Shown one piece after another: positions 1-64,000 of a stretch of DNA of 64,000 nt; within the stretch, counting starts at the first letter, position 1; every line of letters begins with the position of its first letter. The notes below the pieces were generated by a model. The model worked only from the letters and a program-made list of their open reading frames with translations, had not been told where the DNA came from and searched no databases. The position numbers and the translations under genes were made by a program. The stretch is taken from assembly GCF_014323725.1 (NCBI RefSeq), contig NZ_JABVED010000008.1:248001-312000 (forward strand), in the 5' to 3' direction. This DNA is from Actinokineospora xionganensis (GTDB lineage: Bacteria > Actinomycetota > Actinomycetes > Mycobacteriales > Pseudonocardiaceae).

Positions 1-1
1 G

Positions 2-3000
2 AACATCGGGGACAAGATCCTCAAGGCGCTGCTGGACTTCTCCCAGTTCGGCGACGGCATGGAGAAGTACCTGGCGATGATCGAGGCGGCGCTGCGGCTG
101 GCCGCGTTCGACGGCAAGCTGCCGCTGGTCGGCGACGACATGCAGCAGGGAGCCGACGAGTTCGGCAAGCTGCGCGCCAAGATCCAGGAGGCGATGAAGC
201 ACATTCCGGGTGGCGGCCGGGTCGGCAGCACCAACGAACTGGCCGACTGGGTCAACAACCACCTCAAGCCCGCGGTGGGCGACACGCTCACGGTCGGCTT
301 CAGATGTGAGGCGACCCTGCAGCCCGCGACCTCGCCGACCGCGTCGGCGCAGGGCACCAAGGGCACGACCAAGTACCGCTACGGCGTCGTGGCCACCGCG
401 CAGGGCCAGGACGCCCCGCCCGCCGTGGTCGAGGTGCTCGACGGCAACGCCACCATCAGCGCCACGGACTTCAACCGGATCAGCTGGACGAAGTCGCAGT
501 ACGCCACCGGGTACAAGATCATCCGACTGGCCGACTTCAACGACCCAGCCAGTTGGAAGGTCGTCGCCGAACCGGGCAAGGACGCGACCAGCCACGACGA
601 CAAGGTCGTCACCCCGGTGGGGGCGACCTACGTGCCCGCCACGACCAACCCGAAGCTGGCCGACTGCCCGGACGGCGCCGCGCTGCAGGACATCACCGGC
701 GCCACCTTCACCTTCGACGTCTGCGCTGGCAAGATCACCGAAGGCGACCCGTGCACGAAGGAGGCGCTGGGCCTGACCCGGCCGCTGGACATCGGCATCC
801 CGGGCCTGTCCCTGCGCGAGGCCGCAGACCCGGACAAGCGCAAGGGGGTCAGCGCGAGCCTGGCCTACCGGCTGCACGTCAAGGTCGGTGTGGACAAGAG
901 CAGCGGCTTCTTCGTCGCCACCCAGGACGCGAAACTGCCCGAACTCGGCGTGAAGCTCGGCTTCACCCTGCCCGAGGCGATGAAGGCGCAGCTGGCCTTC
1001 CTGGAAGTCGACCTCAAGCAGCACCCCGGCGGCGCGACGGACCTGTTCGCGGGGACGTTCTTCGTCGACCTGCACAAGAAGGGCGGCCCGTCCTGCGTCA
1101 AGGGCTGCGCGGCGACCACCGACGACCGGATCTCGCTGGCCGACCTCGCCGACCTCGACGCGGTCACCGACGTCTCGCTCGCGGCCAAGGTCGGCATCGA
1201 CTGGGACTTCAAGGTCAGCGCCGACTCCGCCCTGCCCGGCATCTCCGGCTGGTTCCACTTGGACTGGGAATGGAAGCTGGGCGCGAAACCGGGCGAGGGC
1301 ACCCCGAACATCGCGTTCAACGACATCACGCTGAACGCGGGCGACTTCCTCGGCTCGGTCCTCAAGCCGATCGCGGAGAAGATCGCCCTGTTCACCAAGC
1401 CGATCCAGCCGGTGATCGACCAGCTCTACGCCCCGATCCCGGTGCTGTCGGACCTCTCACGGGCGGTCGGCGGCGGTGACGTCAACCTGGTCACCATCGC
1501 CAAGTCCTACAGCACGATCGCGGGCGGACCCGACCTGGAGTTCGTCGACCGGATCCTGCAGACGATCCAGCTGGTGAACAAGCTCGCCCAGAGCGGCGGG
1601 GACGTCGTGATCGGCGACTTCACCGTCAACGGTGACGCGGCCAAGACGACGGTGAACTCGCCGGACAACGCCGCGTCGCTCATCAGCGGCAGCACACCCG
1701 AACCCGGCGACCTGGCAAGCCGGATCGACCAGGCGGGCAGCGGCGAGGACGTGCTCGGCGCGGACAAGGCGGGCGGCAAGGCGGGCTTCAGCTTCCCGGT
1801 CCTCAGCGACCCCACGAAGCTGTTCGGCCTGATCATGGGCCAGGACGTGGATCTGATCAAGTTCGACTCCGGCCCGCTGCGCCTGGCGTTCTCCTACAGC
1901 CAGTCCTTCGGCCCGGTCTACGCCCCGCCGCCGGTGCTGGTGAACATCTCCGGCAGCGCGTCCGTGGAGGCGCGGTTCCGCGCGGGCTTCGACACCTACG
2001 GCATCCGCAAGGCCGTGGAGGCGGTGCAGGCGGGCCGGGACATCCCGGTGACGATCCTCGACTCCATCTACCTGGAGACCGTCGACGACGCGGGCAAGCC
2101 GCTGCCGGTGGTCACCTTCCGCGGTGAGCTGGCCGCGGGCGCCGCGGTGAGCGTGGTGCTCATCGAGGTGGGCATCAAGGGTGGTGTGGCGCTGACGATC
2201 AGCCTGAGCTGGGCGGACCCGAACAACGACGGCAAGTTCCGGTTCTTCGAGTTCTCCAAGCTGGCACTGCGGAATCCGATGTGTCTGTTCAACATGGACG
2301 GACGGCTGAGTCTGTTCCTGAAGGTCTACATCACCCTCGGGTTCTCACCGTTCAGCGTGTCCTTCGACTTCACCCTGGCCGACATCACGTTGCTCGACTT
2401 CTCGGTGAAACCGAACTGCACACCCCCACCACCGAAGCTCGCCGCGCCGAGCGGCACGACGCTGCTGCTCAACGTCGGCCAGCGGACCGACCAGCGCGGC
2501 GACCCCGCGTGGAAGGACCGCACCGCTGAGGAGAAGTGGACGATCACCCAACTGGTCAACAAGGACGGGTCGTTCCGGGGCTTCGCGGTCAGCGCGCTCG
2601 GGTTCCGCGAAGAACACCTCGACACCAACCTGACCAAGGTGTCCGGCAACGCCGCGGGCGACACCGGGAAGCGGATCTTCGTCTTCCAGGGTGACGCGGA
2701 CAAGAGCGAGGCGGGCCAGGACAAGGCCGCCGAGGCCAAGCCGTTCGACAAGGAAGTCGAACTCACCGGCGGCAGCGGCGACGACTCGGTCAAGACCAGC
2801 ATCGGCAAGGCCACCATCAACGGCGGCCCGGGCAAGGACCAGATCACCACCGGCGACGTGCACAGCGCGTTCGGCGGCAAGGGATCGGTGACGGTCAACG
2901 GTGACGGCGAGGACGACACGATCACCGTCGGCGGCGCGGGCAACACGGTCAACGGCGGTGGCGGCATCGACCGCATCGCCGTGGGCCTCGGCGAGAACAC

Positions 3001-6000
3001 CGTCAACGGCGGCGACGGCGACGACGTCATCGGTGTGGGCGCCGACAGCCCGCTCGCGGCGAACAACCCGGGCAAGTCGCAGTACGTGGCGCAGAAGAAC
3101 ATCATCATCGGCGGCCACGGCAGCGACCGGATCTCCGGCGGCTCGGGCCCTGACGTCATCTACACCGGCCAGAAGCTCGGCGTGCCGGACGACGACACCG
3201 GCGTGGACGACCCGGGTCACCCGGACAAGACGGTGGTCGACGGCAACATCGTGGACGCGACCAACACGGTCAACACCGGCACCGGGTCGGACACCGTGTT
3301 CGGCAGTCAGGGCTTCGACTTCGTCACCGGCGGGTCGCTGCTCAGCGAGGTCGACGACATCCGCGGTGGCGGCAACAAGGACGTCCTCACCGGCGGGTTC
3401 GGCAAGGACAAGGTCTATGGCGGACCCGGTGACGACTACGTCATCGCCGAGCCGTCCGATGTCGGCGCCGAGACGGGCAATGGCGTCTTCGGGCCCGAGC
3501 GGTCGGTCAACCACCGAACGCTGCCCGCGAACGTGGCCCCGCAGTCGAAGCTGCTGGTCGGCGGATACGGCAACGACCACGTGATCGGCGGCGACGGCGG
3601 AGCCGAGATGTTCGGCGACAAGCACGCCAACCCGTGCGCGCCCCCGAGCAACGACCCGGAGTCCAAGCCACCGGCGGAGCCGGAGGACAGCCAGGACGGC
3701 CGTGACCTGATGATCGGCGGCGCCGGTGTCGAGACGGCCGCCGCGGGCGGCAAGGCCGACCGGCTGGACCTGCGGTCCAACGCCGACCTCGGCTGCGGGC
3801 AGCGCGACGACGACGTCATCGCGGGCGGCAACGACAACGACAAGCTCTACGGCGGCCACGGAAAGGACACCGTCTACGGCGACTCGGGCAGCGACTCGGT
3901 CTACGGCAACGACGGCGACGACTCCCTCTATGGCGGCACGCAGAACGACTTCATCGAGGGCAACAACGGCTCCGACCACACCTTCGGCGGCGGCGGCTCC
4001 GATGTGCTCGTCGGCGGGACCCGCAAGGCCGGTGAGCCCGACAGCGGCGGCGACCACCTCTACGGTGACGCCGAGAACGACCTGCTCATCGGTGACAACG
4101 GCAGCGGCGACGCGGTCGCGGGCACCGGCGGGCCGTTCGACCTCGACGGCGCCAACGCGGCGGCCGGTGGTCCGGACTTCATCTTCGGCGGCGACGCCGA
4201 CGACCGGGGCTTCGGCGGCCTGGCGCACGACGAGATGTCGGGCGGAGCGAACGACGACTACCTGGAAGGCAACAACGCCGACGACGTCATCCACGGCGAC
4301 GGCGGCGAGGACCGGGTGGTCGGCGGCAGCGCCGAAGTGGCGTCCACTGTGGACGACCACAAGGTCGGCAGGCCGGACGTCGGCGACAAGCTGTTCGGCG
4401 ACGCGGGTCCCGACCTGATCGCGGGCGACAACGCGGTTCTGTCCCTTGTGGACGGCACGCAGGCCTCCCCGATGACGCTGGGCAGGCAGTTCGCCAAGGC
4501 GCACAAGATCGAGCTGCTCGACCTCGGCTACGCGCCGGCGGCGGGCACCTCGGGCGGCGACGTGATCAGCGGCGGCGGCGACCAGGACGTGATCTCCGGC
4601 CAGGGCGGCGAAGACGCGATCGCGGGCGACGACGCTGACGACTACGCCGAGGGCGGACCGGCGCGCGACACCATCTCGGGCAACGGCGGCCAGGACGACC
4701 TGGTCGGCGGCAGCTCGACGCAGGAGGCGCCGGGCGTCGGACAGCCCGACGTCGGCGACCTGATCCACGGCAACGCGGAACAGGACCTCGCCTTGGGTGA
4801 CAACGGTTCACTGGTCCGCTTCGGGCCGCCGAGCAGGCTGACCCAGGAACGCGGGATGACCGGCCGGGCGATCGTGCTCCTGGACCTCGGCCTCACCCCG
4901 CACGCCGATTCCTCCGGCGGTGACGAGGTCTTCGGCGACGACGCCACCGACGTCCTGCTCGGCCAGGGCGGTCCGGACCGGCTCCAGGGCAACGCCCACG
5001 ACGACTACGTCGAGGGCAACCAGGGTGTCGACTGGATCGAGGGCGACAGCGGCAATGACGACCTCGTCGGCGGCAGCAGCGCCCCGCTGTCGGGTTCCGG
5101 TGCCACGACTTCCGGTCAGCCGGACGCCGCGGACGCCCTCTACGGCGGCCCCGGTGACGACATCGGCATCGGTGACAACGGTGTCGTGCTGCGGCCGGCG
5201 GCGGGCGAGGTCCCGACCAGGGCGACCCAGCGCCTGGCCACGGCGGGCGGCAACCCGATCACCGGGCGGATCGTCCAGCGCTACGACCTGGACAACGGCG
5301 GCCTGCTCAACGCCCCGGCCGGCGACCGGTTCGGCGACGACCGGGTGTCCGGCGGGTCCGGTGTGGACGTGCTGTGGGGCCAGGACGGCGGGGACTTCCT
5401 CTCCGGCGGCGGCCAGGCCGACTACCTGGAAGGCAACGGCGGCAACGACATGCTGCGCGGTGACCGGATGCTGTCCGAGCCGTCCGGCGAGACCACCTCG
5501 GTCCCGCTGGCCGACCCGGGCTGGCCGGGAGCGGCGAGCCCGTTGGAGGAACTGGAAGGCACCGACACGACGTCCGGCCAAGACGACATGATCGGCGGCA
5601 GCGCGGCGGCCGGGTTCCGCGACGGCGGCGACGCCTTCGAGGGCAACGGCTCCGACGACGTGCAACTCGGCGACAATGGCTCGCTGGTGCGCACACTGCA
5701 GGGCCAGCCGGGCTCGATGTCGGAGAAGGTCTACGCCGAGCGGTACGCCACGGGTCAGGTTCCCGCGGACGCGACGGTGTCGCGCACGCACGATCCTGAG
5801 TTGCCGGGCCCGTCGACCAGGTTCTGCACGACCGCACAGGCGACGTGTGAACCGGTGGGCGCCTTCGGCGACGACACCATGTTCGGCAACGACGGCGACG
5901 ACGGGATGTGGGGCCAGGACGGCGACGACACCATGACCGGGGCGGCCGACGACGACGACATGTACGGCGAACTCGGCAACGACACCATGTTCGGCAATGA

Positions 6001-7072
6001 CGGCCAGGACGCGATGGTCGGCGACCGCGGCGGCGTGGTCAACGAGTTCCTGAACGCCGACGACGTGGCGGCCAAGGGCTTCACGATGACGATGAACTCG
6101 GTGCCCCAGGAGACCTTCACCGGTTTCCGGGCGGGTGCGTACGACCGCAGGGTCGACCTGCTCCACGATGTGGACGGCGACGCCTTCATCGGCGGTCCGA
6201 GCTACCCGGCCATGCCGCACAACGGCATCGCCGAGGGCGGCGACGACCGCATCCGCGGCGGCCTGGGTGAGGACAACATCCACGCGGGCTTCGGCGACGA
6301 CATGGCCAACGGCGACAGCGGCGGCGACCAGGTCTTCGGCGGCGACGGCGCGGACGTCCTGTGGGGCGGCAAGGGTTGCGACCCGGTGGTGAACGCCGCG
6401 ACACCGGACTGCCAGACGAACGGCGCGTTCAATCCGGATTCGCGCGGGACGAACGACCGCTTCATCGACCACGTCTTCGGCGGGATCGGCGGCACCTCGG
6501 AGGCGTCACTGCAGGGAGCGGTCGGCTCGGACGTCATCGACTTCAATCCGCGCGGCGCCTACCCGGGCAACTGCGCGGCGGGCCCCTGGCCCCAGACTCT
6601 CGGCTCCGGCGCGATCGACCCGTGCCGCTGGTTCGAGATGACGGAGAAGGTCAACGACGACCCGAACAACCTGGCGACGCTGGCCGACAACCAGCACCAC
6701 CAGGGCACCGACTGGCAGTACGGCGGCTGGGACCGCGACGTCCTCCAGGGCAACGTGGCGGGCAACGGCCCGAACCCGGGCGACCGGCTGATCGACTGGT
6801 CGGGCGCGTTCAACCTCTACACCCACTGCAACGCGGCCTATGGCGGGTACAACGACATCCGCCAGTTCAGCCCCGAGATGCAGCTGTTCCTGGAGAAGTT
6901 GGCGTGGGCCACCGGAGCGGGCCAAACCGCGTCCGACTCGGTGACCCCGGGAACGTCAGCCTTCAGGGAGTTGGCGCTGGTATACCCGGCGGACTTGAGG
7001 CAACACGGCAACGGCAAGGCCTACCCGACCACGCCAGGCCACTTCGACTCCCCCGTCTCCTGCGTCGACTGA
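2..7072 (+). CDS. Giant RTX-like calcium-binding repeat protein (5' partial)
   Basis: The frame is open from base 2, so the N-terminus lies outside the window; at least 2,356 residues are present. The first ~780 residues are non-repetitive. Near residue 130 there is a fibronectin-III-like stretch, followed by beta-rich segments. From about 2760 onward the protein is dominated by glycine/aspartate nonapeptides of the GGxGxDxhx type (GGSGDD, GGDGDD, GGHGKD), which in RTX proteins form calcium-filled parallel beta-rolls. Four larger modules recur at about 4316, 4700, 5062 and 5588, each opening with a VGGS block and then a GDNGxL block. The C-terminus is non-repetitive and ends in a Cys-containing tail. 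It is probably secreted or wall-associated. No type I secretion gene is in view and no catalytic domain was recognised. Confidence 0.85.
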   Translation, partial: NIGDKILKALLDFSQFGDGMEKYLAMIEAALRLAAFDGKLPLVGDDMQQGADEFGKLRAKIQEAMKHIPGGGRVGSTNELADWVNNHLKPAVGDTLTVGFRCEATLQPATSPTASAQGTKGTTKYRYGVVATAQGQDAPPAVVEVLDGNATISATDFNRISWTKSQYATGYKIIRLADFNDPASWKVVAEPGKDATSHDDKVVTPVGATYVPATTNPKLADCPDGAALQDITGATFTFDVCAGKITEGDPCTKEALGLTRPLDIGIPGLSLREAADPDKRKGVSASLAYRLHVKVGVDKSSGFFVATQDAKLPELGVKLGFTLPEAMKAQLAFLEVDLKQHPGGATDLFAGTFFVDLHKKGGPSCVKGCAATTDDRISLADLADLDAVTDVSLAAKVGIDWDFKVSADSALPGISGWFHLDWEWKLGAKPGEGTPNIAFNDITLNAGDFLGSVLKPIAEKIALFTKPIQPVIDQLYAPIPVLSDLSRAVGGGDVNLVTIAKSYSTIAGGPDLEFVDRILQTIQLVNKLAQSGGDVVIGDFTVNGDAAKTTVNSPDNAASLISGSTPEPGDLASRIDQAGSGEDVLGADKAGGKAGFSFPVLSDPTKLFGLIMGQDVDLIKFDSGPLRLAFSYSQSFGPVYAPPPVLVNISGSASVEARFRAGFDTYGIRKAVEAVQAGRDIPVTILDSIYLETVDDAGKPLPVVTFRGELAAGAAVSVVLIEVGIKGGVALTISLSWADPNNDGKFRFFEFSKLALRNPMCLFNMDGRLSLFLKVYITLGFSPFSVSFDFTLADITLLDFSVKPNCTPPPPKLAAPSGTTLLLNVGQRTDQRGDPAWKDRTAEEKWTITQLVNKDGSFRGFAVSALGFREEHLDTNLTKVSGNAAGDTGKRIFVFQGDADKSEAGQDKAAEAKPFDKEVELTGGSGDDSVKTSIGKATINGGPGKDQITTGDVHSAFGGKGSVTVNGDGEDDTITVGGAGNTVNGGGGIDRIAVGLGENTVNGGDGDDVIGVGADSPLAANNPGKSQYVAQKNIIIGGHGSDRISGGSGPDVIYTGQKLGVPDDDTGVDDPGHPDKTVVDGNIVDATNTVNTGTGSDTVFGSQGFDFVTGGSLLSEVDDIRGGGNKDVLTGGFGKDKVYGGPGDDYVIAEPSDVGAETGNGVFGPERSVNHRTLPANVAPQSKLLVGGYGNDHVIGGDGGAEMFGDKHANPCAPPSNDPESKPPAEPEDSQDGRDLMIGGAGVETAAAGGKADRLDLRSNADLGCGQRDDDVIAGGNDNDKLYGGHGKDTVYGDSGSDSVYGNDGDDSLYGGTQNDFIEGNNGSDHTFGGGGSDVLVGGTRKAGEPDSGGDHLYGDAENDLLIGDNGSGDAVAGTGGPFDLDGANAAAGGPDFIFGGDADDRGFGGLAHDEMSGGANDDYLEGNNADDVIHGDGGEDRVVGGSAEVASTVDDHKVGRPDVGDKLFGDAGPDLIAGDNAVLSLVDGTQASPMTLGRQFAKAHKIELLDLGYAPAAGTSGGDVISGGGDQDVISGQGGEDAIAGDDADDYAEGGPARDTISGNGGQDDLVGGSSTQEAPGVGQPDVGDLIHGNAEQDLALGDNGSLVRFGPPSRLTQERGMTGRAIVLLDLGLTPHADSSGGDEVFGDDATDVLLGQGGPDRLQGNAHDDYVEGNQGVDWIEGDSGNDDLVGGSSAPLSGSGATTSGQPDAADALYGGPGDDIGIGDNGVVLRPAAGEVPTRATQRLATAGGNPITGRIVQRYDLDNGGLLNAPAGDRFGDDRVSGGSGVDVLWGQDGGDFLSGGGQADYLEGNGGNDMLRGDRMLSEPSGETTSVPLADPGWPGAASPLEELEGTDTTSGQDDMIGGSAAAGFRDGGDAFEGNGSDDVQLGDNGSLVRTLQGQPGSMSEKVYAERYATGQVPADATVSRTHDPELPGPSTRFCTTAQATCEPVGAFGDDTMFGNDGDDGMWGQDGDDTMTGAADDDDMYGELGNDTMFGNDGQDAMVGDRGGVVNEFLNADDVAAKGFTMTMNSVPQETFTGFRAGAYDRRVDLLHDVDGDAFIGGPSYPAMPHNGIAEGGDDRIRGGLGEDNIHAGFGDDMANGDSGGDQVFGGDGADVLWGGKGCDPVVNAATPDCQTNGAFNPDSRGTNDRFIDHVFGGIGGTSEASLQGAVGSDVIDFNPRGAYPGNCAAGPWPQTLGSGAIDPCRWFEMTEKVNDDPNNLATLADNQHHQGTDWQYGGWDRDVLQGNVAGNGPNPGDRLIDWSGAFNLYTHCNAAYGGYNDIRQFSPEMQLFLEKLAWATGAGQTASDSVTPGTSAFRELALVYPADLRQHGNGKAYPTTPGHFDSPVSCVD

Positions 7073-7081
7073 ACACCGCAG

Positions 7082-7120
7082 ACACGAACCGCCCCACTCG
7101 CAAGGTGGGGCGGTTCGTGT
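7082..7120. terminator. Bidirectional terminator between convergent genes
   Basis: A perfect 16-bp inverted repeat (arms 7082-7097 and 7105-7120) encloses a 7-base loop, with a short T run on the right. It sits between the stop of the RTX-like gene at 7072 and the stop of the convergent HxlR gene at 7124, so it could end transcripts from both sides. Confidence 0.8.
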
Positions 7121-7123
7121 TTG

Positions 7124-7504
7124 TCAGGCGGTCGCCGACACGGACGTGTGGGGGTCGGCGACGACTTCAAGACGACTTCGCCGGATCCGGTCACGACCCC
7201 ACTCGCCAAGCGGTAGCAGCGCCTCATTGAGCGCAGCGCCCGCTTCGGTCAGCGTGTACTCCACCTTCGGCGGCACTTCCGCGTAGACCGTGCGGTGGAT
7301 AAGCTCGTCCTCTTCCATTTGACGCAGATGCTGGGTCAGCATCTTCTCGCTGACGCCGGGCAGCGCGCGGCGCAGTTCGGCGAACCGGCGGACACCGTGG
7401 GCATGCAGCTCCCACAGGATGAGGCCCTTCCACTTGCCGCTGACGACGTCGAGCGCGGCGTCGATGCCGCAGATGTACGGCCCGAGGCGCGGTGTTCTCG
7501 CCAT
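7124..7504 (-). CDS. HxlR-family winged-helix transcriptional regulator
   Basis: This is a 126-residue DUF24/HxlR protein. It has the family pattern of a Cys near the N-terminus (GPYICGID), then SGKWKGLILWEL, FAELRRALPGVSEKMLTQHLR as the recognition helix region, and a beta-wing ending in YTLTEAGAAL. HxlR proteins act as dimers and many sense aldehydes, quinones or redox state through the N-terminal Cys. The start at 7504 is chosen because a GGGAGGA ribosome-binding site lies six bases upstream; a longer frame from 7522 would place that site inside the coding region. It is divergent from the reductase gene at 7587, with a palindrome between them, so it probably represses that pair and itself. 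Confidence 0.9.
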   Translation of the reverse strand: MARTPRLGPYICGIDAALDVVSGKWKGLILWELHAHGVRRFAELRRALPGVSEKMLTQHLRQMEEDELIHRTVYAEVPPKVEYTLTEAGAALNEALLPLGEWGRDRIRRSRLEVVADPHTSVSATA

Positions 7505-7520
7505 CTCGGATCCTCCCTTC

Positions 7521-7538
7521 ACTTACCAAAAGGTAAGT
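7521..7538. promoter_or_regulatory. Palindromic operator, probable HxlR site
   Basis: ACTTACC-AAAA-GGTAAGT is a perfect inverted repeat with 7-bp arms and a 4-bp centre. It lies between the divergent HxlR gene and the reductase pair, only 17 bp from the regulator start. HxlR proteins usually bind such dyads next to their own gene. The assignment follows from position and symmetry. Confidence 0.7.
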
Positions 7539-7586
7539 ACCGCAGCAAATAGTGGGTACTTCCGTGATGGTACGCCGTCACACAAC

Positions 7587-8507
7587 ATGGATGGTGTGTC
7601 TGAAACCAACCGAAATCCGATCCACCCGACCGACCTCACCATGCTCGGCCTCGGCGCGATGGGCAGCGCGCTGACCGCCGCGCTGCTCGACGCCGACCAC
7701 TCCGTGACCGTGTGGAACCGCACCCCTGGCCGCGACACGGACCTGGTGGCCCGCGGCGCCCATGCCGCGGGCTCCGTCCGCGAGGCCGTCACGGCGAGCC
7801 CGGTGGTCGTCGCCTGCTTGCTCAAGCACGACTCAGTGCACGAGACCCTCGACCCGGTCATCGACGCGTTGCGCGGCCGGACGCTGGTCAACGTCACCAC
7901 CACGACGCCTGAGGAGGCCCGCGAACTCGCGTCCTGGGCGGCGGCTCACGGCGTCGACTACCTCGACGGCGCGATCATGGCCGTGCCCGCCATGATCAGC
8001 TCCCGCGCGGGTCAGATCTTCTACAGCGGCTCTCGGGCGGCGTACGACGCGCTGCTGCCGATCATCGACATCTGGGCCACGAGTGAGTTCCACGGCGAGG
8101 ACGCGGGCCGGGCCTCGCTGGTGGACTTGGCGATGCTGTCGGGGATGTACCAACTGTTCGCCGGCTTCGTCCACGGCGCCGCGATGGTCGGCTCGGTCGG
8201 GATGAGCGCGTGCGACTTCGCCGCCCGGCAGGCGCCCTTCCTGGCCGCCATGACCGCCGAACTCGCCGGTTTCGCCAAGGTCATCGATGGGGGCGACTAC
8301 ACCGTCCCGAACCAGCAGAGCCTGGACTTCTCCGACCTTTCGCACATCGTGCGAGCGAGCGAGGGCCAGGGCGTCGATCCCGCTCCCATCGCCGCGGTTC
8401 AGGCGCTCATCGACAGGCAGGTCGCCGCGGGCCATGGCTCCGAGGGTTTCGCCCGGATCTACGAGAGCCTGCGGGCTACCGTCTCCACGGGGCAGGTGCG
8501 GCGATGA
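7587..8507 (+). CDS. NAD(P)-dependent oxidoreductase, imine-reductase / beta-hydroxyacid dehydrogenase family
   Basis: The protein has 306 residues. After a short polar leader it has an N-terminal Rossmann fold with MLGLGAMGSALTAALL and the VWNRTP strand/turn of NADPH-binding 6-phosphogluconate-dehydrogenase-like enzymes. An all-helical C-terminal dimerisation domain starts near residue 175. The AMMxVP-type motif (GAIMAVPAMI) and absence of the usual catalytic Lys point to the imine reductase-like branch rather than a true 3-hydroxyisobutyrate dehydrogenase. The start at 7587 is the first ATG after the operator. Its stop overlaps the start of the next gene (ATGA), so the two are translationally coupled and probably both controlled by the divergent HxlR protein. 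The substrate is unknown. Confidence 0.85.
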   Translation: MDGVSETNRNPIHPTDLTMLGLGAMGSALTAALLDADHSVTVWNRTPGRDTDLVARGAHAAGSVREAVTASPVVVACLLKHDSVHETLDPVIDALRGRTLVNVTTTTPEEARELASWAAAHGVDYLDGAIMAVPAMISSRAGQIFYSGSRAAYDALLPIIDIWATSEFHGEDAGRASLVDLAMLSGMYQLFAGFVHGAAMVGSVGMSACDFAARQAPFLAAMTAELAGFAKVIDGGDYTVPNQQSLDFSDLSHIVRASEGQGVDPAPIAAVQALIDRQVAAGHGSEGFARIYESLRATVSTGQVRR

Positions 8508-9388
8508 GCGCCACCCCGGTCACCGTGATCGGGCTCGGCCCGATGGGCCAGGCCATGGTCCGCGCACTGCTCGCCGCGGGCCACCCGGTCACGGTCTGGA
8601 ACCGCACGCCGTCGCGTGCCGAAGGCGTGGTCGCCGACGGCGCCCGACTGGCCGCATCGCCTGCCGACGCCGTGGCGGCGGGCGACCTGGTGATCTTGAG
8701 TCTGACCGACTACCAGGCGATGTGGGATGTTCTCGGCGGCGCTACGGCGCGGCTGGCCGGGCGGACGCTGGTCAATCTCAGCTCCGACACCCCCGACAAG
8801 ACGCGTGAGGCCGCGGCGTGGGCGCGCTCGCACTCGGCGTCGTTCGTGGCAGGCGGCGTCATGGTGCCCGCGCCCATGGTCGGCACCGACCGCGCATATG
8901 TGTACTACAGCGGCGACGCGGAGGCGTTCGACGCGCATCGCGCGGCGCTCGCCCACCTCGGCGAGCCGAGCTTCCTCGGCGACGATCCCGCTCGGGCCCA
9001 GCTGATGTACCAGGCACATCTCGACGCCTTCCTGACCACGTTGTCGGGGATCGCGCACGCGACCGCGCTCGTCGGCTCGGCGGGCATCACGGCTGAGGAG
9101 TTCCTGCCCGAGGTCATGCGGCTGATCGGGGCGATTCCCGACATGCTCGCCGCCGACGGCGTCGCGGCCCTCGGAGCACTGATCGACAGGGGCGAACACC
9201 CTGGCGAGGGGGCCGACAACGTCATGTTGGGCGCCACCGCCGACCACATCGTGGCGAGCAGCCGGTCCGCGGGCGTCGACACCGCGCTGCCGCGCGCTGT
9301 GCAGGCGCACTACCACCGCGCGATCGACGACGGACACGGAGCCGACGGGTGGACCCGGATCGTCGACGGCATCCGCGCCCCCGCGTGA
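8504..9388 (+). CDS. NAD(P)-dependent oxidoreductase, paralogue of the preceding gene
   Basis: The protein has 294 residues and the same architecture as its upstream neighbour: VIGLGPMGQAMVRALL dinucleotide-binding loop, VWNRTPSR, the GGVMVPAPMVG segment at the domain boundary and a helical C-terminal half. It is clearly homologous to the previous gene but not a recent duplicate, since the C-terminal halves differ widely. These enzymes work as intertwined dimers, so two adjacent coupled paralogues could form a heterodimer or act on related substrates. That is inference. The 4-bp ATGA overlap fixes the start at 8504. Confidence 0.85.
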   Translation: MSATPVTVIGLGPMGQAMVRALLAAGHPVTVWNRTPSRAEGVVADGARLAASPADAVAAGDLVILSLTDYQAMWDVLGGATARLAGRTLVNLSSDTPDKTREAAAWARSHSASFVAGGVMVPAPMVGTDRAYVYYSGDAEAFDAHRAALAHLGEPSFLGDDPARAQLMYQAHLDAFLTTLSGIAHATALVGSAGITAEEFLPEVMRLIGAIPDMLAADGVAALGALIDRGEHPGEGADNVMLGATADHIVASSRSAGVDTALPRAVQAHYHRAIDDGHGADGWTRIVDGIRAPA

Positions 9389-9445
9389 ACCCTTGAGGTC
9401 TCCCCGTCGCGGTTGAACCGGGCCGCGGCGGGGAAACCTCTCCGC

Positions 9446-9631
9446 ATGGAAAGACGTGTCCGCACCACCAGAGATGGCCCCGTCCTCATCGAAGGGCCGG
9501 TGGAACTCACCACAGAGGACGGCAGGACGGTCCACTCGGACCGCTTCGTCACCGCACTGTGCACCTGCCGCAGAAGCAGCATCTACCCGCTCTGCGACGC
9601 CAGCCACCGCAAGAAGGTCCGCGAGGTTTAA
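9446..9631 (+). CDS. CDGSH-type iron-sulfur protein
   Basis: This is a 61-residue protein with the motif CTCRRSSIYPLCDASH, which fits the CDGSH (mitoNEET-like) pattern CxCx2(S/T)x3PxCDx2H that binds a 2Fe-2S cluster through three Cys and one His. It contains almost nothing else, as is usual for bacterial single-domain members. The ATG at 9446 has a GGGGAAA ribosome-binding site; a TTG 33 bases upstream is possible. It precedes a methyltransferase gene and lies near a heme-oxygenase-like di-iron oxidase, so it may pass electrons to that oxidase. That role is inferred from context only. Confidence 0.85.
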   Translation: MERRVRTTRDGPVLIEGPVELTTEDGRTVHSDRFVTALCTCRRSSIYPLCDASHRKKVREV

Positions 9632-9661
9632 ACCTGTTACAGCGCAGGGTATCCGGGCGCC

Positions 9662-10327
9662 ATGTTCCTGCTCCGGCCGCCGGGCGTCTACCGGCCACAG
9701 TCTGATACGAGTCTGCTGCTGGACGCCTTCGAGGCATCCGCGATCCCACCGGGTGGCACGGTTCTCGACGTGGGCACCGGAACCGGCGCCATCGCCATCG
9801 CCGCCGCCAAGGCGGGAGCCAGACACGTCACCGCGGCTGATGTCAGCCTCAAAGCGGTCATCACGGCTCGCCTTAACGCGAAACTCAGGGGCGCGCGCGT
9901 CTTCGTCGAACACGGCGATGCCCTGGACTTGGCCGCGGGTCGCAAGTTCGACCTGATCCTGGCGAATCCGCCCTATGTTCCCGCTTCCGCCCCCGAACCG
10001 CCCAAGCATGGCCCCGCCCGAGCCTGGGACGCGGGCCACAGCGGGCGAGCCATCCTCGACCGCCTCTGCGTCCTGGCCCCGGACCTGCTCGCCCCGAACG
10101 GAACCCTCCTCCTCGTCCACTCAGGACTCTGCGACGCGGACAAGACACTGCACCAACTTCGTGGCGGCGGCCTCAAAGCCGCCGTCGTCGCCCGCCAGGA
10201 CGAACCGTTCGGGCCGGTCATGAACGGCCGGATCGACCTGCTGGAAAGCCGGGGACTGGTGGCACCGGGGAGCAGGCACGAAGAGTTGGTGGTCATCCGC
10301 GCCGACCGGGTCACCCAGCCGCGCTGA
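9662..10327 (+). CDS. HemK2/MTQ2-like class I methyltransferase
   Basis: The protein has 221 residues. It shows the SAM-binding LDVGTGTGAIAIAAA loop near residue 40, an acidic ribose-binding strand (TAADVS) and the NPPYVP tetrapeptide-type motif near residue 102. NPPY marks methyltransferases that modify planar nitrogens, such as glutamine of release factors (HemK/PrmC) or DNA adenine. The protein lacks the N-terminal helical domain of PrmC and is short, as in HemK2/MTQ2. It follows the CDGSH gene by 30 bp, and its 3' end overlaps the convergent oxidase gene by 17 bp. The substrate may be a translation factor or a partner protein. Confidence 0.85.
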   Translation: MFLLRPPGVYRPQSDTSLLLDAFEASAIPPGGTVLDVGTGTGAIAIAAAKAGARHVTAADVSLKAVITARLNAKLRGARVFVEHGDALDLAAGRKFDLILANPPYVPASAPEPPKHGPARAWDAGHSGRAILDRLCVLAPDLLAPNGTLLLVHSGLCDADKTLHQLRGGGLKAAVVARQDEPFGPVMNGRIDLLESRGLVAPGSRHEELVVIRADRVTQPR

Positions 10328-11300
10328 TCCGCTGGTCCACCAGCAGTGACGTCCGGTCCGCCTGCCACGACGTCAACAGGTGATCGGCCAGCCGCGCCTC
10401 CAACAACTCCGTGCCCTGAATGCCGAGCACCACCTCCGCCGCGAGTTCCGGTTCGTCGTCGAGCAGCCCGCCGATGACGTCCTCCCGCATGACCTGCTCG
10501 TGGACCGCGTCGGCTTCCACATGCTCGCTGAAGAAGAACCGGCACGCGGGCCCGAATCCGAGCCGATCGATCGCTTTGACCATTCGGCCCGCGCTGGGCG
10601 CGGTGGTGATCTCGGCGGCAGCGAAGTGGCCGACCAGGGCACCCCGGTGGGCGCGGTGCAGGCCGAACAGCGACATCAGGTTGACGACGGCGATCGCGGG
10701 CGCGGGAACGATGTCGAGGTAGTGCCAGTACCCGGGTTCCAGGCCGGCGTCGGCGAGGAGGTCGGCGTAGAGCCGGGAGTGCATCCGCTCGGCCCGGCCG
10801 CCACCGAACTCGTCGAACTCGACCGCCACGAGCGCGGCTTTCGCCCGGCCGCGCAGCCGGGGGATGACCCACGCGTGCGGGTCGGCTTCCTTGAGGTGGT
10901 AGACGGAGCGGTGGATGAAGTACTCGCGCAGGTGCCACGCTTCGCCCCGGTCGCGCAGGAAGTGCGACACCCCGGACCCCGGAACCGTCTCGATCAGCAG
11001 CTTCGCCAACTCACCGGACACATCGGATCCGCCCACGACGTCAGCGCGGACGGCGTCGAGGAACACGCGCTCCATGGCGGCCCGCAACCGGAGCAGCTCG
11101 GGCGACCATTCCAGGTCGCCCAGCCCCTCGGCGAAACCGCGGTAGTGAAGCTCGTAGCAAAGGTGCAGCGCGAGAGTCAGGTCTTCGCCATACGGCTCGG
11201 CGGACACGGAAGCGGGCAGCGGCCGGTCGTCGCCCAGAATGGCGGCGCGGACAGCCGCGGAGAGCTCGCCGCGCGCGGCGGGCAGTGCCGGGTCGGTCAT
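10311..11300 (-). CDS. Iron-containing redox enzyme (heme-oxygenase-like di-iron oxidase fold)
   Basis: The protein has 329 residues with the conserved blocks of the iron-containing redox enzyme family: ELHYRGF, EYFIHRSVYHLKEAD, EFDEFGGGRAERMHS and FSEHVEADAVHEQV. The spaced Glu, His and Asp residues are the expected metal ligands of an all-helical heme-oxygenase-like oxidase (HDO). Characterised HDOs cleave or oxidise amino and fatty acids, for example BesC, UndA and SznF. The gene is coupled (1-bp overlap) to a carboxylate-amine ligase gene upstream in transcription and is convergent with the methyltransferase gene. The substrate is unknown; the ligase product is a reasonable guess. Confidence 0.8.
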   Translation of the reverse strand: MTDPALPAARGELSAAVRAAILGDDRPLPASVSAEPYGEDLTLALHLCYELHYRGFAEGLGDLEWSPELLRLRAAMERVFLDAVRADVVGGSDVSGELAKLLIETVPGSGVSHFLRDRGEAWHLREYFIHRSVYHLKEADPHAWVIPRLRGRAKAALVAVEFDEFGGGRAERMHSRLYADLLADAGLEPGYWHYLDIVPAPAIAVVNLMSLFGLHRAHRGALVGHFAAAEITTAPSAGRMVKAIDRLGFGPACRFFFSEHVEADAVHEQVMREDVIGGLLDDEPELAAEVVLGIQGTELLEARLADHLLTSWQADRTSLLVDQRISAAG

Positions 11301-12463
11301 CAGGTCCTCCCAAGGGGTTGGGTACCCACACCGTCGAGGTCCACGCCTTCGACCAGCCGGTCGGCGAGCATCGCCACGACCGCCTCCGACCCGGCGGCCC
11401 GCTGCAACTCGGCCCCCGTGCCGCGCAGGCGAAGCAGGGACCACGCCACCCGCACGAAGTCCAAGTCGCCTTCGTCCTCCAACGCCGGAGTCACTTTGGC
11501 AAGCAGCTCGGCGACCAAGCGGTGCCCGGTCACCAGGACACCGTCGATCGGGTGCACGGCCGGACCGTCCACTCCGTACCGCGCCGCCGACCACACAGCG
11601 GCGGCGGCCACCTGCGGGTCGAGCCGGGGACCTTCGCGGCCCACCGCCAGATCCCCGACCGCCGTGCGCACCAGCGCGCGGCTCAAAGCCGCCTGCAGCA
11701 CCGATTCCCACGCCTCGACCGTCGTGTCGGCGGCCCGGAACTCCACCGTCGGCAGGTGCGGGGACAGGCGCGCGAACCAGAACGTCATCCGGTCGTCGAT
11801 CAGCACTCCGCAGTCGACGAGCCGTTCGACCGCCCGGTCGTACTCGGCCGCCGACGCGGACCACGGCGGCAGCCCCGAGGCGGGGAACCTCGACTGCTCG
11901 ACGGCCCGCCAGCTCTGGTAGCCCTGGTCTCGCCCGTGACGCAGGGGCGAGTTCACCGACAGTGACAGCAGCGTGGGCAGCCAGGGCGCGAGGTGGTTGA
12001 GCACGCCGACCGCGGTCTCCCGGTCGGGCACGCCGACGTGGACGTGACAGCCGCACGCCTGGTAGTCCCGGACAAGTCCTGTGTGGACACCCTCGATCGC
12101 GGCGAACCGGGCGCCCTCGGTCCGCGGCGGCAGCGCGCCGCCTAGCATCGGCACCCCGGTCGCGACCACCCGGACACCGAGTGTGCCCGCGGCCCGGGCA
12201 AGCAGCCTGCGGCCGGCGACGAGTTGGGCGGCGAGCTCGTCGAGCGAGCCGCAGATCCCGGTCGCGGCTTCCACCTGGGTCTGGAACAGCTCGGCCTGCC
12301 ACTGCGTGGGCCCCGGCTCGGCCCGGACCAAGCCCAGCACGGCTTCGGCCTGCGGCACCGGCACCCCGGTGCCCGCGTCCACGAGGAGAAACTCCTCTTC
12401 GACCCCCAGCGTCATGCGGGCGGCGTCCTCGTCCGCCGCGCCGAACTCCTCGCGGGGCGCCAT
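11300..12463 (-). CDS. GCS2-type carboxylate-amine ligase (YbdK/EgtA-like)
   Basis: The protein has 387 residues. Family marks are TLGVEEEFLLVD near the N-terminus (ATP/Mg-binding acidic cluster), QVEAATGICGSLDEL, the substrate-site block CGCHVHVGVPD and SPLRHGRDQGYQSW. Members join an amino group to a carboxylate, usually of glutamate, as in gamma-glutamylcysteine synthesis. The start is uncertain: ATG 12463 is used here, but ATG 12415 fits the family alignment better, and a GTG at 12484 lies inside the inserted IS end. The IS605-type right end stops at 12477, only 13 bp upstream, so the native promoter and leader have been displaced. The product may be poorly expressed or driven from the IS. 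Confidence 0.85.
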   Translation of the reverse strand: MAPREEFGAADEDAARMTLGVEEEFLLVDAGTGVPVPQAEAVLGLVRAEPGPTQWQAELFQTQVEAATGICGSLDELAAQLVAGRRLLARAAGTLGVRVVATGVPMLGGALPPRTEGARFAAIEGVHTGLVRDYQACGCHVHVGVPDRETAVGVLNHLAPWLPTLLSLSVNSPLRHGRDQGYQSWRAVEQSRFPASGLPPWSASAAEYDRAVERLVDCGVLIDDRMTFWFARLSPHLPTVEFRAADTTVEAWESVLQAALSRALVRTAVGDLAVGREGPRLDPQVAAAAVWSAARYGVDGPAVHPIDGVLVTGHRLVAELLAKVTPALEDEGDLDFVRVAWSLLRLRGTGAELQRAAGSEAVVAMLADRLVEGVDLDGVGTQPLGRT

Positions 12464-12476
12464 GGCGCGGAAGTAC

Positions 12477-13955
12477 CCGTTCACGAAACGTGTGAAACCA
12501 TGTCGTGAGCCGTCGCCTTGCGGCGCGGCGTTGACCGCGTGGGTCTTCCCGTGGCGGTACCCGTTGCCCGCGTGGTGCGGGTCTTATATGGGTTTCCATC
12601 GGGCTCGTTTCGTGTCGCCCCGCAACTCGGGGAGGACATGCCACCCGCGACCTCGTCCACGAGTGCGGCGAGGTCGCGGGCGACGTTCAGATCGCGATCC
12701 AGCGTGAATCCGCACTGGTCGCAGTGGAACGTCCGCTCGGATAGGCGCAGTTTGGCTTTCACCACGCCGCAGGCCGAGCAGGTCTTCGATGGCGGATACC
12801 AGCGGTCCGCCAGGTGCACGCGACCACCGGCCCACCCAGCCTTGTAGGTGATCTGACGGCGCAACTCGCCCATGCCGACCCCGGCGACGTGCCGGGCGAG
12901 GCGGCGGTTGCGGATCATCCCGGCGACATGGAGGTCTTCGAGCACGAAGACACCATGGGTGCGGACCAGGCGGGTGGACAGTTTGTGCAGTCCGTCGCGG
13001 CGGGCGTTGGCCACAGCGGTGTGCAGGCGCCGGATGCGTGCTTGGGTCTTGCGCCACCTCGCCGACGGGGCCTGCCTGGTGCGCCGGTCCGGGCCGATGC
13101 GGCGGGCCGCCTGCCGCCCCAGCCTGCGCAGCTCCCGCAATGCCACGTCCAGGTGCCTCGGATTGGCGATCACTTCGCCGGTGGAGAGCACCGCCGACGA
13201 CTTGATCCCGAGATCCACCCCGACCACCGAGTCCGGTCGGACGGGGGCGGGGTCGCGTCGGTCGATCTCCACGGAAAACGAACAGAACCACCGCCCATCC
13301 CGATAAGTGATCGTGGCCGAGCGAATCCGGTCGATGCCACACTAGACGTGCCGAGCCAGCTTCCGGGTCGACTCGAGAGTGCGGATGAGACCGATACGGG
13401 GAAGCTTCACATGTCTGCGGTCGCCGTCGGCCAACCCGAATGCGCCGGTGGTGAACCGGCACGACAATCCGGCGCGTTTGCCCTTGAACCTGGGGAACCG
13501 AACCTTCGGGCCTTTGCGTTTACCGGTCTTCGACGAGCTCCAGTTGGCCAACGCGGTCGCGAGATTCGCCAACCCCGAGGAGTACTCCTCTTTCGAGTTC
13601 TCACCCCACCACGGTGCCGCAGCCTCCTTGGCTTGGTTCCAGTCCTTGCGGAGCGAGTACGCCGACCAGTTCAGCCACGGTGTCAGGTCTGCCTCGGCAA
13701 CACCGTAGGACACCTCCGCCACCCGCTAGGCGAGGTTGGCTTTCACCCGGGCCAACCCCCAGTTGAAGGCGTACCGTTGCCCACCACAATGCGACCGCAA
13801 CACCGCCTCCTGGGCCACGGTCGGACGCAACGCGAACCGGTACGCCTGCGAGATGATCGTCATCACCGCGGACCGTACCGATCACCACCGACAAACCGGC
13901 CACCCACACCAAGGCGTCAGACCGCCAAACTCGGCGACCCGGCCGCTCGGGCCGG
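12477..13955 (-). mobile_element. IS605/IS1341-type element carrying a defective tnpB
   Basis: This is a single-gene element oriented leftward. Its right end is supported by comparison with a second relic at 24950-25264: both share a block that ends in CGTGAACGG, after which the sequences diverge (12477 here). A short hairpin TTCAC-N7-GTGAA lies at 12480-12496 and the TnpB stop overlaps it, as is usual for right ends of this family. The left end is approximate, between the TnpB start at 13863 and the cutinase stop at 13970. No TnpA is present, so it cannot move alone. Confidence 0.75.
12481..13863 (-). pseudogene. tnpB: TnpB RNA-guided nuclease gene with two in-frame amber codons
   Basis: From ATG 13863 to TGA 12481 the frame runs unbroken for 460 codons except for two TAG codons, at 13726-13728 (codon 46) and 13342-13344 (codon 174). 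No frameshift was found. The pieces carry recognisable TnpB features: an N-terminal helix-turn-helix-like segment (QAYRFALRPT), RuvC-I Asp in VVGVDLGIKS, RuvC-II Glu in FVLEDLHVAG, a CSACG / CDQCG zinc finger and RuvC-III Asp in LDRDLNVARD. All three catalytic residues remain. The downstream piece could start at ATG 13272 and retains the nuclease core. The expected guide RNA would overlap the 3' end. Most likely it is a young pseudogene. Confidence 0.85.
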
Positions 13956-13969
13956 GCCACCGAGGCCGG

Positions 13970-14830
13970 TCAGGCGTGCGGGCAGGTGTCGAGGTACCGC
14001 AGGATGGTCGAGTCGGTCGGGCGCGGGCAGAGGAACTGCTCATACCGCACGTCGTTGTCGATGAACCGCTTCGACCAGGAGATCATGTACTTGGCCATCG
14101 TCGTGTTCGGCGAGTTCGGGAAGTAGTGGCTGGCCCCGGCCAGTTCCATGTACGCCTTGTCCGGCGCGCTCGTCAGGGAGTCGTAGAACGGCTTCGCGTG
14201 GTTCGCGGGCGAGGCGACAGTGTCGTTCTGCCCAGCGATGATGAACGTCGGCACGCGCACGTTGGACCAGTTCTTGGTGGTGTGCCATGGGGCGAGCGGA
14301 ATCGCGGCCTGCAAAGTGGGCCGCTTGTTGGCCGCCTCAAGGGAACCGCCGCCGCCCATGGAGTGCCCGGCCACGGCGAGCCTCGTGGAGTCGATCCGGG
14401 CGCGGACACTGCTCTGCCCGGTGAGGTAGTCCAGCGCCGCCAGCAGCTGGGTGCCGCGGCTCGGCGGGAAGTCGTAGATGCTGAGCGTGTCGATGACGAA
14501 GACCACGAAGCCCTGTGACGCCAGCCGAGGCCCGATCCAGGCCACCGACGACTGGGTCCCGGTGTAGCCGGGCACGACCGCCACCGCGCCGAACGTGCCC
14601 TGGCTGGTGTCGGTCGGGTAGTAGATCGTCCCGCCACCGAATCCGGTGACACTCGAGCGCGAGACGGTGAGCTGCGCGGTGGCGAAGTAGCCGCTGCTCG
14701 CCTCGATGCTCGCGACCGTGGGGGCAGGCCCACGCTCGTAGGGATTCGCCTCGACGGCGGTGGCCGCCGGGGCGGCGACGAGGGCCATCGTCAGAGCGAC
14801 GAGCGAACCAACTCTTAACAGTCGTGACAT
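13970..14830 (-). CDS. Secreted cutinase / polyester (PET) hydrolase homologue
   Basis: The precursor has 286 residues. A signal peptide covers residues 1-25 or 28, then NPYERGPAPT, the usual mature start of actinobacterial cutinases. The catalytic triad is visible as Ser157 in GHSMGGGG, Asp203 in QNDTVA and His235 in GASHYFPN. The oxyanion and aromatic-clamp residues Tyr89 (PGYTG), Met158 and Trp182 (PWHTTKNW) are also present, as is a C-terminal Cys pair. The whole chain follows Thermobifida fusca cutinase closely (TIYYP, DNDVRYEQFLCP). Such enzymes cleave cutin-like polyesters and several hydrolyse PET; activity here is inferred. The start at 14830 has a CGGAG ribosome-binding site. Confidence 0.9.
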   Translation of the reverse strand: MSRLLRVGSLVALTMALVAAPAATAVEANPYERGPAPTVASIEASSGYFATAQLTVSRSSVTGFGGGTIYYPTDTSQGTFGAVAVVPGYTGTQSSVAWIGPRLASQGFVVFVIDTLSIYDFPPSRGTQLLAALDYLTGQSSVRARIDSTRLAVAGHSMGGGGSLEAANKRPTLQAAIPLAPWHTTKNWSNVRVPTFIIAGQNDTVASPANHAKPFYDSLTSAPDKAYMELAGASHYFPNSPNTTMAKYMISWSKRFIDNDVRYEQFLCPRPTDSTILRYLDTCPHA

Positions 14831-14917
14831 AACCACTCCGTAGTCGCAGGGTGACTGTGTGATCAGAGCCACAACGTACTCAGAAGTAATTACCCACCGG
14901 TAGTCCTCACTTATCGA

Positions 14918-14935
14918 TGACAACCGACGTTGTCA
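14918..14935 (-). terminator. Hairpin at the end of the acyl-CoA synthetase gene
   Basis: TGACAAC-CGAC-GTTGTCA is a perfect 7-bp stem with a 4-base loop, overlapping the stop codon of the synthetase gene (14933-14935). It separates the Liv/synthetase operon from the cutinase gene on the same strand. No strong T run follows, so termination may be partial. Confidence 0.5.
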
Positions 14936-16474
14936 GTTGATCCCTCGCTCCAAACCTGACCAGTAGGGCTGGCGGAGCTTGAACTTCTGGATCTTGCCAG
15001 TGGCCGTGCGCGGGATCGATTCGCGGAACTCGACGCTGGTCGGGGCCTTGTACCCGGCCATCCGCTGCTTGCAGTGGGCGATGATCTCGGCCTCCTCGGC
15101 GGTCGCGCCCTCCGCGAGGACCACCAGCGCCTTGATCGTCTCACCCCACTTCTCGTGCGGGACGCCGATAACAGCGACCTCGGCGACCGCCGGGTGGCTG
15201 AAGATCGTGTCCTCCACCTCGATCGACGACACGTTCTCGCCGCCGGTGATGATCACGTCCTTCTTCCGGTCGGAGATCGTCAGGTGGCCGTCGGCCGGGT
15301 CGATCGTGCCGCCGTCGCCGGTGTGGAACCAGCCGTCCTTGAGCGCGGCCTCGGTCTCCTCCGGCTTGTCCCAGTACCCGTCGAGCACGACGTTCGACTT
15401 CGCCAGCACCTCCCCGGACTCCGACACCTTGAGCTTCACGCCCAGCGCGGGAAGACCCGCCCGCGACAGCTTCCGGGCGCGCTCCTCGGCCGGTAGAGCG
15501 GCATCGGCGGGCTGGGAGCGGTTGAAGGTGAGCAGCGGCGAGGTCTCGGTGAGGCCGTAGATCTGCGTGAACTCCCAACCCAACTCGTCGCCCACGCGCT
15601 GGATGGTCCGGCTCGGCGGCGGCGCGCCCGCGCAGACGATCCGCACCCGGCCGCGGCCGGGGATCTCGCCCTCCCAGGTGGCCGCCGCGTCGAGGACCGC
15701 GTTCCATACCGCCGGGGCGCCGCACATCAGGGTGACGCCGTGCTGCTCGACCCGGCGCAGGATCTCCGCGCCGTCGACCTTGCGCAGCACCACCTGCTTG
15801 GCGCCGAGCCCGGCCATGGTGAACGGCATTCCCCAGCCGTTGCAGTGGAACATCGGCAGAGTGTGCATGTAGACGTCCTGCTCCCAGGCCCGGGTGTGCA
15901 GGCCGAAGGTGAGCCCGTTGACCCAGATGTTGCGGTGGGTCAGCTGCACGCCCTTGGGCCGGGCGGTGGTGCCGGAGGTGTAGTTGATCGTCGCCGTGGC
16001 GTCCTCGTCCGGGTTCGACCACGGGCGCGGCTCGACGCCGGGCCGCATCAGCTCGGCCTCGGTCTGCTCGCCGAGCACGAACCGGTGGCTCGCCTTGACG
16101 CCGGACAGCGCGCTGTCGAGTTCGGGGTCGACGAGCAGGACCGACGAGCCGCTCTGCCCGACGATGTACTCGATCTCCTCGGGCTTGAGCCGGAAGTTGA
16201 CCGGCACGCAGATCCGCCCGCTCATGGGCACCGCGAACAGCAGCTCCAGCAGCCGCGCCGAGTTGTGGCTGACCACCGCCACCCGCTCGCCCTCGCCGAC
16301 GCCGAGCGCGTCCAGGCCCGCCTGCCAGGCCCGGACCCGCTCGCCGAGGCGGCCGTAGGTGGAGTCGGGCACCGCTGGGCCGGGCTGGTCCGGCTCGTCG
16401 ACCACGCCGGGGCAGTCGGCGAAGCCCAGTTCGGCCCGGTCGAGAAAGTCCCCGACGGTCATCGGTACCCGCAT
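14933..16474 (-). CDS. AMP-dependent acyl-CoA synthetase
   Basis: The protein has 513 residues and is an ANL-superfamily adenylate-forming enzyme. Motifs in order are YTSGTTARPKG (P-loop-like A3), YGLTETSP (A5), GWFHTGD (A7), DRKKDVIITGGENVSS (A8) and PRTATGKIQK with the catalytic lysine (A10). These activate a carboxylic acid to acyl-AMP and then acyl-CoA. It is the last gene of the Liv-type transporter operon, 18 bp after the binding-protein gene. That suggests the transporter imports the acid that this enzyme activates, rather than an amino acid. The start at 16474 follows GAGGAG by eight bases; GTG 16477 is also possible. Confidence 0.9.
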   Translation of the reverse strand: MRVPMTVGDFLDRAELGFADCPGVVDEPDQPGPAVPDSTYGRLGERVRAWQAGLDALGVGEGERVAVVSHNSARLLELLFAVPMSGRICVPVNFRLKPEEIEYIVGQSGSSVLLVDPELDSALSGVKASHRFVLGEQTEAELMRPGVEPRPWSNPDEDATATINYTSGTTARPKGVQLTHRNIWVNGLTFGLHTRAWEQDVYMHTLPMFHCNGWGMPFTMAGLGAKQVVLRKVDGAEILRRVEQHGVTLMCGAPAVWNAVLDAAATWEGEIPGRGRVRIVCAGAPPPSRTIQRVGDELGWEFTQIYGLTETSPLLTFNRSQPADAALPAEERARKLSRAGLPALGVKLKVSESGEVLAKSNVVLDGYWDKPEETEAALKDGWFHTGDGGTIDPADGHLTISDRKKDVIITGGENVSSIEVEDTIFSHPAVAEVAVIGVPHEKWGETIKALVVLAEGATAEEAEIIAHCKQRMAGYKAPTSVEFRESIPRTATGKIQKFKLRQPYWSGLERGIN

Positions 16475-16492
16475 CACACTCTCCTCTTCGGC

Positions 16493-17755
16493 TTACTTCT
16501 GGTGTGGAGCCTGGTACTTGTCGGCGTCCGGCGCCTGGAACAGCGGCTTGACGTACTTGAGTCCACCCTCTGCCGCCGGGTCGATCTGCGCAACATAAAC
16601 CTTGCGCGTCGGAGGCGCTCCGGGCTTGGAGAAGTCCAGGTCGGCGATCAGGTTGTCGGTCGAGGCCGAATCGGTCTCGGTGAGCGCCTTGGCGATGCCC
16701 TCGCGGGTGAGGTCCTTGTTCTCGCAGGCCTTCTTCAGAACCGAACCCCACACCGCGCCGACGGCGTAGCCGTAAGGGATGCCGATGTTGGCGGGCTCCT
16801 TGTAGGCCGCCTTGTACTTGGCCGCGACCTCCTTGGCCTTGGGGATGTCCGCGGAGAACGGCACGCCGCTGGCGACGAGATACAGCTTGTCCAGCGCGGC
16901 CGCGGCGGGGCTCGACAGCAGCGCCGGGTCGAACACGGGGTTGTTGCCCATCAGCGGCACGTTCAGCCCGAGCGCCTTGTTCGCCGCGGCCACCGAACCG
17001 GTCTGCGTCGGTGAGGTGGTCAGCAGGATCGCCTTGACCCCTTCGCCCTTGAGGCCGGTGACGATGTTGGTGAGGTCGGTGTCGGTGGAGGTCACCTTGA
17101 CCTCCTTGACGTCGAGCTTGTGCTGCTCGGCGTAGTGCTTCGAGCCTCGAAGGCCGTTCTTGCCGTACTCGCCGTCGATGTAGATGTGGCCCACCTTGTC
17201 GCCGTCGGCGATCATCCCCTGCTCCTGCAAGTAGGACAGGCCGTCGATCATCTCGACGTCGTAGGTGGTGCCGACGATCATCACGTACGGGTTGTCCAGC
17301 AGCTCCGAGGACCACGACGCCGGGGTCACGACCACCTTGTCCGACAGCACGTTCTGCTTCAGCGCGGCCACGACAGGCGAGCCGAGGAGCTGCACGAACC
17401 CGAGCACCTTCGGCTCGATCTGCGGGTACAGCGTCTTGGCGGTGTCGGCCTTGTAGCCGTGGTCGACGGTCTCCAGCTTGACCTTGCGCCCGCAGACCCC
17501 GCCCTCGGCGTTGAAGTCCTTGGCCCACAGCTCGTTGCCCTGGGTGATGCCGAGCCCGAGGTTCTTGAACACGCCCGTCTTGTCGGTCATGACGCCGAGG
17601 GTGATCTCGGCGTCGGTCACGCCGACGCCGGACTTCACCCCGGCGGAGTCCGAACCGGACGCTCCGGAGCTGCCTGCTTTGGTGCTGCACGCGGACAGGG
17701 CGAGCGCGGCCGCGAGCGTGACCGCGGCGGTCGTCCGCAACGGATTACGGGTCAT
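16493..17755 (-). CDS. livK: ABC transporter substrate-binding lipoprotein (LivK-like)
   Basis: The protein has 420 residues. It starts with a lipoprotein signal peptide ending in the lipobox LSACS, followed by a Ser/Gly linker and a type 1 periplasmic-binding fold (DAEITLGVMTDKTGVFKNLG at its start). Family members bind leucine-type amino acids, but many actinobacterial ones in this context bind aromatic or aliphatic acids. It is placed between the permease gene livM (4-bp ATGA overlap) and the acyl-CoA synthetase gene. The terminal position after the permeases differs from the usual order with the binding protein first. Confidence 0.85.
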   Translation of the reverse strand: MTRNPLRTTAAVTLAAALALSACSTKAGSSGASGSDSAGVKSGVGVTDAEITLGVMTDKTGVFKNLGLGITQGNELWAKDFNAEGGVCGRKVKLETVDHGYKADTAKTLYPQIEPKVLGFVQLLGSPVVAALKQNVLSDKVVVTPASWSSELLDNPYVMIVGTTYDVEMIDGLSYLQEQGMIADGDKVGHIYIDGEYGKNGLRGSKHYAEQHKLDVKEVKVTSTDTDLTNIVTGLKGEGVKAILLTTSPTQTGSVAAANKALGLNVPLMGNNPVFDPALLSSPAAAALDKLYLVASGVPFSADIPKAKEVAAKYKAAYKEPANIGIPYGYAVGAVWGSVLKKACENKDLTREGIAKALTETDSASTDNLIADLDFSKPGAPPTRKVYVAQIDPAAEGGLKYVKPLFQAPDADKYQAPHQK

Positions 17756-18927
17756 GACGTTTCCTCTCGGGTGATTTCACGTGGTCGTGCGCGGAACAGG
17801 CCGGTGAGCCGCCTGCCGATCGCCGCGAGACCGCCGGGCTCGAACAGCACGACGACCACGATCGCCGCGCCATAGATGAAGGAGCTGACCAGGATCGGGG
17901 TGAGCCCGCCGCCGCCGGTCTCGCCGAACCAGCCGAGGTCGCCGGAGAACAGGGTGAGCGCCTGCGGCAGCCCGTTGACGATGAGCGCGCCGACCACCGC
18001 GCCGGGAACGGAGCCGAGACCGCCGATGATCACCATGGCGAGGAAGGCGATGGACACGTTGATGCCGTACGTGCCGTACTCGCTCTCGTCGGGTTTGAGG
18101 ATGTCGAACCAGAGCACGGTCATCACCCCGGCCAGCCCGGCGAACGCCGAGGAGACCGCGAAAGCACCGGCTTTCGCCCGCGCCACGCCCACACCCATCG
18201 CGGTGGCGGCGGCCTCGTTGTCGCGCACAGCCCGCCAGGACCGGCCGACCCGGCCGCGGACCGCGCCGCGGGCGAGGACGAACGCGATGGCGGTGAGGAC
18301 CAGGAACAAGTACCAGATGCGTTCGGCCTGCCGGATCGGCACGCCGAGCACCTCGATTTCGGGGCCGCCGTTGGAGAACGGGAAGCCGAACAGCTCGAAG
18401 GTCGCGGGGGTGCGGCCGGTCGAGGTGCCGCCGGTCAGCGAGTCCAGGGACTGTCCGAAGTAGAGCCCGAGGAAGACCAGCGACAGCGACGCCACGCCGA
18501 GGTAGATCCCGCGCAGCCGCCCGGCGACCGGGGCGAACGCCAGGCCCACGAGTGCCGAGATGAGTACCGCGCCCATCAGGGCCAGACCGGGGTCCAATCC
18601 GAGGCCGATGACCCGCTCCTCGTCGGTCGGTCCCGCAAGGACGGTGTAGGCGGTGGCGCCCACGAGTAGGAAGAAGGCGTGCGCCAGGGAAAGCTGGCCT
18701 GCCTGTCCGGTGAGGAGGGTCAGGCCGATGGCGCCGACCGCGCCGATCATCATGTACTGACCGGCCTTGAGCCAGGCGGTGTCGATGTAGAGCGGCAGCG
18801 CGGCCAGCAGCACCGCCAACGCGATCCACGCGGCGGCGCGGACCAGCCGGGCCGGGGAACGCCGCGGCCGGGTGGCGGGCGGCCCGGTGGGGATGAGAGT
18901 GGTGGTTTCCATGACGGCCTCAGACAC
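17752..18927 (-). CDS. livM: Branched-chain-type ABC transporter permease LivM
   Basis: The protein has 391 residues. It has a proline/arginine-rich cytoplasmic N-terminus, then about nine hydrophobic segments. It carries the family marks GQAGQLSLAHAFFLLVGAT near residue 75 and the cytoplasmic coupling loop RSWRAVRDNEAAATAMGV near residue 240, which contacts the ATPases. It pairs with LivH to form the membrane channel. The GTG start at 18927 overlaps the end of livH by 8 bp. Confidence 0.9.
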   Translation of the reverse strand: MSEAVMETTTLIPTGPPATRPRRSPARLVRAAAWIALAVLLAALPLYIDTAWLKAGQYMMIGAVGAIGLTLLTGQAGQLSLAHAFFLLVGATAYTVLAGPTDEERVIGLGLDPGLALMGAVLISALVGLAFAPVAGRLRGIYLGVASLSLVFLGLYFGQSLDSLTGGTSTGRTPATFELFGFPFSNGGPEIEVLGVPIRQAERIWYLFLVLTAIAFVLARGAVRGRVGRSWRAVRDNEAAATAMGVGVARAKAGAFAVSSAFAGLAGVMTVLWFDILKPDESEYGTYGINVSIAFLAMVIIGGLGSVPGAVVGALIVNGLPQALTLFSGDLGWFGETGGGGLTPILVSSFIYGAAIVVVVLFEPGGLAAIGRRLTGLFRARPREITREETS

Positions 18928-19798
18928 GGGTGCTCTCCCTTGTGCCGAACAACCCCGACGGCCGGGCCACCAGCACGACCAGCATCACCAGGAAGACGGC
19001 GGACTTGGAGAAGTCGAAGGAGATGTACTGGGCGGACAGGGCTTCGGTCAGGCCGACGACCAGCCCGCCCACCACTGCGCCCGCGGTGGAGTCCAGGCCG
19101 CCGAGGATGGCGGCGGGGAACGCGGCCAGCGCGATCGAGTGGGTGCCGCGGGACAGGCCGGAGCCGGAGAAGTCTTGGGTGGCGATGAACAGGACCGCCA
19201 CCCCGGCGAGCAGACCGGCGACCAGCCACGCCGTGGCGGTGACCCGGGAGGAGCGGATGCCCATGAGGGCGGCGGCTTCCCGGTTCTCGGCCTGGGCGCG
19301 CATGGCCACACCCCAGTCGGAGTAGCGGAACGCGAGGAAGAACGCGGTGACAAGAACCGCGCCGACGCCGATCGCGACCAGGTGCGTGCGGAACAGGGTC
19401 AGCCCGCCGACCTGGATCGGCTGCGCGTCCCACGCCTCGCCGAGGAATGGCACGGTGACACCGAGGCGGCGCACGATCTCCTCGGTGATGATCACGTCGA
19501 GCCCGATCGTGAGCAACGCCAGACTGTTCGCGTCGGCCAGTTTCGACCGGGACAGCAGCAGCCGCTCGACGAGAATCGCGAGCAGTCCGGCCGACACGAT
19601 CCCGACCACCGCCGCGCCGACCCAGCCGAGGCTGTCGCGGGTCACCACCACGAGGTAGCCGCCGACCAGCACCAGCGAGCCGTGGGCGAAGTTCACCACC
19701 TCGGTCGCCTTGAAGATGACCACGAAGCCCAGGGCAAGCAGTGCGAACACCGCGCCCTTGCCCACCCCGTTGACCACCAGCTGCAGGAATGTCTCCAT
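18920..19798 (-). CDS. livH: Branched-chain-type ABC transporter permease LivH
   Basis: The protein has 292 residues with about eight membrane segments. It starts with FLQLVVNGVGKGAVFALLAL and has NFAHGSLVLVGGY in the second segment region and the coupling loop AMRAQAENREAAALMGI, all typical of LivH. It shares one base with the stop of livG and overlaps livM by 8 bp, so the five transporter genes are tightly coupled. Confidence 0.9.
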   Translation of the reverse strand: METFLQLVVNGVGKGAVFALLALGFVVIFKATEVVNFAHGSLVLVGGYLVVVTRDSLGWVGAAVVGIVSAGLLAILVERLLLSRSKLADANSLALLTIGLDVIITEEIVRRLGVTVPFLGEAWDAQPIQVGGLTLFRTHLVAIGVGAVLVTAFFLAFRYSDWGVAMRAQAENREAAALMGIRSSRVTATAWLVAGLLAGVAVLFIATQDFSGSGLSRGTHSIALAAFPAAILGGLDSTAGAVVGGLVVGLTEALSAQYISFDFSKSAVFLVMLVVLVARPSGLFGTRESTRV

Positions 19799-20598
19799 CA
19801 GGCGTCCTCCGATCCGCTGCCCAGGTACGCCTTGACCACTTCGGGATCGGCCTGAACCTCCGACGGCGTGCCGTCGGCGATCCGCTTGCCGAAGTCGAGC
19901 ACCGTCACCCGGTCGGCGATGCCCATGACGAGGTTCATGTCGTGTTCCACCAACAGAATCGAGATCCCCAGCGCGTCGCGCAGGTCCCGGATCGTGGCGG
20001 CCATCTCGGCGGTCTCCACGGCGTTCATGCCCGCGGCGGGCTCGTCGAGCAGCAACAGCGTCGGCTCGATTGCCAGCGCCCTCGCCACGTCCGTCCGCTT
20101 GGCCGCGCCGTAGGACAGGGCCGCGACGGGGGCGTGCAGGACCTTGCCGAGACCGAGGAACTCGCAGATCTCCACGGCGCGCTCGGTGTGCCTGCGTTCC
20201 TGCCTGACCGTCCAGGGGAGACGCAGGCCGCAGGAGAGGAAGCCGCCGGTGGTGAGGGCGTGCCTGCCGAGCATGACGTTGTCCAGAACGGTGGAATGCG
20301 GGGAGAGCGCGGTGTTCTGGAAGGCGCGACCGATCCCGAGCTTGGCCAGCCGGTGTGGCCGTTGGCCGGTCAGCTCGGTGTCCCCGAACCGGACGCGGCC
20401 GGAGGTGGCGCGGTAGACGCCGCTGATCACGTTGAAACAGCTGGACTTACCCGCGCCATTGGGCCCGATCAACGCGTGCACGGTGCCGGGCTCGACGGTG
20501 AAGGACACATCGTCGAGCGCCCGGAGACCACCGAAGGCGAGGGTCACGGAGTCGACCTGAAGCTCAACCAGGTCCTCCCGCAGCGTCGGCGCGCTCAT
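19798..20598 (-). CDS. livG: ABC transporter ATP-binding protein LivG
   Basis: The protein has 266 residues. Walker A is GPNGAGKSS near residue 43, the Q-loop lies in RAFQNTALSP, the signature is LSYGAAKRTDVARAL (YGAAK, a variant of the usual YGxQR), Walker B is LLLLDEPAAGMN, and the switch His is in VEHDMNLV. The C-terminus AYLGSG is typical of LivG. Start ATG 20598 overlaps the livF stop (ATGA). Confidence 0.9.
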   Translation of the reverse strand: MSAPTLREDLVELQVDSVTLAFGGLRALDDVSFTVEPGTVHALIGPNGAGKSSCFNVISGVYRATSGRVRFGDTELTGQRPHRLAKLGIGRAFQNTALSPHSTVLDNVMLGRHALTTGGFLSCGLRLPWTVRQERRHTERAVEICEFLGLGKVLHAPVAALSYGAAKRTDVARALAIEPTLLLLDEPAAGMNAVETAEMAATIRDLRDALGISILLVEHDMNLVMGIADRVTVLDFGKRIADGTPSEVQADPEVVKAYLGSGSEDA

Positions 20599-21407
20599 GC
20601 CACCCACCTCGACAACCCACGCACCGCGGCCCGCTGCTCGGCAGCGCCGCGGGCCTCGGCTTCGGCGGTGGCTTCCGACTCGGCGTGGCCGCCCAGGTAC
20701 AGGCGTTGCACGTCATCGCTTGCCGACAGGTCGGCCGCCGTGCCCGACAGCGCCGTGCGACCGGTCTCCAGGACCACGGCGTGGTCGGCGACCCGCAGGG
20801 CCATCACCGCGTTCTGCTCGACCAGCACCACCGCCGTCCCCTGCGCGTGGATCTCACGGATGATCTCGCCGATGCGGTCGACGATCTTCGGCGCCAACCC
20901 CAGCGACGGTTCGTCGAGCAGCAGCAGTTTGGGCGCCGACATCAGGGCGCGCCCGATCGCGAGCATCTGCTGCTCCCCGCCCGACAGCAGGCCCGCGCGC
21001 TGTTTGGCGCGTTCGGCCAGCACGGGGAACAGTTCGTGGACCCGAGCACGCGCGAGAGTCCGCGCCTGCGCTGTGCGGGCGCCGATGCCACCCGCCCGCA
21101 GGTTCTCCTCCACGCTCATCCGGGCGAACACCTGCCTGCCCTCCGGCACCCCCACGACACCGAGCCGGACGATCTCCGCCGGGTCCAGCCGGTCGATCCG
21201 CCTGCCCGCGAACTCGACCTCGCCCGCCACGACCGACCCGCGGTGCAGGCGCAGCGTCCCGGAGATCGTTCTGAGCAAAGTGGACTTTCCGGCGCCGTTG
21301 CTGCCCAGCACGGCCAGCACACTGTCGGCGGCGATCTGGAGATCGACTCCGTGCAGGGCGGCCACCGAACGGCCGTAGCGCACTCGCAGGTTCCGCACGA
21401 CCAGCAA
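20595..21407 (-). CDS. livF: ABC transporter ATP-binding protein LivF
   Basis: The protein has 270 residues from the chosen start. Walker A is GSNGAGKST, signature LSGGEQQMLAIGRAL, Walker B LLLLDEPSLGLAP and switch VEQNAVMAL. The start is chosen at TTG 21407 because GAGGAGG lies five bases upstream and the product then begins like other LivF proteins (LVVRNLRVRYG); an upstream GTG at 21437 would bury that site. The C-terminus carries an unusual Ala/Glu-rich extension of about 35 residues. It is the first gene of the operon, and its promoter region faces the histidine kinase gene. Confidence 0.88.
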   Translation of the reverse strand: MLVVRNLRVRYGRSVAALHGVDLQIAADSVLAVLGSNGAGKSTLLRTISGTLRLHRGSVVAGEVEFAGRRIDRLDPAEIVRLGVVGVPEGRQVFARMSVEENLRAGGIGARTAQARTLARARVHELFPVLAERAKQRAGLLSGGEQQMLAIGRALMSAPKLLLLDEPSLGLAPKIVDRIGEIIREIHAQGTAVVLVEQNAVMALRVADHAVVLETGRTALSGTAADLSASDDVQRLYLGGHAESEATAEAEARGAAEQRAAVRGLSRWVA

Positions 21408-21531
21408 GGGGACCTCCTCGTCGCGATGTGGCGGCACTCACATCGGCTTGGGTGTTGCGGCTATGTTGCTTACCGGCCGCGCCCGGCCACACCCCCAGAT
21501 GGAGAGGTGTACGAATTGCCTACGGCGTGCC

Positions 21532-22725
21532 ATGGTTTCCGTTGTGTCGGCCGAACACCGGGTGAACGCGCAGCGAGCGATCGAGCAGGAATCCGTGCTC
21601 GAGGCGCTGCTCCGAGAGCGCGACGGGCTGCTCGGAACGCTCGACCGCGTGGTCACGCTGCACGGCACGGCCCGGCTCATCCGCGACACCATCGGCGTCG
21701 ACGCCGCGTTCATCGCCGACCTCGACAACTCCGACCGCGCCGTCATCCGCTGGCTCGCGGGCAACAAGACCAACTCGCTGCAGAACCTGGCCGTGCCCCG
21801 CGGGCAGGGTGTCGGCGGCACCGTGCTGGCCCTCGGCAGGCCGATGCAGGTCAGCGACTACGTCCAGTCCTCGGCGATCACCCACCAGTTCGACGAGCAG
21901 GTCAGCGGCGAGGGCATCTCGGCGATACTGGCCGTGCCGATCATCGACCCGTTCGCCTCCAAGATCGTCGCGGTCGCCTACGCCGCGATGCGCACCTCGG
22001 CCCGGTTCGGCGACGACGCGGTGGGCCGGATGGAGACGATCGCCGCGCAGGCGGCCAAGGCGCTGCACGTCGCGGACCAGGTGGAATCCACCCGGGACCG
22101 GGCGGTCTCCGCGGAGCGGCAGCGGATGCAGGCCAACCTGCACGACTCCGTCGGCGCGATGCTGTTCTCCATCGGCGCGCAGGTGCGCGACTTGCACACC
22201 GCCGTCACCGACAACCCGGGCCTGACGAACCGGCTGACCCGCCTCGAACAGGAGGTGTCGGCGGCCTCGATCGCGCTGCGCGAGTCCCTGCTCGCCCTCT
22301 CGGAGTCGACTCCCGAGCGGGCGCTGCCCGTCGAGTTGGCGGAGCACTGCCGCTCCTTCGAGGCGCGCAGCGGCGTGCCCGCCCGGTTCGTCCAGCTCGG
22401 GGACCTGCGCCCGCTCGACGCCGAGCGCACGTCGCTGCTGGTGTCGGTGGTGCGGGAGGGGCTGCTGAACGTCGAGAAGCACACGCAGGCCTACTACGTC
22501 GTGGTCAGCCTGAGCGCGACCGACGACGGCGTCCAGGTCGTCGTCGCCGACGACGGCACGCCCGATCCCACGGACGAGCCGGTGATGAGCTGCGGAATGG
22601 GCGTGCGCGCCCTGTCCGAGCGGGCCGCCCGCCTCGGCGGCCGGGTCAGCCTCGTCCGCGACGAGGACGGCGGCACCACTTTGCGCGCGTGGCTGCCGGG
22701 CGTCGAGAAGCGCCCACCGGCATGA
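21532..22725 (+). CDS. GAF-domain sensor histidine kinase (NarL-type partner)
   Basis: The protein has 397 residues from the chosen start. A short coiled segment precedes a GAF sensor domain (about residues 40-165, with GQGVGGTVLA and ILAVPIID). A HisKA_3 dimerisation helix follows, with the phospho-accepting His in ERQRMQANLHDSVGAML, and then a HATPase_c domain (VREGLLNVEKH N-box, VADDGTP, GMGVRALSERAARLGG). No membrane segment is present, so it senses a cytoplasmic ligand or redox state. ATG 21532 is the last reasonable start; 21463 and 21499 are alternatives and none has a clear ribosome-binding site. It is divergent from the Liv operon, which it probably controls with the next gene. Confidence 0.85.
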   Translation: MVSVVSAEHRVNAQRAIEQESVLEALLRERDGLLGTLDRVVTLHGTARLIRDTIGVDAAFIADLDNSDRAVIRWLAGNKTNSLQNLAVPRGQGVGGTVLALGRPMQVSDYVQSSAITHQFDEQVSGEGISAILAVPIIDPFASKIVAVAYAAMRTSARFGDDAVGRMETIAAQAAKALHVADQVESTRDRAVSAERQRMQANLHDSVGAMLFSIGAQVRDLHTAVTDNPGLTNRLTRLEQEVSAASIALRESLLALSESTPERALPVELAEHCRSFEARSGVPARFVQLGDLRPLDAERTSLLVSVVREGLLNVEKHTQAYYVVVSLSATDDGVQVVVADDGTPDPTDEPVMSCGMGVRALSERAARLGGRVSLVRDEDGGTTLRAWLPGVEKRPPA

Positions 22726-23342
22726 CGATCCGGATCATGGTGGTCGACGACCACCCGGTCGTCCGCGACGGCGTCTCCCTCCTGCTGCGCTCGGACCCGG
22801 CGATGCAACTCGTCGGCGCGGCCGAGTCCGGCCGGACCGCGATCGAGCGGATCGTCGAGCTGGCCCCGGATCTGGTGCTGCTGGACCTGCGGATGCCCGA
22901 CATGCTCGCCCCGGAGGTGATCATCGAGCTGCGCAAGGTCCAGCCCAGCGCCCGCATCGTCGTGTTCACCGCGCACAGCGACCACCAGGGTCTGCGGGCG
23001 GCGCTGGAGGCGGGCGCCAACGGCTGCCTGCTCAAGGACGTGGCGGGCACCGACCTGGTCTCCGCTCTCCGCCGGGTTCTCCGCGACGAACGCGTCATCG
23101 ACCCGAGAATCCTGCCCAGCGCCGATGTCCAGTCCGACGCCCTGGCCCGCAGCGGCCTGACCCGACGCGAATACGAGGTCCTGCGACTGGCCGCGCAGGG
23201 CCAGACCAACCCGGAGATCGCGGAGTCGACCGGCCTGACGCGCAACACGGTGAAGACGTACTTGCAGGCCGCGTTACACAAGCTCGGTGCCCGGAATCGG
23301 GTGGAGGCCATCAGCAAGGCGAGTGAGGCCGGGCTGCTCTAG
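22722..23342 (+). CDS. NarL/LuxR-family response regulator
   Basis: The protein has 206 residues. The receiver domain has the acidic pair in VVDDHP, phospho-acceptor Asp in LVLLDLRMPD, the Thr of VVFTAHSD and Lys in CLLKDV. A C-terminal LuxR-type helix-turn-helix covers LTRREYEVLRLAAQGQTNPEIAESTGLTRNTV. It overlaps the kinase gene (ATGA), so the two form a two-component system. Its TAG stop lies inside a CTAG that is also the left boundary of a 30-bp inverted-repeat element. Confidence 0.92.
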   Translation: MTIRIMVVDDHPVVRDGVSLLLRSDPAMQLVGAAESGRTAIERIVELAPDLVLLDLRMPDMLAPEVIIELRKVQPSARIVVFTAHSDHQGLRAALEAGANGCLLKDVAGTDLVSALRRVLRDERVIDPRILPSADVQSDALARSGLTRREYEVLRLAAQGQTNPEIAESTGLTRNTVKTYLQAALHKLGARNRVEAISKASEAGLL

Positions 23343-23368
23343 TGGCCCGTCCAGGAACGTGCCACTAG
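23339..23368. repeat. 30-bp miniature copy of the CTAG-flanked inverted-repeat element
   Basis: CTAG is present on both sides (23339-23342 and 23365-23368) of 22 bases that begin TGGCCCGTCCAGGAACGT and end GCCA. The first 18 bases match the terminal repeat of the 168-bp copies at 32625 and 51768, and the rest of the element is missing. The outer TAGTGGC / GCCACTA arms can pair, so the transcript could fold just after the response-regulator stop codon. Confidence 0.75.
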
Positions 23369-23439
23369 GTCCTGTCCTGTGAGTCCAATGCGCTTGCCAT
23401 GGCGAGGATCATTCGAACCATGTGCAAGAGGACGTACCC

Positions 23440-24246
23440 ATGAGAGCGCGCCTGCGCGAGATCGCGCGCAGCACCGAAGACATCGTCCACACCGGACACT
23501 ACCGGTCCCCGCTGGGGCGCGAGGTCACCTTCGCGGCCGAACTCGCGATCGCGCTGGCGGGCACCCGGCTCTATGGCCCGGACCCGGTCCCGGTGCCGCG
23601 CCTGGACCACGATCGGCCCACCCGCGTCGAGGTGACCGGCGAGGGCAGCATCCAAGCCGCGCACCGGCTGTCGGCCAAACCAGACCCGTTGGCGGTGCTC
23701 AACTTCGCCTCCGCCCGCAACCCCGGTGGCGGCTACCTCAACGGGGCGCAGGCACAGGAGGAAGCGCTGTGCCGGGACTCGGCCCTGTACACAACCCTGT
23801 TGCGCGCGCCCGAGTTCTACGCCCACCACCGCGCGAGCCGCGACGCCTTCTACACCGACCGGGTGATCCACTCCCCTGGTGTGCCGGTGTTCCGCGACAG
23901 CCAGGGCGAGTTGTTGGAAACCCCCTTCACAGCGGGCTTCCTGACCTCCCCCGCACCCAACGCGGGCGTCATCCGACGGGAGTCGCCGGACGAAGCGCAC
24001 CGCATCCCCGCCGTCCTCGCGAGCCGCGCGGAGCGGATCCTCGAAGTGGCCGCCGCCAACGACTACCGCCGCCTGGTCCTCGGGGCGTGGGGCTGCGGCG
24101 TGTTCCAGAACGACCCCGCGCTGGTGGCGGGCACGTTCCGCGACCTGCTCACGGGCCGGTTCGCCGGTCACTTCGACGAGGTCGTCTTCGCCGTCCTCGA
24201 CCGCACCGGCGCAGTCCGCGAGACGTTCGCCCGGACATTCGCCTAG
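23440..24246 (+). CDS. TIGR02452-family protein (bacterial PARG-like macro domain)
   Basis: The protein has 268 residues. The poly(ADP-ribose) glycohydrolase signature GGG followed by QEE is visible as NPGGGYLNGAQAQEEALCR near residue 100, preceded by LNFASA. The macro-fold phosphate loop GAWGCGVFQND appears near residue 215. Bacterial PARG-type proteins remove ADP-ribose chains or bind ADP-ribose. The start at 23440 has an AGAGGA site. The gene stands alone and ends in a CTAG that it shares with the convergent OsmC gene (both use TAG). Its partner ADP-ribosyltransferase is not in the window. Confidence 0.85.
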   Translation: MRARLREIARSTEDIVHTGHYRSPLGREVTFAAELAIALAGTRLYGPDPVPVPRLDHDRPTRVEVTGEGSIQAAHRLSAKPDPLAVLNFASARNPGGGYLNGAQAQEEALCRDSALYTTLLRAPEFYAHHRASRDAFYTDRVIHSPGVPVFRDSQGELLETPFTAGFLTSPAPNAGVIRRESPDEAHRIPAVLASRAERILEVAAANDYRRLVLGAWGCGVFQNDPALVAGTFRDLLTGRFAGHFDEVVFAVLDRTGAVRETFARTFA

Positions 24247-24674
24247 ACCAGTGTCGCGTCCAGTTCGATCTTCACGCCGGTCAGCGCGGCCGACACGGGG
24301 CACGTCTCCTTGGCCTGCTCGGCGACCTCAAGGAACTTCGCCTTGTCGGCGCCCGGCACCTCGGCCCGCACGGTCAGCAGAATCCCCGTGATCCCGAATC
24401 CGGCGCCGACCTTCCCGAACCCCACCTTCGCCGAGGTCTCCATCCGGGTCGGCGGCATCCCGGCGCGGGCCAGCAGGGCCGAGAACTGCATGCAGTAACA
24501 GGACGAGTGGGCGGCCGCGATCAGCTCCTCGGGGCTGGTCTTCCCACCGGGTTCCTCGGTCCGGGCGGGCCAGGACACACCGAAGGAACCCAGGCCCGAG
24601 CTGTCCAGGTTCACCGTGCCCGACCCGCTCGCCAGGTCACCAGTCCACTTCGCGGTCGCCGTGCGGTCGGTCAT
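24243..24674 (-). CDS. OsmC-family peroxiredoxin-like protein
   Basis: The protein has 143 residues with the two redox Cys of the OsmC/Ohr fold, in AAHSSCYCMQFS and KETCPVSAAL, and the closing VKIELDATLV strand. It fits the OsmC branch (GKTSPEELIAAAHSSC) more than Ohr. These dimeric thiol peroxidases reduce organic hydroperoxides. It is convergent with the PARG-like gene with a 4-bp overlap, and lies 25 bp downstream of a small membrane-protein gene on the same strand. Confidence 0.9.
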   Translation of the reverse strand: MTDRTATAKWTGDLASGSGTVNLDSSGLGSFGVSWPARTEEPGGKTSPEELIAAAHSSCYCMQFSALLARAGMPPTRMETSAKVGFGKVGAGFGITGILLTVRAEVPGADKAKFLEVAEQAKETCPVSAALTGVKIELDATLV

Positions 24675-24699
24675 GTCCGCGCTCCCTTCGTCGATGCGG

Positions 24700-24939
24700 T
24701 CACCGACCAGCGTTGGACACCGGACCCGCCTTGTCCACTCGACCGGGCGAAAGCGCGAGGAAGGCGGTCGGCAGGGCCAGGACGACCGCGCCGACCAGCA
24801 TCCAGAACCCGAGGCCGACCCCGGACGAGGATTCCATGATCGCGCCGACCGGACTGTCGACCGGACTGTCGACCGGACTGTCGACCGGACTGTCGACCGG
24901 CTGGAACGCCTCCTCCCAGCTCACCACCTGGGTGGTCAC
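24700..24939 (-). CDS. Small membrane protein with VDSP tandem repeats
   Basis: The product has 79 residues. Residues 14-31 are four copies of the tetrapeptide VDSP, encoded by a perfect 12-bp tandem repeat. One hydrophobic segment follows (FWMLVGAVVLALPTAFLALS) and then a short basic tail. The GTG start at 24939 has GGGAG upstream. No family was recognised. It could be co-transcribed with the OsmC gene. Because the IS relic begins about 10 bp upstream of the start, its promoter may be lost or IS-derived. A real gene is plausible but not certain. Confidence 0.45.
   Translation of the reverse strand: MTTQVVSWEEAFQPVDSPVDSPVDSPVDSPVGAIMESSSGVGLGFWMLVGAVVLALPTAFLALSPGRVDKAGPVSNAGR
24847..24900. 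repeat. 12-bp tandem repeat, 4.5 copies
   Basis: The unit GACCGGACTGTC is repeated four times without change, plus half a unit. The unit length is a multiple of three, so copy-number change would add or remove VDSP units of the small membrane protein without shifting its frame. Confidence 0.9.
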
Positions 24940-24949
24940 CGTCGGCTCC

Positions 24950-25264
24950 CGCCCGACCGACCTCGGTGGTCGGGGTGGATCTTGGGATCAAGTCGCTGGC
25001 GGTGCTCTCGACCGGCGAGGGCATCGCCAACCCGAGGCACCTCGAAGTGGCGTTGCGGGAGCTGCGCAGGTTGCAGCGGCAGGCCGCCCGGCGGGTCGGC
25101 CCGGACCGGCGCACCCAGCAGGTCCCCTCGGGCCGTGGCGCAAAACGCAGGCTCGCATCCGGCGCCTGCACACGGCCGCCACGGGAACACCCGGCCACTA
25201 GGCCGGGCCAACGCCACACCGTAAGGTGACGGCTCACGACACGTTTTACACGGTTCGTGAACGG
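24950..25264 (+). mobile_element. Deleted IS605/IS1341-type relic
   Basis: This is a fragment of the same element type as 12477-13955, in the opposite orientation. It holds the RuvC-I region of TnpB (VVGVDLGIKSLAVLSTGEG to QAARRVGPDRR). A frameshift follows near 25130, so that WRKTQARIRRLHTA is read in another frame. It then jumps by internal deletion to the extreme 3' end, where ACGGCTCACGACA and CGTGAACGG match the other right end. All catalytic residues after the first Asp are gone. The right end stops at 25264, eight bp before the start codon of the GAF regulator gene, and even contributes to its GGAGA ribosome-binding site. Confidence 0.75.
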
Positions 25265-25272
25265 AGACGCTC

Positions 25273-26463
25273 ATGGCACACCGCGGCGCGCTCTGGCAGC
25301 AACGGGTGGCACTGGAGCGCGAGTGGGCACAGTGGGTGCCGACCCAGCGCCCGCCCACGGCGACCTCCCTGCGCGCCGAGGTCGTCCAGTCGTGGATGCG
25401 TTCGGTCGACACCGTGGACCCGGCCCGCGACAGCGCCCCGACCACCGACGAGGTCGGCTGGCACGAGTCGCCGCTGCGCGAGCCGATCACCGAGCTGTCG
25501 GATGAGCTGAACAGCATCGCCGAGGACGCCGGGTACATCGCCGCGGTGACCGACGAGTCCGGCACGATCCTCTGGACCTGCGGCGGCCGGGTGATGCGAC
25601 GCAAGGCCGAGCAGGTCAACTTCGCCCCCGGCGGCCAGTGGGACGAGCCGCACATGGGCACCAACGCGCTGTCCCTGGCGCTGCGCACCGGCAAGCCGCA
25701 CACCGTCTTCTCCGCCGAACACCTGGTCGCGGCCCTGCACGGCTGGGTGTGCCACTGCGCCCCCATCCACGGCCCGGACGGCAGGCGCCTGGGCGTGCTG
25801 GACCTGTCGACCACCTGGGACCGCAAGCACCCGCTGGCGATGTCCACCGTCCGCACCCTGGTCTCGACCATCGAAGCCCGTCTGCCGCTCACCGTCGCCG
25901 CCGCGGGCACCCAGCTCACCTGCCTGGGAACCGCGGAACTCCTGCGCGACGGGGTGCCGGTGCGGCTGAGCCCGCGCCAGTTGGAGATCCTCACCTTGCT
26001 GGTGCTGGAGCCCGAGGGCTTCACCCCAGAGCGCCTGCGCGAGGCCGTCTACGGGGATCGCCCGATCACCGCGACCACGGTCAAAGCCGAGCTGTCCCAC
26101 CTGCGCCGTGCCCTCAACGGCGGGCTCGCCAACCGCCGCTACGCCCTCACCGTCCCCGTCTTCTGCGACGCCGCCGACGTGCTGCGGGCCATCGAGTCGG
26201 GCAACACCGGGGAAGCCGTGCGCAAGTACCGCGGCCCGCTCCTGCCGGAGTCCGACGCCCCAGCCATCGTCGAGTGGCGCCGCTACCTCGACGTCTCGGT
26301 CCGCACCGCCGTACTGGCGGGCAAGCAGCCCGACCACGCACTCGCCTACGGCAAGCACGCGCCCTACGACGTGGAGATCCACCAACACGCGCTGCGCCTG
26401 CTCCCCCTCGACGACGCCCGCCGCGCGGTCGCCGCCGCCCGGTTGCAGGCCGCGCTCGACTGA
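25273..26463 (+). CDS. GAF-domain transcriptional regulator of the aldehyde dehydrogenase gene
   Basis: The protein has 396 residues. The N-terminal half is a GAF domain like that of AcoR-type regulators (YIAAVTDESGTILWTCGG, then HMGTNALSLALRTG and VCHCAPIHGPDG). Unlike AcoR there is no AAA+ or Fis domain. Instead residues 220-290 look like an OmpR/SARP-type winged helix (LRDGVPVRLSPRQLEILTLL, LSHLRRAL), followed by a helical tail. It lies 70 bp upstream of the aldehyde dehydrogenase gene on the same strand; this regulator / ALDH / DUF779 order recurs in actinobacteria. It probably senses the aldehyde or alcohol substrate. The ribosome-binding site is GGAGA at 25263-25267. Confidence 0.85.
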   Translation: MAHRGALWQQRVALEREWAQWVPTQRPPTATSLRAEVVQSWMRSVDTVDPARDSAPTTDEVGWHESPLREPITELSDELNSIAEDAGYIAAVTDESGTILWTCGGRVMRRKAEQVNFAPGGQWDEPHMGTNALSLALRTGKPHTVFSAEHLVAALHGWVCHCAPIHGPDGRRLGVLDLSTTWDRKHPLAMSTVRTLVSTIEARLPLTVAAAGTQLTCLGTAELLRDGVPVRLSPRQLEILTLLVLEPEGFTPERLREAVYGDRPITATTVKAELSHLRRALNGGLANRRYALTVPVFCDAADVLRAIESGNTGEAVRKYRGPLLPESDAPAIVEWRRYLDVSVRTAVLAGKQPDHALAYGKHAPYDVEIHQHALRLLPLDDARRAVAAARLQAALD

Positions 26464-26486
26464 CCAACCTTTCGCCAACCTTGGTC
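26462..26486. promoter_or_regulatory. Inverted repeat between regulator and aldehyde dehydrogenase genes
   Basis: GACCAA and TTGGTC are separated by 13 bp, directly after the regulator stop codon and 48 bp before the aldehyde dehydrogenase start. It could be an attenuating hairpin or a binding site for the GAF regulator. Nothing in the sequence decides between them. Confidence 0.35.
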
Positions 26487-26533
26487 GGTCACTGTGAGCG
26501 CCCTCACCGCTAGACGAACCGAGGAGCGCAGCA

Positions 26534-28050
<1,517 letters not shown>

Positions 28051-28051
<1 letters not shown>

Positions 28052-28425
28052 TGCGAGTCGACATCACCCCCGCGGCCGAGGCGGTGCTGCGGGGGTTGGT
28101 CGACCGACACGGGCCGGTGATGTTCCACCAGTCCGGCGGCTGCTGCGACGGCAGCTCCCCAATGTGCTACCCGCGCGGTGAGTTCCGCGTCGGGGCCGCC
28201 GATGTGCTGCTCGGCGAGGTCGCGGGGGACACACCGTTCTGGATGAGCGCCGACCAGTACGAGTACTGGCGGCACACGCACCTGACCGTGGACGTCGTCA
28301 GCGGGCGCGGCGGCGGTTTCTCCCTGGAGGCGCCGCAGGGAGTGCGGTTCCTGATCCGCTCCCGTCTGCTGACCGACGCCGAAGCCGCAAGTCCTCCGGC
28401 AGTAAGGGGTACGGGCACCCATTAG
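28051..28425 (+). CDS. DUF779 family protein
   Basis: The protein has 124 residues. It contains the conserved Cys-rich segment HQSGGCCDGSSPMCYP and the DVVSGRGGGFSLE strand-turn typical of DUF779, and it almost always accompanies an aldehyde dehydrogenase. The three cysteines suggest metal or redox chemistry; no biochemical role is established that I can state with confidence. Translation is coupled to the dehydrogenase (1-bp overlap). Confidence 0.88.
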
Positions 28426-28499
28426 ATCCGCAACGTTCACTCGATAGTGTGATTTTTTGTGAGAATCTTTTCCTAGACCGTCGGGGAAAGGAACTCACA

Positions 28500-29663
28500 A
28501 TGCAGACCAAGAACCGGACCCGCTGGAACCTCTTAGCCCTGGTGACGGCCACTGTGGCCGTCACCGTCGGGCTGCAGGCGCCCACCGTCTCAGCCGCCAC
28601 GCCACTCACCGTCTCGCAGGCGATCAGCCTGCAGAACGGATCGACGGCCACCGTGCGCGGCTATGTCGTCGGCCAGCCGACCGCGACAACCACCGTCGTG
28701 CGCTCGAACTTCCCATCCGACTACGCCATGGCGCTGGCCGACTCGGCGAGCGAGACCGGCACCTCGCGGATGATCTACGTGCAGATCACCTCGGGATTCC
28801 GTGCCAGTTATGGCCTCAAGACCAATCCCGGCCTCATGGGCAAGCAACTCGACGTCACCGGGACGCTGAGCGCGTACTTCTCCCACCCGGGCCTGATCTC
28901 GACCACCGCGTTCGCGCCGTCCGGCAGCACGCCGACCACCACCACCACGCCCACGACCGGCACACCGGGCGACTACGACGACACGTACTACAAGACCGCG
29001 ATAGGCAAGACCGGTCCCGCCCTGAAGACCGAGCTGAACCGGATCATCAGCACCCAGACCAAGTTGAGCTACGACCAGGTGTGGAACGCGCTCAAGGCGA
29101 CCGACCAGGACCCGGCGAACAGCGCGAACGTCATCCTGATCTACAGCGGCCGCTCGCAGAGCAAGACCACCAACGGCGGCGACCCGGACGACTGGAACCG
29201 TGAGCACGTCTGGGCCAAGTCGCACGGTGACTTCGGCACCGCGACCGGCCCGGGCACCGACATCCACCACCTGCGCCCGGAGGATGTGTCGGTCAACTCC
29301 AACCGCGGCAACAAGGACTTCGACCTGGGCGGCTCCCCCGCCGCCGAGGCGCCGGGCAGCTACACCGACGCCGACTCCTGGGAGCCGCGCAACGCGGTCA
29401 AGGGCGATGTCGCACGGATGATCTTCTACATGGCGGTCCGCTACGCGGGCACCGACGGCTTCGCGGATCTGGAGTTGAACGACAGCGTCAACAACGGCAC
29501 CGCGCCGTACCACGGCAAGCTGTCGATGCTGAAGCAGTGGAACACCCAGGACCCGCCGGACGCCTTCGAGAAGCGGCGCAACCAGGTGATCTACGACCAG
29601 TTCCAGCGCAACCGCAACCCGTTCATCGACCACCCCGAATGGGTCAACGCCATCTGGAATTGA
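28500..29663 (+). CDS. Secreted endonuclease I-family nuclease with N-terminal OB-like domain
   Basis: The protein has 387 residues. The signal peptide ends near residue 33 (VSAATP). Residues 35-140 resemble the OB-fold/DUF6359 module found before nucleases (AISLQNGSTATVRGYVVG). A Thr/Pro linker (STPTTTTTPTTGTPG) leads to an endonuclease I catalytic domain with the beta-beta-alpha metal motif: REHVWAKSHG, then GTDIHHLRPEDVSVNSNRGN. It would cut extracellular DNA or RNA non-specifically. ATG 28500 has an AAAGGAA ribosome-binding site, and the upstream 60 bp is AT-rich for this genome, consistent with its own promoter. Confidence 0.9.
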   Translation: MQTKNRTRWNLLALVTATVAVTVGLQAPTVSAATPLTVSQAISLQNGSTATVRGYVVGQPTATTTVVRSNFPSDYAMALADSASETGTSRMIYVQITSGFRASYGLKTNPGLMGKQLDVTGTLSAYFSHPGLISTTAFAPSGSTPTTTTTPTTGTPGDYDDTYYKTAIGKTGPALKTELNRIISTQTKLSYDQVWNALKATDQDPANSANVILIYSGRSQSKTTNGGDPDDWNREHVWAKSHGDFGTATGPGTDIHHLRPEDVSVNSNRGNKDFDLGGSPAAEAPGSYTDADSWEPRNAVKGDVARMIFYMAVRYAGTDGFADLELNDSVNNGTAPYHGKLSMLKQWNTQDPPDAFEKRRNQVIYDQFQRNRNPFIDHPEWVNAIWN

Positions 29664-29670
29664 CGGGAAT

Positions 29671-29703
29671 CCTGTTGGGACACCTGGGTGGTGTCCCAAC
29701 AGG
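29671..29703 (+). terminator. Terminator after the nuclease gene
   Basis: A perfect 14-bp stem (29671-29684 with 29690-29703) has a 5-base loop and begins 8 bp after the nuclease stop codon. Confidence 0.8.
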
Positions 29704-29775
29704 ACTCTTGGCACACCTGTTGATCTACGCCAGACTGCGGCGAGTTGACCTGACTCAAACGCAGGAGGCGCCTCG

Positions 29776-30321
29776 ATGAGGCAGACCAGGACAAATCGAT
29801 TCAGGCGCAGCGCGGCCGTGGTGGCGGCCGCGCTGCTTCTCTTCCCCCTCAACGCTCCCACGGCTTCCGCTGCCGTGGGCGATCTGGCGTGCACGGGCAA
29901 CTTCCAGTTCAACTTCACCCCACCCCTGACGGCGAACACCACGACGGCCAACGCGGAGGTGTCGGGCGGACTCGTGGATTGCGTCTCCGCCAACGGTTCC
30001 CATACCCGCCTGAAGTCCGGCTACCGAACCGGCGTCGGCACCGTCAGCCGACAACTCGGCACGGCGCCGTGTGCGCCGATCATGACGATCACCGAGGGCG
30101 CGGTGCTGGTCTGGAACACCGGTGAGCGCAGCAAATTCGACATCACCGTCAACACCGACCCGACCTCGGGCGATCTCACGATCAGCGCGTACTTCACCCA
30201 CGGTCCGCTCGCCGGGGACACTGCCAACGCCTACCCGGCCGTCCTGCACCCCAACGCCGACTGCGCCACCAGCGGCCTGTCGTCGCTCACCTCGGATCTC
30301 CTCGAAGTTTTCTGGGAGTAG
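29776..30321 (+). CDS. Small secreted protein of unknown function
   Basis: The protein has 181 residues. It has a clear Sec signal peptide (basic start, VVAAALLLFPL core, cleavage near ASA-AVG at residue 33). The mature part of about 148 residues is rich in Thr and Asn, has four Cys that could form two disulfides, and is predicted from its pattern to be all-beta. I recognise no named family. GCAGGAGG lies seven bases before the ATG. It ends three bp from the convergent GMC oxidoreductase gene. Confidence 0.75.
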   Translation: MRQTRTNRFRRSAAVVAAALLLFPLNAPTASAAVGDLACTGNFQFNFTPPLTANTTTANAEVSGGLVDCVSANGSHTRLKSGYRTGVGTVSRQLGTAPCAPIMTITEGAVLVWNTGERSKFDITVNTDPTSGDLTISAYFTHGPLAGDTANAYPAVLHPNADCATSGLSSLTSDLLEVFWE

Positions 30322-30324
30322 GCC

Positions 30325-31923
30325 TCAGGCCGAGGTCATGAACTGAGCGCAGTGCTCGCCGATCATCATCGCCGGCGCGTTGGTGTTGCCACCGACAATG
30401 CTCGGCATGATCGACGCGTCGGCGACCCGCAGCCCCTCGATGCCACGCACGCGGAGCTGCGGGTCGACGACCGCGCGTTCGTCCACGCCCATCCGGCACG
30501 TGCCCACCGGGTGGTAGACCGTCGTGGCGCGGTTGGGCAGTTCCTTTGCCAGGGCGGCGTCATCGGCGTAGTCCGGGCCCGGTGAGAGTTCCGCGGTGAC
30601 GTCGCCCGCGATGACCTTGTTCGCCATGATCTCGCGGACCAGCTTCATGCTCTCCAGCAACAGCTCGGAGTCGCGGCGCGCGGTCAGGTAGCCCGGGTCG
30701 ATCAGCGGCGCGGCGGTCGGGTCGGCGGACGCGAGCCGCATCGTGCCGCGGCTCTCGGGGTAGATCAGCGTGGCCATCACGGTCAGCGCGGGCCGCGGGT
30801 CGACCGCGTGCCGGATCGGGGCGTCCTGGTTGGGGAACGGGTAGGACCACGGCAGCGCAAGCAGCTGGATGTCGGGCACGGCGCCCGCCCGGGAGCTGCG
30901 GACGAAGCCGACGGACTCGAACACGGTGCGGCCCACCCAGGTTCCGCCGGAAACGGCCTCCTTGAGCACCCCTTTGGCGAAGTACGGCCCGGTGCCGCGG
31001 TGTCGCGCGCTCTTGGTCAGGTAGGTCATCGGGACGAACATGTGGTCGTGCAGGTTGTCCCCGACCGGCAGGTCCGCGCGGACTTCGATTCCCTTGTCCC
31101 GCAAGTGTTCGGCCGGTCCGACACCGGAGAGCATGAGCAGCTGGGCGGAGCCGAACACGCCTGCCGACAGCACAACCTCGCGGGAGGCCTGGATGACCTC
31201 GGGGCCGGACTTCGTCAGGATCTCCACCCCGGTTGCCCGGTCGCCTTCGATGACCACGCGGGACACCGTCACCCCCGTGCGCACACGCAGGTTCGGCAGG
31301 TCCGCCCCGAGGTATCCGATGGACGAGCTGTAGCGCAGGCCGCCGTCGATGTTCTGCTGGACGACGCTCGCGCCTTCCTGTTCCTCGCCGTTGTAGTCGT
31401 CGTTCTTCTTGACCCCGGCGGTCTCGCTCATCGCCTCGATGAAGGCTTCGGACGCCGCGGTCATCCCCTGCTGGCGGGTGACCTTGATGGGCCCGCCCGC
31501 GCCGCGCAGGTCGTTGCCGCCGTCGACCCAGTCCTCCATGCGCTTGAAGCTGGGCAGAACCTCGTCGAAGCCCCACCCGGCGCAGCCCTCGGCGGCCCAG
31601 TCGTCATAGTTGCGCCGGTTGCCCCGGACGAAGATCATCCCGTTGATCGAGCTGGACCCCCCGAGCACCCGCCCGCGCGTCTGCGGAATCCGCCGATCGA
31701 GCGCGCCTGCCTGGGGGACCGAGTAATAGCTCCAGTCGAGTCGCTTCTTGAGCTGCGGGATGTTGTGGAACACCGCGATCATCCCGGGTTTGCGCACCAG
31801 CCTGGACTTGTCGGCCGGGCCCGCTTCGAGGAGCACGACCTCCGCCCCGCTCTCGGCGAGCCGGCGGGCCACGGCACAACCCGCGCTGCCCGCGCCTACG
31901 ACGACATAGTCAGGATGCTTCAT
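30325..31923 (-). CDS. GMC-family FAD oxidoreductase (choline dehydrogenase-like)
   Basis: The protein has 532 residues. The ADP-binding fold starts at residue 5 (YVVVGAGSAGCAVARRL, then VVLLEAGP). The GMC signatures are RGRVLGGSSSINGMIFVRG near residue 85 and a second block around LSAGVFGSAQLLMLSGVG near residue 265. The active-site His is in TTVYHPVGTCRMG and the Asn in GNTNAPAMMIGEH. It oxidises an alcohol using FAD; the substrate is not predictable. The start at 31923 has GGAGG upstream. It is divergent from an isochorismatase-fold gene, with a KstR-like palindrome between. Confidence 0.9.
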   Translation of the reverse strand: MKHPDYVVVGAGSAGCAVARRLAESGAEVVLLEAGPADKSRLVRKPGMIAVFHNIPQLKKRLDWSYYSVPQAGALDRRIPQTRGRVLGGSSSINGMIFVRGNRRNYDDWAAEGCAGWGFDEVLPSFKRMEDWVDGGNDLRGAGGPIKVTRQQGMTAASEAFIEAMSETAGVKKNDDYNGEEQEGASVVQQNIDGGLRYSSSIGYLGADLPNLRVRTGVTVSRVVIEGDRATGVEILTKSGPEVIQASREVVLSAGVFGSAQLLMLSGVGPAEHLRDKGIEVRADLPVGDNLHDHMFVPMTYLTKSARHRGTGPYFAKGVLKEAVSGGTWVGRTVFESVGFVRSSRAGAVPDIQLLALPWSYPFPNQDAPIRHAVDPRPALTVMATLIYPESRGTMRLASADPTAAPLIDPGYLTARRDSELLLESMKLVREIMANKVIAGDVTAELSPGPDYADDAALAKELPNRATTVYHPVGTCRMGVDERAVVDPQLRVRGIEGLRVADASIMPSIVGGNTNAPAMMIGEHCAQFMTSA

Positions 31924-31957
31924 ACGCCGACCTCCGGAGCCACGGTGAACTCTCACA

Positions 31958-31973
31958 CTAGAACACGTTCTAG
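31958..31973. promoter_or_regulatory. Palindrome matching the KstR (TetR-type) operator consensus
   Basis: CTAGAAC-AC-GTTCTAG has perfect 7-bp arms and lies 34 bp upstream of the GMC oxidoreductase start and 56 bp upstream of the divergent gene. It fits TNNAACNNGTTNNA, the known site of KstR, the TetR repressor of cholesterol catabolism in mycobacteria and relatives. No KstR gene is in the window. Confidence 0.65.
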
Positions 31974-32028
31974 CCAGAGCGGAAGCATCTTCGCCTCATG
32001 GGCCCGAGAAAGTCGGCATGATCTCCCT

Positions 32029-32628
32029 ATGACCCTCAAGCCACGTCGTGTCGCCGTCCTCGGCCTGCATTGGCAGGTCAACGTCATCAAGCCGGAGGGC
32101 TTCTTCGGCGCAATGCTCGCTGAACCAGTGGCCCGCAGCGGCGTGGTCGATCGGGCTGTCGCCTTCCACGCCGCCGCCCGCGCGATCGGAGTGCCGGTCA
32201 TCTTCACCAGATTCACCGTGCCGGTCGGCGAAGGCGGCTTGGTCCGCAACACCGGCTTCATGACGGCTGTCGCGGGCGCCCAGGAGTCGTTCCGGCCGGA
32301 CGCCCCCGGAGCGGCTTTGATCCCGGAGCTGGCGGAGCAGGCGGACCACGTCGTCGACAACCAGAAGCTGTCGGGCCTGGCGGGAAACGACCTGCCGAAG
32401 TGGCTGGCCGAACACGAGATCGACACGGTGTTCATCACCGGAGTGGCCACGAACCTGACCGTGGAGCAGACCGCCCGACACGGGACGGACCTGGGCCTGA
32501 CCGTCCACCCCATCAGCGACTGCGTCACGGCCGCGGCGGAGGAAGCCCACGTCGCCTCACTGGCCAACCTGGAGATGACGACAGCGGGCTGCCTTACCGC
32601 TGAAGAGGCGCTGGCCCTACTGACCTAG
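32029..32628 (+). CDS. Isochorismatase-fold protein lacking catalytic Asp and Cys
   Basis: The protein has 199 residues with the cysteine-hydrolase fold: a beta strand VAVLGLHWQV, Lys113 in VDNQKLSG and TVFITGVATNLTVEQTARHG. In active members the first strand carries Asp (VIDMQ) and the last motif carries Cys (ATNVCVE). Here these positions are His14 and Thr144, and only the Lys remains. It is therefore probably not a hydrolase of the usual mechanism and may bind a ligand or have new chemistry. Its TAG stop lies in the CTAG that bounds a 168-bp inverted-repeat element. It is divergent from the GMC oxidoreductase. Confidence 0.8.
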   Translation: MTLKPRRVAVLGLHWQVNVIKPEGFFGAMLAEPVARSGVVDRAVAFHAAARAIGVPVIFTRFTVPVGEGGLVRNTGFMTAVAGAQESFRPDAPGAALIPELAEQADHVVDNQKLSGLAGNDLPKWLAEHEIDTVFITGVATNLTVEQTARHGTDLGLTVHPISDCVTAAAEEAHVASLANLEMTTAGCLTAEEALALLT

Positions 32629-32792
32629 TGGCTCGTCCAGGAACGTTGGCCGGGTATCGGCGTGGTCACGGCGTCGCTGCCAAGGCGCGGGGACAGCGCT
32701 CGTACCGGGTTGTACTTGGCTGTTCCCGCAACGCGGGCAGCGGCGTCGTGGGCATGTCGAGACCCGGTCAACGTTCCTGAACGGGCCACTAG
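32625..32792. mobile_element. 168-bp MITE-like inverted-repeat element, copy 1
   Basis: CTAG flanks both ends (32625-32628, 32789-32792). Inside are terminal inverted repeats of about 20 bp (TGGCYCGTYCAGGAACGTTG). The central ~120 bp is GC-rich and carries no convincing gene. It differs from the copy at 51768-51935 at a single position (A32780 against G51922). It starts exactly on the stop codon of the isochorismatase-fold gene. Size, terminal repeats and a duplicated CTAG mark it as a non-autonomous element. Confidence 0.85.
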
Positions 32793-32925
32793 CCACGCCC
32801 GGCGGACTGTGGTCAGCGTGGACGTCCAGAGTGTTGGGCCGTGACTGGAAGCCACTGAAGCTTGTCCAGCGCGGCCCTGCGCCTGGGGAACGCCTGGGAT
32901 GGGCCCGCGTCTCGTCGGGGAACCG

Positions 32926-33933
32926 TCAGGTGCGGAGAGGCTCGCCCGAGTCGTGCAGGTGGCTGAGCACCTGCAGGTAGGACTCGAGCATTCCGCACGC
33001 CAGGTACGGGACGCCGATGCTCGCGCAATAGTCCCGCACCATCGGTTGCGCGTGCCGCAGATTGACGCTGGGCATGTTGGGGAACAGGTGGTGTTCGATC
33101 TGGTAGTTCAAGCCGCCCAGCATGATGTCGACCCCGTGGTTGCCGAGGATGTCGCGGGAGGTCAGGACCTGCTTGCGGAGGAAGTCGAGCTTCTCGTCCT
33201 TCGCGACCAGCGGCATGCCCTTGTGGTTCGGAGCGAACGACAGGCCGAGGTGGACACCCATCACGCCCTGGTGGACCAGGATGAACAGCACCGCCTTGCC
33301 CGGGGACAGCACCAGGAACACCGCCGTCAGGTACCCGATCACGTGGACCGCGAACAGCGTGGCCTCCAGCCGAACCGCCCGCACGTCCCGCTTCAGGATC
33401 GCTTCGAGGCCCGCGACCTTGAGCAGGATGCCCTGGGTCAGCAGCAGCGGGAGGAACAGGTAGGCCTGGTAGGCCGCGATCCACCGCAGGGGGCCGGTCT
33501 TGGTGCGGGCCTGGTCGCGGCTGAACGCCAGGGCCGGGATGTCGATGTCGGGGTCGTCGTCGTGGTTCGGGTTGGCGTGGTGGCGGTTATGCTTGCCCAC
33601 CCACCAGCCGTAGCTGATGCCCGTGATCGTCCCGCAGATGTAGCCGACCAGGTCGTTGTACCTGCGGGAGGTGAAGATCTGCCGGTGGCCCGCGTCGTGG
33701 CCGAGGAAGCCGAACTGGGTGGACACCAACGCCACGCCCACGGCGAGCAGCAGCTGCCACCACGAGTCACCAAGCAGGACGAAACCGACGGTCACACCGG
33801 CGAGGGCCAGCACGGTGAGCGCCATCCTGACGGCGTAGTACCCGTACCGCCGGTCGAGCAGGCCCGCGGCCTTGATCGAGCGGGCCAGATCGGCGAAGTC
33901 ACTGCCTCGCCGTTCAGCCAGAAGTTCGGTCAT
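32926..33933 (-). CDS. Membrane fatty acid desaturase
   Basis: The protein has 335 residues. The three histidine boxes of di-iron desaturases are present: HDAGH near residue 80, HNRHH near 117 and QIEHH near 285. The Gln in place of the first His of box three is typical of front-end and linoleoyl-CoA-type desaturases. There is no cytochrome b5 domain, so electrons must come from a separate ferredoxin or reductase. Four to six hydrophobic segments are visible. GGAGGT eight bases before ATG 33933 sets the start. The gene stands alone between the MITE region and the zapE gene. Confidence 0.9.
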   Translation of the reverse strand: MTELLAERRGSDFADLARSIKAAGLLDRRYGYYAVRMALTVLALAGVTVGFVLLGDSWWQLLLAVGVALVSTQFGFLGHDAGHRQIFTSRRYNDLVGYICGTITGISYGWWVGKHNRHHANPNHDDDPDIDIPALAFSRDQARTKTGPLRWIAAYQAYLFLPLLLTQGILLKVAGLEAILKRDVRAVRLEATLFAVHVIGYLTAVFLVLSPGKAVLFILVHQGVMGVHLGLSFAPNHKGMPLVAKDEKLDFLRKQVLTSRDILGNHGVDIMLGGLNYQIEHHLFPNMPSVNLRHAQPMVRDYCASIGVPYLACGMLESYLQVLSHLHDSGEPLRT

Positions 33934-34245
33934 CGTGGAAACCTCCGTCGACGAACAGGACATCCTTGGCGAAGCCCGTCAGGGAATCGTTCTGCCGTCA
34001 GCGGTCGCCGGACTCCAAGCGACCATAAGCCGAACCGGCCGAGAAACCGGACAACAGCGGAGAAACCCCAAGCGACAATCAGCGTTCGTGCGCGTGGACG
34101 ACCAGAACGTAGTCAAAATCCCACACAGCCGTGGGCGGCGGGACGGGGCCAGCGGCCCGCGTCTACTCCCCAGTTTAGCTTGTCGCGGCGCCGGCCACGG
34201 TTTCCTTCCGGCCACGGACCCCGTCGTAGATCAAGAAACGGTCGC
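33934..34245. other. 312-bp intergenic region upstream of the desaturase gene
   Basis: No convincing gene is present. It separates the desaturase gene from the end of zapE (same strand) and should hold the desaturase promoter. A direct repeat of CCGGCCACGG occurs near 34191 and 34207. I see no clear operator or terminator. Confidence 0.5.
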
Positions 34246-35208
34246 TCAGAGCAGCGACAGCCTGCTCGCCGTGCGGGCGAAATCGAGTGCCCGACAGGCG
34301 GGGAGCAGCTCCGGGAGCGGACGGTCGCCGACAAGGGTGAGCCGCAGGTCACGGTCACAGAGGACGTCGATGACGTTGGCGAATCGCTGGGCGGCGTCGG
34401 GGCTGTCGAGGCCGGTCAGGCCCGCGATGACCCACTCCGGGTACCGGTCGGCCAGTGTCAGGTAGTCCACCGTCGAGGTCGGGGTGTCGCACAGCTCGCC
34501 GAAGTCGAACCACACGAGGTCGCCGCGCACCGCCTCAGCGCGCAGGGGCCTGCCGGAGACGGTCAGGGCGCGCCGCTCAGCCGGGCCAGGCGGCACCAGA
34601 CCCGCGTCCCGCAACTGCTCCGCGGTGCCCGGCCACAGGTACCGGCCGCGCTCGAAGTTCGACCGAGGCTCGCCGCGCTCGGCCCGGTAGTCCCGATCAC
34701 CAGCCAACTCCACCACGTCCAGCATCTCCTCGATCAGCGCGATCGCCGGTTCGAACAGGTGGTGGTGCAGCGGGTTCGGCAGCAGCCCGGCGGGCGGGTA
34801 GTTCGACGTCGTCAGCAACACGACCCCGCGGTCGACCAACGCGCGCAGCATCGCGGCGACGAGCATCGCGTCACCGGGGTCGTGGACGTGGAACTCGTCG
34901 AAGCAGAGGAAGCGGCACCGGCCCAGCAACTCGTCGAGGGCCCGCTCGGCGGCACGCGGGCGGTGCCGGTGGCGGGCGTAGGCGGCGTGGAACTCGCGGA
35001 AGAACTCGTGGAAGTGCAGCCTGAGCTTGTGTTTGCTGTCGACGGCGGCGAACAGCACGGTCGTCAACCAGCTTTTGCCCCGCCCCACCGGGCCCCACAG
35101 GTAAACTCCGCGCGACTTGGGCAACTCCGCGAGCCGACGCGCCGCCCGCCGCTGCTCGTCGTCGAGCACGAACCCCGCCCGCTCGGCGGCGTCGTCGAAG
35201 ATCCGCAT
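34246..35208 (-). CDS. zapE: ZapE/AFG1-family cell-division ATPase
   Basis: The protein has 320 residues with Walker A GPVGRGKSW near residue 40, the family-specific HFHEFFREFH segment, Walker B FLCFDEFHVHD and sensor TTSNYPP. It ends with the DFGELCDTPTSTVDYLTLA and FVNVIDVL-like blocks of AFG1/ZapE. In E. coli ZapE is an ATPase that acts on the FtsZ ring; in mitochondria AFG1 helps protein quality control. Actinobacterial members are less studied. It follows the GntR gene on the same strand after an 80-bp gap with a hairpin. Confidence 0.9.
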   Translation of the reverse strand: MRIFDDAAERAGFVLDDEQRRAARRLAELPKSRGVYLWGPVGRGKSWLTTVLFAAVDSKHKLRLHFHEFFREFHAAYARHRHRPRAAERALDELLGRCRFLCFDEFHVHDPGDAMLVAAMLRALVDRGVVLLTTSNYPPAGLLPNPLHHHLFEPAIALIEEMLDVVELAGDRDYRAERGEPRSNFERGRYLWPGTAEQLRDAGLVPPGPAERRALTVSGRPLRAEAVRGDLVWFDFGELCDTPTSTVDYLTLADRYPEWVIAGLTGLDSPDAAQRFANVIDVLCDRDLRLTLVGDRPLPELLPACRALDFARTASRLSLL

Positions 35209-35258
35209 CTCCCACCCCCGCGATCACCTTCGCAGATCGGATTCGCAGCCCTCGCAGC

Positions 35259-35275
35259 CACCCGGCCCTCGGGTG
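35259..35275 (-). terminator. Possible terminator after the urea operon
   Basis: CACCCG-GCCCT-CGGGTG forms a 6-bp GC stem 12 bp after the GntR stop codon. A wider GATCACC / GGTGATC pairing surrounds it (35222-35277). There is no T run. Confidence 0.45.
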
Positions 35276-35287
35276 ATCCGCGCCCTA

Positions 35288-35971
35288 TCAGGCGATCGAC
35301 GGCCCATGGCTGTTGCGCGCCGTGAGTGCCCGGGTCGCGCGCTCGACGACGATCTCCAGCGAGGCTCCGATGTGCTCGTGCAGCAGCCGCAACGCCTTGT
35401 CGAGTTCCGCCGCCCGGACCCGTTCCATGATCTCGATGTGCTCGGCGATCGAGGTCTCGATGCGGCCTTCGACCAGGAAGTCGTACATGCGCACGACCCG
35501 GATCCGCCGGACCACCGAATTCAGCGCCTCCACCAATTCCGGGTTGCCCGAGCTTGCCAACAGCGCGGCATGGAAGCGCTCATCTTCCAGCACGAACTCC
35601 GGCGTGGGCGCGGGCGGATCGGCCCGCAGCGCGTACCAGTGCGCCAACTCCGCCGCCAGTGCCTCGGGATCGTGCCTAACCGACGGATTCTCGATGGCCC
35701 GACCGATCCCGCGCAGCTCCACGGCGATCCGCACTTCGTAGAGATCCCGGATCTTGGCCATGCTGGGCACGACGATCGCGTACCCGTAGTCCTCGCGCTG
35801 GACAAGCCCGTCGGCGAGCAGCCTGGTCAGCGCCTCCCGCACCGGGGTGCGTGAGACGCCGAGTTCGCGGGCGAGTCTGGGTTCGGTGAACCGGCCGGTC
35901 GCCGACCACTGTCCATCGAGGACCTGGTCGCGCAACCGCAGGTAAACCTGATCCCGCAGGGAACCGCTCAC
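35288..35971 (-). CDS. GntR-family regulator with FCD domain
   Basis: The protein has 227 residues. An N-terminal winged helix shows LARELGVSRTPVREALTRLLADGL. The C-terminal all-helical FCD ligand-binding domain has EVRIAVELRG, EDERFHAALLASSGNPEL and SIAEHIEIMERV, in which Asp/His residues bind a metal and effector. GTG 35971 is used; ATG 35998 would overlap urtE further. It is the last gene of the urea uptake and degradation operon, overlapping or touching urtE, so it is the best candidate for the operon's regulator. Confidence 0.85.
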   Translation of the reverse strand: MSGSLRDQVYLRLRDQVLDGQWSATGRFTEPRLARELGVSRTPVREALTRLLADGLVQREDYGYAIVVPSMAKIRDLYEVRIAVELRGIGRAIENPSVRHDPEALAAELAHWYALRADPPAPTPEFVLEDERFHAALLASSGNPELVEALNSVVRRIRVVRMYDFLVEGRIETSIAEHIEIMERVRAAELDKALRLLHEHIGASLEIVVERATRALTARNSHGPSIA

Positions 35972-35972
35972 C

Positions 35973-36659
35973 TCAGATCGCCATCGCCGCACGGACATCC
36001 CGCGCGGCCGCGGCCCCACCCGTGCCCGTGGCGGAGATACGACCCGCCTCCATCAAGTAGTACGCGCCCGCCGCGCCGAGCGCGAAGCCGATGTGTTGTT
36101 CCACCAGCAACACCGCCATATCCGTGGCCAGCGTGCTGATCGTCTGCTCGATCTCGGCCACCACCGACGGCTGAATCCCCTCGGTCGGCTCGTCCAAGAT
36201 GATCAGTCTCGGCCGAGTGACCAGCGCCCGCGCGATGGCGAGCTGCTGCCGCTGCCCACCGGAGAGCAAACCCGCCCGACGAGCCAAAAGCGGCGGCAAC
36301 GCGGGAAACCGGTCGAGCACCTCACTGATCGCCTTGCGCCCGCCACCGTTCACATCGGCTACGACCCGGAGATTGTCCCGCACCGTGAGCTGCGGGAAGC
36401 ACTGCTGCCCTTGGGGAACATAGGCCACACCCCTCCGGACCCTCTCATGTGGACGAAGCCTGGTCACGTCCTCGCCGTCGAGCAGCACCGATCCCGAGGT
36501 CGGCCGCAGCAACCCGGCGGCGGCGCGCAGCAGGGTCGTCTTGCCCGCGCCGTTGTGTCCCATCACGGCGACGACCCCGCCCACCGGCACGTCGAGGCGC
36601 ACCCCATGCACCACGGTTGTCCGCCCGTAGCCGATGTGCACATCACGAAGTTCCAGCAT
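35973..36659 (-). CDS. urtE: Urea ABC transporter ATP-binding protein UrtE
   Basis: The protein has 228 residues. It has Walker A GHNGAGKTT, PQGQQCFPQLTVRDNL typical of UrtE, signature LSGGQRQQLAIARAL, Walker B LIILDEPTEGIQPS and VEQHIGFAL. GHNGAGKTT and DEPTEGIQ distinguish UrtE from LivF. Its start shares one base with the urtD stop (TGATG). Confidence 0.92.
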   Translation of the reverse strand: MLELRDVHIGYGRTTVVHGVRLDVPVGGVVAVMGHNGAGKTTLLRAAAGLLRPTSGSVLLDGEDVTRLRPHERVRRGVAYVPQGQQCFPQLTVRDNLRVVADVNGGGRKAISEVLDRFPALPPLLARRAGLLSGGQRQQLAIARALVTRPRLIILDEPTEGIQPSVVAEIEQTISTLATDMAVLLVEQHIGFALGAAGAYYLMEAGRISATGTGGAAAARDVRAAMAI

Positions 36660-37405
36660 CACGCCCCCACCTCCGCGGCCGTGCCCAGGTAGACCTCCTG
36701 GACCCTCGGGTCCGCCTGCACCTGAGCCACCGTCCCCTCGCTGAGCACCTTCCCGGCATGCAGCACCGTCACCGAATCGGCGAAGCACCGCATGAAGTCC
36801 ATGTCGTGCTCAACCACCACGACAGTCCGCTCCGCCCCGATCCGGCGCAACAACTCCCCCGTGTCCGCGCGTTCCTGTGCGCTCATCCCCGCCACTGGCT
36901 CATCGAGCAGCAGCACCCGGGCGTTCTGCACGATCAGCATCCCGATCTCCAGCCACTGCTTCTGCCCGTGTGGCAATACCCCGGCAGGTTTGTCCCGAAC
37001 GTCAACCAAGCCGACGGTCTCCAATGCCTCCTCGACCTCAGCGGGCACCGACGAGCGCCGCCGCAACAGCGTCAGCGGCCCCCGACCCGCACCGGCGGCG
37101 ATGTCCAGGTTCTGCAGCACGGTCAGGTTCTCGAACACCGTCGCCGTCTGGAATGTGCGCCCGATGCCCAGCCGGACGATCCGGTGCACCTTGCGTCCCA
37201 ACAGTTCCGTCCGCCCGAACAGCGCCGATCCGGTAGCGGGCGCCAATCCGGTGATCGCGTCGACCAGCGTCGTCTTTCCCGCGCCGTTCGGCCCGATCAG
37301 GAACCGCAAATCCCCCCGCGGCACGGTCATCGTCACGCCGTCGACGGCGACGAAACCGTCGAATGTGACCCGCACGTCGGAGAGTTCGAGGTAGTCGGCG
37401 TTCAT
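36659..37405 (-). CDS. urtD: Urea ABC transporter ATP-binding protein UrtD
   Basis: The protein has 248 residues. Walker A is GPNGAGKTT, then GRTFQTATVFENLTVLQNL, a signature region LPHGQKQWLEIGMLI (HGxKQWLEI is characteristic of UrtD), Walker B VLLLDEPVAGMS and VEHDMDFM. It heterodimerises with UrtE to power the urea importer. Start overlaps the urtC stop (ATGA). Confidence 0.92.
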   Translation of the reverse strand: MNADYLELSDVRVTFDGFVAVDGVTMTVPRGDLRFLIGPNGAGKTTLVDAITGLAPATGSALFGRTELLGRKVHRIVRLGIGRTFQTATVFENLTVLQNLDIAAGAGRGPLTLLRRRSSVPAEVEEALETVGLVDVRDKPAGVLPHGQKQWLEIGMLIVQNARVLLLDEPVAGMSAQERADTGELLRRIGAERTVVVVEHDMDFMRCFADSVTVLHAGKVLSEGTVAQVQADPRVQEVYLGTAAEVGA

Positions 37406-38436
37406 GTCGCCTCCCTGGTACGGCGCCGCAGGGACGCGACGGTCGACAGCCCGCTGGGCAGGAACGCCACCACGAGCAGGAACAGCGCGCCCTGGAAGTA
37501 GATCCAGAACGACGGGAAGCTCTCCGAGAGCGTGGTCTGCGCCCAGGCCACGACGATCGCGCCCACGGCCGGGCCGAACAGCGTCGACCGGCCGCCGATC
37601 GCCACGCCGATCAGGAACGCGATCGACGGGACCACACCCACGCTCGCCGGCGAGATGATCCCCACGATCGGCACGAACAGCGCCCCCGCGACACCGGCCA
37701 TCGCCGCCGCCACGACGTAGGCGACAATCTTGATGTTCGCCGGGTCGTAGCCGAGGAAGCGGACCCGCTCCTCCTGGTCACGCACGGCCATGAGCAGCTC
37801 GCCGAAACGGGACCGATAGAGCTGCCAGGCAATCGCCAACACCACCAACAGGGTCGACGCGGCGATGTAGAACAGCATCCGCTTGTTGACCGGGTCGTAG
37901 AGGGCGAAGCCGAAGAACGAGCGGAACCCGTTGAGCCCGTTGGTCCCGCCGATCGTGGCATGCTGCCCGACGAGCAGGATCGCGAACGCCGCCGCCAGCG
38001 CTTGCGACAGGATCGCGAAGTACGCGCCGCGCACCCGCCTGCGGAACACCGCCGCCCCCAGTCCGAGCGCCACCAGCGACGGGATCGCGATGACGCCGAT
38101 GACTGTGACGACCGGACTGCGGAACGGCTCCCACCAGCCCGGGACCTCACCGGAGCCGTAGAGCTTCATGAAATCCGGCACCCCGGACGGGCCGGCGTCG
38201 GCGAGTTTGAGGTGCATGGCCATGACGTAGGCGCCGAGGCCGAAGAACACGCCTTGGCCCAGGGTCAGCATCCCGCCGCGGCCCCACGCGAGGCCGATGC
38301 CGACCGCGACGATGGCGTAGCAGACGAACTTGCCGAGCAGCGAGAGCCGGAAGTCCGACAGCAACGCGGGTGCGAGCACCAGCAGGGCGAGCGCGCCGAC
38401 GGCGAACCCGATGAGCGCCCCGAGTTCGCGCCTCAT
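37402..38436 (-). CDS. urtC: Urea ABC transporter permease UrtC
   Basis: The protein has 344 residues with about ten hydrophobic segments. UrtC marks are GLAWGRGGMLTLGQGVFFGLGAY, MKLYGSGEVPGWWEPF, GGTNGLNGF and the coupling loop LLMAVRDQEERVRFLGYDPAN. It starts on the urtB stop (ATGA, 38436). Confidence 0.92.
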   Translation of the reverse strand: MRRELGALIGFAVGALALLVLAPALLSDFRLSLLGKFVCYAIVAVGIGLAWGRGGMLTLGQGVFFGLGAYVMAMHLKLADAGPSGVPDFMKLYGSGEVPGWWEPFRSPVVTVIGVIAIPSLVALGLGAAVFRRRVRGAYFAILSQALAAAFAILLVGQHATIGGTNGLNGFRSFFGFALYDPVNKRMLFYIAASTLLVVLAIAWQLYRSRFGELLMAVRDQEERVRFLGYDPANIKIVAYVVAAAMAGVAGALFVPIVGIISPASVGVVPSIAFLIGVAIGGRSTLFGPAVGAIVVAWAQTTLSESFPSFWIYFQGALFLLVVAFLPSGLSTVASLRRRTREAT

Positions 38437-39317
38437 GCCAAGCTCCTGGTCCGGACGCTGAAGATGCCCTGCGGCCGGGCCTGCAGGAACACCACGACCA
38501 ACGCGAACACCGCCACCTTCGCCAGGCTCGCGGTGGTGGAGTACTCGATGCCCGCCTGCAGCAGGCCAAGGCCGAACGCGGCGATGACCGTCCCCTTGAT
38601 CTGGCCGACGCCGCCCGCCACGACCACGAGGAACGCGTCGACGATGTAGTTGGAGCCCAGCGTCGGGCCGGTCGAGCCGAGCAGGGTCAGCGCCACCCCG
38701 GCGATGCCCGCCAGACCGGACCCGATGAAGAAGGTGAGTCGATCGGTGGCCCGGGTGGACACCCCGGCCGTCTCCGCGAGGTCCCGGTTCTGCACCACCG
38801 CCCGGATTCGCCTGCCCAGCGCGGTCTTCGTCAGCACCAGCGCCAAGCCGGTCACCGCGACGACGGCGAGTCCGAGGATGAACAGCCGCGCCGCGGGCAC
38901 CTGGGTGATGCCCAAGTCCACGCTCCCGCTGAGCCAACTCGGCGCGCGAACGTCGACATTGGGCGCGCCGAAGACGTCCCGCGCGACCTGTTGCAGGATC
39001 AGGGCCACGCCCCAAGTCACCAGCAGTGTGTCAAGTGGACGGAGATACATCCGGCGGATCAGGGTGGCCTCCAGGACCACCCCCATCACACCGCCGACGA
39101 CGAATCCGAGCGGGATGGCCAGGATGAGCGCGACCCCGGCGTCGGCGATGACGTTCTGCGCGACGTACGCGGTGTAGGCGCCCGCCATCATGAACTCGCC
39201 GTGCGCCATGTTGATCACGCCCATCTGGCCGAACGTCAGCGCCAGGCCGAGCGCCGCGAGGAGCAACACGGAGCCTAGGGACAGTCCCGCGAACAGTTGG
39301 CCCAGCACCGCGTCCAT
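38433..39317 (-). CDS. urtB: Urea ABC transporter permease UrtB
   Basis: The protein has 294 residues with about eight membrane segments. It shows FGQMGVINMAHGEFMMAGAY, typical of UrtB, and the coupling loop IRAVVQNRDLAETAGVST. Some UrtB proteins have a long N-terminal periplasmic domain; this one is the short form. It starts one base after the urtA stop codon. Confidence 0.92.
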   Translation of the reverse strand: MDAVLGQLFAGLSLGSVLLLAALGLALTFGQMGVINMAHGEFMMAGAYTAYVAQNVIADAGVALILAIPLGFVVGGVMGVVLEATLIRRMYLRPLDTLLVTWGVALILQQVARDVFGAPNVDVRAPSWLSGSVDLGITQVPAARLFILGLAVVAVTGLALVLTKTALGRRIRAVVQNRDLAETAGVSTRATDRLTFFIGSGLAGIAGVALTLLGSTGPTLGSNYIVDAFLVVVAGGVGQIKGTVIAAFGLGLLQAGIEYSTTASLAKVAVFALVVVFLQARPQGIFSVRTRSLA

Positions 39318-39318
39318 A

Positions 39319-40557
39319 TCAGCCCGCCAGTCCCTTGGCCCAGTCGTAGCCCTTGAGGAACGGGTCCGGTTCGATCGGCTTGGCCGAGCTCCACTCGGTG
39401 TGGATCAGTCCGTCCGCGCCGACCTTGCCGATCAGCGCGGTCTTGGCGATGTGGTGATTCTCGCCGTTGACCGTGACCATGCCCTCCGGCGCGTCATGGC
39501 TGACGCCGCCCGAGGCCTTCTTCACGTCGTCCGGCGTGAACGAATTCGCCTTCTCCACCATGGACTTCCACAGGAAGAGCGAGGTGTAGGCGGCCTCCAT
39601 CGGGTCCGAGGTCACCCGGCCCTGGCCGTACTTCTCCTTGAACGCGGCCACGAACGTCTTGTTCGCGGGCGAGTCGATGGTCTGGTAGTAGTTCCACGCG
39701 GTGAGCTGGCCGACCAGGTTGTCGACACCGACGCCGCCGACCTCTTCCTCCGCGATCGACACCGACACGACCGGCATCGCCGCGGCGGTCAGGCCCGCGT
39801 TCCTGTACTCCTTGAAGAACGCCACATTCGAGTCGCCGTTGAGCGTGTTGAACACCGCCGCCGAGCCGGAACCCTTGACCTTGTTGACAATCGTGGCGAA
39901 GTCGGTGTGACCGAGCGGGGCGTACTCCTCGCCCTTGACCTCGATGCCGTTCGCCTTCGCGTACGCCTGGATGATCTTGTTGGCGGTGCGTGGGAAGACA
40001 TAGTCGGAGCCCACCAGGAACAGGGACTTGACGCCCTTCTCCTTGAGGTAGTCCAGCGCGGGCACGATCTGCTGGTTGGTGGTCGCACCGGTGTAGAAGA
40101 TGTTCGGCGAGGACTCCAGGCCCTCGTACTGCACCGGGTAGAACAGCAGCGCGTTGGCGCCTTCGAACACGGGCAGCATCGCCTTGCGCGAGGACGACGT
40201 CCAGCCGCCGAACACCGCGGCGACACAGTCGGAGCTGATCAGCTTGGTCGCCTTCTCGGCGAACACGGTGGGCTCGGACGCGCCGTCCTCGCTGACCACG
40301 GACAGCTTCTTGCCGTTGACCCCACCGGCGGCGTTGATCTGGTCGGCGGCGAGCTTGAGCGAGTCGAAGACCGTCTTCTCACTGATCGCCATGGTGCCGG
40401 ACAGGGAGTTGAGGAATCCGACCTTGACCGAGTCACCCGAGGTGTCCACACAGGACTTGGCCGCGGTCCCCCCGGACCCGGTGTCGGTGCGGCTGCCGCA
40501 CGCGCTGGTGGCCAGGGCTAATGCGCACAGGATGGCGACGCTTCTGACTGTGTTCAC
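39319..40557 (-). CDS. urtA: Urea ABC transporter substrate-binding lipoprotein UrtA
   Basis: The protein has 412 residues. A lipoprotein signal ends in TSACGS, followed by VKVGFLNSLSGTMAISE and the UrtA-type core (FGGWTSSSRKAMLPVFE, LLFYPVQYEGLE, FYTGATTNQQI). The GTG start at 40557 has AAAGG upstream. It follows the allophanate hydrolase gene by 35 bp in the same operon, which supports urea as ligand. Short-chain amides, another known ligand class of this family, are less likely here. Confidence 0.92.
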   Translation of the reverse strand: MNTVRSVAILCALALATSACGSRTDTGSGGTAAKSCVDTSGDSVKVGFLNSLSGTMAISEKTVFDSLKLAADQINAAGGVNGKKLSVVSEDGASEPTVFAEKATKLISSDCVAAVFGGWTSSSRKAMLPVFEGANALLFYPVQYEGLESSPNIFYTGATTNQQIVPALDYLKEKGVKSLFLVGSDYVFPRTANKIIQAYAKANGIEVKGEEYAPLGHTDFATIVNKVKGSGSAAVFNTLNGDSNVAFFKEYRNAGLTAAAMPVVSVSIAEEEVGGVGVDNLVGQLTAWNYYQTIDSPANKTFVAAFKEKYGQGRVTSDPMEAAYTSLFLWKSMVEKANSFTPDDVKKASGGVSHDAPEGMVTVNGENHHIAKTALIGKVGADGLIHTEWSSAKPIEPDPFLKGYDWAKGLAG

Positions 40558-40592
40558 GGTGATGCCTTTCGCGGGGAGGGGAGTACGCCAGA

Positions 40593-42278
40593 TCAGCGCG
40601 AGAGATAGGCGCGCCAGCCGCCGTGGCCGGTGATGTCGGCGCACGTGGTGGCGGTGGCCAGATCGCAGTGGAACCCGATGGCTGTCGAGCCGTCGGCGAG
40701 GGTGATCCTGCCCAGGCTCATCGGCGCGGGCAGTGCGGCCAGGAAGACGCCGAGCGCCGCGGGCGCGAGCACCCAGCGTTCGCCGGGCAGACAGGCACCG
40801 TCCTCCGGTCCGGTGTGGACGATGCCTGGCTTCTCCGGCTGGCCTGGGATGGCGACCATCCGGTATTCGGGCGCGGTGTGGACCTCGCCGGTGAACCGCG
40901 CCCCGAGCGCGGTGAGTTGGTGGTTGAGCGGTTCGCCGCGCAGGTGCGCGCCGAACACGATGAGGTCGACACCGCCTACCGGGTACAGTTCGGCCGCCTG
41001 TTCGCCGGTGAACACCGCGGCGAGGTCGAACGCGACCTGGTCGTCGAACGCGCGGGTGATCACGCTGACGCCGAACGGGCCGCCGTCGGCGGTCCCGGCG
41101 GGCACGGCGATGGCGGCCAGGTCCAGCAGGTTCACGAAGTTGGTGTACGTCCCAAGCCCGCGGTTGACCCCGAGCGGATCGACGGCGACCTCGGCCAGTG
41201 TCGGGTGAGACGGCGCGGTGGGAAGCAGCAGCGCCGAACACCCGTCGAGCGTGCGCCCGGCCGACACGCGATAGTGGTCGAGCCGTTCGAGGTCGACCAC
41301 GTGGTCCCGGGCCGCGAGCGCCGACGCGGCACCGATGATCTTGGCGACACTGGGGTCCAGGTCCGCTGGCCCACTGTCGATGAACTCCCCGACCGCCGCG
41401 TGCCTCTCGGCGACGAACGTGCCGTCGTAGAGCAGCTTCGCCGCGTCCAGCAGCCCGGAGACGTCGACCACCTCGGTCCGCGCGCCGGACTCCTCCAGCA
41501 GGCTGACAGCCGCGCCGAACGCGCGCCGGGCTTGGCGCGACAGCGGCGCCAGATCCTCGTCCCGGGGGATCGCGATCACCGGCTCGGCGGCGAACCGCAC
41601 ATCAGCGGGCCAGGTCCGGCAGCGCGGGTCGACCCCGTCCGGCCCGGTCATGGTGGCCAGCGCCGACTGCGCCTGCCCCAGCGTCCGGGCGAAGACGGTG
41701 ACGCAGTCATAGGAGCGGCAAGCCGGGACGACCCCGGTGTTGGGCACCAGACCGAGCGTGGCCTTGACGCCGACGATCCCGTTGAAGGCGGCGGGAATCC
41801 GCCCGGAGCCCGCCGTGTCGGTGCCGATGCCGATGTCCACGATGCCCAACGCGACCGCGACCGCCGACCCGGAACTCGACCCCCCGGAGATCTTCGCCGG
41901 ATCAAGGGCGTTGCGGACCGCGCCATAGGGGCTGCGTGTGCCGACGAGACCGGTGGCGAACTGGTCGAGGTTGGTCTTGCCGAGCACCAACGCACCCGCT
42001 TCGACCAGCCGGGCGACGGCCGTGGCGGTTTGGGTTGGCACATAGGCGAACGAGGGACATCCGGCGGTGGTCGGCAGCCCCGCGACGTCGATGTTGTCCT
42101 TGACCGCGACCAGCACCCCGGCCAGCGGCGGCCGCTCCCCCGCGGCCATCCGCTCGTCGAGTCTCCCAGCTTCGGCCAGAACCTCGGCCCGCGGCCGCAA
42201 CGTGATCCACACCTCCGGCCGATCGACCTCGTCGATCCGCAGGTAGGCCTCCCGCACGCGCTGAGCGATGACGTTCAC
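40593..42278 (-). CDS. atzF: Allophanate hydrolase
   Basis: The protein has 561 residues. The N-terminal amidase-signature domain has the Ser-cisSer-Lys triad: Lys in VAVKDNIDVAG, cis-Ser and nucleophile Ser in ISGGSSSGSAVAVALG and TDTAGSGRIPAAFNG. The C-terminal ~120 residues form the AtzF-type second domain (FGAHLRGEPLNHQL). It hydrolyses allophanate to two ammonia and two bicarbonate, the second half-reaction of urea amidolyase. Here it is a separate gene that overlaps the urea carboxylase stop (GTGA). Confidence 0.92.
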   Translation of the reverse strand: MNVIAQRVREAYLRIDEVDRPEVWITLRPRAEVLAEAGRLDERMAAGERPPLAGVLVAVKDNIDVAGLPTTAGCPSFAYVPTQTATAVARLVEAGALVLGKTNLDQFATGLVGTRSPYGAVRNALDPAKISGGSSSGSAVAVALGIVDIGIGTDTAGSGRIPAAFNGIVGVKATLGLVPNTGVVPACRSYDCVTVFARTLGQAQSALATMTGPDGVDPRCRTWPADVRFAAEPVIAIPRDEDLAPLSRQARRAFGAAVSLLEESGARTEVVDVSGLLDAAKLLYDGTFVAERHAAVGEFIDSGPADLDPSVAKIIGAASALAARDHVVDLERLDHYRVSAGRTLDGCSALLLPTAPSHPTLAEVAVDPLGVNRGLGTYTNFVNLLDLAAIAVPAGTADGGPFGVSVITRAFDDQVAFDLAAVFTGEQAAELYPVGGVDLIVFGAHLRGEPLNHQLTALGARFTGEVHTAPEYRMVAIPGQPEKPGIVHTGPEDGACLPGERWVLAPAALGVFLAALPAPMSLGRITLADGSTAIGFHCDLATATTCADITGHGGWRAYLSR

Positions 42279-45200
42279 GCCGCCTCCCGACGAGCCACGA
42301 CCGCGAGCGCATGACCAGCGTCAAGATGCTGCCCAGGCGCCACAAGAATCTCGGCGACGACACCGTCCACCGGCGCCCGCACCACGACCTCCAGCTTCAT
42401 CGCCTCAAGACGCATAAGCGGTTGACCCGCGACAACCGTGTCCCCGGCACGGGCATCAATCCGCCACACACTCGCACTCAGCGGTGCCTCGACCAGGCTG
42501 CCGCCCGGTGGCACCCTCACCTGGAGCGGCGGAACAGGTTCAGGTTCCGGTCGAGGATCGAACTCTCCAGCCATATGCCATGCCTGCCGCTCAGCCTCGA
42601 ACGCCGAGTTCTGCCGCGCCCTGAACGCCTCGATCCCAGCGGCGTTCGCGGCGAGGAATCGTTCGTGCTCCGCGAGCACGAACTCCCCTTCACCAATGGC
42701 GAGTTCGGCGCGTCCCGCCTTGAGGTCCGCGCGCACGTCCAGCAGTTCGCCCGCGCTCACCGGGTAGAAGCTCACCCGGTCGAAGAACCGCAGCAGCCAC
42801 GGCACCCCGCTCTCGAACGGCCCGTACTGGCGCAACCCGGACCAGATCGGGACCGTGCGCCCGATCAGCTGATACCCGCCGGGGCTTTCCATGCCGTACA
42901 CACACATGTACGCGCCGCCGATGCCGACACCGCCCTCGGGGGTCCAGGTGCGGGCCGGGTTGTACTTGGTCGTGACGAGCCGATGGCGCGGGTCGAGCGG
43001 AGTCGCGGCGGGCGCTCCCAGGTAGACGTCGCCAAGCCCGAGGACAAGGTAGGATGCGTCGAACACGATGTCGCGCACTTCATCCACAGTGGACAGACCG
43101 TTGATCCGCCGGATGAACTCGATGTTGTCCGGGTTCCACGGAGCGTCGTCGCGGACGTTGGCCTGGTAGCGCTCGATGGCCTCGTGGATGGACGGGTCAT
43201 CGAAGGACAGCGGCAGCCGGACCGTGCGGCTCGGCACCGCGAGTTCCGCGGTGGCCGGAATCAAGGCCTCGGCCTCCCGCAGCAGCCCGAGTAAAGTGCG
43301 CAGCGGCAACACCTCCGGGTCGGTGTGCAGGTGCAGCGACCGCACCCCCGGGGTGGTGTCGACGATCCCGGCGGGTGCCAGTTCATCGATCGCCGCCATC
43401 AGGGCGTGGACCCGCAGGCGCAGCCCGAGGTCGAGTGTCATCGGCCCGTACTCGACCAGCACGTTGTCGTGCCCCGAGCGGCGATAGGTCACCGACGGCG
43501 CGGCGTCACGGGCATCAAGCCGGGCGAGCACCCCGTCGTCGCCGTCGCCGCCGACCGCGTGTGGCCGAGCGGGCGCGGTGCGATTGTGCAGGGCCGTCGC
43601 CGTCGCCTCGGGCACGGGGACGAAGCGGACGGTGTCGCCCGGTCTGAGCTGCCCGATCTTCCACCGGGCGCCGGACACGACCGTCACCGGGCAGATGAAC
43701 CCGCCGAGGCTGGGGCCGTCCGGGCCGAGCAGGACGGGCGTGTCGCCGGAGACGTTGACAGCGCCGACGGAATACGCGGTGTCGTGGACGTTCGACGGGT
43801 GCAGGCCCGCGTCGCCGCCGTCCGGACGGGCCCACAGCTGCTTGGGCCCGTTGAGCCGCACGCCGTTGCGGGCGGACTGGGTGTGCACACTCCAGTCGGT
43901 TCCGTAGAACCGGGCAAGACCGTCGCGGGTGAGGAAGTCGGGGGCGGCGTGCGGGCCTTCGGAGACCTCGATCTCCCAGCGGGAAGGGAACTCCGGTGGC
44001 TCGATGGGGACGGACACGGTCCGCGGCGCGGCGCCCGGACGCAGCACGTCGCCGGTGCGCAGGGCACGCCCGCCGTGGCCGCCGAACGCGCCCGCGGTGA
44101 AAGTCGCGGCGCTGCCTAGGTAGATGGGGACGTCGAACCCGCCGCGCACCAGCACGTAGGTCCGCATGCCCGGCCCGGGCGGGGTGCCGACCTCGACCAC
44201 ACCACCCGCGGGCACGTCCACCGGTTCCCACTGCGACACCGGGTCACCGTCGACTGTGACGATGGCGGGCGCGCCCGTCACGCACACGGTCGCGGCGGCG
44301 CTGAACCGCAGCACCGGACCTTCGAAGGTGCACTCCAGGCCAGGCGTTCCCTCCGGGTTGCCGAGCGCGAGGTTGCCCGCGCGGAAGGAGCGGTCGTCCA
44401 TCGGGCCGCTCGGTGGGACGCCCACCTGCCAGTACCCGATGCGGCCCGGCCAGTCCTGCACCGTTGTCGAAGTCCCGCCCCGCAGCACGTCGACCCGCGG
44501 CTCACTGTCCACAAAGGTGTCCGACGTCGTGTATGTCCTGGGGTCGGCGCAGATCGTGCGCAGCTGCCCAAGGTTGGTCTGCACACCATCGATTCGGGTC
44601 TCGGCGAGAGCGGCGCCGAGTCGGGCCAACGCCGTGGCGCGGTCCGGTCCGTGCGCGATCACCTTGGCCAGCAGGGGATCGTAGGCGGCGGACACCGTCT
44701 GCCCCGCCTCCACCCACCCGTCGACACGTACCCCCTCGGGGAACTCGGCCCTGGTGACGAGGCCGGAGCTGGGTCGGAAGTCGAGCACCGGGTCCTCGGC
44801 GTAGATCCGGGCTTCCACCGCGTGGCCCGCGGGCGTCGCGTCGGTGAGGAACCCGCGTTCGCCCTGGGCCAGGCGCAGCATCCAACCGACGAGGTCGATA
44901 CCGGTGACCTCCTCGGTGACGGGATGCTCGACCTGCAGCCGAGTGTTGACCTCGAGGAAGGACACCTCGCCGCGGTCGGTGTCGTAGACGAACTCCACGG
45001 TCCCCGCGCCGAGGTAGTCGACGGAGGCGCACAACTCGCGGGCCGTGCGATGCAGCCGCTCGCGCACGTCGTCGGGCAGACCCGGCGCGGGCGCCTCCTC
45101 CACGATCTTCTGGTTGCGCCGCTGGACGCTGCAGTCCCGGTCTCCCAGGCAGACGACCGTGCCCGCGCCGTCGCCGAAGACCTGCACCTCGACATGGCGG

Positions 45201-45838
45201 GCCCGGGCGACGAACCGTTCGAGGAACACGCCACCGGACCCGAAGTTCGCCTCGGCGATCCCCCGCACGCCCGGGAACGCCTCCCGCACCTCGATTTCGT
45301 CCGCGCAGGGCCTCAGTCCGATGCCGCCACCACCAGCTGTGGCTTTGAGCATCACCGGGTATCCGATCTCCGCGGCCGCCCGCACCGCCTCGTCGGCGTC
45401 GGCGAGCAGCCCGCTGCCCGCCAGCAGCGGCACCCCGGCCCGCTCGGCGGCCTGCCGAGCGGAGTGCTTGTCCCCGAACAGCTCCAACTGCTCCGGCGTC
45501 GGCCCGACGAAGATCAGCCCGGCGCCGGCCGCGGCCCTGGCGAACGCGGCGCTCTCGGAGAGAAAGCCGTATCCGGGGTGGATGGCCCCGGCCCCGGTCG
45601 CCTGGGCCGCGGCGATGATCCGGGCCATGTCGAGGTACGTCTCAGCGGGCGCGGTGCCTACGAGGTGCACGGCGTCGTCGGCGAGCCGGGTGTGCGGCGC
45701 CCCCGCGTCGGCGTCGGAGTACACCGCCACCGTCCGCAGCCCGAGTGCCCGCGCGGAGCGGATGATCCGACACGCGATCTCCCCTCGGTTGGCGACGAGC
45801 ACCGCTGTATACAGCCCTGTCGACTTCGCCGTATCCAT
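42275..45838 (-). CDS. uca: Biotin-dependent urea carboxylase
   Basis: The protein has 1,187 residues. Domains in order are biotin carboxylase (VLVANRGEIACRIIRSARALG, ATP loop KATAGGGGIGLRP, EVNTRLQVEHPVTE), a carboxyltransferase pair of the KipA and KipI type (residues ~460-1040), and a C-terminal biotinyl domain with Lys in RLEAMKLEV. It carboxylates urea, or guanidine in some homologues, to the allophanate-type product. Neighbouring urea transport genes favour urea. Start ATG 45838 lacks a ribosome-binding site, so a leaderless or slightly different start is possible. It is the first gene of an eight-gene operon. Confidence 0.92.
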   Translation of the reverse strand: MDTAKSTGLYTAVLVANRGEIACRIIRSARALGLRTVAVYSDADAGAPHTRLADDAVHLVGTAPAETYLDMARIIAAAQATGAGAIHPGYGFLSESAAFARAAAGAGLIFVGPTPEQLELFGDKHSARQAAERAGVPLLAGSGLLADADEAVRAAAEIGYPVMLKATAGGGGIGLRPCADEIEVREAFPGVRGIAEANFGSGGVFLERFVARARHVEVQVFGDGAGTVVCLGDRDCSVQRRNQKIVEEAPAPGLPDDVRERLHRTARELCASVDYLGAGTVEFVYDTDRGEVSFLEVNTRLQVEHPVTEEVTGIDLVGWMLRLAQGERGFLTDATPAGHAVEARIYAEDPVLDFRPSSGLVTRAEFPEGVRVDGWVEAGQTVSAAYDPLLAKVIAHGPDRATALARLGAALAETRIDGVQTNLGQLRTICADPRTYTTSDTFVDSEPRVDVLRGGTSTTVQDWPGRIGYWQVGVPPSGPMDDRSFRAGNLALGNPEGTPGLECTFEGPVLRFSAAATVCVTGAPAIVTVDGDPVSQWEPVDVPAGGVVEVGTPPGPGMRTYVLVRGGFDVPIYLGSAATFTAGAFGGHGGRALRTGDVLRPGAAPRTVSVPIEPPEFPSRWEIEVSEGPHAAPDFLTRDGLARFYGTDWSVHTQSARNGVRLNGPKQLWARPDGGDAGLHPSNVHDTAYSVGAVNVSGDTPVLLGPDGPSLGGFICPVTVVSGARWKIGQLRPGDTVRFVPVPEATATALHNRTAPARPHAVGGDGDDGVLARLDARDAAPSVTYRRSGHDNVLVEYGPMTLDLGLRLRVHALMAAIDELAPAGIVDTTPGVRSLHLHTDPEVLPLRTLLGLLREAEALIPATAELAVPSRTVRLPLSFDDPSIHEAIERYQANVRDDAPWNPDNIEFIRRINGLSTVDEVRDIVFDASYLVLGLGDVYLGAPAATPLDPRHRLVTTKYNPARTWTPEGGVGIGGAYMCVYGMESPGGYQLIGRTVPIWSGLRQYGPFESGVPWLLRFFDRVSFYPVSAGELLDVRADLKAGRAELAIGEGEFVLAEHERFLAANAAGIEAFRARQNSAFEAERQAWHMAGEFDPRPEPEPVPPLQVRVPPGGSLVEAPLSASVWRIDARAGDTVVAGQPLMRLEAMKLEVVVRAPVDGVVAEILVAPGQHLDAGHALAVVARREAA

Positions 45839-45853
45839 GGGCGGAAAATTAGG

Positions 45854-45872
45854 GAGCCGGTGTTTCCGGCTC
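45854..45872. promoter_or_regulatory. Palindrome in the urea carboxylase / DUF202 divergent promoter
   Basis: GAGCCGG-TGTTT-CCGGCTC has perfect 7-bp arms and lies 16 bp upstream of the urea carboxylase start, in a 103-bp divergent intergenic region. It could be an operator for the GntR protein at the operon end or a 5' leader hairpin. Confidence 0.5.
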
Positions 45873-45941
45873 GGCGTCCGCGGATGGCGATCATGTGTCC
45901 CCCGATTACGGCTCGCCGTGCCCGCACGTAACACGAGGTGG

Positions 45942-46313
45942 ATGATCGACCATATGGACGAACGCTGGCCCCACCAGGTCTACGGCGTGGGCGAGGACCC
46001 CGACGCGCGGTTCACCCTCGCCAACGAACGCACCATGCTCGCCTGGATCCGCACGGCCCTGGCGCTGATCGCCGCGGGCGTCCTGGTCGACGCGGTCAAC
46101 CTGCCCATCGCCGAGGGCCCCCGCCGCTGGCTGGCGGCGGGCTTGGTGCTGCTCGGCGCGATCACCGCGACCGGCGGCTGGTTCCGCTGGGCCCGCACGG
46201 AACGCGCGCTGCGCACCGGCACGCCCATGCCCGCGCCCACCTTGGGCGCGGTGATCGTCGGCGGCCTCGTGGTCGCGGCGGCGCTGGTGCTGGCGGTGAT
46301 CCTGCTCCGATGA
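45942..46313 (+). CDS. YidH/DUF202 membrane protein
   Basis: The protein has 123 residues with three hydrophobic segments. The family motif is FTLANERTMLAWIRTALALIAAG with the conserved ANERT(F/M)LAW box. The function of DUF202 proteins is not established. GAGGTGG lies immediately before ATG 45942; ATG 45954 is an alternative. Its stop overlaps the start of a second DUF202 gene, an arrangement common in actinobacteria. Confidence 0.85.
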   Translation: MIDHMDERWPHQVYGVGEDPDARFTLANERTMLAWIRTALALIAAGVLVDAVNLPIAEGPRRWLAAGLVLLGAITATGGWFRWARTERALRTGTPMPAPTLGAVIVGGLVVAAALVLAVILLR

Positions 46314-46564
46314 CCCTGCACGTCGAACGCACCCGTCTCGCGTGGGCGCGGACCACGCTGGCCCTCATCGGCCTCGCCGCCGTGGTGATCCGGCTGCGCA
46401 TCGACCAGCCGGTCCTGGTCGGCACCGCCACCTTCGCCATCGGCCTGCTGCTGCTCGCCACGCTGCGCGGCAACCGGCGAGCCGACGGCGCCATGCCCGC
46501 GGCGGTCGTCGGGCTGGTGCTGGTCGTCGTCGTGGTCGAACTGGTCGGAATCCTCAGCGGCTGA
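46310..46564 (+). CDS. Second DUF202 membrane protein
   Basis: The protein has 84 residues with three hydrophobic segments and a shortened form of the family motif (VERTRLAWARTTLALIGLA). It is coupled to the previous gene by ATGA and its 3' end overlaps the convergent beta-propeller pseudogene by 11 bp. The pair may form a hetero-oligomer in the membrane. Confidence 0.82.
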   Translation: MTLHVERTRLAWARTTLALIGLAAVVIRLRIDQPVLVGTATFAIGLLLLATLRGNRRADGAMPAAVVGLVLVVVVVELVGILSG

Positions 46565-47782
46565 GCAGGCCCGCGTCGACCTTGCCGAGCCGCATGCGCT
46601 GCGGGTGGTCGCCGACCGGCACGCTGGAGACTTCCCGGCCGGTGGCGTAGGAGATCGCGGAGACCCGGTCGCTGCCGCTCCAGGAGACGAAGCAATGCGC
46701 GCCGTCGCGGCTCGGGGTGGCCCAGTACGGCTTGAGGCCGGTGCTGACCAGGCTCGGGAAGCTGAAGTCGGCCCGGTCGACGATCGCGGCGTAGTCCGAC
46801 ATCGTCCCCGCCACGCAGATCTTCCTGTCTTCGCCGCCTATCGCGATCCCGTGGTGTGCCGAGTCGAGCAGGTACTGCTCCCTCGGCAGGTCCTTCACGT
46901 GGTCGGCGATGGGCAGATTCGCGACTCGGGTCACCTTGTCGGCCACGAGGTCGTACTCGACGAAGCCGTGGAAGAACGAGACCTGCAGGTAGGCGTAGCG
47001 CTCGTTGTTGGTCAGCGTCATCGGCCGCACCGCGGCGCTCATCCCCGGATACCCGGCCTCGGCGAGCTTGGCCCCCATGTCGATCCGCTTGACCACCTGG
47101 TTGGTCACGGCGCGACGACCTGGAAGTACCGCGCCCCCTTGGTCGAGTCGAGCGCAGGAAGGTCGAGCGGGGTGTAGACGGTGCCGATGCTGGCATGGAA
47201 GATGCGCGCCGCGTCCCGCGAATACACGTTCTCGTGCGGCGAGTCCCCAGACGGGAAGGTGCCCACCTCACGCCCGGTCGCCACGTCGAGGATGTGCACA
47301 ACGTTCGCCGTGGAAGCCGACACGGCGACCCGCGTCCCATCCGGCGACAGCGCCATGTGGTCGGACCGCTGCCCTTGGACCACGAACCGCCACACGACGG
47401 CGCCGGAGGCCAGGTCGATCGAGACGACGTCGGCCAGACTCGGCCGGGAGACGATCAGCCGTCGCCCGTCCGGCGTGGTGTACATGTCGTCGACGAACTG
47501 GTCATGCCCCTCGCCGACGAACTGCCGGATGGCAACGAAGTAGGCCAGGCGCACCGGGTTCAGATAGATCTCGGTCATCCGTTGACGGATGTCCGGGATG
47601 ACGTCGACTCGCCCCAACCTGCGCAGCGGCAACTCAGTGGAGACGAGGTCGGCGGTGCCGTCCCAGTTGTTGCCGACGAAGAGCACCTCCCTCAGGGGAG
47701 CAGCTTGAGCGGGCACAGTCGGCACCACGACCGCCGCCACCACCGCAACCGCGGACAGCTTCGCGACCAGCTTGATCCACAT
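46554..47782 (-). pseudogene. Secreted YncE-like beta-propeller protein, frameshifted
   Basis: The N-terminal frame (ATG 47782, stop 47105) has a signal peptide (VPTVPAQAAP) and propeller repeats such as HMALSPDGTRVAVSASTANVVHILDVATGREV. It stops right after GARYFQVVAP. The second frame (46554-47108) continues the same repeat from TNQVVKRIDMG to SYATGREVSSVPVGDHPQRMRLG. Restoring one base near 47110 would give VVDAVTNQVV, the expected blade boundary. So a single-base deletion splits the gene; a sequencing error is equally possible. The second frame could start at a GTG that overlaps the first stop. Related proteins are quinoprotein-like surface or periplasmic lactonase-fold proteins. Confidence 0.75.
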
Positions 47783-47835
47783 CCGACCCTCGTTTCTCGG
47801 CGCCCGCAAAGGTCAACGACCAGCACACAGCCGGG

Positions 47836-48261
47836 TTACGCGAGGATCGTTCGCATATTGGCCGACAAGGTTTTGGCGAGAATCACCAGGAGCGCGCCCG
47901 CCCCGACCAGCAGCACGAGCGTGATCACTCCGAAGACGGCGACCTGGCGATACCGAATTGCGTGTCGCAGGCGGTAGTTGGCGGCCAGGGCAGCCACCGT
48001 GCAAGTGATTGGAGCCACCCAAGACCAGTCGGGGTGGACTACGAGTCCGACGACAGCAAGCGCGCCGAGGAAGAAGCTCAAGATCATGGCGTAGAGACTG
48101 CCGCTCTTGACGATTCCGTCTTGCCACGCCAGAGGCAGCAGGCTGTCGTCCACCACCATCCAACTCTCGGTCTCGGCCAACCTTCGTTCGGGTTGTTCTA
48201 CACGTTCCAACCGCACCTTGATCCACCGGAGACTCAAGCGCAAGGTGCCTCTGGGGTTCAC
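47836..48261 (-). CDS. Membrane protein of unknown function
   Basis: The frame has 141 residues. The first ~50 residues are charged, then come three hydrophobic segments (LYAMILSFFLGALAVVGLVV, WVAPITCTVAALA, VFGVITLVLLVGAGALLVIL). No family was recognised. No good ribosome-binding site precedes GTG 48261, and a later start (ATG at the MVVDDSLLPL segment) is possible. It lies between the propeller pseudogene and a lipoprotein gene on the same strand. Confidence 0.5.
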   Translation of the reverse strand: MNPRGTLRLSLRWIKVRLERVEQPERRLAETESWMVVDDSLLPLAWQDGIVKSGSLYAMILSFFLGALAVVGLVVHPDWSWVAPITCTVAALAANYRLRHAIRYRQVAVFGVITLVLLVGAGALLVILAKTLSANMRTILA

Positions 48262-48349
48262 GACGAGGGCGGCGACTGCTCACCGCATGAGCGGGAGGTT
48301 CAAGCGCCCACCGGCATGAACCAAGCGTGTCGAGCACAGAGTCCGACTG

Positions 48350-48862
48350 TCAGTTCTGCGGCGCAGGCGTTCCTTCTGGCCAAACGCACGGCGAGGTGGA
48401 GATCACGTAGAAACCGCCGACGTCATTAGCCTTCAGCGAGATTCGGAAGCTGTCGTTCTTGTTCTCCGCCCACAGGTACATGTCTTTGGGCCGCGAGTCC
48501 TCCAGTATCTGGAAGTTGTGAGTTTCCCACCATTGTTTGATGGTGTCGAAGTAGGCGTTGTAGTCGGCTGGCGGAAGATCGTGTATTTGGTACGAGTGGG
48601 ATTCCGTGACGCGACCGCGTGGTCCGTTGTCGGTGGGGTCGTCGCAGTTCTGAGGTGTGCTGAGGCGTTGTTCGAGCCGTGCCTCCTTAGGGAGAAGAGC
48701 GACGACTGCGTGGATGTTCTCCTCCACCCGTCGTGCGGCCTCCTGTTGTGTGATCGTGTTGCGCATTTCGTCTCCACAGCCAGATATGAGGATGGTCGAC
48801 AAACCGAGCGTGACGAGCGCCCGTCGACGGGGGCCAGATTTTCTTGTGGCGACTCTGTTCAT
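48350..48862 (-). CDS. Lipoprotein of unknown function
   Basis: The protein has 170 residues. A signal peptide ends in the lipobox LISGCG, after which ~140 residues of mixed alpha/beta follow with IHDLPPADYNAYFDTIKQWWE and a paired Cys near each end of the mature domain. This resembles short lipoproteins found next to DUF1023 hydrolases in actinobacteria. It overlaps the stop of the truncated DUF1023 gene (ATGA), which supports a common origin as an operon. Confidence 0.75.
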   Translation of the reverse strand: MNRVATRKSGPRRRALVTLGLSTILISGCGDEMRNTITQQEAARRVEENIHAVVALLPKEARLEQRLSTPQNCDDPTDNGPRGRVTESHSYQIHDLPPADYNAYFDTIKQWWETHNFQILEDSRPKDMYLWAENKNDSFRISLKANDVGGFYVISTSPCVWPEGTPAPQN

Positions 48863-49644
48863 GTTGTCGGTTTCCCCGCGATGATGTTTCCCATATTATT
48901 CAACGCCTTATTCTCTTGGTCCCAGTATTGGCTGTGGGCTTCAGTGCTGTACCCGGTCCAACTTGATGTTCCTGGGTCGGAGGTGAACACGTTGCCGCCG
49001 AACATGGGGCCTGCGGGGTCGGGTCCGTGGACGTCGAAGGGTTCTTTGAACACGTTGGTGACCTGGATGACGTCGTGCTTGGCGACGGTGGAGTGGACGT
49101 TCTCGGGTGGCAGGCCGAGGTCTTCGGCGCGGCTGACGCCGGTTCCGGGGCTGCCGACGAAGACGACGTCGTCGGCGTTGATGTTCATGTCGCGGGCGGT
49201 GTGGCCGATGACGGTGGAGCCGTAGCTGTGTCCGATGACGGTGTTGTGCGAGGGCGTCCCCTGATGGGTGGCGCGTAGGCCGTCCTGGAAGCGGTCCAGG
49301 TCCTGGCGGGCGTTCTGTGCGTAGTCCTCATCGGCGGCGGCGACGAGATCCTGCGGGGCGTCGTAGCCGATCCAGGTGATCGACGCGGTGGACGGTGAAC
49401 CCGCCTGCTTCGCTGCGTCGACCATGCTGTCGGAGCGGCCGATGTCGGTGCCGCAGGTGCCGAGCCTCGCGCCGGTTCCGGGCACGAAGGTCGCGACGTT
49501 GGCCGCGGTGTCGGGGTTTCCGATTGCGACGATGGCACGGCCGTTGCCGGAGCTGTCGATACCGAGCAAGTAGGCCTGCTGTTGGCCGGCCTGCGGTGAG
49601 GTGAGCCGCTTCTCGATGGTGTCGAGTCCACCGAGCGAGTATGA
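48859..49644 (-). pseudogene. DUF1023 alpha/beta hydrolase, 5'-truncated
   Basis: The remaining frame covers the hydrolase core: LGGLDTIEKRL, YLLGIDSSGNGRAIVAIGNPD, VPGTGARLG, the nucleophile elbow VIGHSYGSTVIG, VFVGSPGTGV and the His region TEAHSQYWD. DUF1023 proteins normally carry several hundred more N-terminal residues. Here homology begins abruptly near 49644, the sequence just upstream is unrelated, and an in-frame TAG follows at 49675. The only starts left are internal TTG codons such as 49569. A deletion or rearrangement has removed the 5' part and promoter. About 115 bp with no gene separate it from the HNH gene end. Confidence 0.7.
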
Positions 49645-49760
49645 CGCAACCGGCCACGCTCTGGAGCCAGACGACTACAGAAGGGAGTAGAACTACCTAC
49701 TGCTCTCCCATGCCTCTTGATCATCTGGCCGACAGTCAGGCGCGCCGGTGTCCGACGGAC

Positions 49761-51122
49761 TCACTTCACGAATCGGTTCGCCCGGTGCCAAGCGAAGTAC
49801 GGTTCCGTGCCTGGCCGGTGCGCAGAGCAGCGCCGGGTGCCCACGAGGGTCACGTGGTCGGCGAACCGTCCACTCGGCATGGCTTCCGCAGTCCGGATCC
49901 AGCCGTCCTTGTCGACCGTGATGTACCCCAGTTCGAACAGCATGTCGCAGCCGAAGGCACAGGCGGCCATCGCGACATTGCGCAGGTCGCGGCGCTCTTC
50001 GTCGGTACACTGCGACCGGGGCTTGATGTGGGCGGCGACCAGGTAGCGCAGCGGGAACGTGTCTCCGCACAGTGCGCACTGAGCGGTGTCGTCGGTGCCC
50101 ACGACCAGCTTGCGCAGCTCCGCCTGCTCAACTCGGCGGACGGCGGCGGTCATCTTGTCGAGGGTGTCCGGCGGCAGCGACGGCAGCGTCGCCTTGGTGA
50201 CCGAGTCGAAGGCCGTGCGGATCTCGATCATCGCCCGCTCCGCCACCCCTGCGAGACCGACCCGGTCAAGCAGGTCGGCTTGATCGGCGAGGTCGGACAA
50301 GTGCTCGGTACGCAGGACGTAGATCGATTCGGCCCGCACGACCGGGTTGGCAAGCAGAGCGGCCGCGTCTTCGGTGAACCCGGCGCGGGCGTCCGTGTCC
50401 GCTGCGGTCGGCGGGCCAGCCAGGTTATGCCTCTCCCAGAGTGTCGAGTCGCTGCCGAGGTGCCAGAACGGATACCGCGGTGCGGCCGACGCTCCGAAGT
50501 CTCGCAGCAGGTCGCCGACCTCCTTGTCGAATTCCGGCCAGTCGAACAACCGGCCCTCACCAGCTGCCAGGCGACCGAGCGCCCAGAGGAGCGCGATCGG
50601 CTCGCGAGCGGGCTTCCCACCCGAGTTGTGGACCTTGAGCGACTTCAGGGACGCAATGAGATCATCGACCAGCAGCGGCGCGGCCAGGTCCCGCTCCAAT
50701 CGCGGGCCGTCCGCGATCCCGTAACCAGGCACTTCGAGGACCAGACGCATGCGTTTGCGGTTGTTGCCCGCCTTCGGAGCGCCCTCTTCCTGGCCGATCC
50801 GGCCCTGCGCACTGGTCAGCCGCTTGCGCAGCGCATCGAAGTCGGAGGCCGGACTCAGCTGGATTGAGCCGTCGGTGAGTAATCGTTTGTGGAGCGGCAG
50901 GTCGGCAGTCTTCTTCGACTCCACCGCCGCGGAGACGATCACCGCCGACCGCTGGGCCAGTCTGCCGAGGAGCACCACCAGGGCGGGCACGTAGTCCCGG
51001 TTACGTGGCCCGTTCTTGGTCCTCCCACCAGCGCTTTCGAAGGTCATCGACAGCTGCCCGTCGTGGGCCTCGACGGCGAACTCCGCGATGAGCGGTGTAC
51101 CTGAGTCTGTGAACGGTTGCAC
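49761..51122 (-). CDS. HNH endonuclease, probable ScoMcrA-like (phosphorothioate-dependent type IV) restriction enzyme
   Basis: The protein has 453 residues from GTG 51122, which has a GGTGGA site. Residues 1-120 resemble the N-terminal domain of ScoMcrA-type enzymes (RNRDYVPALVVLLGRLAQ). A middle domain (ALLWALGRLAAGEGRLFDW, PRYPFWHLGSD) looks like the sulfur-binding domain that reads phosphorothioate DNA. The C-terminus is an HNH module: CALCGDTF, VAAHIKPRSQ, DLRNVAMAACAFGCDMLFE. The last conserved His of many HNH enzymes appears here as Cys (FGCD), so activity is uncertain. No modification genes (dnd or ssp) are nearby. The family call is from memory of motifs. Confidence 0.6.
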   Translation of the reverse strand: MQPFTDSGTPLIAEFAVEAHDGQLSMTFESAGGRTKNGPRNRDYVPALVVLLGRLAQRSAVIVSAAVESKKTADLPLHKRLLTDGSIQLSPASDFDALRKRLTSAQGRIGQEEGAPKAGNNRKRMRLVLEVPGYGIADGPRLERDLAAPLLVDDLIASLKSLKVHNSGGKPAREPIALLWALGRLAAGEGRLFDWPEFDKEVGDLLRDFGASAAPRYPFWHLGSDSTLWERHNLAGPPTAADTDARAGFTEDAAALLANPVVRAESIYVLRTEHLSDLADQADLLDRVGLAGVAERAMIEIRTAFDSVTKATLPSLPPDTLDKMTAAVRRVEQAELRKLVVGTDDTAQCALCGDTFPLRYLVAAHIKPRSQCTDEERRDLRNVAMAACAFGCDMLFELGYITVDKDGWIRTAEAMPSGRFADHVTLVGTRRCSAHRPGTEPYFAWHRANRFVK

Positions 51123-51258
51123 AGTTCCACCATTCCCGATCAAGGTCACGGTGACGATTCGGTCAGTCCTGGGACAGGAAACCGCCCCAGGGTGTCGGTG
51201 CCGCACCTGATCGTGGCACCATCTTGCGCACGCGCGGGCGGCACCTGAGGGAGATCGG

Positions 51259-51771
51259 ATGAACGACCGGACCGAACAGGTCGATGACCTCCAGCTAGTC
51301 GCCCTGCCCAGTGCGATCGGCTGTGCCGAGATGTTCGTCCGGTTCTCACTGACCGAGTGGGCGCTGCGGGACATGCGTGACGTGGCCGCGGAGGCGGCCA
51401 GGGTCGTCACCACCGCGGTGGTGGACTCGGTCAATCCGGCTGCCCCCGGGATGATGACCGCGCGGGTACGGCTGTCCGGCGCCGACCTGATCTTCGAGGT
51501 CGAGTCGCAGCTGCCGGTGCCGACGCCCGCCATTCCCGGTGTGGCGCGGGTGGGGACCACCCAGATCGACCACGGCCGCTACATCGTCTGGTTCGCCCTG
51601 GCCCTGCCCAGCGGCATGAACGCCTCGGCGGTGCCGCTGCCCCGACGCCAGCGCAAGGCCTCGCAGGCCGCGCGGGCGGCGGTGCCCGACGAGCCGATGA
51701 CGACCGACCCGGACGTCATGCGGCGGATCTTGTTCGGCCTCAACGGCTCCCCCGACCAGCGCCGCACCTAG
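51259..51771 (+). CDS. Possible anti-sigma-type ATP-binding regulatory protein
   Basis: The protein has 170 residues. The opening LQLVALPSAIGCAEMFVRFSL and the helix EAARVVTTAVVDSV resemble the first strand and N-box helix of RsbW-like GHKL anti-sigma factors, common in actinomycetes. I see no clear G1/G2 ATP-lid motifs, so nucleotide binding is doubtful. A basic tail of ~45 residues follows. GAGGGAGA precedes ATG 51259. It is divergent from the HNH gene (136 bp between starts), and its TAG stop lies in the CTAG of the second 168-bp inverted-repeat element. Confidence 0.6.
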   Translation: MNDRTEQVDDLQLVALPSAIGCAEMFVRFSLTEWALRDMRDVAAEAARVVTTAVVDSVNPAAPGMMTARVRLSGADLIFEVESQLPVPTPAIPGVARVGTTQIDHGRYIVWFALALPSGMNASAVPLPRRQRKASQAARAAVPDEPMTTDPDVMRRILFGLNGSPDQRRT

Positions 51772-51935
51772 TGGCTCGTCCAGGAACGTTGGCCGGGTAT
51801 CGGCGTGGTCACGGCGTCGCTGCCAAGGCGCGGGGACAGCGCTCGTACCGGGTTGTACTTGGCTGTTCCCGCAACGCGGGCAGCGGCGTCGTGGGCATGT
51901 CGAGACCCGGTCAACGTTCCTGGACGGGCCACTAG
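51768..51935. mobile_element. 168-bp MITE-like inverted-repeat element, copy 2
   Basis: CTAG borders lie at 51768-51771 and 51932-51935, with terminal inverted repeats as in copy 1. The two copies are identical but for one base in the right repeat, which makes this copy's repeats slightly more perfect. It begins on the stop codon of the upstream gene. The flanking sequences of the copies are unrelated, so the whole 168 bp moved as a unit, recently. Confidence 0.85.
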
Positions 51936-52114
51936 CAACAAGGCCTGGGTATCTGGGGGCCGAAAGTCCCCTCTTAAAGTGTGTCGACGCAATCTGGTCA
52001 CTCTTTGTAACGTCGGCGGGGTGAAGGTCCGATGCAACCTTATGACGGGCTCACGCATCTAACACCTCACCAGCTACGAATACGAAGTAACCCACAGACC
52101 AGGGGGGACCCGAA

Positions 52115-52372
52115 ATGTCCGAGCCACACGAACTGAGTCATCGCACCCTCGCAATGCTGCGAGCCGTCGCGGCGGGCCGCGCGCACATCAGCTGCGGGCG
52201 CGAACCCGACCTCTACATCGACGGGGTGCCCTTCTGCGACCAGTTCAGCGCCCACTCGCTGACCCACGACGGCTACATCGCCCCGGGCACCGGCCGCTTC
52301 GGCCAGCTCGTCGCCGCGACGCTGACCCCCGCGGGCATCCGCGCGCTCGAGTCGGTGGCCGTCGCCGCCTAG
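52115..52372 (+). CDS. Small conserved-looking protein of unknown function
   Basis: The protein has 85 residues, no membrane segment, two Cys (ISCGREPDL and VPFCDQFS) and a pattern of alternating polar strands. AGGGGGG eight bases before ATG 52115 is a strong ribosome-binding site. No family recognised. It is preceded by ~180 bp without a gene after the MITE. It ends in a CTAG shared with the convergent GGDEF gene, both using TAG. Confidence 0.65.
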   Translation: MSEPHELSHRTLAMLRAVAAGRAHISCGREPDLYIDGVPFCDQFSAHSLTHDGYIAPGTGRFGQLVAATLTPAGIRALESVAVAA

Positions 52373-54372
52373 GCGACCACGTTCTCCAAGCTGTCGGGCG
52401 CGCCGAAGTGCGCGCCCACCGCGTGGTCCGCGCCCGCCCGTCGCCACCAGTCGGCCTGTTCGGCGGTGTCGACGCCGGGCACCAGGACGTCGCGACCGGA
52501 CTCTCGGACCATCGGCAGCAGCTCCAGCACGGACCGCACGAACATCGACTTGGGGTCCGGCGCCGTCCCGATCCGCTCGACGACCCGGTGGCCCAGCCGC
52601 ACGGCGTGCACCGGGTGGTCCTCCAGGCAGGCGACGTCGCCGGGGGTCTGGCCGAAGCCGGTCAGCACGATCCGCACGCCGAGGTCGACCAGCACGGACA
52701 CGTTGTCCTCAGCCTGCGAGTCGGCCAGCGCCGAGACCGGGACACCCAGGTCCAGCCGCTCCAGGCCACCAGCCCGGCGCACGGTGCCCACGAGGTCTTG
52801 GTCGGCCGCCTGCTCGTCGGTCAGTTCCATGTACAGCCGCGCGACAACGTTCGCGGTCCGCTCGCAGGCGACGCCGAGTGCCCACTGGTCGACCGGGACG
52901 CTGAGCCCGGTGTCGCGCAGTAGTTCGCGGCAGCGGTCGTGGCCAAGGCGCCCGTGGACCGGGCTGTCCCAGTGCAGCAGCGCCTCCACGGCGACCGTCG
53001 TGCCGCTCTCCAGCTCCACGACCGGCCGGAAGTCCAGGTCGAGTTCGCCGCTCTCCCACGCGCCCGGGATGGACGCGGTGAGCCGGAGGCGGTCGCGGGC
53101 GGCGAGGTCGTCGGCCTCGACGAGACCCCACTGCCTGCGTCCGGACAATTTGAGTCTGCGCAGCGTGATGTCGGTGACCCGCAGCAGCTCCGCGGGTTCG
53201 GTGCCTGAGCGCGGTGAACGCAGCACGGCGATCGACGCCGTCACCGCGACGCCCTCACCGTCCACATAGGTCGGTTCGGCCAGCGCGTCGTTGATGTCGG
53301 TGGCGACCGCGGCCACATCGTGGCGACCCGGTATCAGCAGGGCGAACTCGTCGCCCGCGATCCGGGCGAGGGCGCCCTCGTACTCGTCGGCGATCACCGC
53401 GAGCCTGCCCGCGATGGCGCTGAGCAGCTTGTCGCCCGCGTGCCTGCCTATTCCGTTGTTCACCACACCGAAACCGTCGAGTCCTATGTGGAACAGCGAG
53501 ACGTCGGCCGCGCCGCCCATCGACTCCTCGAGCCTGCCCTCGAACGCCTGGCGGTTGGCCAGGCCGGTGAGCATGTCGCGGGTGCCCTGGGTGCTGAGCC
53601 GGTGTTCGATCAGGTGCAGGTCGGAGATGTCCTCCACCATGGTCACGTGGTGGTCCGGCTTGCCGTCCCGGTCACGCAGCAGGGTCACCGCGACCCGGAC
53701 CCAGGCCGTGTCACCGTCGGCGCGGAGGAACTGGGTGCGTTCGCGGACCGTGTCGCACTCGCCCGCCAGGAGTTCGGCGTAGCGCTCCCGCAGGAAGTCG
53801 GCCTCGTCCGGGTGGAACACGTCGTCGAGGCGCTTGCGGAACAGCGTTCCCTTGCGGTAGCCGAGCATCTGTTCGAGTGCCTCGTTGGCGCGCGCGACAC
53901 CGCCGCCGAGGTCGCTGATCAGCATGCCCACCGCGGACGTCGCGAACACGTCCTGGAAGCGCGCCTCGCTGACCTGCAGGTCGCGCTCGACGTTCTCCTT
54001 CGCCCGCACCAAAGCGTGCCGGACGTCCTCCTGCTCGGAGAACAGCCGGTCGCGGGTGGCGGCGGCGAATCCCGCCGCCACCGACGCGAGCGCGGGGAAG
54101 ACCTCAGCCGGGGCGACACCCTCCACTTCGGACAGGCCGGTGCCCAGCACGTCGATTGTGGCGCGGATGCAGCCCGCCTTGTTGAACCCGGCCGCGACCA
54201 GGTCCTGGCCGATCTCCACCGCCGGGGCCAGGTCGGCTCCGGGGCGCACGCAAGCCGCGAGACGGGCGACAAGTTCGCCCAAGCCACTTTCGATGTCGTC
54301 GCGCGAGCGCGAGACATACACGACCTGGTTCAACGCCGCGGCCCATCTCCTGGCCAGCTCAGCACGGTCCAC
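52369..54372 (-). CDS. PAS-GGDEF-EAL protein; active-looking cyclase, degenerate phosphodiesterase
   Basis: The protein has 667 residues. An N-terminal helical region (1-125) is followed by a PAS domain (~135-255, FATSAVGMLISDLGGGVARAN). The GGDEF domain has DMLTGLANR and IAGDEFALL (AGDEF, an accepted active variant). An EAL-like domain (~440-660) keeps VEALLHW, but where active enzymes have DDFGTG it reads LTGFGQ, losing two catalytic Asp. Thus it probably makes cyclic-di-GMP and uses the EAL part only for binding. No membrane segments are present. The GTG start at 54372 has only a weak ribosome-binding site. Confidence 0.85.
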   Translation of the reverse strand: MDRAELARRWAAALNQVVYVSRSRDDIESGLGELVARLAACVRPGADLAPAVEIGQDLVAAGFNKAGCIRATIDVLGTGLSEVEGVAPAEVFPALASVAAGFAAATRDRLFSEQEDVRHALVRAKENVERDLQVSEARFQDVFATSAVGMLISDLGGGVARANEALEQMLGYRKGTLFRKRLDDVFHPDEADFLRERYAELLAGECDTVRERTQFLRADGDTAWVRVAVTLLRDRDGKPDHHVTMVEDISDLHLIEHRLSTQGTRDMLTGLANRQAFEGRLEESMGGAADVSLFHIGLDGFGVVNNGIGRHAGDKLLSAIAGRLAVIADEYEGALARIAGDEFALLIPGRHDVAAVATDINDALAEPTYVDGEGVAVTASIAVLRSPRSGTEPAELLRVTDITLRRLKLSGRRQWGLVEADDLAARDRLRLTASIPGAWESGELDLDFRPVVELESGTTVAVEALLHWDSPVHGRLGHDRCRELLRDTGLSVPVDQWALGVACERTANVVARLYMELTDEQAADQDLVGTVRRAGGLERLDLGVPVSALADSQAEDNVSVLVDLGVRIVLTGFGQTPGDVACLEDHPVHAVRLGHRVVERIGTAPDPKSMFVRSVLELLPMVRESGRDVLVPGVDTAEQADWWRRAGADHAVGAHFGAPDSLENVVA

Positions 54373-54505
54373 AGCGACCGTCCGGATGGCGGATCATCGG
54401 TGTCCTTCTCGACTGCTTACTGAAAGATATGCGCCGGAGAGCTATCACTCTGCACCCATTCGGGTACATCGCGCCACTCGTACCCACGCACAGCGGGCAT
54501 TCCGC

Positions 54506-55327
54506 TCAGCCGTTCGAGTGCCCCACCGGCTTCTGGGCGACACCGGCGTACAGATTCGAGCGTTCGGCGTCGGCCGTGTCCTCCGCCCGCTCGGGCCGCC
54601 ACTGCGGCGTGAGGACCAGACCGGGCTCGACCAGGTCGAAGCCGTCGAACATCCGGGTGATCTCCGCGTGGCTGCGCGGGAAGATCGGGTCCTGACTGTT
54701 CTTGAACACCTCGACCGCGCCCGCCATGCCCGCGGGCGCGTGGTCCCACGTGAAGGCCGAGAGCGCGAGGTAGCTGCCGGGCGCGATCGCGTCGCGGTAG
54801 CGGGCGGCCAGCGCCCACGGGTCGTCACCGTCGGGGATGAACTGGACGACGCCGACCATGAGCAGGCCCAGCGGCTTGTCCAGGTCGAGCAGCTCCTGGG
54901 ACCGCGGCGCCTGCAGGATCTTGTCCGGGTCCCGCATGTCGGCCTGCAGGACGGCGGCGTTCTTGTTGCCCTCCAACAGGAGTTCGCTGTGCGCGACCGC
55001 GACCGGCTCGTAGTCGACGTAGACGACGCGCGCGTCGGGATTGACGTCCTGGGCGACCTCGTGGACGTTGCCCACGGTCGGGATGCCCGATCCCAGGTCC
55101 AGGAACTGGGTGATGCCCTGGTCGAGCAGGTAGAGGACGGCGCGGCGCAGGAAGGCCCGGTTGAGCCTGGCCATGTCGCGCGCGGGGACGACCGTCACCA
55201 GCTTTTCGGCCAGGGCGCGGTCGCCGGGGAAGTTGTGGCCGCCGCCGAGCAGGTAGTCATACACCCGCGCGGCGCTGGGCAATTCGGTGTTGACACCCTC
55301 GGGCACCCAGCTTGCCGTGTCAGTCAC
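54506..55327 (-). CDS. DUF574-family SAM-dependent methyltransferase
   Basis: The protein has 273 residues. Family marks are NTELPSAARVYDYLLGGGHNF at the N-terminus, FLDLGSGIPTVGNVHEVAQ as SAM-binding loop and VVYVDYEPVAVAHSE. This family is greatly expanded in filamentous actinomycetes; targets are unknown. GTG 55327 has GAGGTGG upstream. The 133 bp between it and the GGDEF gene on the left contains no gene. Confidence 0.9.
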   Translation of the reverse strand: MTDTASWVPEGVNTELPSAARVYDYLLGGGHNFPGDRALAEKLVTVVPARDMARLNRAFLRRAVLYLLDQGITQFLDLGSGIPTVGNVHEVAQDVNPDARVVYVDYEPVAVAHSELLLEGNKNAAVLQADMRDPDKILQAPRSQELLDLDKPLGLLMVGVVQFIPDGDDPWALAARYRDAIAPGSYLALSAFTWDHAPAGMAGAVEVFKNSQDPIFPRSHAEITRMFDGFDLVEPGLVLTPQWRPERAEDTADAERSNLYAGVAQKPVGHSNG

Positions 55328-55418
55328 GATCCACCTCGGGATTGGGGTAAAGGTCTAGGCCAGACTAACGACAACTCATGTCGTCCGATCGGGTCATCCT
55401 TGGCCAATTGATCTTCAC

Positions 55419-56303
55419 CTAGCGTGATGATCCGGGCAAGCTCTCCCGGAGGAAGAGCGCGGTCTCCTCGACGGCCTTCTTGACGTGCGGCTCGGCGTCG
55501 TAGAGGTCGACGTGCCGTTCGCAGTCGAGCCACACCGCGCGCTTGACGCCGGTGGCCCGTTCGTAGAGCCGCTCGGCGAGTTCGGGCGAGCAGTAGTCGT
55601 CCACCTTGCCGTGCACGACGAGCAGCGGTGTCGCGGCGAGCAGTTCGGCACAGTTCAGCGCGTCGAACGTCATCAGGGAGTGCAGCGAGCCCCGGGTGAC
55701 CTCGTTGGTCCAGTGCTCGGCCGCGCCGCGTTCGGTGCCGTAGTAGGAGTACGGCTCCTCCCCCGCCATCGCGGCCTCCCCGTCGTCGGGCGCGACGGCC
55801 GGGATGAGGTCGTCGTATCCCGCGAGGAACACGCCCAGCGCGGCCCGGTAGGCGTCGATCCCCATCCGCTCGGCGAAGAACGCGGGACTGTTGTAGGCGC
55901 CTGCGATCCCGGCGACAGCCCTGACCCGCGGGTCGGTCGCCGCTGCCCGCATGACGTAGCCGCCGCCCAGGCAGATCCCGACCAGCCCGATGCGGTGCGC
56001 GTCGATCTCCGGTCGGGCCGCGAGCAGGCTCACCGCGGCCCGCAGGTCGGCCAGCTTCCCTTGGGTGTCCTCATGTCCGTGCCTGCCGCCGCTCTCACCG
56101 AAGCCGCGGTGGTCGAAGGCGAACGTGGCGAACCCGGCCGCGGTGAGCTTCTCCGCGTAGTGGCCGACGACCTGCTCCTTGACCCCGGTGAACGGCCCGC
56201 TCAGCGCCACCGCCGCGTGCGGGCCCTCGGTGTCAGGGATCCGCAGCTCGCCGACGATGATCACGCCGTCGGACCAGAACTCCAGCCGTTCGGTGACACT
56301 CAT
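55419..56303 (-). CDS. Dienelactone-hydrolase-like alpha/beta hydrolase
   Basis: The protein has 294 residues. An oxyanion segment ALSGPFTGVKEQ leads to FDHRGFGES, and the nucleophile elbow GICLGGGYV carries Cys rather than Ser, as in dienelactone hydrolase. The acid Asp is in KVDDYCSPE and the His in CERHVDLYD. It is the last gene of the purine operon and overlaps the xanthine dehydrogenase gene by 4 bp. Its substrate is unclear; such hydrolases next to purine genes might act on a ureide or lactone intermediate, which is a guess. Confidence 0.85.
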   Translation of the reverse strand: MSVTERLEFWSDGVIIVGELRIPDTEGPHAAVALSGPFTGVKEQVVGHYAEKLTAAGFATFAFDHRGFGESGGRHGHEDTQGKLADLRAAVSLLAARPEIDAHRIGLVGICLGGGYVMRAAATDPRVRAVAGIAGAYNSPAFFAERMGIDAYRAALGVFLAGYDDLIPAVAPDDGEAAMAGEEPYSYYGTERGAAEHWTNEVTRGSLHSLMTFDALNCAELLAATPLLVVHGKVDDYCSPELAERLYERATGVKRAVWLDCERHVDLYDAEPHVKKAVEETALFLRESLPGSSR

Positions 56304-58576
56304 GTCGTTTCCTCGGTCTCGGTGATGTGCTCGGGCCGCACCGGCACCCGGGTGAGCGCCTTCCCCGTCGCCGCGCGGATGGCGGCGACGATCGCGGGCG
56401 TCGAGGAGATGGTCGGCGGCTCGCCGACGCCACGCAAGCCGTAGGGGGCGTGCGGGTCGGCCAGTTCGAGCACGTCGAGCGGCATCGGCGGCATGTCGAG
56501 GATGGTCGGGATCAGGTAGTCGGTGAACGACGGGTTGCGGACCTTGCCGTCGACGACCTGGATCTCCTCCATCACCGCCAGCCCGAGGCCCTGCGCGGAG
56601 CCGCCCTGGATCTGGCCTTCCACGGCCTGCGGGTTCATCGCCTTGCCGACGTCCTGCGCGCAGGCGAGTTCGACGACCCGGACCAGGCCCAGTTCGACAT
56701 CGACGTCGATGACCGCCCGGTGCGCCGCGAAGGCGTACTGCACGTGCGCATTTCCCTGCCCATGCGAATCGAGCGGCCCGGTGGGCCGGTGCCGCCACTC
56801 GACAGTGTGCTCGACGACCTTGTCCCCGAGCAGCTCGACGAGGTCGGCGACCACGACGTCGTCGTTGACGATCTTGCCGTCCTCCAGCCGGGCGTCCGGG
56901 CTCTCGGCCAGTTCCAGCACCTCCGCGCGGACCTTCTCGCACGCCGCCCGCACCGCCCCGCCGGTCACGTAGCTCTGCCGCGACGCGGAGCTGGAGCCCG
57001 CGCTGCCGATGTTGGTGTCGGCGGGCAGGACGGTCACCTGGGCCACGCCCAGCTCCGTCCGGGCGATCTGCGCCTGCAGGGTCACCAGTCCCTGGCCGAC
57101 CTCCGCGGCGGCGGTGTGCACGGACACGACGGCCTCGCCCGCGACCACCTCCAGCCGGACCCGGGCGGTGGAGTAGTCGTCGAACCCTTCGGAGAAGCCG
57201 ACATTCTTGATGCCGACCCCGTAGCCCACGCCGCGCACGACCCCTTCGCCGTGCGTCGTGTTCGATACCCCGCCGGGCATCTCCCGCAGGTCGTCGGCGG
57301 CAGGCGGGGGCATCGGCTTGTCCCGCACCAGCTTCAGCAGCTGCTCGACCGGCGCGGCGGAGTCGATCACCTGCCCGGTCGGCATCCGTGAGCCCTCGCG
57401 GACGGCGTTGCGCAGGCGCAGCTCCACCGGGTCCATGCCGAGCTTCTCGGCCAGCAGGTCCATTTGGGACTCGTAGGCGAAGCACGCCTGCACCGCGCCG
57501 AATCCGCGCATCGCACCGCAGGGCGGGTTGTTCGTGTAGACGCCGTACGCGTCCATGTGGACGGACTCGACCTCATACGGTCCGACGCCCAGCGTGGCCG
57601 CGTTCGCCACGACGGCCGTAGTGCTCGACGCGTACGCGCCACCGTCGAGGACGATCCGGGCCCGCACGTAGACGAGGTCGCCCGCCTCGGTGGCGCCGTG
57701 CTCGTAGCGCAGCCGCGCCGGGTGCCGGTGGACATGGCCGAAGAACGACTCCTCGCGCCCGTAGACCATCTTGACCGGCTTGCCGGTGTGCATCGCCAGC
57801 ATGCAGGCGTGGACCTGCATCGACAGGTCCTCCCGGGCTCCGAACGCGCCGCCGACGCCCGCGAGGGTGAGCCGCACCTTCTCCTGGGGCAGCCGCAGCG
57901 CCTCGGCGACCTGCTTCTGGTCGACGTGCAGCCACTGGGTGGCGACGTAGAGGTCGATCCCGCCGTCCGCCGCGGGGACCGCCAGGCCGGATTCCGGGCC
58001 GAGGAACGCCTGGTCCTGCATGCCGACGCTGTACTCGCCGGTGACGACGACCGGGGCCGTCGGCTCGGGGTCGCCGGTGCGGACGCGGACGTGTCGGACG
58101 CAGTTGCCCGTCTCGTTATCCGGGTGCAGGACGGTCGCGTCCGGCCGCAGGGCGTGGTCCATGTCGGTGACGGGCTCGAACACCTGGTATTCGACCTCGA
58201 TCGCGGCGACCGCCCGGCGCGCCGTCTCCGGGTGGTCCGCGGCGACGATCGCGACCGGTTCCCCTTGGTAGCGAACGATGTCCTCGGCCAGGATCGGCTG
58301 GTCGGCGTGCTCAAGGCCGTACCGGTTGCGGCCGGGCACGTCCGCCTGGGTCAGCACCGCGTGCACCCCGGGGATCCGCAGCGCGCCGCCGACGCCGATC
58401 AGCTTGATCCGGGCGAACGGGTGTGGGCTGCGCAGGGTCGCGCCCCACAGCATCTCGTCGGCCCACAGGTCCGAGGAGTAGGCGAACTCGCCCTTGACCT
58501 TCAGCGCGCCGTCCGGGCGGACCGGGCTGTGGCCGACGCCGCCTTCGGTGCGGGTGCGTTCGGAGGAGCGGGTCAT
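56300..58576 (-). CDS. pucD: Xanthine dehydrogenase molybdenum-binding subunit
   Basis: The protein has 758 residues and the xanthine oxidase-family molybdopterin fold. Visible segments include GQDVDALVARP-like RPDGALKVKGEFAYSSDL at the start, GGAFGAREDLSMQ, the conserved PPCGAMRGFGAVQACFAYE, AAAEVGQGLVTLQAQIA, and near the C-terminus LRGVGEPPTISSTPA with the active-site Glu. It hydroxylates hypoxanthine and xanthine to urate at the Mo centre. It completes a three-subunit enzyme with the FAD and 2Fe-2S genes of the same operon; the 8-oxoguanine deaminase gene lies between. ATGA overlap with that gene. Confidence 0.9.
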   Translation of the reverse strand: MTRSSERTRTEGGVGHSPVRPDGALKVKGEFAYSSDLWADEMLWGATLRSPHPFARIKLIGVGGALRIPGVHAVLTQADVPGRNRYGLEHADQPILAEDIVRYQGEPVAIVAADHPETARRAVAAIEVEYQVFEPVTDMDHALRPDATVLHPDNETGNCVRHVRVRTGDPEPTAPVVVTGEYSVGMQDQAFLGPESGLAVPAADGGIDLYVATQWLHVDQKQVAEALRLPQEKVRLTLAGVGGAFGAREDLSMQVHACMLAMHTGKPVKMVYGREESFFGHVHRHPARLRYEHGATEAGDLVYVRARIVLDGGAYASSTTAVVANAATLGVGPYEVESVHMDAYGVYTNNPPCGAMRGFGAVQACFAYESQMDLLAEKLGMDPVELRLRNAVREGSRMPTGQVIDSAAPVEQLLKLVRDKPMPPPAADDLREMPGGVSNTTHGEGVVRGVGYGVGIKNVGFSEGFDDYSTARVRLEVVAGEAVVSVHTAAAEVGQGLVTLQAQIARTELGVAQVTVLPADTNIGSAGSSSASRQSYVTGGAVRAACEKVRAEVLELAESPDARLEDGKIVNDDVVVADLVELLGDKVVEHTVEWRHRPTGPLDSHGQGNAHVQYAFAAHRAVIDVDVELGLVRVVELACAQDVGKAMNPQAVEGQIQGGSAQGLGLAVMEEIQVVDGKVRNPSFTDYLIPTILDMPPMPLDVLELADPHAPYGLRGVGEPPTISSTPAIVAAIRAATGKALTRVPVRPEHITETEETT

Positions 58577-59937
58577 CGCAACATCCCCGCCTTGCGGGCC
58601 AGCCGGACGCTCGCGGCGTTGAGGTCGCGGGCCACGTCGGCTTCAGTGACCAGGCAGGACTCGTCGTCCTCGATCACCGTGTTGCCGCCCGCCAGCAGCA
58701 GCGCGAGCGGTGGCAGTGAGCCGAACACCAGGGCCGCCACCGGGTCGGCGATGCCCGCGTGTTCCACGCCGGTCAGCCGCCACAGGGCGACGTCGGCGAG
58801 CTTTCCAGGTTCGAGTGAGCCCAGTTCTCGTTGTCTGCCAAGGCAGGCCGCGCCGCCCATGGTGGCCAGCCACAGCGCGCGGCGGGCGTCGAAAGAGGCA
58901 GCGCCATCGCGCAGCCGGGCCAGGTACATGGCCTGCCGAAGCTCGCCGCCGAGTCCACCATCCTCATTGGACGCGGCACCGTCCGCGCCGAGCCCCACGG
59001 GGACGCCGGCGGCCAGCATGTCCGCGACCCGGGCGATACCCGCGCCCAGCCGGGCGTTGGACGTCGGGCAGTGCGCGACGCCGGTCCGGCTCTGGCCCAG
59101 CGTGCGGATGGCACCGTCGGAGAGGTGCACGCCGTGGGCAAGCCATACGTCCGGCCCGGTCCAGCCGAGGCGTTCGGCGTACTGGACCGGGGTGCAGCCG
59201 AACTCCGAGAGGCACTGCTTCTCCTCTTCGAGAGTCTCGGCGAGGTGGGTGTGCATCCGCACGCCCGCGGCTCGGGCGAGTTCGGCGGCGCCGGTCATCA
59301 GGTCGGCGCTCACCGAGAACGGGGAGCAGGGGCCGACCGCGACGCGGATGAACGAGGTGGGCGACGGGTCGTGCCACCGCGAGATCGCCTCACCGGTGCC
59401 TTCCAGTGCGGCGGCGGTGTCCTCGACGAGGGAGTCCGGGGGAAGGCCGCCGGTGGACGTGCCGCGGTCCATCGAGCCGCGCACGGCGTGCAGGCGGATG
59501 CCGACCTCGGCGGCGGCGTGGACGGTCGCGCCGAGCAGGTCGCCTGCGTCGCGGGGGAAGACGTAGTGGTGGTCGGCGGCCGTGGTGCATCCCGTGCGCG
59601 CCAACCGAACCAGGCCCGCGGTGGCGGCGGCGCGGGTGGTCTCCTCGTCGATGCCCGCCCACACGGGGTAGAGGCGCACGAGCCAGTCGAACAGGTCCGA
59701 CTGCTGGGCGAGGCCGCGGGTGGCCCACTGGTAGAGGTGGTGGTGGGTGTTGACGAAACCGGGCGTCGCCAGGCAGCCACGGCCGTCGACCCGGCGGTCG
59801 GCGGGCAGGTCGTCCGGGGCCGGGCCGGGGCCGACGGATTCGATCAGCCCGCCGTTGACCACCACATGGCCGTCGGTGAACTCCGTGCCCGCGGCGTCCA
59901 CAGTGGCCACCGCGGCGCCTTCGATGACCGTCCTCAC
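58573..59937 (-). CDS. 8-oxoguanine deaminase (amidohydrolase)
   Basis: The protein has 454 residues of the ATZ/TRZ-like amidohydrolase superfamily. Metal and catalytic ligands are visible: GFVNTHHHLYQWATRG (HxH), THLAETLEEE (His, Glu), WLAHGVHLSD (His) and LGADGAASNEDGG (Asp). The QWATRG stretch and length match 8-oxoguanine deaminase, which turns oxidised guanine into urate and so feeds the same pathway as xanthine dehydrogenase. Other members deaminate guanine or s-triazines. GTG 59937 overlaps the 2Fe-2S subunit stop (GTGA). Confidence 0.85.
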   Translation of the reverse strand: MRTVIEGAAVATVDAAGTEFTDGHVVVNGGLIESVGPGPAPDDLPADRRVDGRGCLATPGFVNTHHHLYQWATRGLAQQSDLFDWLVRLYPVWAGIDEETTRAAATAGLVRLARTGCTTAADHHYVFPRDAGDLLGATVHAAAEVGIRLHAVRGSMDRGTSTGGLPPDSLVEDTAAALEGTGEAISRWHDPSPTSFIRVAVGPCSPFSVSADLMTGAAELARAAGVRMHTHLAETLEEEKQCLSEFGCTPVQYAERLGWTGPDVWLAHGVHLSDGAIRTLGQSRTGVAHCPTSNARLGAGIARVADMLAAGVPVGLGADGAASNEDGGLGGELRQAMYLARLRDGAASFDARRALWLATMGGAACLGRQRELGSLEPGKLADVALWRLTGVEHAGIADPVAALVFGSLPPLALLLAGGNTVIEDDESCLVTEADVARDLNAASVRLARKAGMLR

Positions 59938-60407
59938 GAGACACCCTCCATCCGGGACGCCGCGAGGCGCACCGCGTCGAGGATCTTCTCGTATCCGGTA
60001 CAGCGACAGAGGTTTCCGGCCAGCGACTCGCGGATCTCGGCGTCCGTCGGCTTCGGGACGCGGCGAACGAGGTCGTGCGTGGCGACGATCAGACCCGGGG
60101 TGCAGAACCCGCACTGCACGGCGCCGGTCTCGACGAACGCCTCCTGGACCGGGTCGAGCCGGTCGCCGTCGGCGAGCCCCTCGACCGTGCGCACCTCGCG
60201 GCCCTCCACCTGCCCGGCCGCGACCAGGCAGGCGCATACCGCGACTTCGTCGAGGAACACCGTGCAGGAGCCACATTCCCCTTGCTCGCAGGCATTCTTG
60301 GAGCCCGGCAGGCCCAGTCGCTCGCGCAGCACGTAGAGCAGGCTCTCCCCTTCCCAGACGTCCTCGGCGACCTTCTCCTCGCCGTTGACCAGCACCGTCA
60401 CCCTCAT
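59934..60407 (-). CDS. pucE: Xanthine dehydrogenase 2Fe-2S subunit
   Basis: The protein has 157 residues. The plant-ferredoxin cluster motif is GSKNACEQGECGSCTVFLD followed by Cys in VCACLV. The second cluster is GAVQCGFCTPGL and GNLCRCTGY. This is the electron-transfer small subunit that links the Mo site to FAD. The start at 60407 overlaps the FAD-subunit stop (ATGA). Confidence 0.93.
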   Translation of the reverse strand: MRVTVLVNGEEKVAEDVWEGESLLYVLRERLGLPGSKNACEQGECGSCTVFLDEVAVCACLVAAGQVEGREVRTVEGLADGDRLDPVQEAFVETGAVQCGFCTPGLIVATHDLVRRVPKPTDAEIRESLAGNLCRCTGYEKILDAVRLAASRMEGVS

Positions 60408-61279
60408 GTAGACCAGCTCCCAGTCCGGTAGTCCGCCCAAGCCCACGCCAGCGTCCGCCGGGCGAGCACGCCCAGCGCGTGCCGCCGGTACGCCGCGGTG
60501 CCCCGCACATCGTCGATCGGGTTGGCCGCTTCGCTCACCAGCTCACCGAAACGGCGCACCATGCTGTCCGGCAACGGTTCCCGCGTGTCCCATAGGCCGT
60601 CGATCTCGGTCTCGGCGAAGGCCTCCGCCTCCGGCGCCCGCAGCGGTGTCGGCCCCGCCGAGCCGATACCGGTGCCGACGGAACGCTTGCCCGCGTTCAG
60701 CGCGAGGCCGAACGAGCAGACGGCGATCACCATCGCGTTGCGGGTGCCGACCTTCGCGAACTGCTGCGGGCCGGAGGCGATCGGAACCCTTGCCGCCACG
60801 ATGAGTTCGTCCGGTTCGAGCACGGACCTCTTCGGGCCGATGAAGAACCCACCGGCCGGAATCCGCCTGGTCCCACGGGTCGACGACGCGACTTCGACCT
60901 CGGCGGCGCAGGCCAGCAGCGGCGGGTGCGCGTCACCGGCGGGGGACGCGGCGCCGAGGTTGCCGCCGACCGTGCCCCGGTTGCGGATCTGCGGCGACCC
61001 GACGGTCCGCGACGCCATCGCCAGGCCGGGCAGCTTGGCGCCCAGCTCGGTGATGATCCGGTTGTACGGCACGCCCGCGCCGAGCCGGACCATGTCGTCG
61101 TCGACCTCCCACTCGGCCAGCTCGGCGACGCCGCCGAGGTCCAGCAGCGCGTCGGGCCTGCGGACGTCGAAGTTCAGCTCCACCATCACATCGGTGCCAC
61201 CCGCGATCGGCACCGCCCGCGGGTTCGCCGCCTTGGCCTCAAGTGCCTCGGCGAGGGTCGTCGGTCGCAAGAAGTCCAT
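60404..61279 (-). CDS. pucC: Xanthine dehydrogenase FAD-binding subunit
   Basis: The protein has 291 residues. It has the two FAD-binding motifs of the family, VPIAGGTDVMVELNF near residue 30 and NRGTVGGNLGAASPAGD near residue 105, then a CO-dehydrogenase-flavoprotein-like C-terminal domain. It starts 13 bp after the urate oxidase stop. Confidence 0.92.
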   Translation of the reverse strand: MDFLRPTTLAEALEAKAANPRAVPIAGGTDVMVELNFDVRRPDALLDLGGVAELAEWEVDDDMVRLGAGVPYNRIITELGAKLPGLAMASRTVGSPQIRNRGTVGGNLGAASPAGDAHPPLLACAAEVEVASSTRGTRRIPAGGFFIGPKRSVLEPDELIVAARVPIASGPQQFAKVGTRNAMVIAVCSFGLALNAGKRSVGTGIGSAGPTPLRAPEAEAFAETEIDGLWDTREPLPDSMVRRFGELVSEAANPIDDVRGTAAYRRHALGVLARRTLAWAWADYRTGSWST

Positions 61280-61292
61280 TGTGGAATATCCC

Positions 61293-62153
61293 CTACCACC
61301 AAGCCAGGCCCGCATCGGGCGCGTCGGAACGACGGACGGTGCCTTCGATCAGGCCATAGGGGCGGTCGGCGGCGTGGAACACCTCTCCCGGGTTGTCCAG
61401 TCCGAACGGTGCGAGGTCGACAAGGAAGTGGTGTTTGTTCGGCAGCGTCAGGCGAACCTCGGCGAGGTCGTCGTCGCCTTCGAGGACCCGCTCGCCCATC
61501 GCGTGCAAGGTCTGTTGCAGGGAAAGGCTGTGGGTGTCGGCGAAGGCGGTCAGCAGCCGGTCACGGGCTCCCGCAAAGGCTTGCGCCCAGTCGCGCTCGG
61601 TGGACGTGTGCCGCCAGTTCGCGGTGACGGCGGTGGCCAGGATGCGGTCGTGGGTCTCGGGGAGCGTGGTGTAGCGGTCGCGCGGGAAGCCGTGGAACTC
61701 CGAGCCGGTCGTGTTGAGCACCACCAGGTCCGCCACACCGGACACCACCCAGGCGGACTCGCCGTCGCAGGTCGCGGTGGCGGTCCGCGTCCCCGCGCCG
61801 CGGGCGAAGGAGTGCCCGGTCGCGGCGATGCGGTCCCAGGAGTACTGCTCGATCCGCACCCGGGCCTTCTTGATCTCGTCCGTCGTCGTCACGAAGTGAC
61901 GGACCAGGCGCAGCGCGAAATCCTCGATCTCGCCGACTCCGTCGCGGGCGAAGGCGTAGACGGTGTTCTTCTGCGTGTCGGTGGGCAGCACGCCGCTGTT
62001 GTCGCCGGTCAGGTGGGTCGCGGCGAGATCGCCCGCGAGGGTGGTGGTGACGTTGAGGTCGGAGATCGCGTGGGTGTCGCCGTCGCGGTCGACCCGGACC
62101 AGGCGCGTCTCGGCCTTGCCGTACTGGTTGTCGCCAAGTTCGAAGGTCCCCAT
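61293..62153 (-). CDS. pucL: Urate oxidase (uricase)
   Basis: The protein has 286 residues, two tandem T-fold (tunnelling) domains. Family marks are NQYGKAETRLVRVDRDGDTH with the catalytic Lys, VLPTDTQKNTVYAFA with the active-site Thr, TGSEFHGFPRDRYTTLPET and LPNKHHFLVDL. It converts urate to 5-hydroxyisourate without cofactor. Many actinobacterial enzymes end near residue 300, so this one is complete. Its start shares a base with the hydroxyisourate hydrolase stop. Confidence 0.94.
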   Translation of the reverse strand: MGTFELGDNQYGKAETRLVRVDRDGDTHAISDLNVTTTLAGDLAATHLTGDNSGVLPTDTQKNTVYAFARDGVGEIEDFALRLVRHFVTTTDEIKKARVRIEQYSWDRIAATGHSFARGAGTRTATATCDGESAWVVSGVADLVVLNTTGSEFHGFPRDRYTTLPETHDRILATAVTANWRHTSTERDWAQAFAGARDRLLTAFADTHSLSLQQTLHAMGERVLEGDDDLAEVRLTLPNKHHFLVDLAPFGLDNPGEVFHAADRPYGLIEGTVRRSDAPDAGLAWW

Positions 62154-62467
62154 CAGCTCCCCCGGTAGGTCGAGTAGCCGTAGCCGCTGATCAGCAGGGG
62201 CACGTGGTGATGCCGGTCGTCGCGGACCATGAACGCCACCACCACCTCCGGGTAGAACGCGGTCGGGCCAAGGTACTCGCCGGTGTCGAAAACCAGCCGG
62301 TGTTCACCCGGATCGGCCGCCCAGCCGAAGATCCGCCCGTCCGTGTCGGTCTCGCCCCGGTCGACCTCCCGCCACTGCCCGTCGCGGCGCTCGTCGTGGC
62401 GCACGGGGATGCCCACCGCGGGCTTGCCTCGGGCGGTGTCGAGGACGTGGGTGGAGAGAGTGGTCAT
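62153..62467 (-). CDS. uraH: 5-Hydroxyisourate hydrolase (transthyretin-like)
   Basis: The protein has 104 residues. It has STHVLDTARGKPA at the N-terminus with the catalytic His, PVRHDER, and the C-terminal tetrapeptide YRGS that marks the enzyme from transthyretin itself. It opens 5-hydroxyisourate to OHCU. It is coupled on both sides (ATGA with the decarboxylase gene, 1 bp with uricase). Confidence 0.95.
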   Translation of the reverse strand: MTTLSTHVLDTARGKPAVGIPVRHDERRDGQWREVDRGETDTDGRIFGWAADPGEHRLVFDTGEYLGPTAFYPEVVVAFMVRDDRHHHVPLLISGYGYSTYRGS

Positions 62468-62997
62468 GCCTCAGCCAGCTTCACCAGCCGCAACGCGGCG
62501 ATCTTCCGCAGCTCTTGCCGAACCTCTTCGCGCTCGGCGGCGATGTCGTTACGCAGCCGGCGGCGAGCTTCGGCGAGGATGGCGTCGGCGGTCAGCCCGG
62601 TGGCGCAGATGAGGAAGACGTGGCCGAAGCGGTCCTCGTAGTCCACATTCGCCTGTTTGAGCTCGTCACCGGCGCCGACGGCGGCGGCCTGCTCGTCCCG
62701 GGACCACCCGGCCTCGCGGTTTTCGCCCACGGCCCGGTCCCCGATGCGGGGGTGGGCGTCGAGGGCGTGGCGCAGGTCGTCCCAAGCGAGCGCCCGGAAC
62801 ACCCGATCGGACCGCTCGACGAGCTGAGTGACGTCACGGTAGGGCCGCCCCACCACCATTTCCCCAGCCCAGCGCCGCGACGAGCAACAAGCCAGCAGGT
62901 CCTCGAGAGCACCCGCCGGGTCGGCGTCATTGAATCTCCACAGGAACGAGTCGCCGGGCACCCTGCCAGTAGACACCGCCACGGCACACCCGGCCAC
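62464..62997 (-). CDS. uraD: OHCU decarboxylase
   Basis: The protein has up to 177 residues. The family motifs DAHPRIGD (catalytic His) and YEDRFGHVFLICATG are present, followed by the RLRNDIAAEREEVRQEL helix. It decarboxylates OHCU to S-allantoin, the last step of the uricase pathway. The N-terminus is uncertain: family alignment suggests translation from GTG 62961 or slightly later rather than 62997. It is the first gene of the eight-gene purine operon and is preceded by a palindrome. Confidence 0.9.
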   Translation of the reverse strand: MAGCAVAVSTGRVPGDSFLWRFNDADPAGALEDLLACCSSRRWAGEMVVGRPYRDVTQLVERSDRVFRALAWDDLRHALDAHPRIGDRAVGENREAGWSRDEQAAAVGAGDELKQANVDYEDRFGHVFLICATGLTADAILAEARRRLRNDIAAEREEVRQELRKIAALRLVKLAEA

Positions 62998-63035
62998 CGA
63001 CGGAGCTGATTCTTGTCCGATTCCGGTCCAGTTGA

Positions 63036-63056
63036 GATCAAAGTCAGGATTTGATC
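63036..63056. promoter_or_regulatory. Palindrome upstream of the purine-degradation operon
   Basis: GATCAAA-GTCAGGA-TTTGATC is a perfect inverted repeat with 7-bp arms and a 7-bp centre. It lies 39 bp before GTG 62997, in the 77-bp gap between the operon and the flavoprotein gene, where the operon promoter must be. The spacing suits a dimeric repressor. No regulator gene is adjacent on the operon side. Confidence 0.6.
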
Positions 63057-63074
63057 ACCCTGTGGTTGCTTTTG

Positions 63075-63545
63075 CTAACGGTCGAGAGCGGTGAGGACGG
63101 GGTTCCAGCCGGTTCGAATGCACTCGTTCGGGAGGACCTCGACTCCCCAGCTCTCCAGCGATCGCAGGCTGCGGTCGAAGGCCGGGTGCGCGGCGAGGGT
63201 GGCCTTCGCGTACGGGCAGACGATGGTGCGAATTCTCAGCCCTATCGACTCGTTGAGAATGCCTAGCGCAAACGAGTCGCTGATGCCCGCCGCCCACTTG
63301 TTGATCGTGTTGAACGTGGCCGGGACCGCGACGATCACGTCGGCGTGCGGCCATTCGACGGACTGAAGGTCGTGCCGCACCGGGTTTCCGGTCTGGCGGG
63401 TGAGTGCGTCAAGGTCAAGCCAACCCGCGGCTGTCGGCGTGGCCGCGAGGCACACGTCCCATCCGTTGTCCTGCAAGGCATCGATGAGCGTGCCGACCTG
63501 AAGGGCGGGCGGTGCGGCGGAAACCACGAGGTAGACGACCTTCAT
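63075..63545 (-). CDS. Flavoprotein of the PPC-decarboxylase-like (HFCD) family
   Basis: The protein has 156 residues. The flavodoxin-like fold shows VVYLVVSAAPPALQVGTLI at the N-terminus, VIVAVPATFNTINKWAAGISD as FMN-binding segment with the family's Asn, and TIVCPYAKATLAAHPA. Members bind FMN and often decarboxylate C-terminal cysteines, but this one lacks an obvious partner peptide. It overlaps the end of the upstream regulator gene (ATGA), a pairing seen in other actinomycetes. Confidence 0.82.
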   Translation of the reverse strand: MKVVYLVVSAAPPALQVGTLIDALQDNGWDVCLAATPTAAGWLDLDALTRQTGNPVRHDLQSVEWPHADVIVAVPATFNTINKWAAGISDSFALGILNESIGLRIRTIVCPYAKATLAAHPAFDRSLRSLESWGVEVLPNECIRTGWNPVLTALDR

Positions 63546-64000
63546 CGAGCTACCTCAGCGCGACGGGCCAGCGCGCGCAGGCCGGGCGTCGTGCCCTGCC
63601 GTTCGCGACCGAGCAATGTGACAAGGACGCCGCGCGCAGCGGCGTTGCGCGACACAGACTGCTTCGCCACGCGTTCCGCCTCCAGTAGATGCAGCACGGC
63701 GACCGCGTCGCTGCCGTGATCCGCGGCGGCCTGAGCGAGGTCGATATGCACCTGCGACCGGCGGCCACGAAGGACGGCGGGCAGGCGGTCGGTGTCGATC
63801 CGCTCCCCGAGCCGCTGCGCCGAAGGGGCGTCGCCGAGCGCGGTCGCCACCGAGAGCTGATGGATCGCCACATTCGTCGGCCCGAACGCCGTCCAGCCAT
63901 GGTTCGCGTCCACACCAAGGCGAGCCGCAAGCACCTGCGCCTCGATCAGACGGCGGCCGGCTACAGCGGAAGCCCCTTCTCTCGCCGCCAGTACGGCAAG
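63542..64000 (-). CDS. C-terminal part of a helical-repeat (TPR-like) regulator (5' partial)
   Basis: The frame is open to the right window edge, giving 152 residues of an all-helical protein (AIHQLSVATALGDAPSAQRLG, QVHIDLAQAAADHGSDAVAVLHLLEAERVA). This resembles the TPR-like half of XRE-family regulators common in actinomycetes, whose DNA-binding domain would lie beyond the window. It is coupled to the flavoprotein gene. Identity as a regulator is inferred. Confidence 0.65.
   Translation of the reverse strand, partial: LAVLAAREGASAVAGRRLIEAQVLAARLGVDANHGWTAFGPTNVAIHQLSVATALGDAPSAQRLGERIDTDRLPAVLRGRRSQVHIDLAQAAADHGSDAVAVLHLLEAERVAKQSVSRNAAARGVLVTLLGRERQGTTPGLRALARRAEVAR

Follow-up and report, generated by a model that had tools for sequence, protein, structure and literature searches.

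Three short DNA elements in the genome of Actinokineospora xionganensis are bounded on both sides by CTAG and begin on the stop codons of the genes to their left. All lie within the window, the 64,000-nucleotide stretch analysed here (contig NZ_JABVED010000008.1, positions 248,001 to 312,000). The locus raises the question of what kind of element this is, by what enzyme it is moved, and why it comes to lie where genes end. The answer put forward here, at a probability of roughly 0.7, is that the element, ~168 bp long, is a non-autonomous DNA transposon of composite build, made up of an IS630-like outer module and a separate hairpin core, and that one strand is apparently selected to fold.

Copies in the window and in the host genome

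The initial annotation described two 168-bp copies one base apart, a 30-bp miniature, CTAG on either side of all three, and the TAG stop of a gene within each left CTAG. Direct comparison confirmed each of these points (Table 1), the single difference between the full copies being an A/G change at offset 155. Two of the neighbouring gene products it named, a response regulator of the LuxR type and an isochorismatase-family protein, are recognized by Pfam, but the third, a 170-aa product called anti-sigma-like, has no Pfam hit at E 0.001. The terminal inverted repeats of ~20 bp first proposed give way to a different picture, in which the entire 168-bp element is one imperfect hairpin (z of -10.7 with DNA and -13.8 with RNA parameters) that none of 200 shuffles equalled in folding. 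The miniature adjoins the 18-bp tip (23369-23386) of a second MITE type, and the sister genome G014 is without both.

Table 1. Positions of the elements, their parts and the adjoining genes in the window
Feature	Position	Strand	Remarks
LuxR-type response regulator gene (start inferred)	22722..23342	+	TAG stop within the left CTAG of the miniature; Pfam
30-bp miniature, both outer ends with the interior lost	23339..23368	+	
CTAG and 18-bp tip	23365..23386	+	Identical to the end of L067, a host MITE of the GG type (IS5-like-ended)
Isochorismatase-family gene (start inferred)	32029..32628	+	TAG stop within the left CTAG of the first copy; Pfam
Full 168-bp hairpin MITE	32625..32792	+	IS630-like ends, CTAG on either side; + is the best-folding strand
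Conserved core hairpin, ~92-94 nt	32663..32756	+	Limits inferred from the ends of matches to the sequence-only model R2 in differently ended elements
Apex motif CTCGTACCGGGTTGTACTTGG (GTAC-loop-GTAC)	32699..32719	+	
170-aa ORF	51259..51771	+	TAG stop within the left CTAG of the second copy; no Pfam match
Second full-length copy	51768..51935	+	One base different from the 32625 copy
Core hairpin, second copy	51806..51899	+	Limits from the same sequence-only model
Apex motif, second copy	51842..51862	+	

The host assembly, a 6.8-Mb draft in 70 contigs, holds six near-full copies, one of them 167 bp long, together with several miniatures or single ends. Three of these copies are identical over 168 bp and a fourth is one base off, in agreement with the recent movement that had been proposed. 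A further element of the same genome, L007, possesses the same core between quite different ends and matches only positions 25-144. The family has the features of MITEs in being short and non-coding, with terminal inverted repeats and many near-identical copies, and its description as mobile is upheld. No match to the element was found among plasmid and phage records.

Target site and empty sites

CTAG occupies the left end of 88 and the right end of 82 of 109 elements, a non-random set, rich in loci from a few genomes, for which an apex pattern and an arm-alignment score were required and duplicates removed, and which leaves out elements whose apex differs or whose key is duplicated, such as L035, L131, L132 and L141; shifted control windows gave 1/109 and 3/109. 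Where CTAG stands at both ends, 70 of the 71 elements measure 166-168 bp and the remaining one 163 bp, and the near-constant length of 166-168 bp is seen in both main end classes. Nine elements deviate only at the outermost base, and do so independently on each side: TTAG is found on the left with CTAG on the right (L108, L114, L153), CTAG on the left with CTAA on the right (L102, L106, L111, L190), or TTAG and CTAA together (L145, L209). Because these departures are independent between sides, the duplicated target is best read as the TA inside YTAR, which is mostly CTAG. The CTAG targeting of the initial annotation is retained as a preference, and the unit duplicated appears to be TA and not CTAG itself. 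Other departures of the flanks (CTAC, CTAT, CCAG, TCAG and CTGG) fit no simple YTAR rule. YTAR is also the target of IS5/IS427 elements.

The joined flanks of eight host sites were compared with 16 genomes of the genus, and G014 aligns across the junction at six of them. Clean empty sites with a single CTAG are found in G014 for L003, a GTGG-type copy, and for L065 and L066, which have GG-type ends; L010 (CTAG and ten extra bases) and L005 (CTAA) are close to empty. At the site of the second window copy, CTAG is absent from G014 and a 12-base gap is present, L067 is represented by about 1 kb of other DNA, and no G014 match is listed for the joined flanks of L006. At the first window copy, the gene in both G014 and G007 ends in TGA and CTAG is not seen, and at the miniature the TAG is kept in G014 and the CTAG is not. 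Altogether, ten sites compared with G014 comprise three clean empty sites, two close ones, three without the target and two that are uninformative. The family therefore shows a probable target-site duplication and empty sites, though no clean empty site at the window's own positions, and the multiple copies and empty sites together imply mobility. The expectation that empty sites keep CTAG holds at L003, L065 and L066 and is weakened at both window sites and the miniature, where G014 lacks it.

Homologues of the isochorismatase gene from other genera were considered as empty sites and set aside as too distant; the stops read in 28 such homologues were TGA in 24, TAG in three and TAA in one. 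L045 and L102, which follow the same upstream gene, were likewise considered as one shared insertion and proved to be separate insertions some 11 bp apart.

Outer ends and the candidate transposase

The outer ~36 bp of the element are similar to the ends of IS630-family (DDE_3) insertion sequences from the genus, matches to DDE_3 being present in eight of the 16 genomes. The locus L239 matches both ends (81% identity across 37 bp, and 80-81% across 32-35 bp; E 0.001 against a small local database) and is the only one for which similarity to both ends of the window element (32-37 bp) is demonstrated; L243, L245, L248 and L249 match one end each, with 77-85% over 31-35 bp and E of 2e-5 to 0.04. 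Tips starting with CTAGTG lie near a DDE_3 match in nine loci (these five, L234, L241, L250 and L252), and CTAGTGTC stands at each end of the 1.18-kb elements L237 and L242. The proposal of a transposase encoded elsewhere is supported by these sister-species elements of the IS630 family, whose ends are similar. An IS630-type transposase would, on the similarity of the ends, act in trans to cut and paste the element.

Within the host draft, the search turned up no autonomous partner whose ends match, nor an inverted pair of ends at the spacing of an insertion sequence (up to three mismatches in 22), nor any match to DUF4096 or Y1 transposases. Its sole DDE_3 match lies in an element with other ends, itself CTAG-bounded, that directly adjoins a MITE copy. 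The copy-rich genomes G006 and G015 have no match to DDE_3, DUF4096 or Y1 transposases, and among 37 listed G006 ends (up to one mismatch in 17) no inverted pair at such spacing was seen by eye. The partner is thus identified by family and not as a present-day gene of the same cell; in the host it may be absent, lost, unassembled or too diverged. The element resembles an IS630-type MITE in several of the respects compared, with an interior absent from the IS630 copies examined and no partner in the same genome.

Several candidates for an autonomous element or its ends were rejected. The 1.79-kb inverted end pair L100 in G015 consists of two miniatures at the ends of genes judged by eye to encode an ABC transporter, and no transposase was recognized by eye within the 2.74-kb pair L101. 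The tip of L236 falls outside the inverted repeats of its insertion sequence, and that of L244 looks like a MITE remnant.

Other members of the family are differently ended. L057 is ended like the IS5/DUF4096 copy L075 (91% over 23 bp) and L188 like the copy L072 (96% over 23-24 bp), both copies being from sister species, and L007 and L045 represent a third end type.

A core shared across end types

CTAG-bounded palindromes of the host and the genus have a common centre and differing ends. A sequence-only model built from 15 IS630-ended rows recovers this core in 28 of the 29 loci whose elements end differently (E 4e-18 to 2e-4; L383 is missed), with matches that mostly span model positions 14-15 to 103-106. 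The limits of these matches put the border between the modules about 36 bp inside either end, and the core lies at nearly the same distance from CTAG across end types. Judged by this similarity, the ~92-nt core is homologous between elements with IS630-like ends and those with other ends, some of them IS5/DUF4096-like. Run against six transposase loci and L400, the same model gives no match at E up to 1. The core was not found as the interior of an insertion sequence in the transposase loci examined, and was seen there only as two separate elements beside one (L083, L235), the next best match having an E of 0.038.

The core is one hairpin kept by compensatory change. Both sides have changed in at least one of 26 sequences at 20 of its 28 pairs, and 96.3% of cells pair in the consensus, the structure having been derived from the same alignment, which favours it somewhat. 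None of 500 shuffles reached the observed double changes or pairing, and slid versions gave seven to ten such pairs and 37-51% of cells. Together with the conserved letters of the loop, these compensatory changes are what is looked for in a structured RNA.

With a covariance model and 30 candidates scored per genome, the core was found in 48 of 120 genomes and 23 of 46 genera of the Pseudonocardiaceae. Across the class, with ten candidates scored per genome and many weak matches uninspected, it was found in 51/355 genomes and 15/127 genera; among the 19 class loci that were read (L381-L399), L398 is not such an element, and L395 and L397 are without clear ends on both sides.

Folding of one strand

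Mismatches between the arms are strongly asymmetric. In an arm alignment blind to wobble pairs, the strand carrying the apex motif has 1057 G.U against 173 A.C, in the outer 35 nt (431:69) as in the inner part (626:104). G.U exceeds A.C in 107 of the 109 elements, and by end class in 67/67, 29/30 and 11/12, classes assigned crudely by tip letters, in which some of the "other" elements are of the GTG type without CTAG and GG tips are not each matched to an insertion sequence. Among 25 representatives of less than 80% identity, the excess persists in 23 (G.U 227, A.C 48; p 2e-5 by sign test), and DNA parameters give a better fold of the same strand in 24. In an earlier set, picked partly by the fold energy of that same strand, 72/72 elements folded better on it, by a mean of 33 kcal/mol with RNA parameters. 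Owing to the excess of G.U over A.C on one strand, that single strand appears to have been selected to fold. With wobble pairs, an RNA hairpin would still pair where the DNA palindrome is broken. DNA hairpins, too, tolerate G.T.

Position at stop codons

CTAG is scarce in this DNA, with 22 occurrences in the window against a mean of 55 in dinucleotide shuffles. With a simple gene caller, 49 of the 99 elements having at least one CTAG end lie at a stop. A background of 199 CTAGs, from which those resembling element ends were excluded, has 45 within genes, 41 at stops and 113 elsewhere, and hence 41/154 outside coding sequence (Fisher p 2.7e-4 against 49/99). The stop is held by the left CTAG in 35/88 cases and by the right in 21/82 (p 0.052). 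In the host genome, a convincing gene stop lies at the boundary of 12 of 15 tabulated sites; it is missing at L006 and L027, and the case of L007 is ambiguous. This table leaves out further core matches (e.g. C10:29070 and L069). What had been described as a family sitting exactly on stop codons is therefore enriched there and not targeted to them exactly, and no stop-codon sensor is needed.

The enrichment is plausibly due to selection, and is in keeping with the supply of CTAG combined with the removal of harmful insertions. Since genes contain few CTAGs and many of the others arise where a C precedes a TAG stop, surviving insertions would gather just behind genes. The orientation of neighbouring genes is barely biased, which argues against a strand-specific role in the mRNA of the neighbour.

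Origin of the element and alternative explanations

The composite reading joins these observations in a single account. An IS630-type enzyme would move the element, and the core would be a functional module in its own right, one that switches transposon ends, with selection acting on the folding of one strand as RNA, more probably, or as single-stranded DNA. As a leading guess, and the weakest step of this account, read-through from the neighbouring gene might yield an RNA hairpin that lowers the cost of the insertion to the host by 3'-end formation or protection. A more far-reaching version is offered tentatively, as possible without being the expected outcome: the core may be a selfish single-strand hairpin (RNA or single-stranded DNA) spread across Actinomycetes, adopting the ends of resident CTAG-targeting transposons (IS630, IS5 and at least one more), as a cargo older than its ends that passes from one transposase family to another with little change of length.

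Were the element instead an ordinary MITE, an internally deleted palindromic IS630 copy whose core is junk and resembles others by coincidence or by the demands of structure, its IS630-like ends and matching target would be accounted for. The homology of the core by sequence alone across end types, its occurrence only as separate elements beside insertion sequences in the transposase loci examined (L083, L235), the pairs kept by compensation and the nearly constant length all weigh against this origin, which is considered very unlikely. A hairpin required as single-stranded DNA for movement or excision, in the manner of IS200/IS605, REP/RAYT or integron attC sites, with the ends serving as stem and CTAG cleavage site, would fit the extension of strand-specific folding into the outer arms and the nearly fixed distance from CTAG to the apex despite unrelated outer arms. 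Y1 transposase matches are, however, lacking in the host, G006 and G015 and present in two of the 16 genus genomes, the ends resemble termini of DDE-type insertion sequences, a TA duplication fits DDE transposition, and element strands in G006 show no obvious replichore bias (by eye, with the origin assumed at base 1), making this route unlikely.

The wobble excess could also be mutational, with an exposed strand losing C to T and G.U pairs accumulating without selection. The young singleton changes tend in this direction (30 Watson-Crick to G.U against 17 to A.C; p 0.08, seven groups), and mutation bias may accordingly add to the asymmetry. The fixed differences are nonetheless more skewed than the young changes of five homogeneous groups, the mixed G000 and G031 being left out (227:48 against 20:12; Fisher p 0.016), which modestly favours selection; with both-side changes at 20 of 28 core pairs and elements in both orientations to genes, a purely mutational cause is improbable. 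Similar doubt attaches to the view that the elements are transcription terminators, kept as such for the genes whose stops they hold. The 49/99 elements at a stop and the very strong predicted RNA hairpin speak for it, but right ends hold stops too, the distribution of CTAG with purifying selection can explain the position, and several host sites are empty in G014. The composite transposon remains the preferred reading.

Relation to known systems

A search of the open-licence PMC literature found no description of this family, which is weak evidence of absence. Rfam structured RNAs share with the core its covariation and conserved unpaired apex letters, and a search of ten element loci at E up to 1 gave no relevant match; of the two matches obtained, one was a TPP riboswitch lying 0.7 kb from an element and the other a weak hit to a viral family. 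REP/RAYT (Y1) elements are similarly palindromic, present in many copies, mostly intergenic and folded on one strand, whereas the present element is ~168 bp long, has CTAG on either side and appears to duplicate TA, and no Y1 transposase match was found in the copy-rich genomes G000, G006 and G015.

The IS5/DUF4096 elements, which we take to be of the IS427 type, are approached by those members of the hairpin family with ends like GGGCGTGTCC beside CTAG, as in the IS5 copies L075 and L072. The two full copies of the window are without such ends, however, and the host genome is without a DUF4096 match.

The scarcity of CTAG in high-GC genomes can steer insertions toward gene ends, and the kept interior implies some function of the hairpin. 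The "host switching" of transposons is also made testable in bacteria.

The closest likeness is to the IS630/Tc1-mariner group, which shares the TA duplication and, within the genus, has IS630 ends resembling those of the MITE. Also shared is the preference for TA within CTAG, named in the title of Tenzen and Ohtsubo (1991), an entry in the reference list of PMC2170065. IS630-family MITEs include Correia, RUP and Nezha, and MITEs normally keep the ends recognized by their transposase while the interior drifts. The interior of the present element, in contrast, occurs in no insertion sequence copy examined, and its conserved hairpin is common to elements with other ends. The usual MITE pattern is thus reversed, with the interior kept, one strand apparently selected, and the ends resembling those of different transposase families.

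Element ends, neighbours and remnants

At locus L045, the element is inserted within the 3' end of a gene, the reading frame of which, in an alignment read by eye, continues into the element and terminates at a TGA inside it. The element, on the same by-eye reading of the frame, thereby supplies a new C-terminus to the gene product. Two deleted elements in genome G015 (locus L100) lie at gene ends, among genes that on inspection by eye resemble an ABC-transporter operon.

In the window, the 30-bp miniature is followed immediately by 18 bp from the tip of a MITE of the GG type (IS5-like), the two having one CTAG in common; the sister genome G014 has neither. The window's own genome also carries, on contig C2, a CTAG-bounded IS630-family element, preceded by a leftover GCCACTAG and adjoined by a full MITE copy. 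Its transposase is split over two frames with a T-run between them.

Additionally, a match to the TPP riboswitch lies near one element; it scores 48.2 bits, which does not reach the gathering score (54.3). The G014 interval corresponding to the window's element position, between the isochorismatase and desaturase genes, contains two other large inverted repeats (TTTAATTCTCGATCATC...), possibly of another repeat family.

Positions of the features described
Feature	Location	Coordinates	Strand
Shared CTAG and GG-type tip	window	23365-23386	
IS630-family element	L253, C2	about 2450-3690	
Deleted element	L100, G015	1284-1348	
Deleted element	L100, G015	3010-3074	
TPP riboswitch match	L067	595-725	minus
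Interval with two large inverted repeats	L327, G014	about 7020815-7021805
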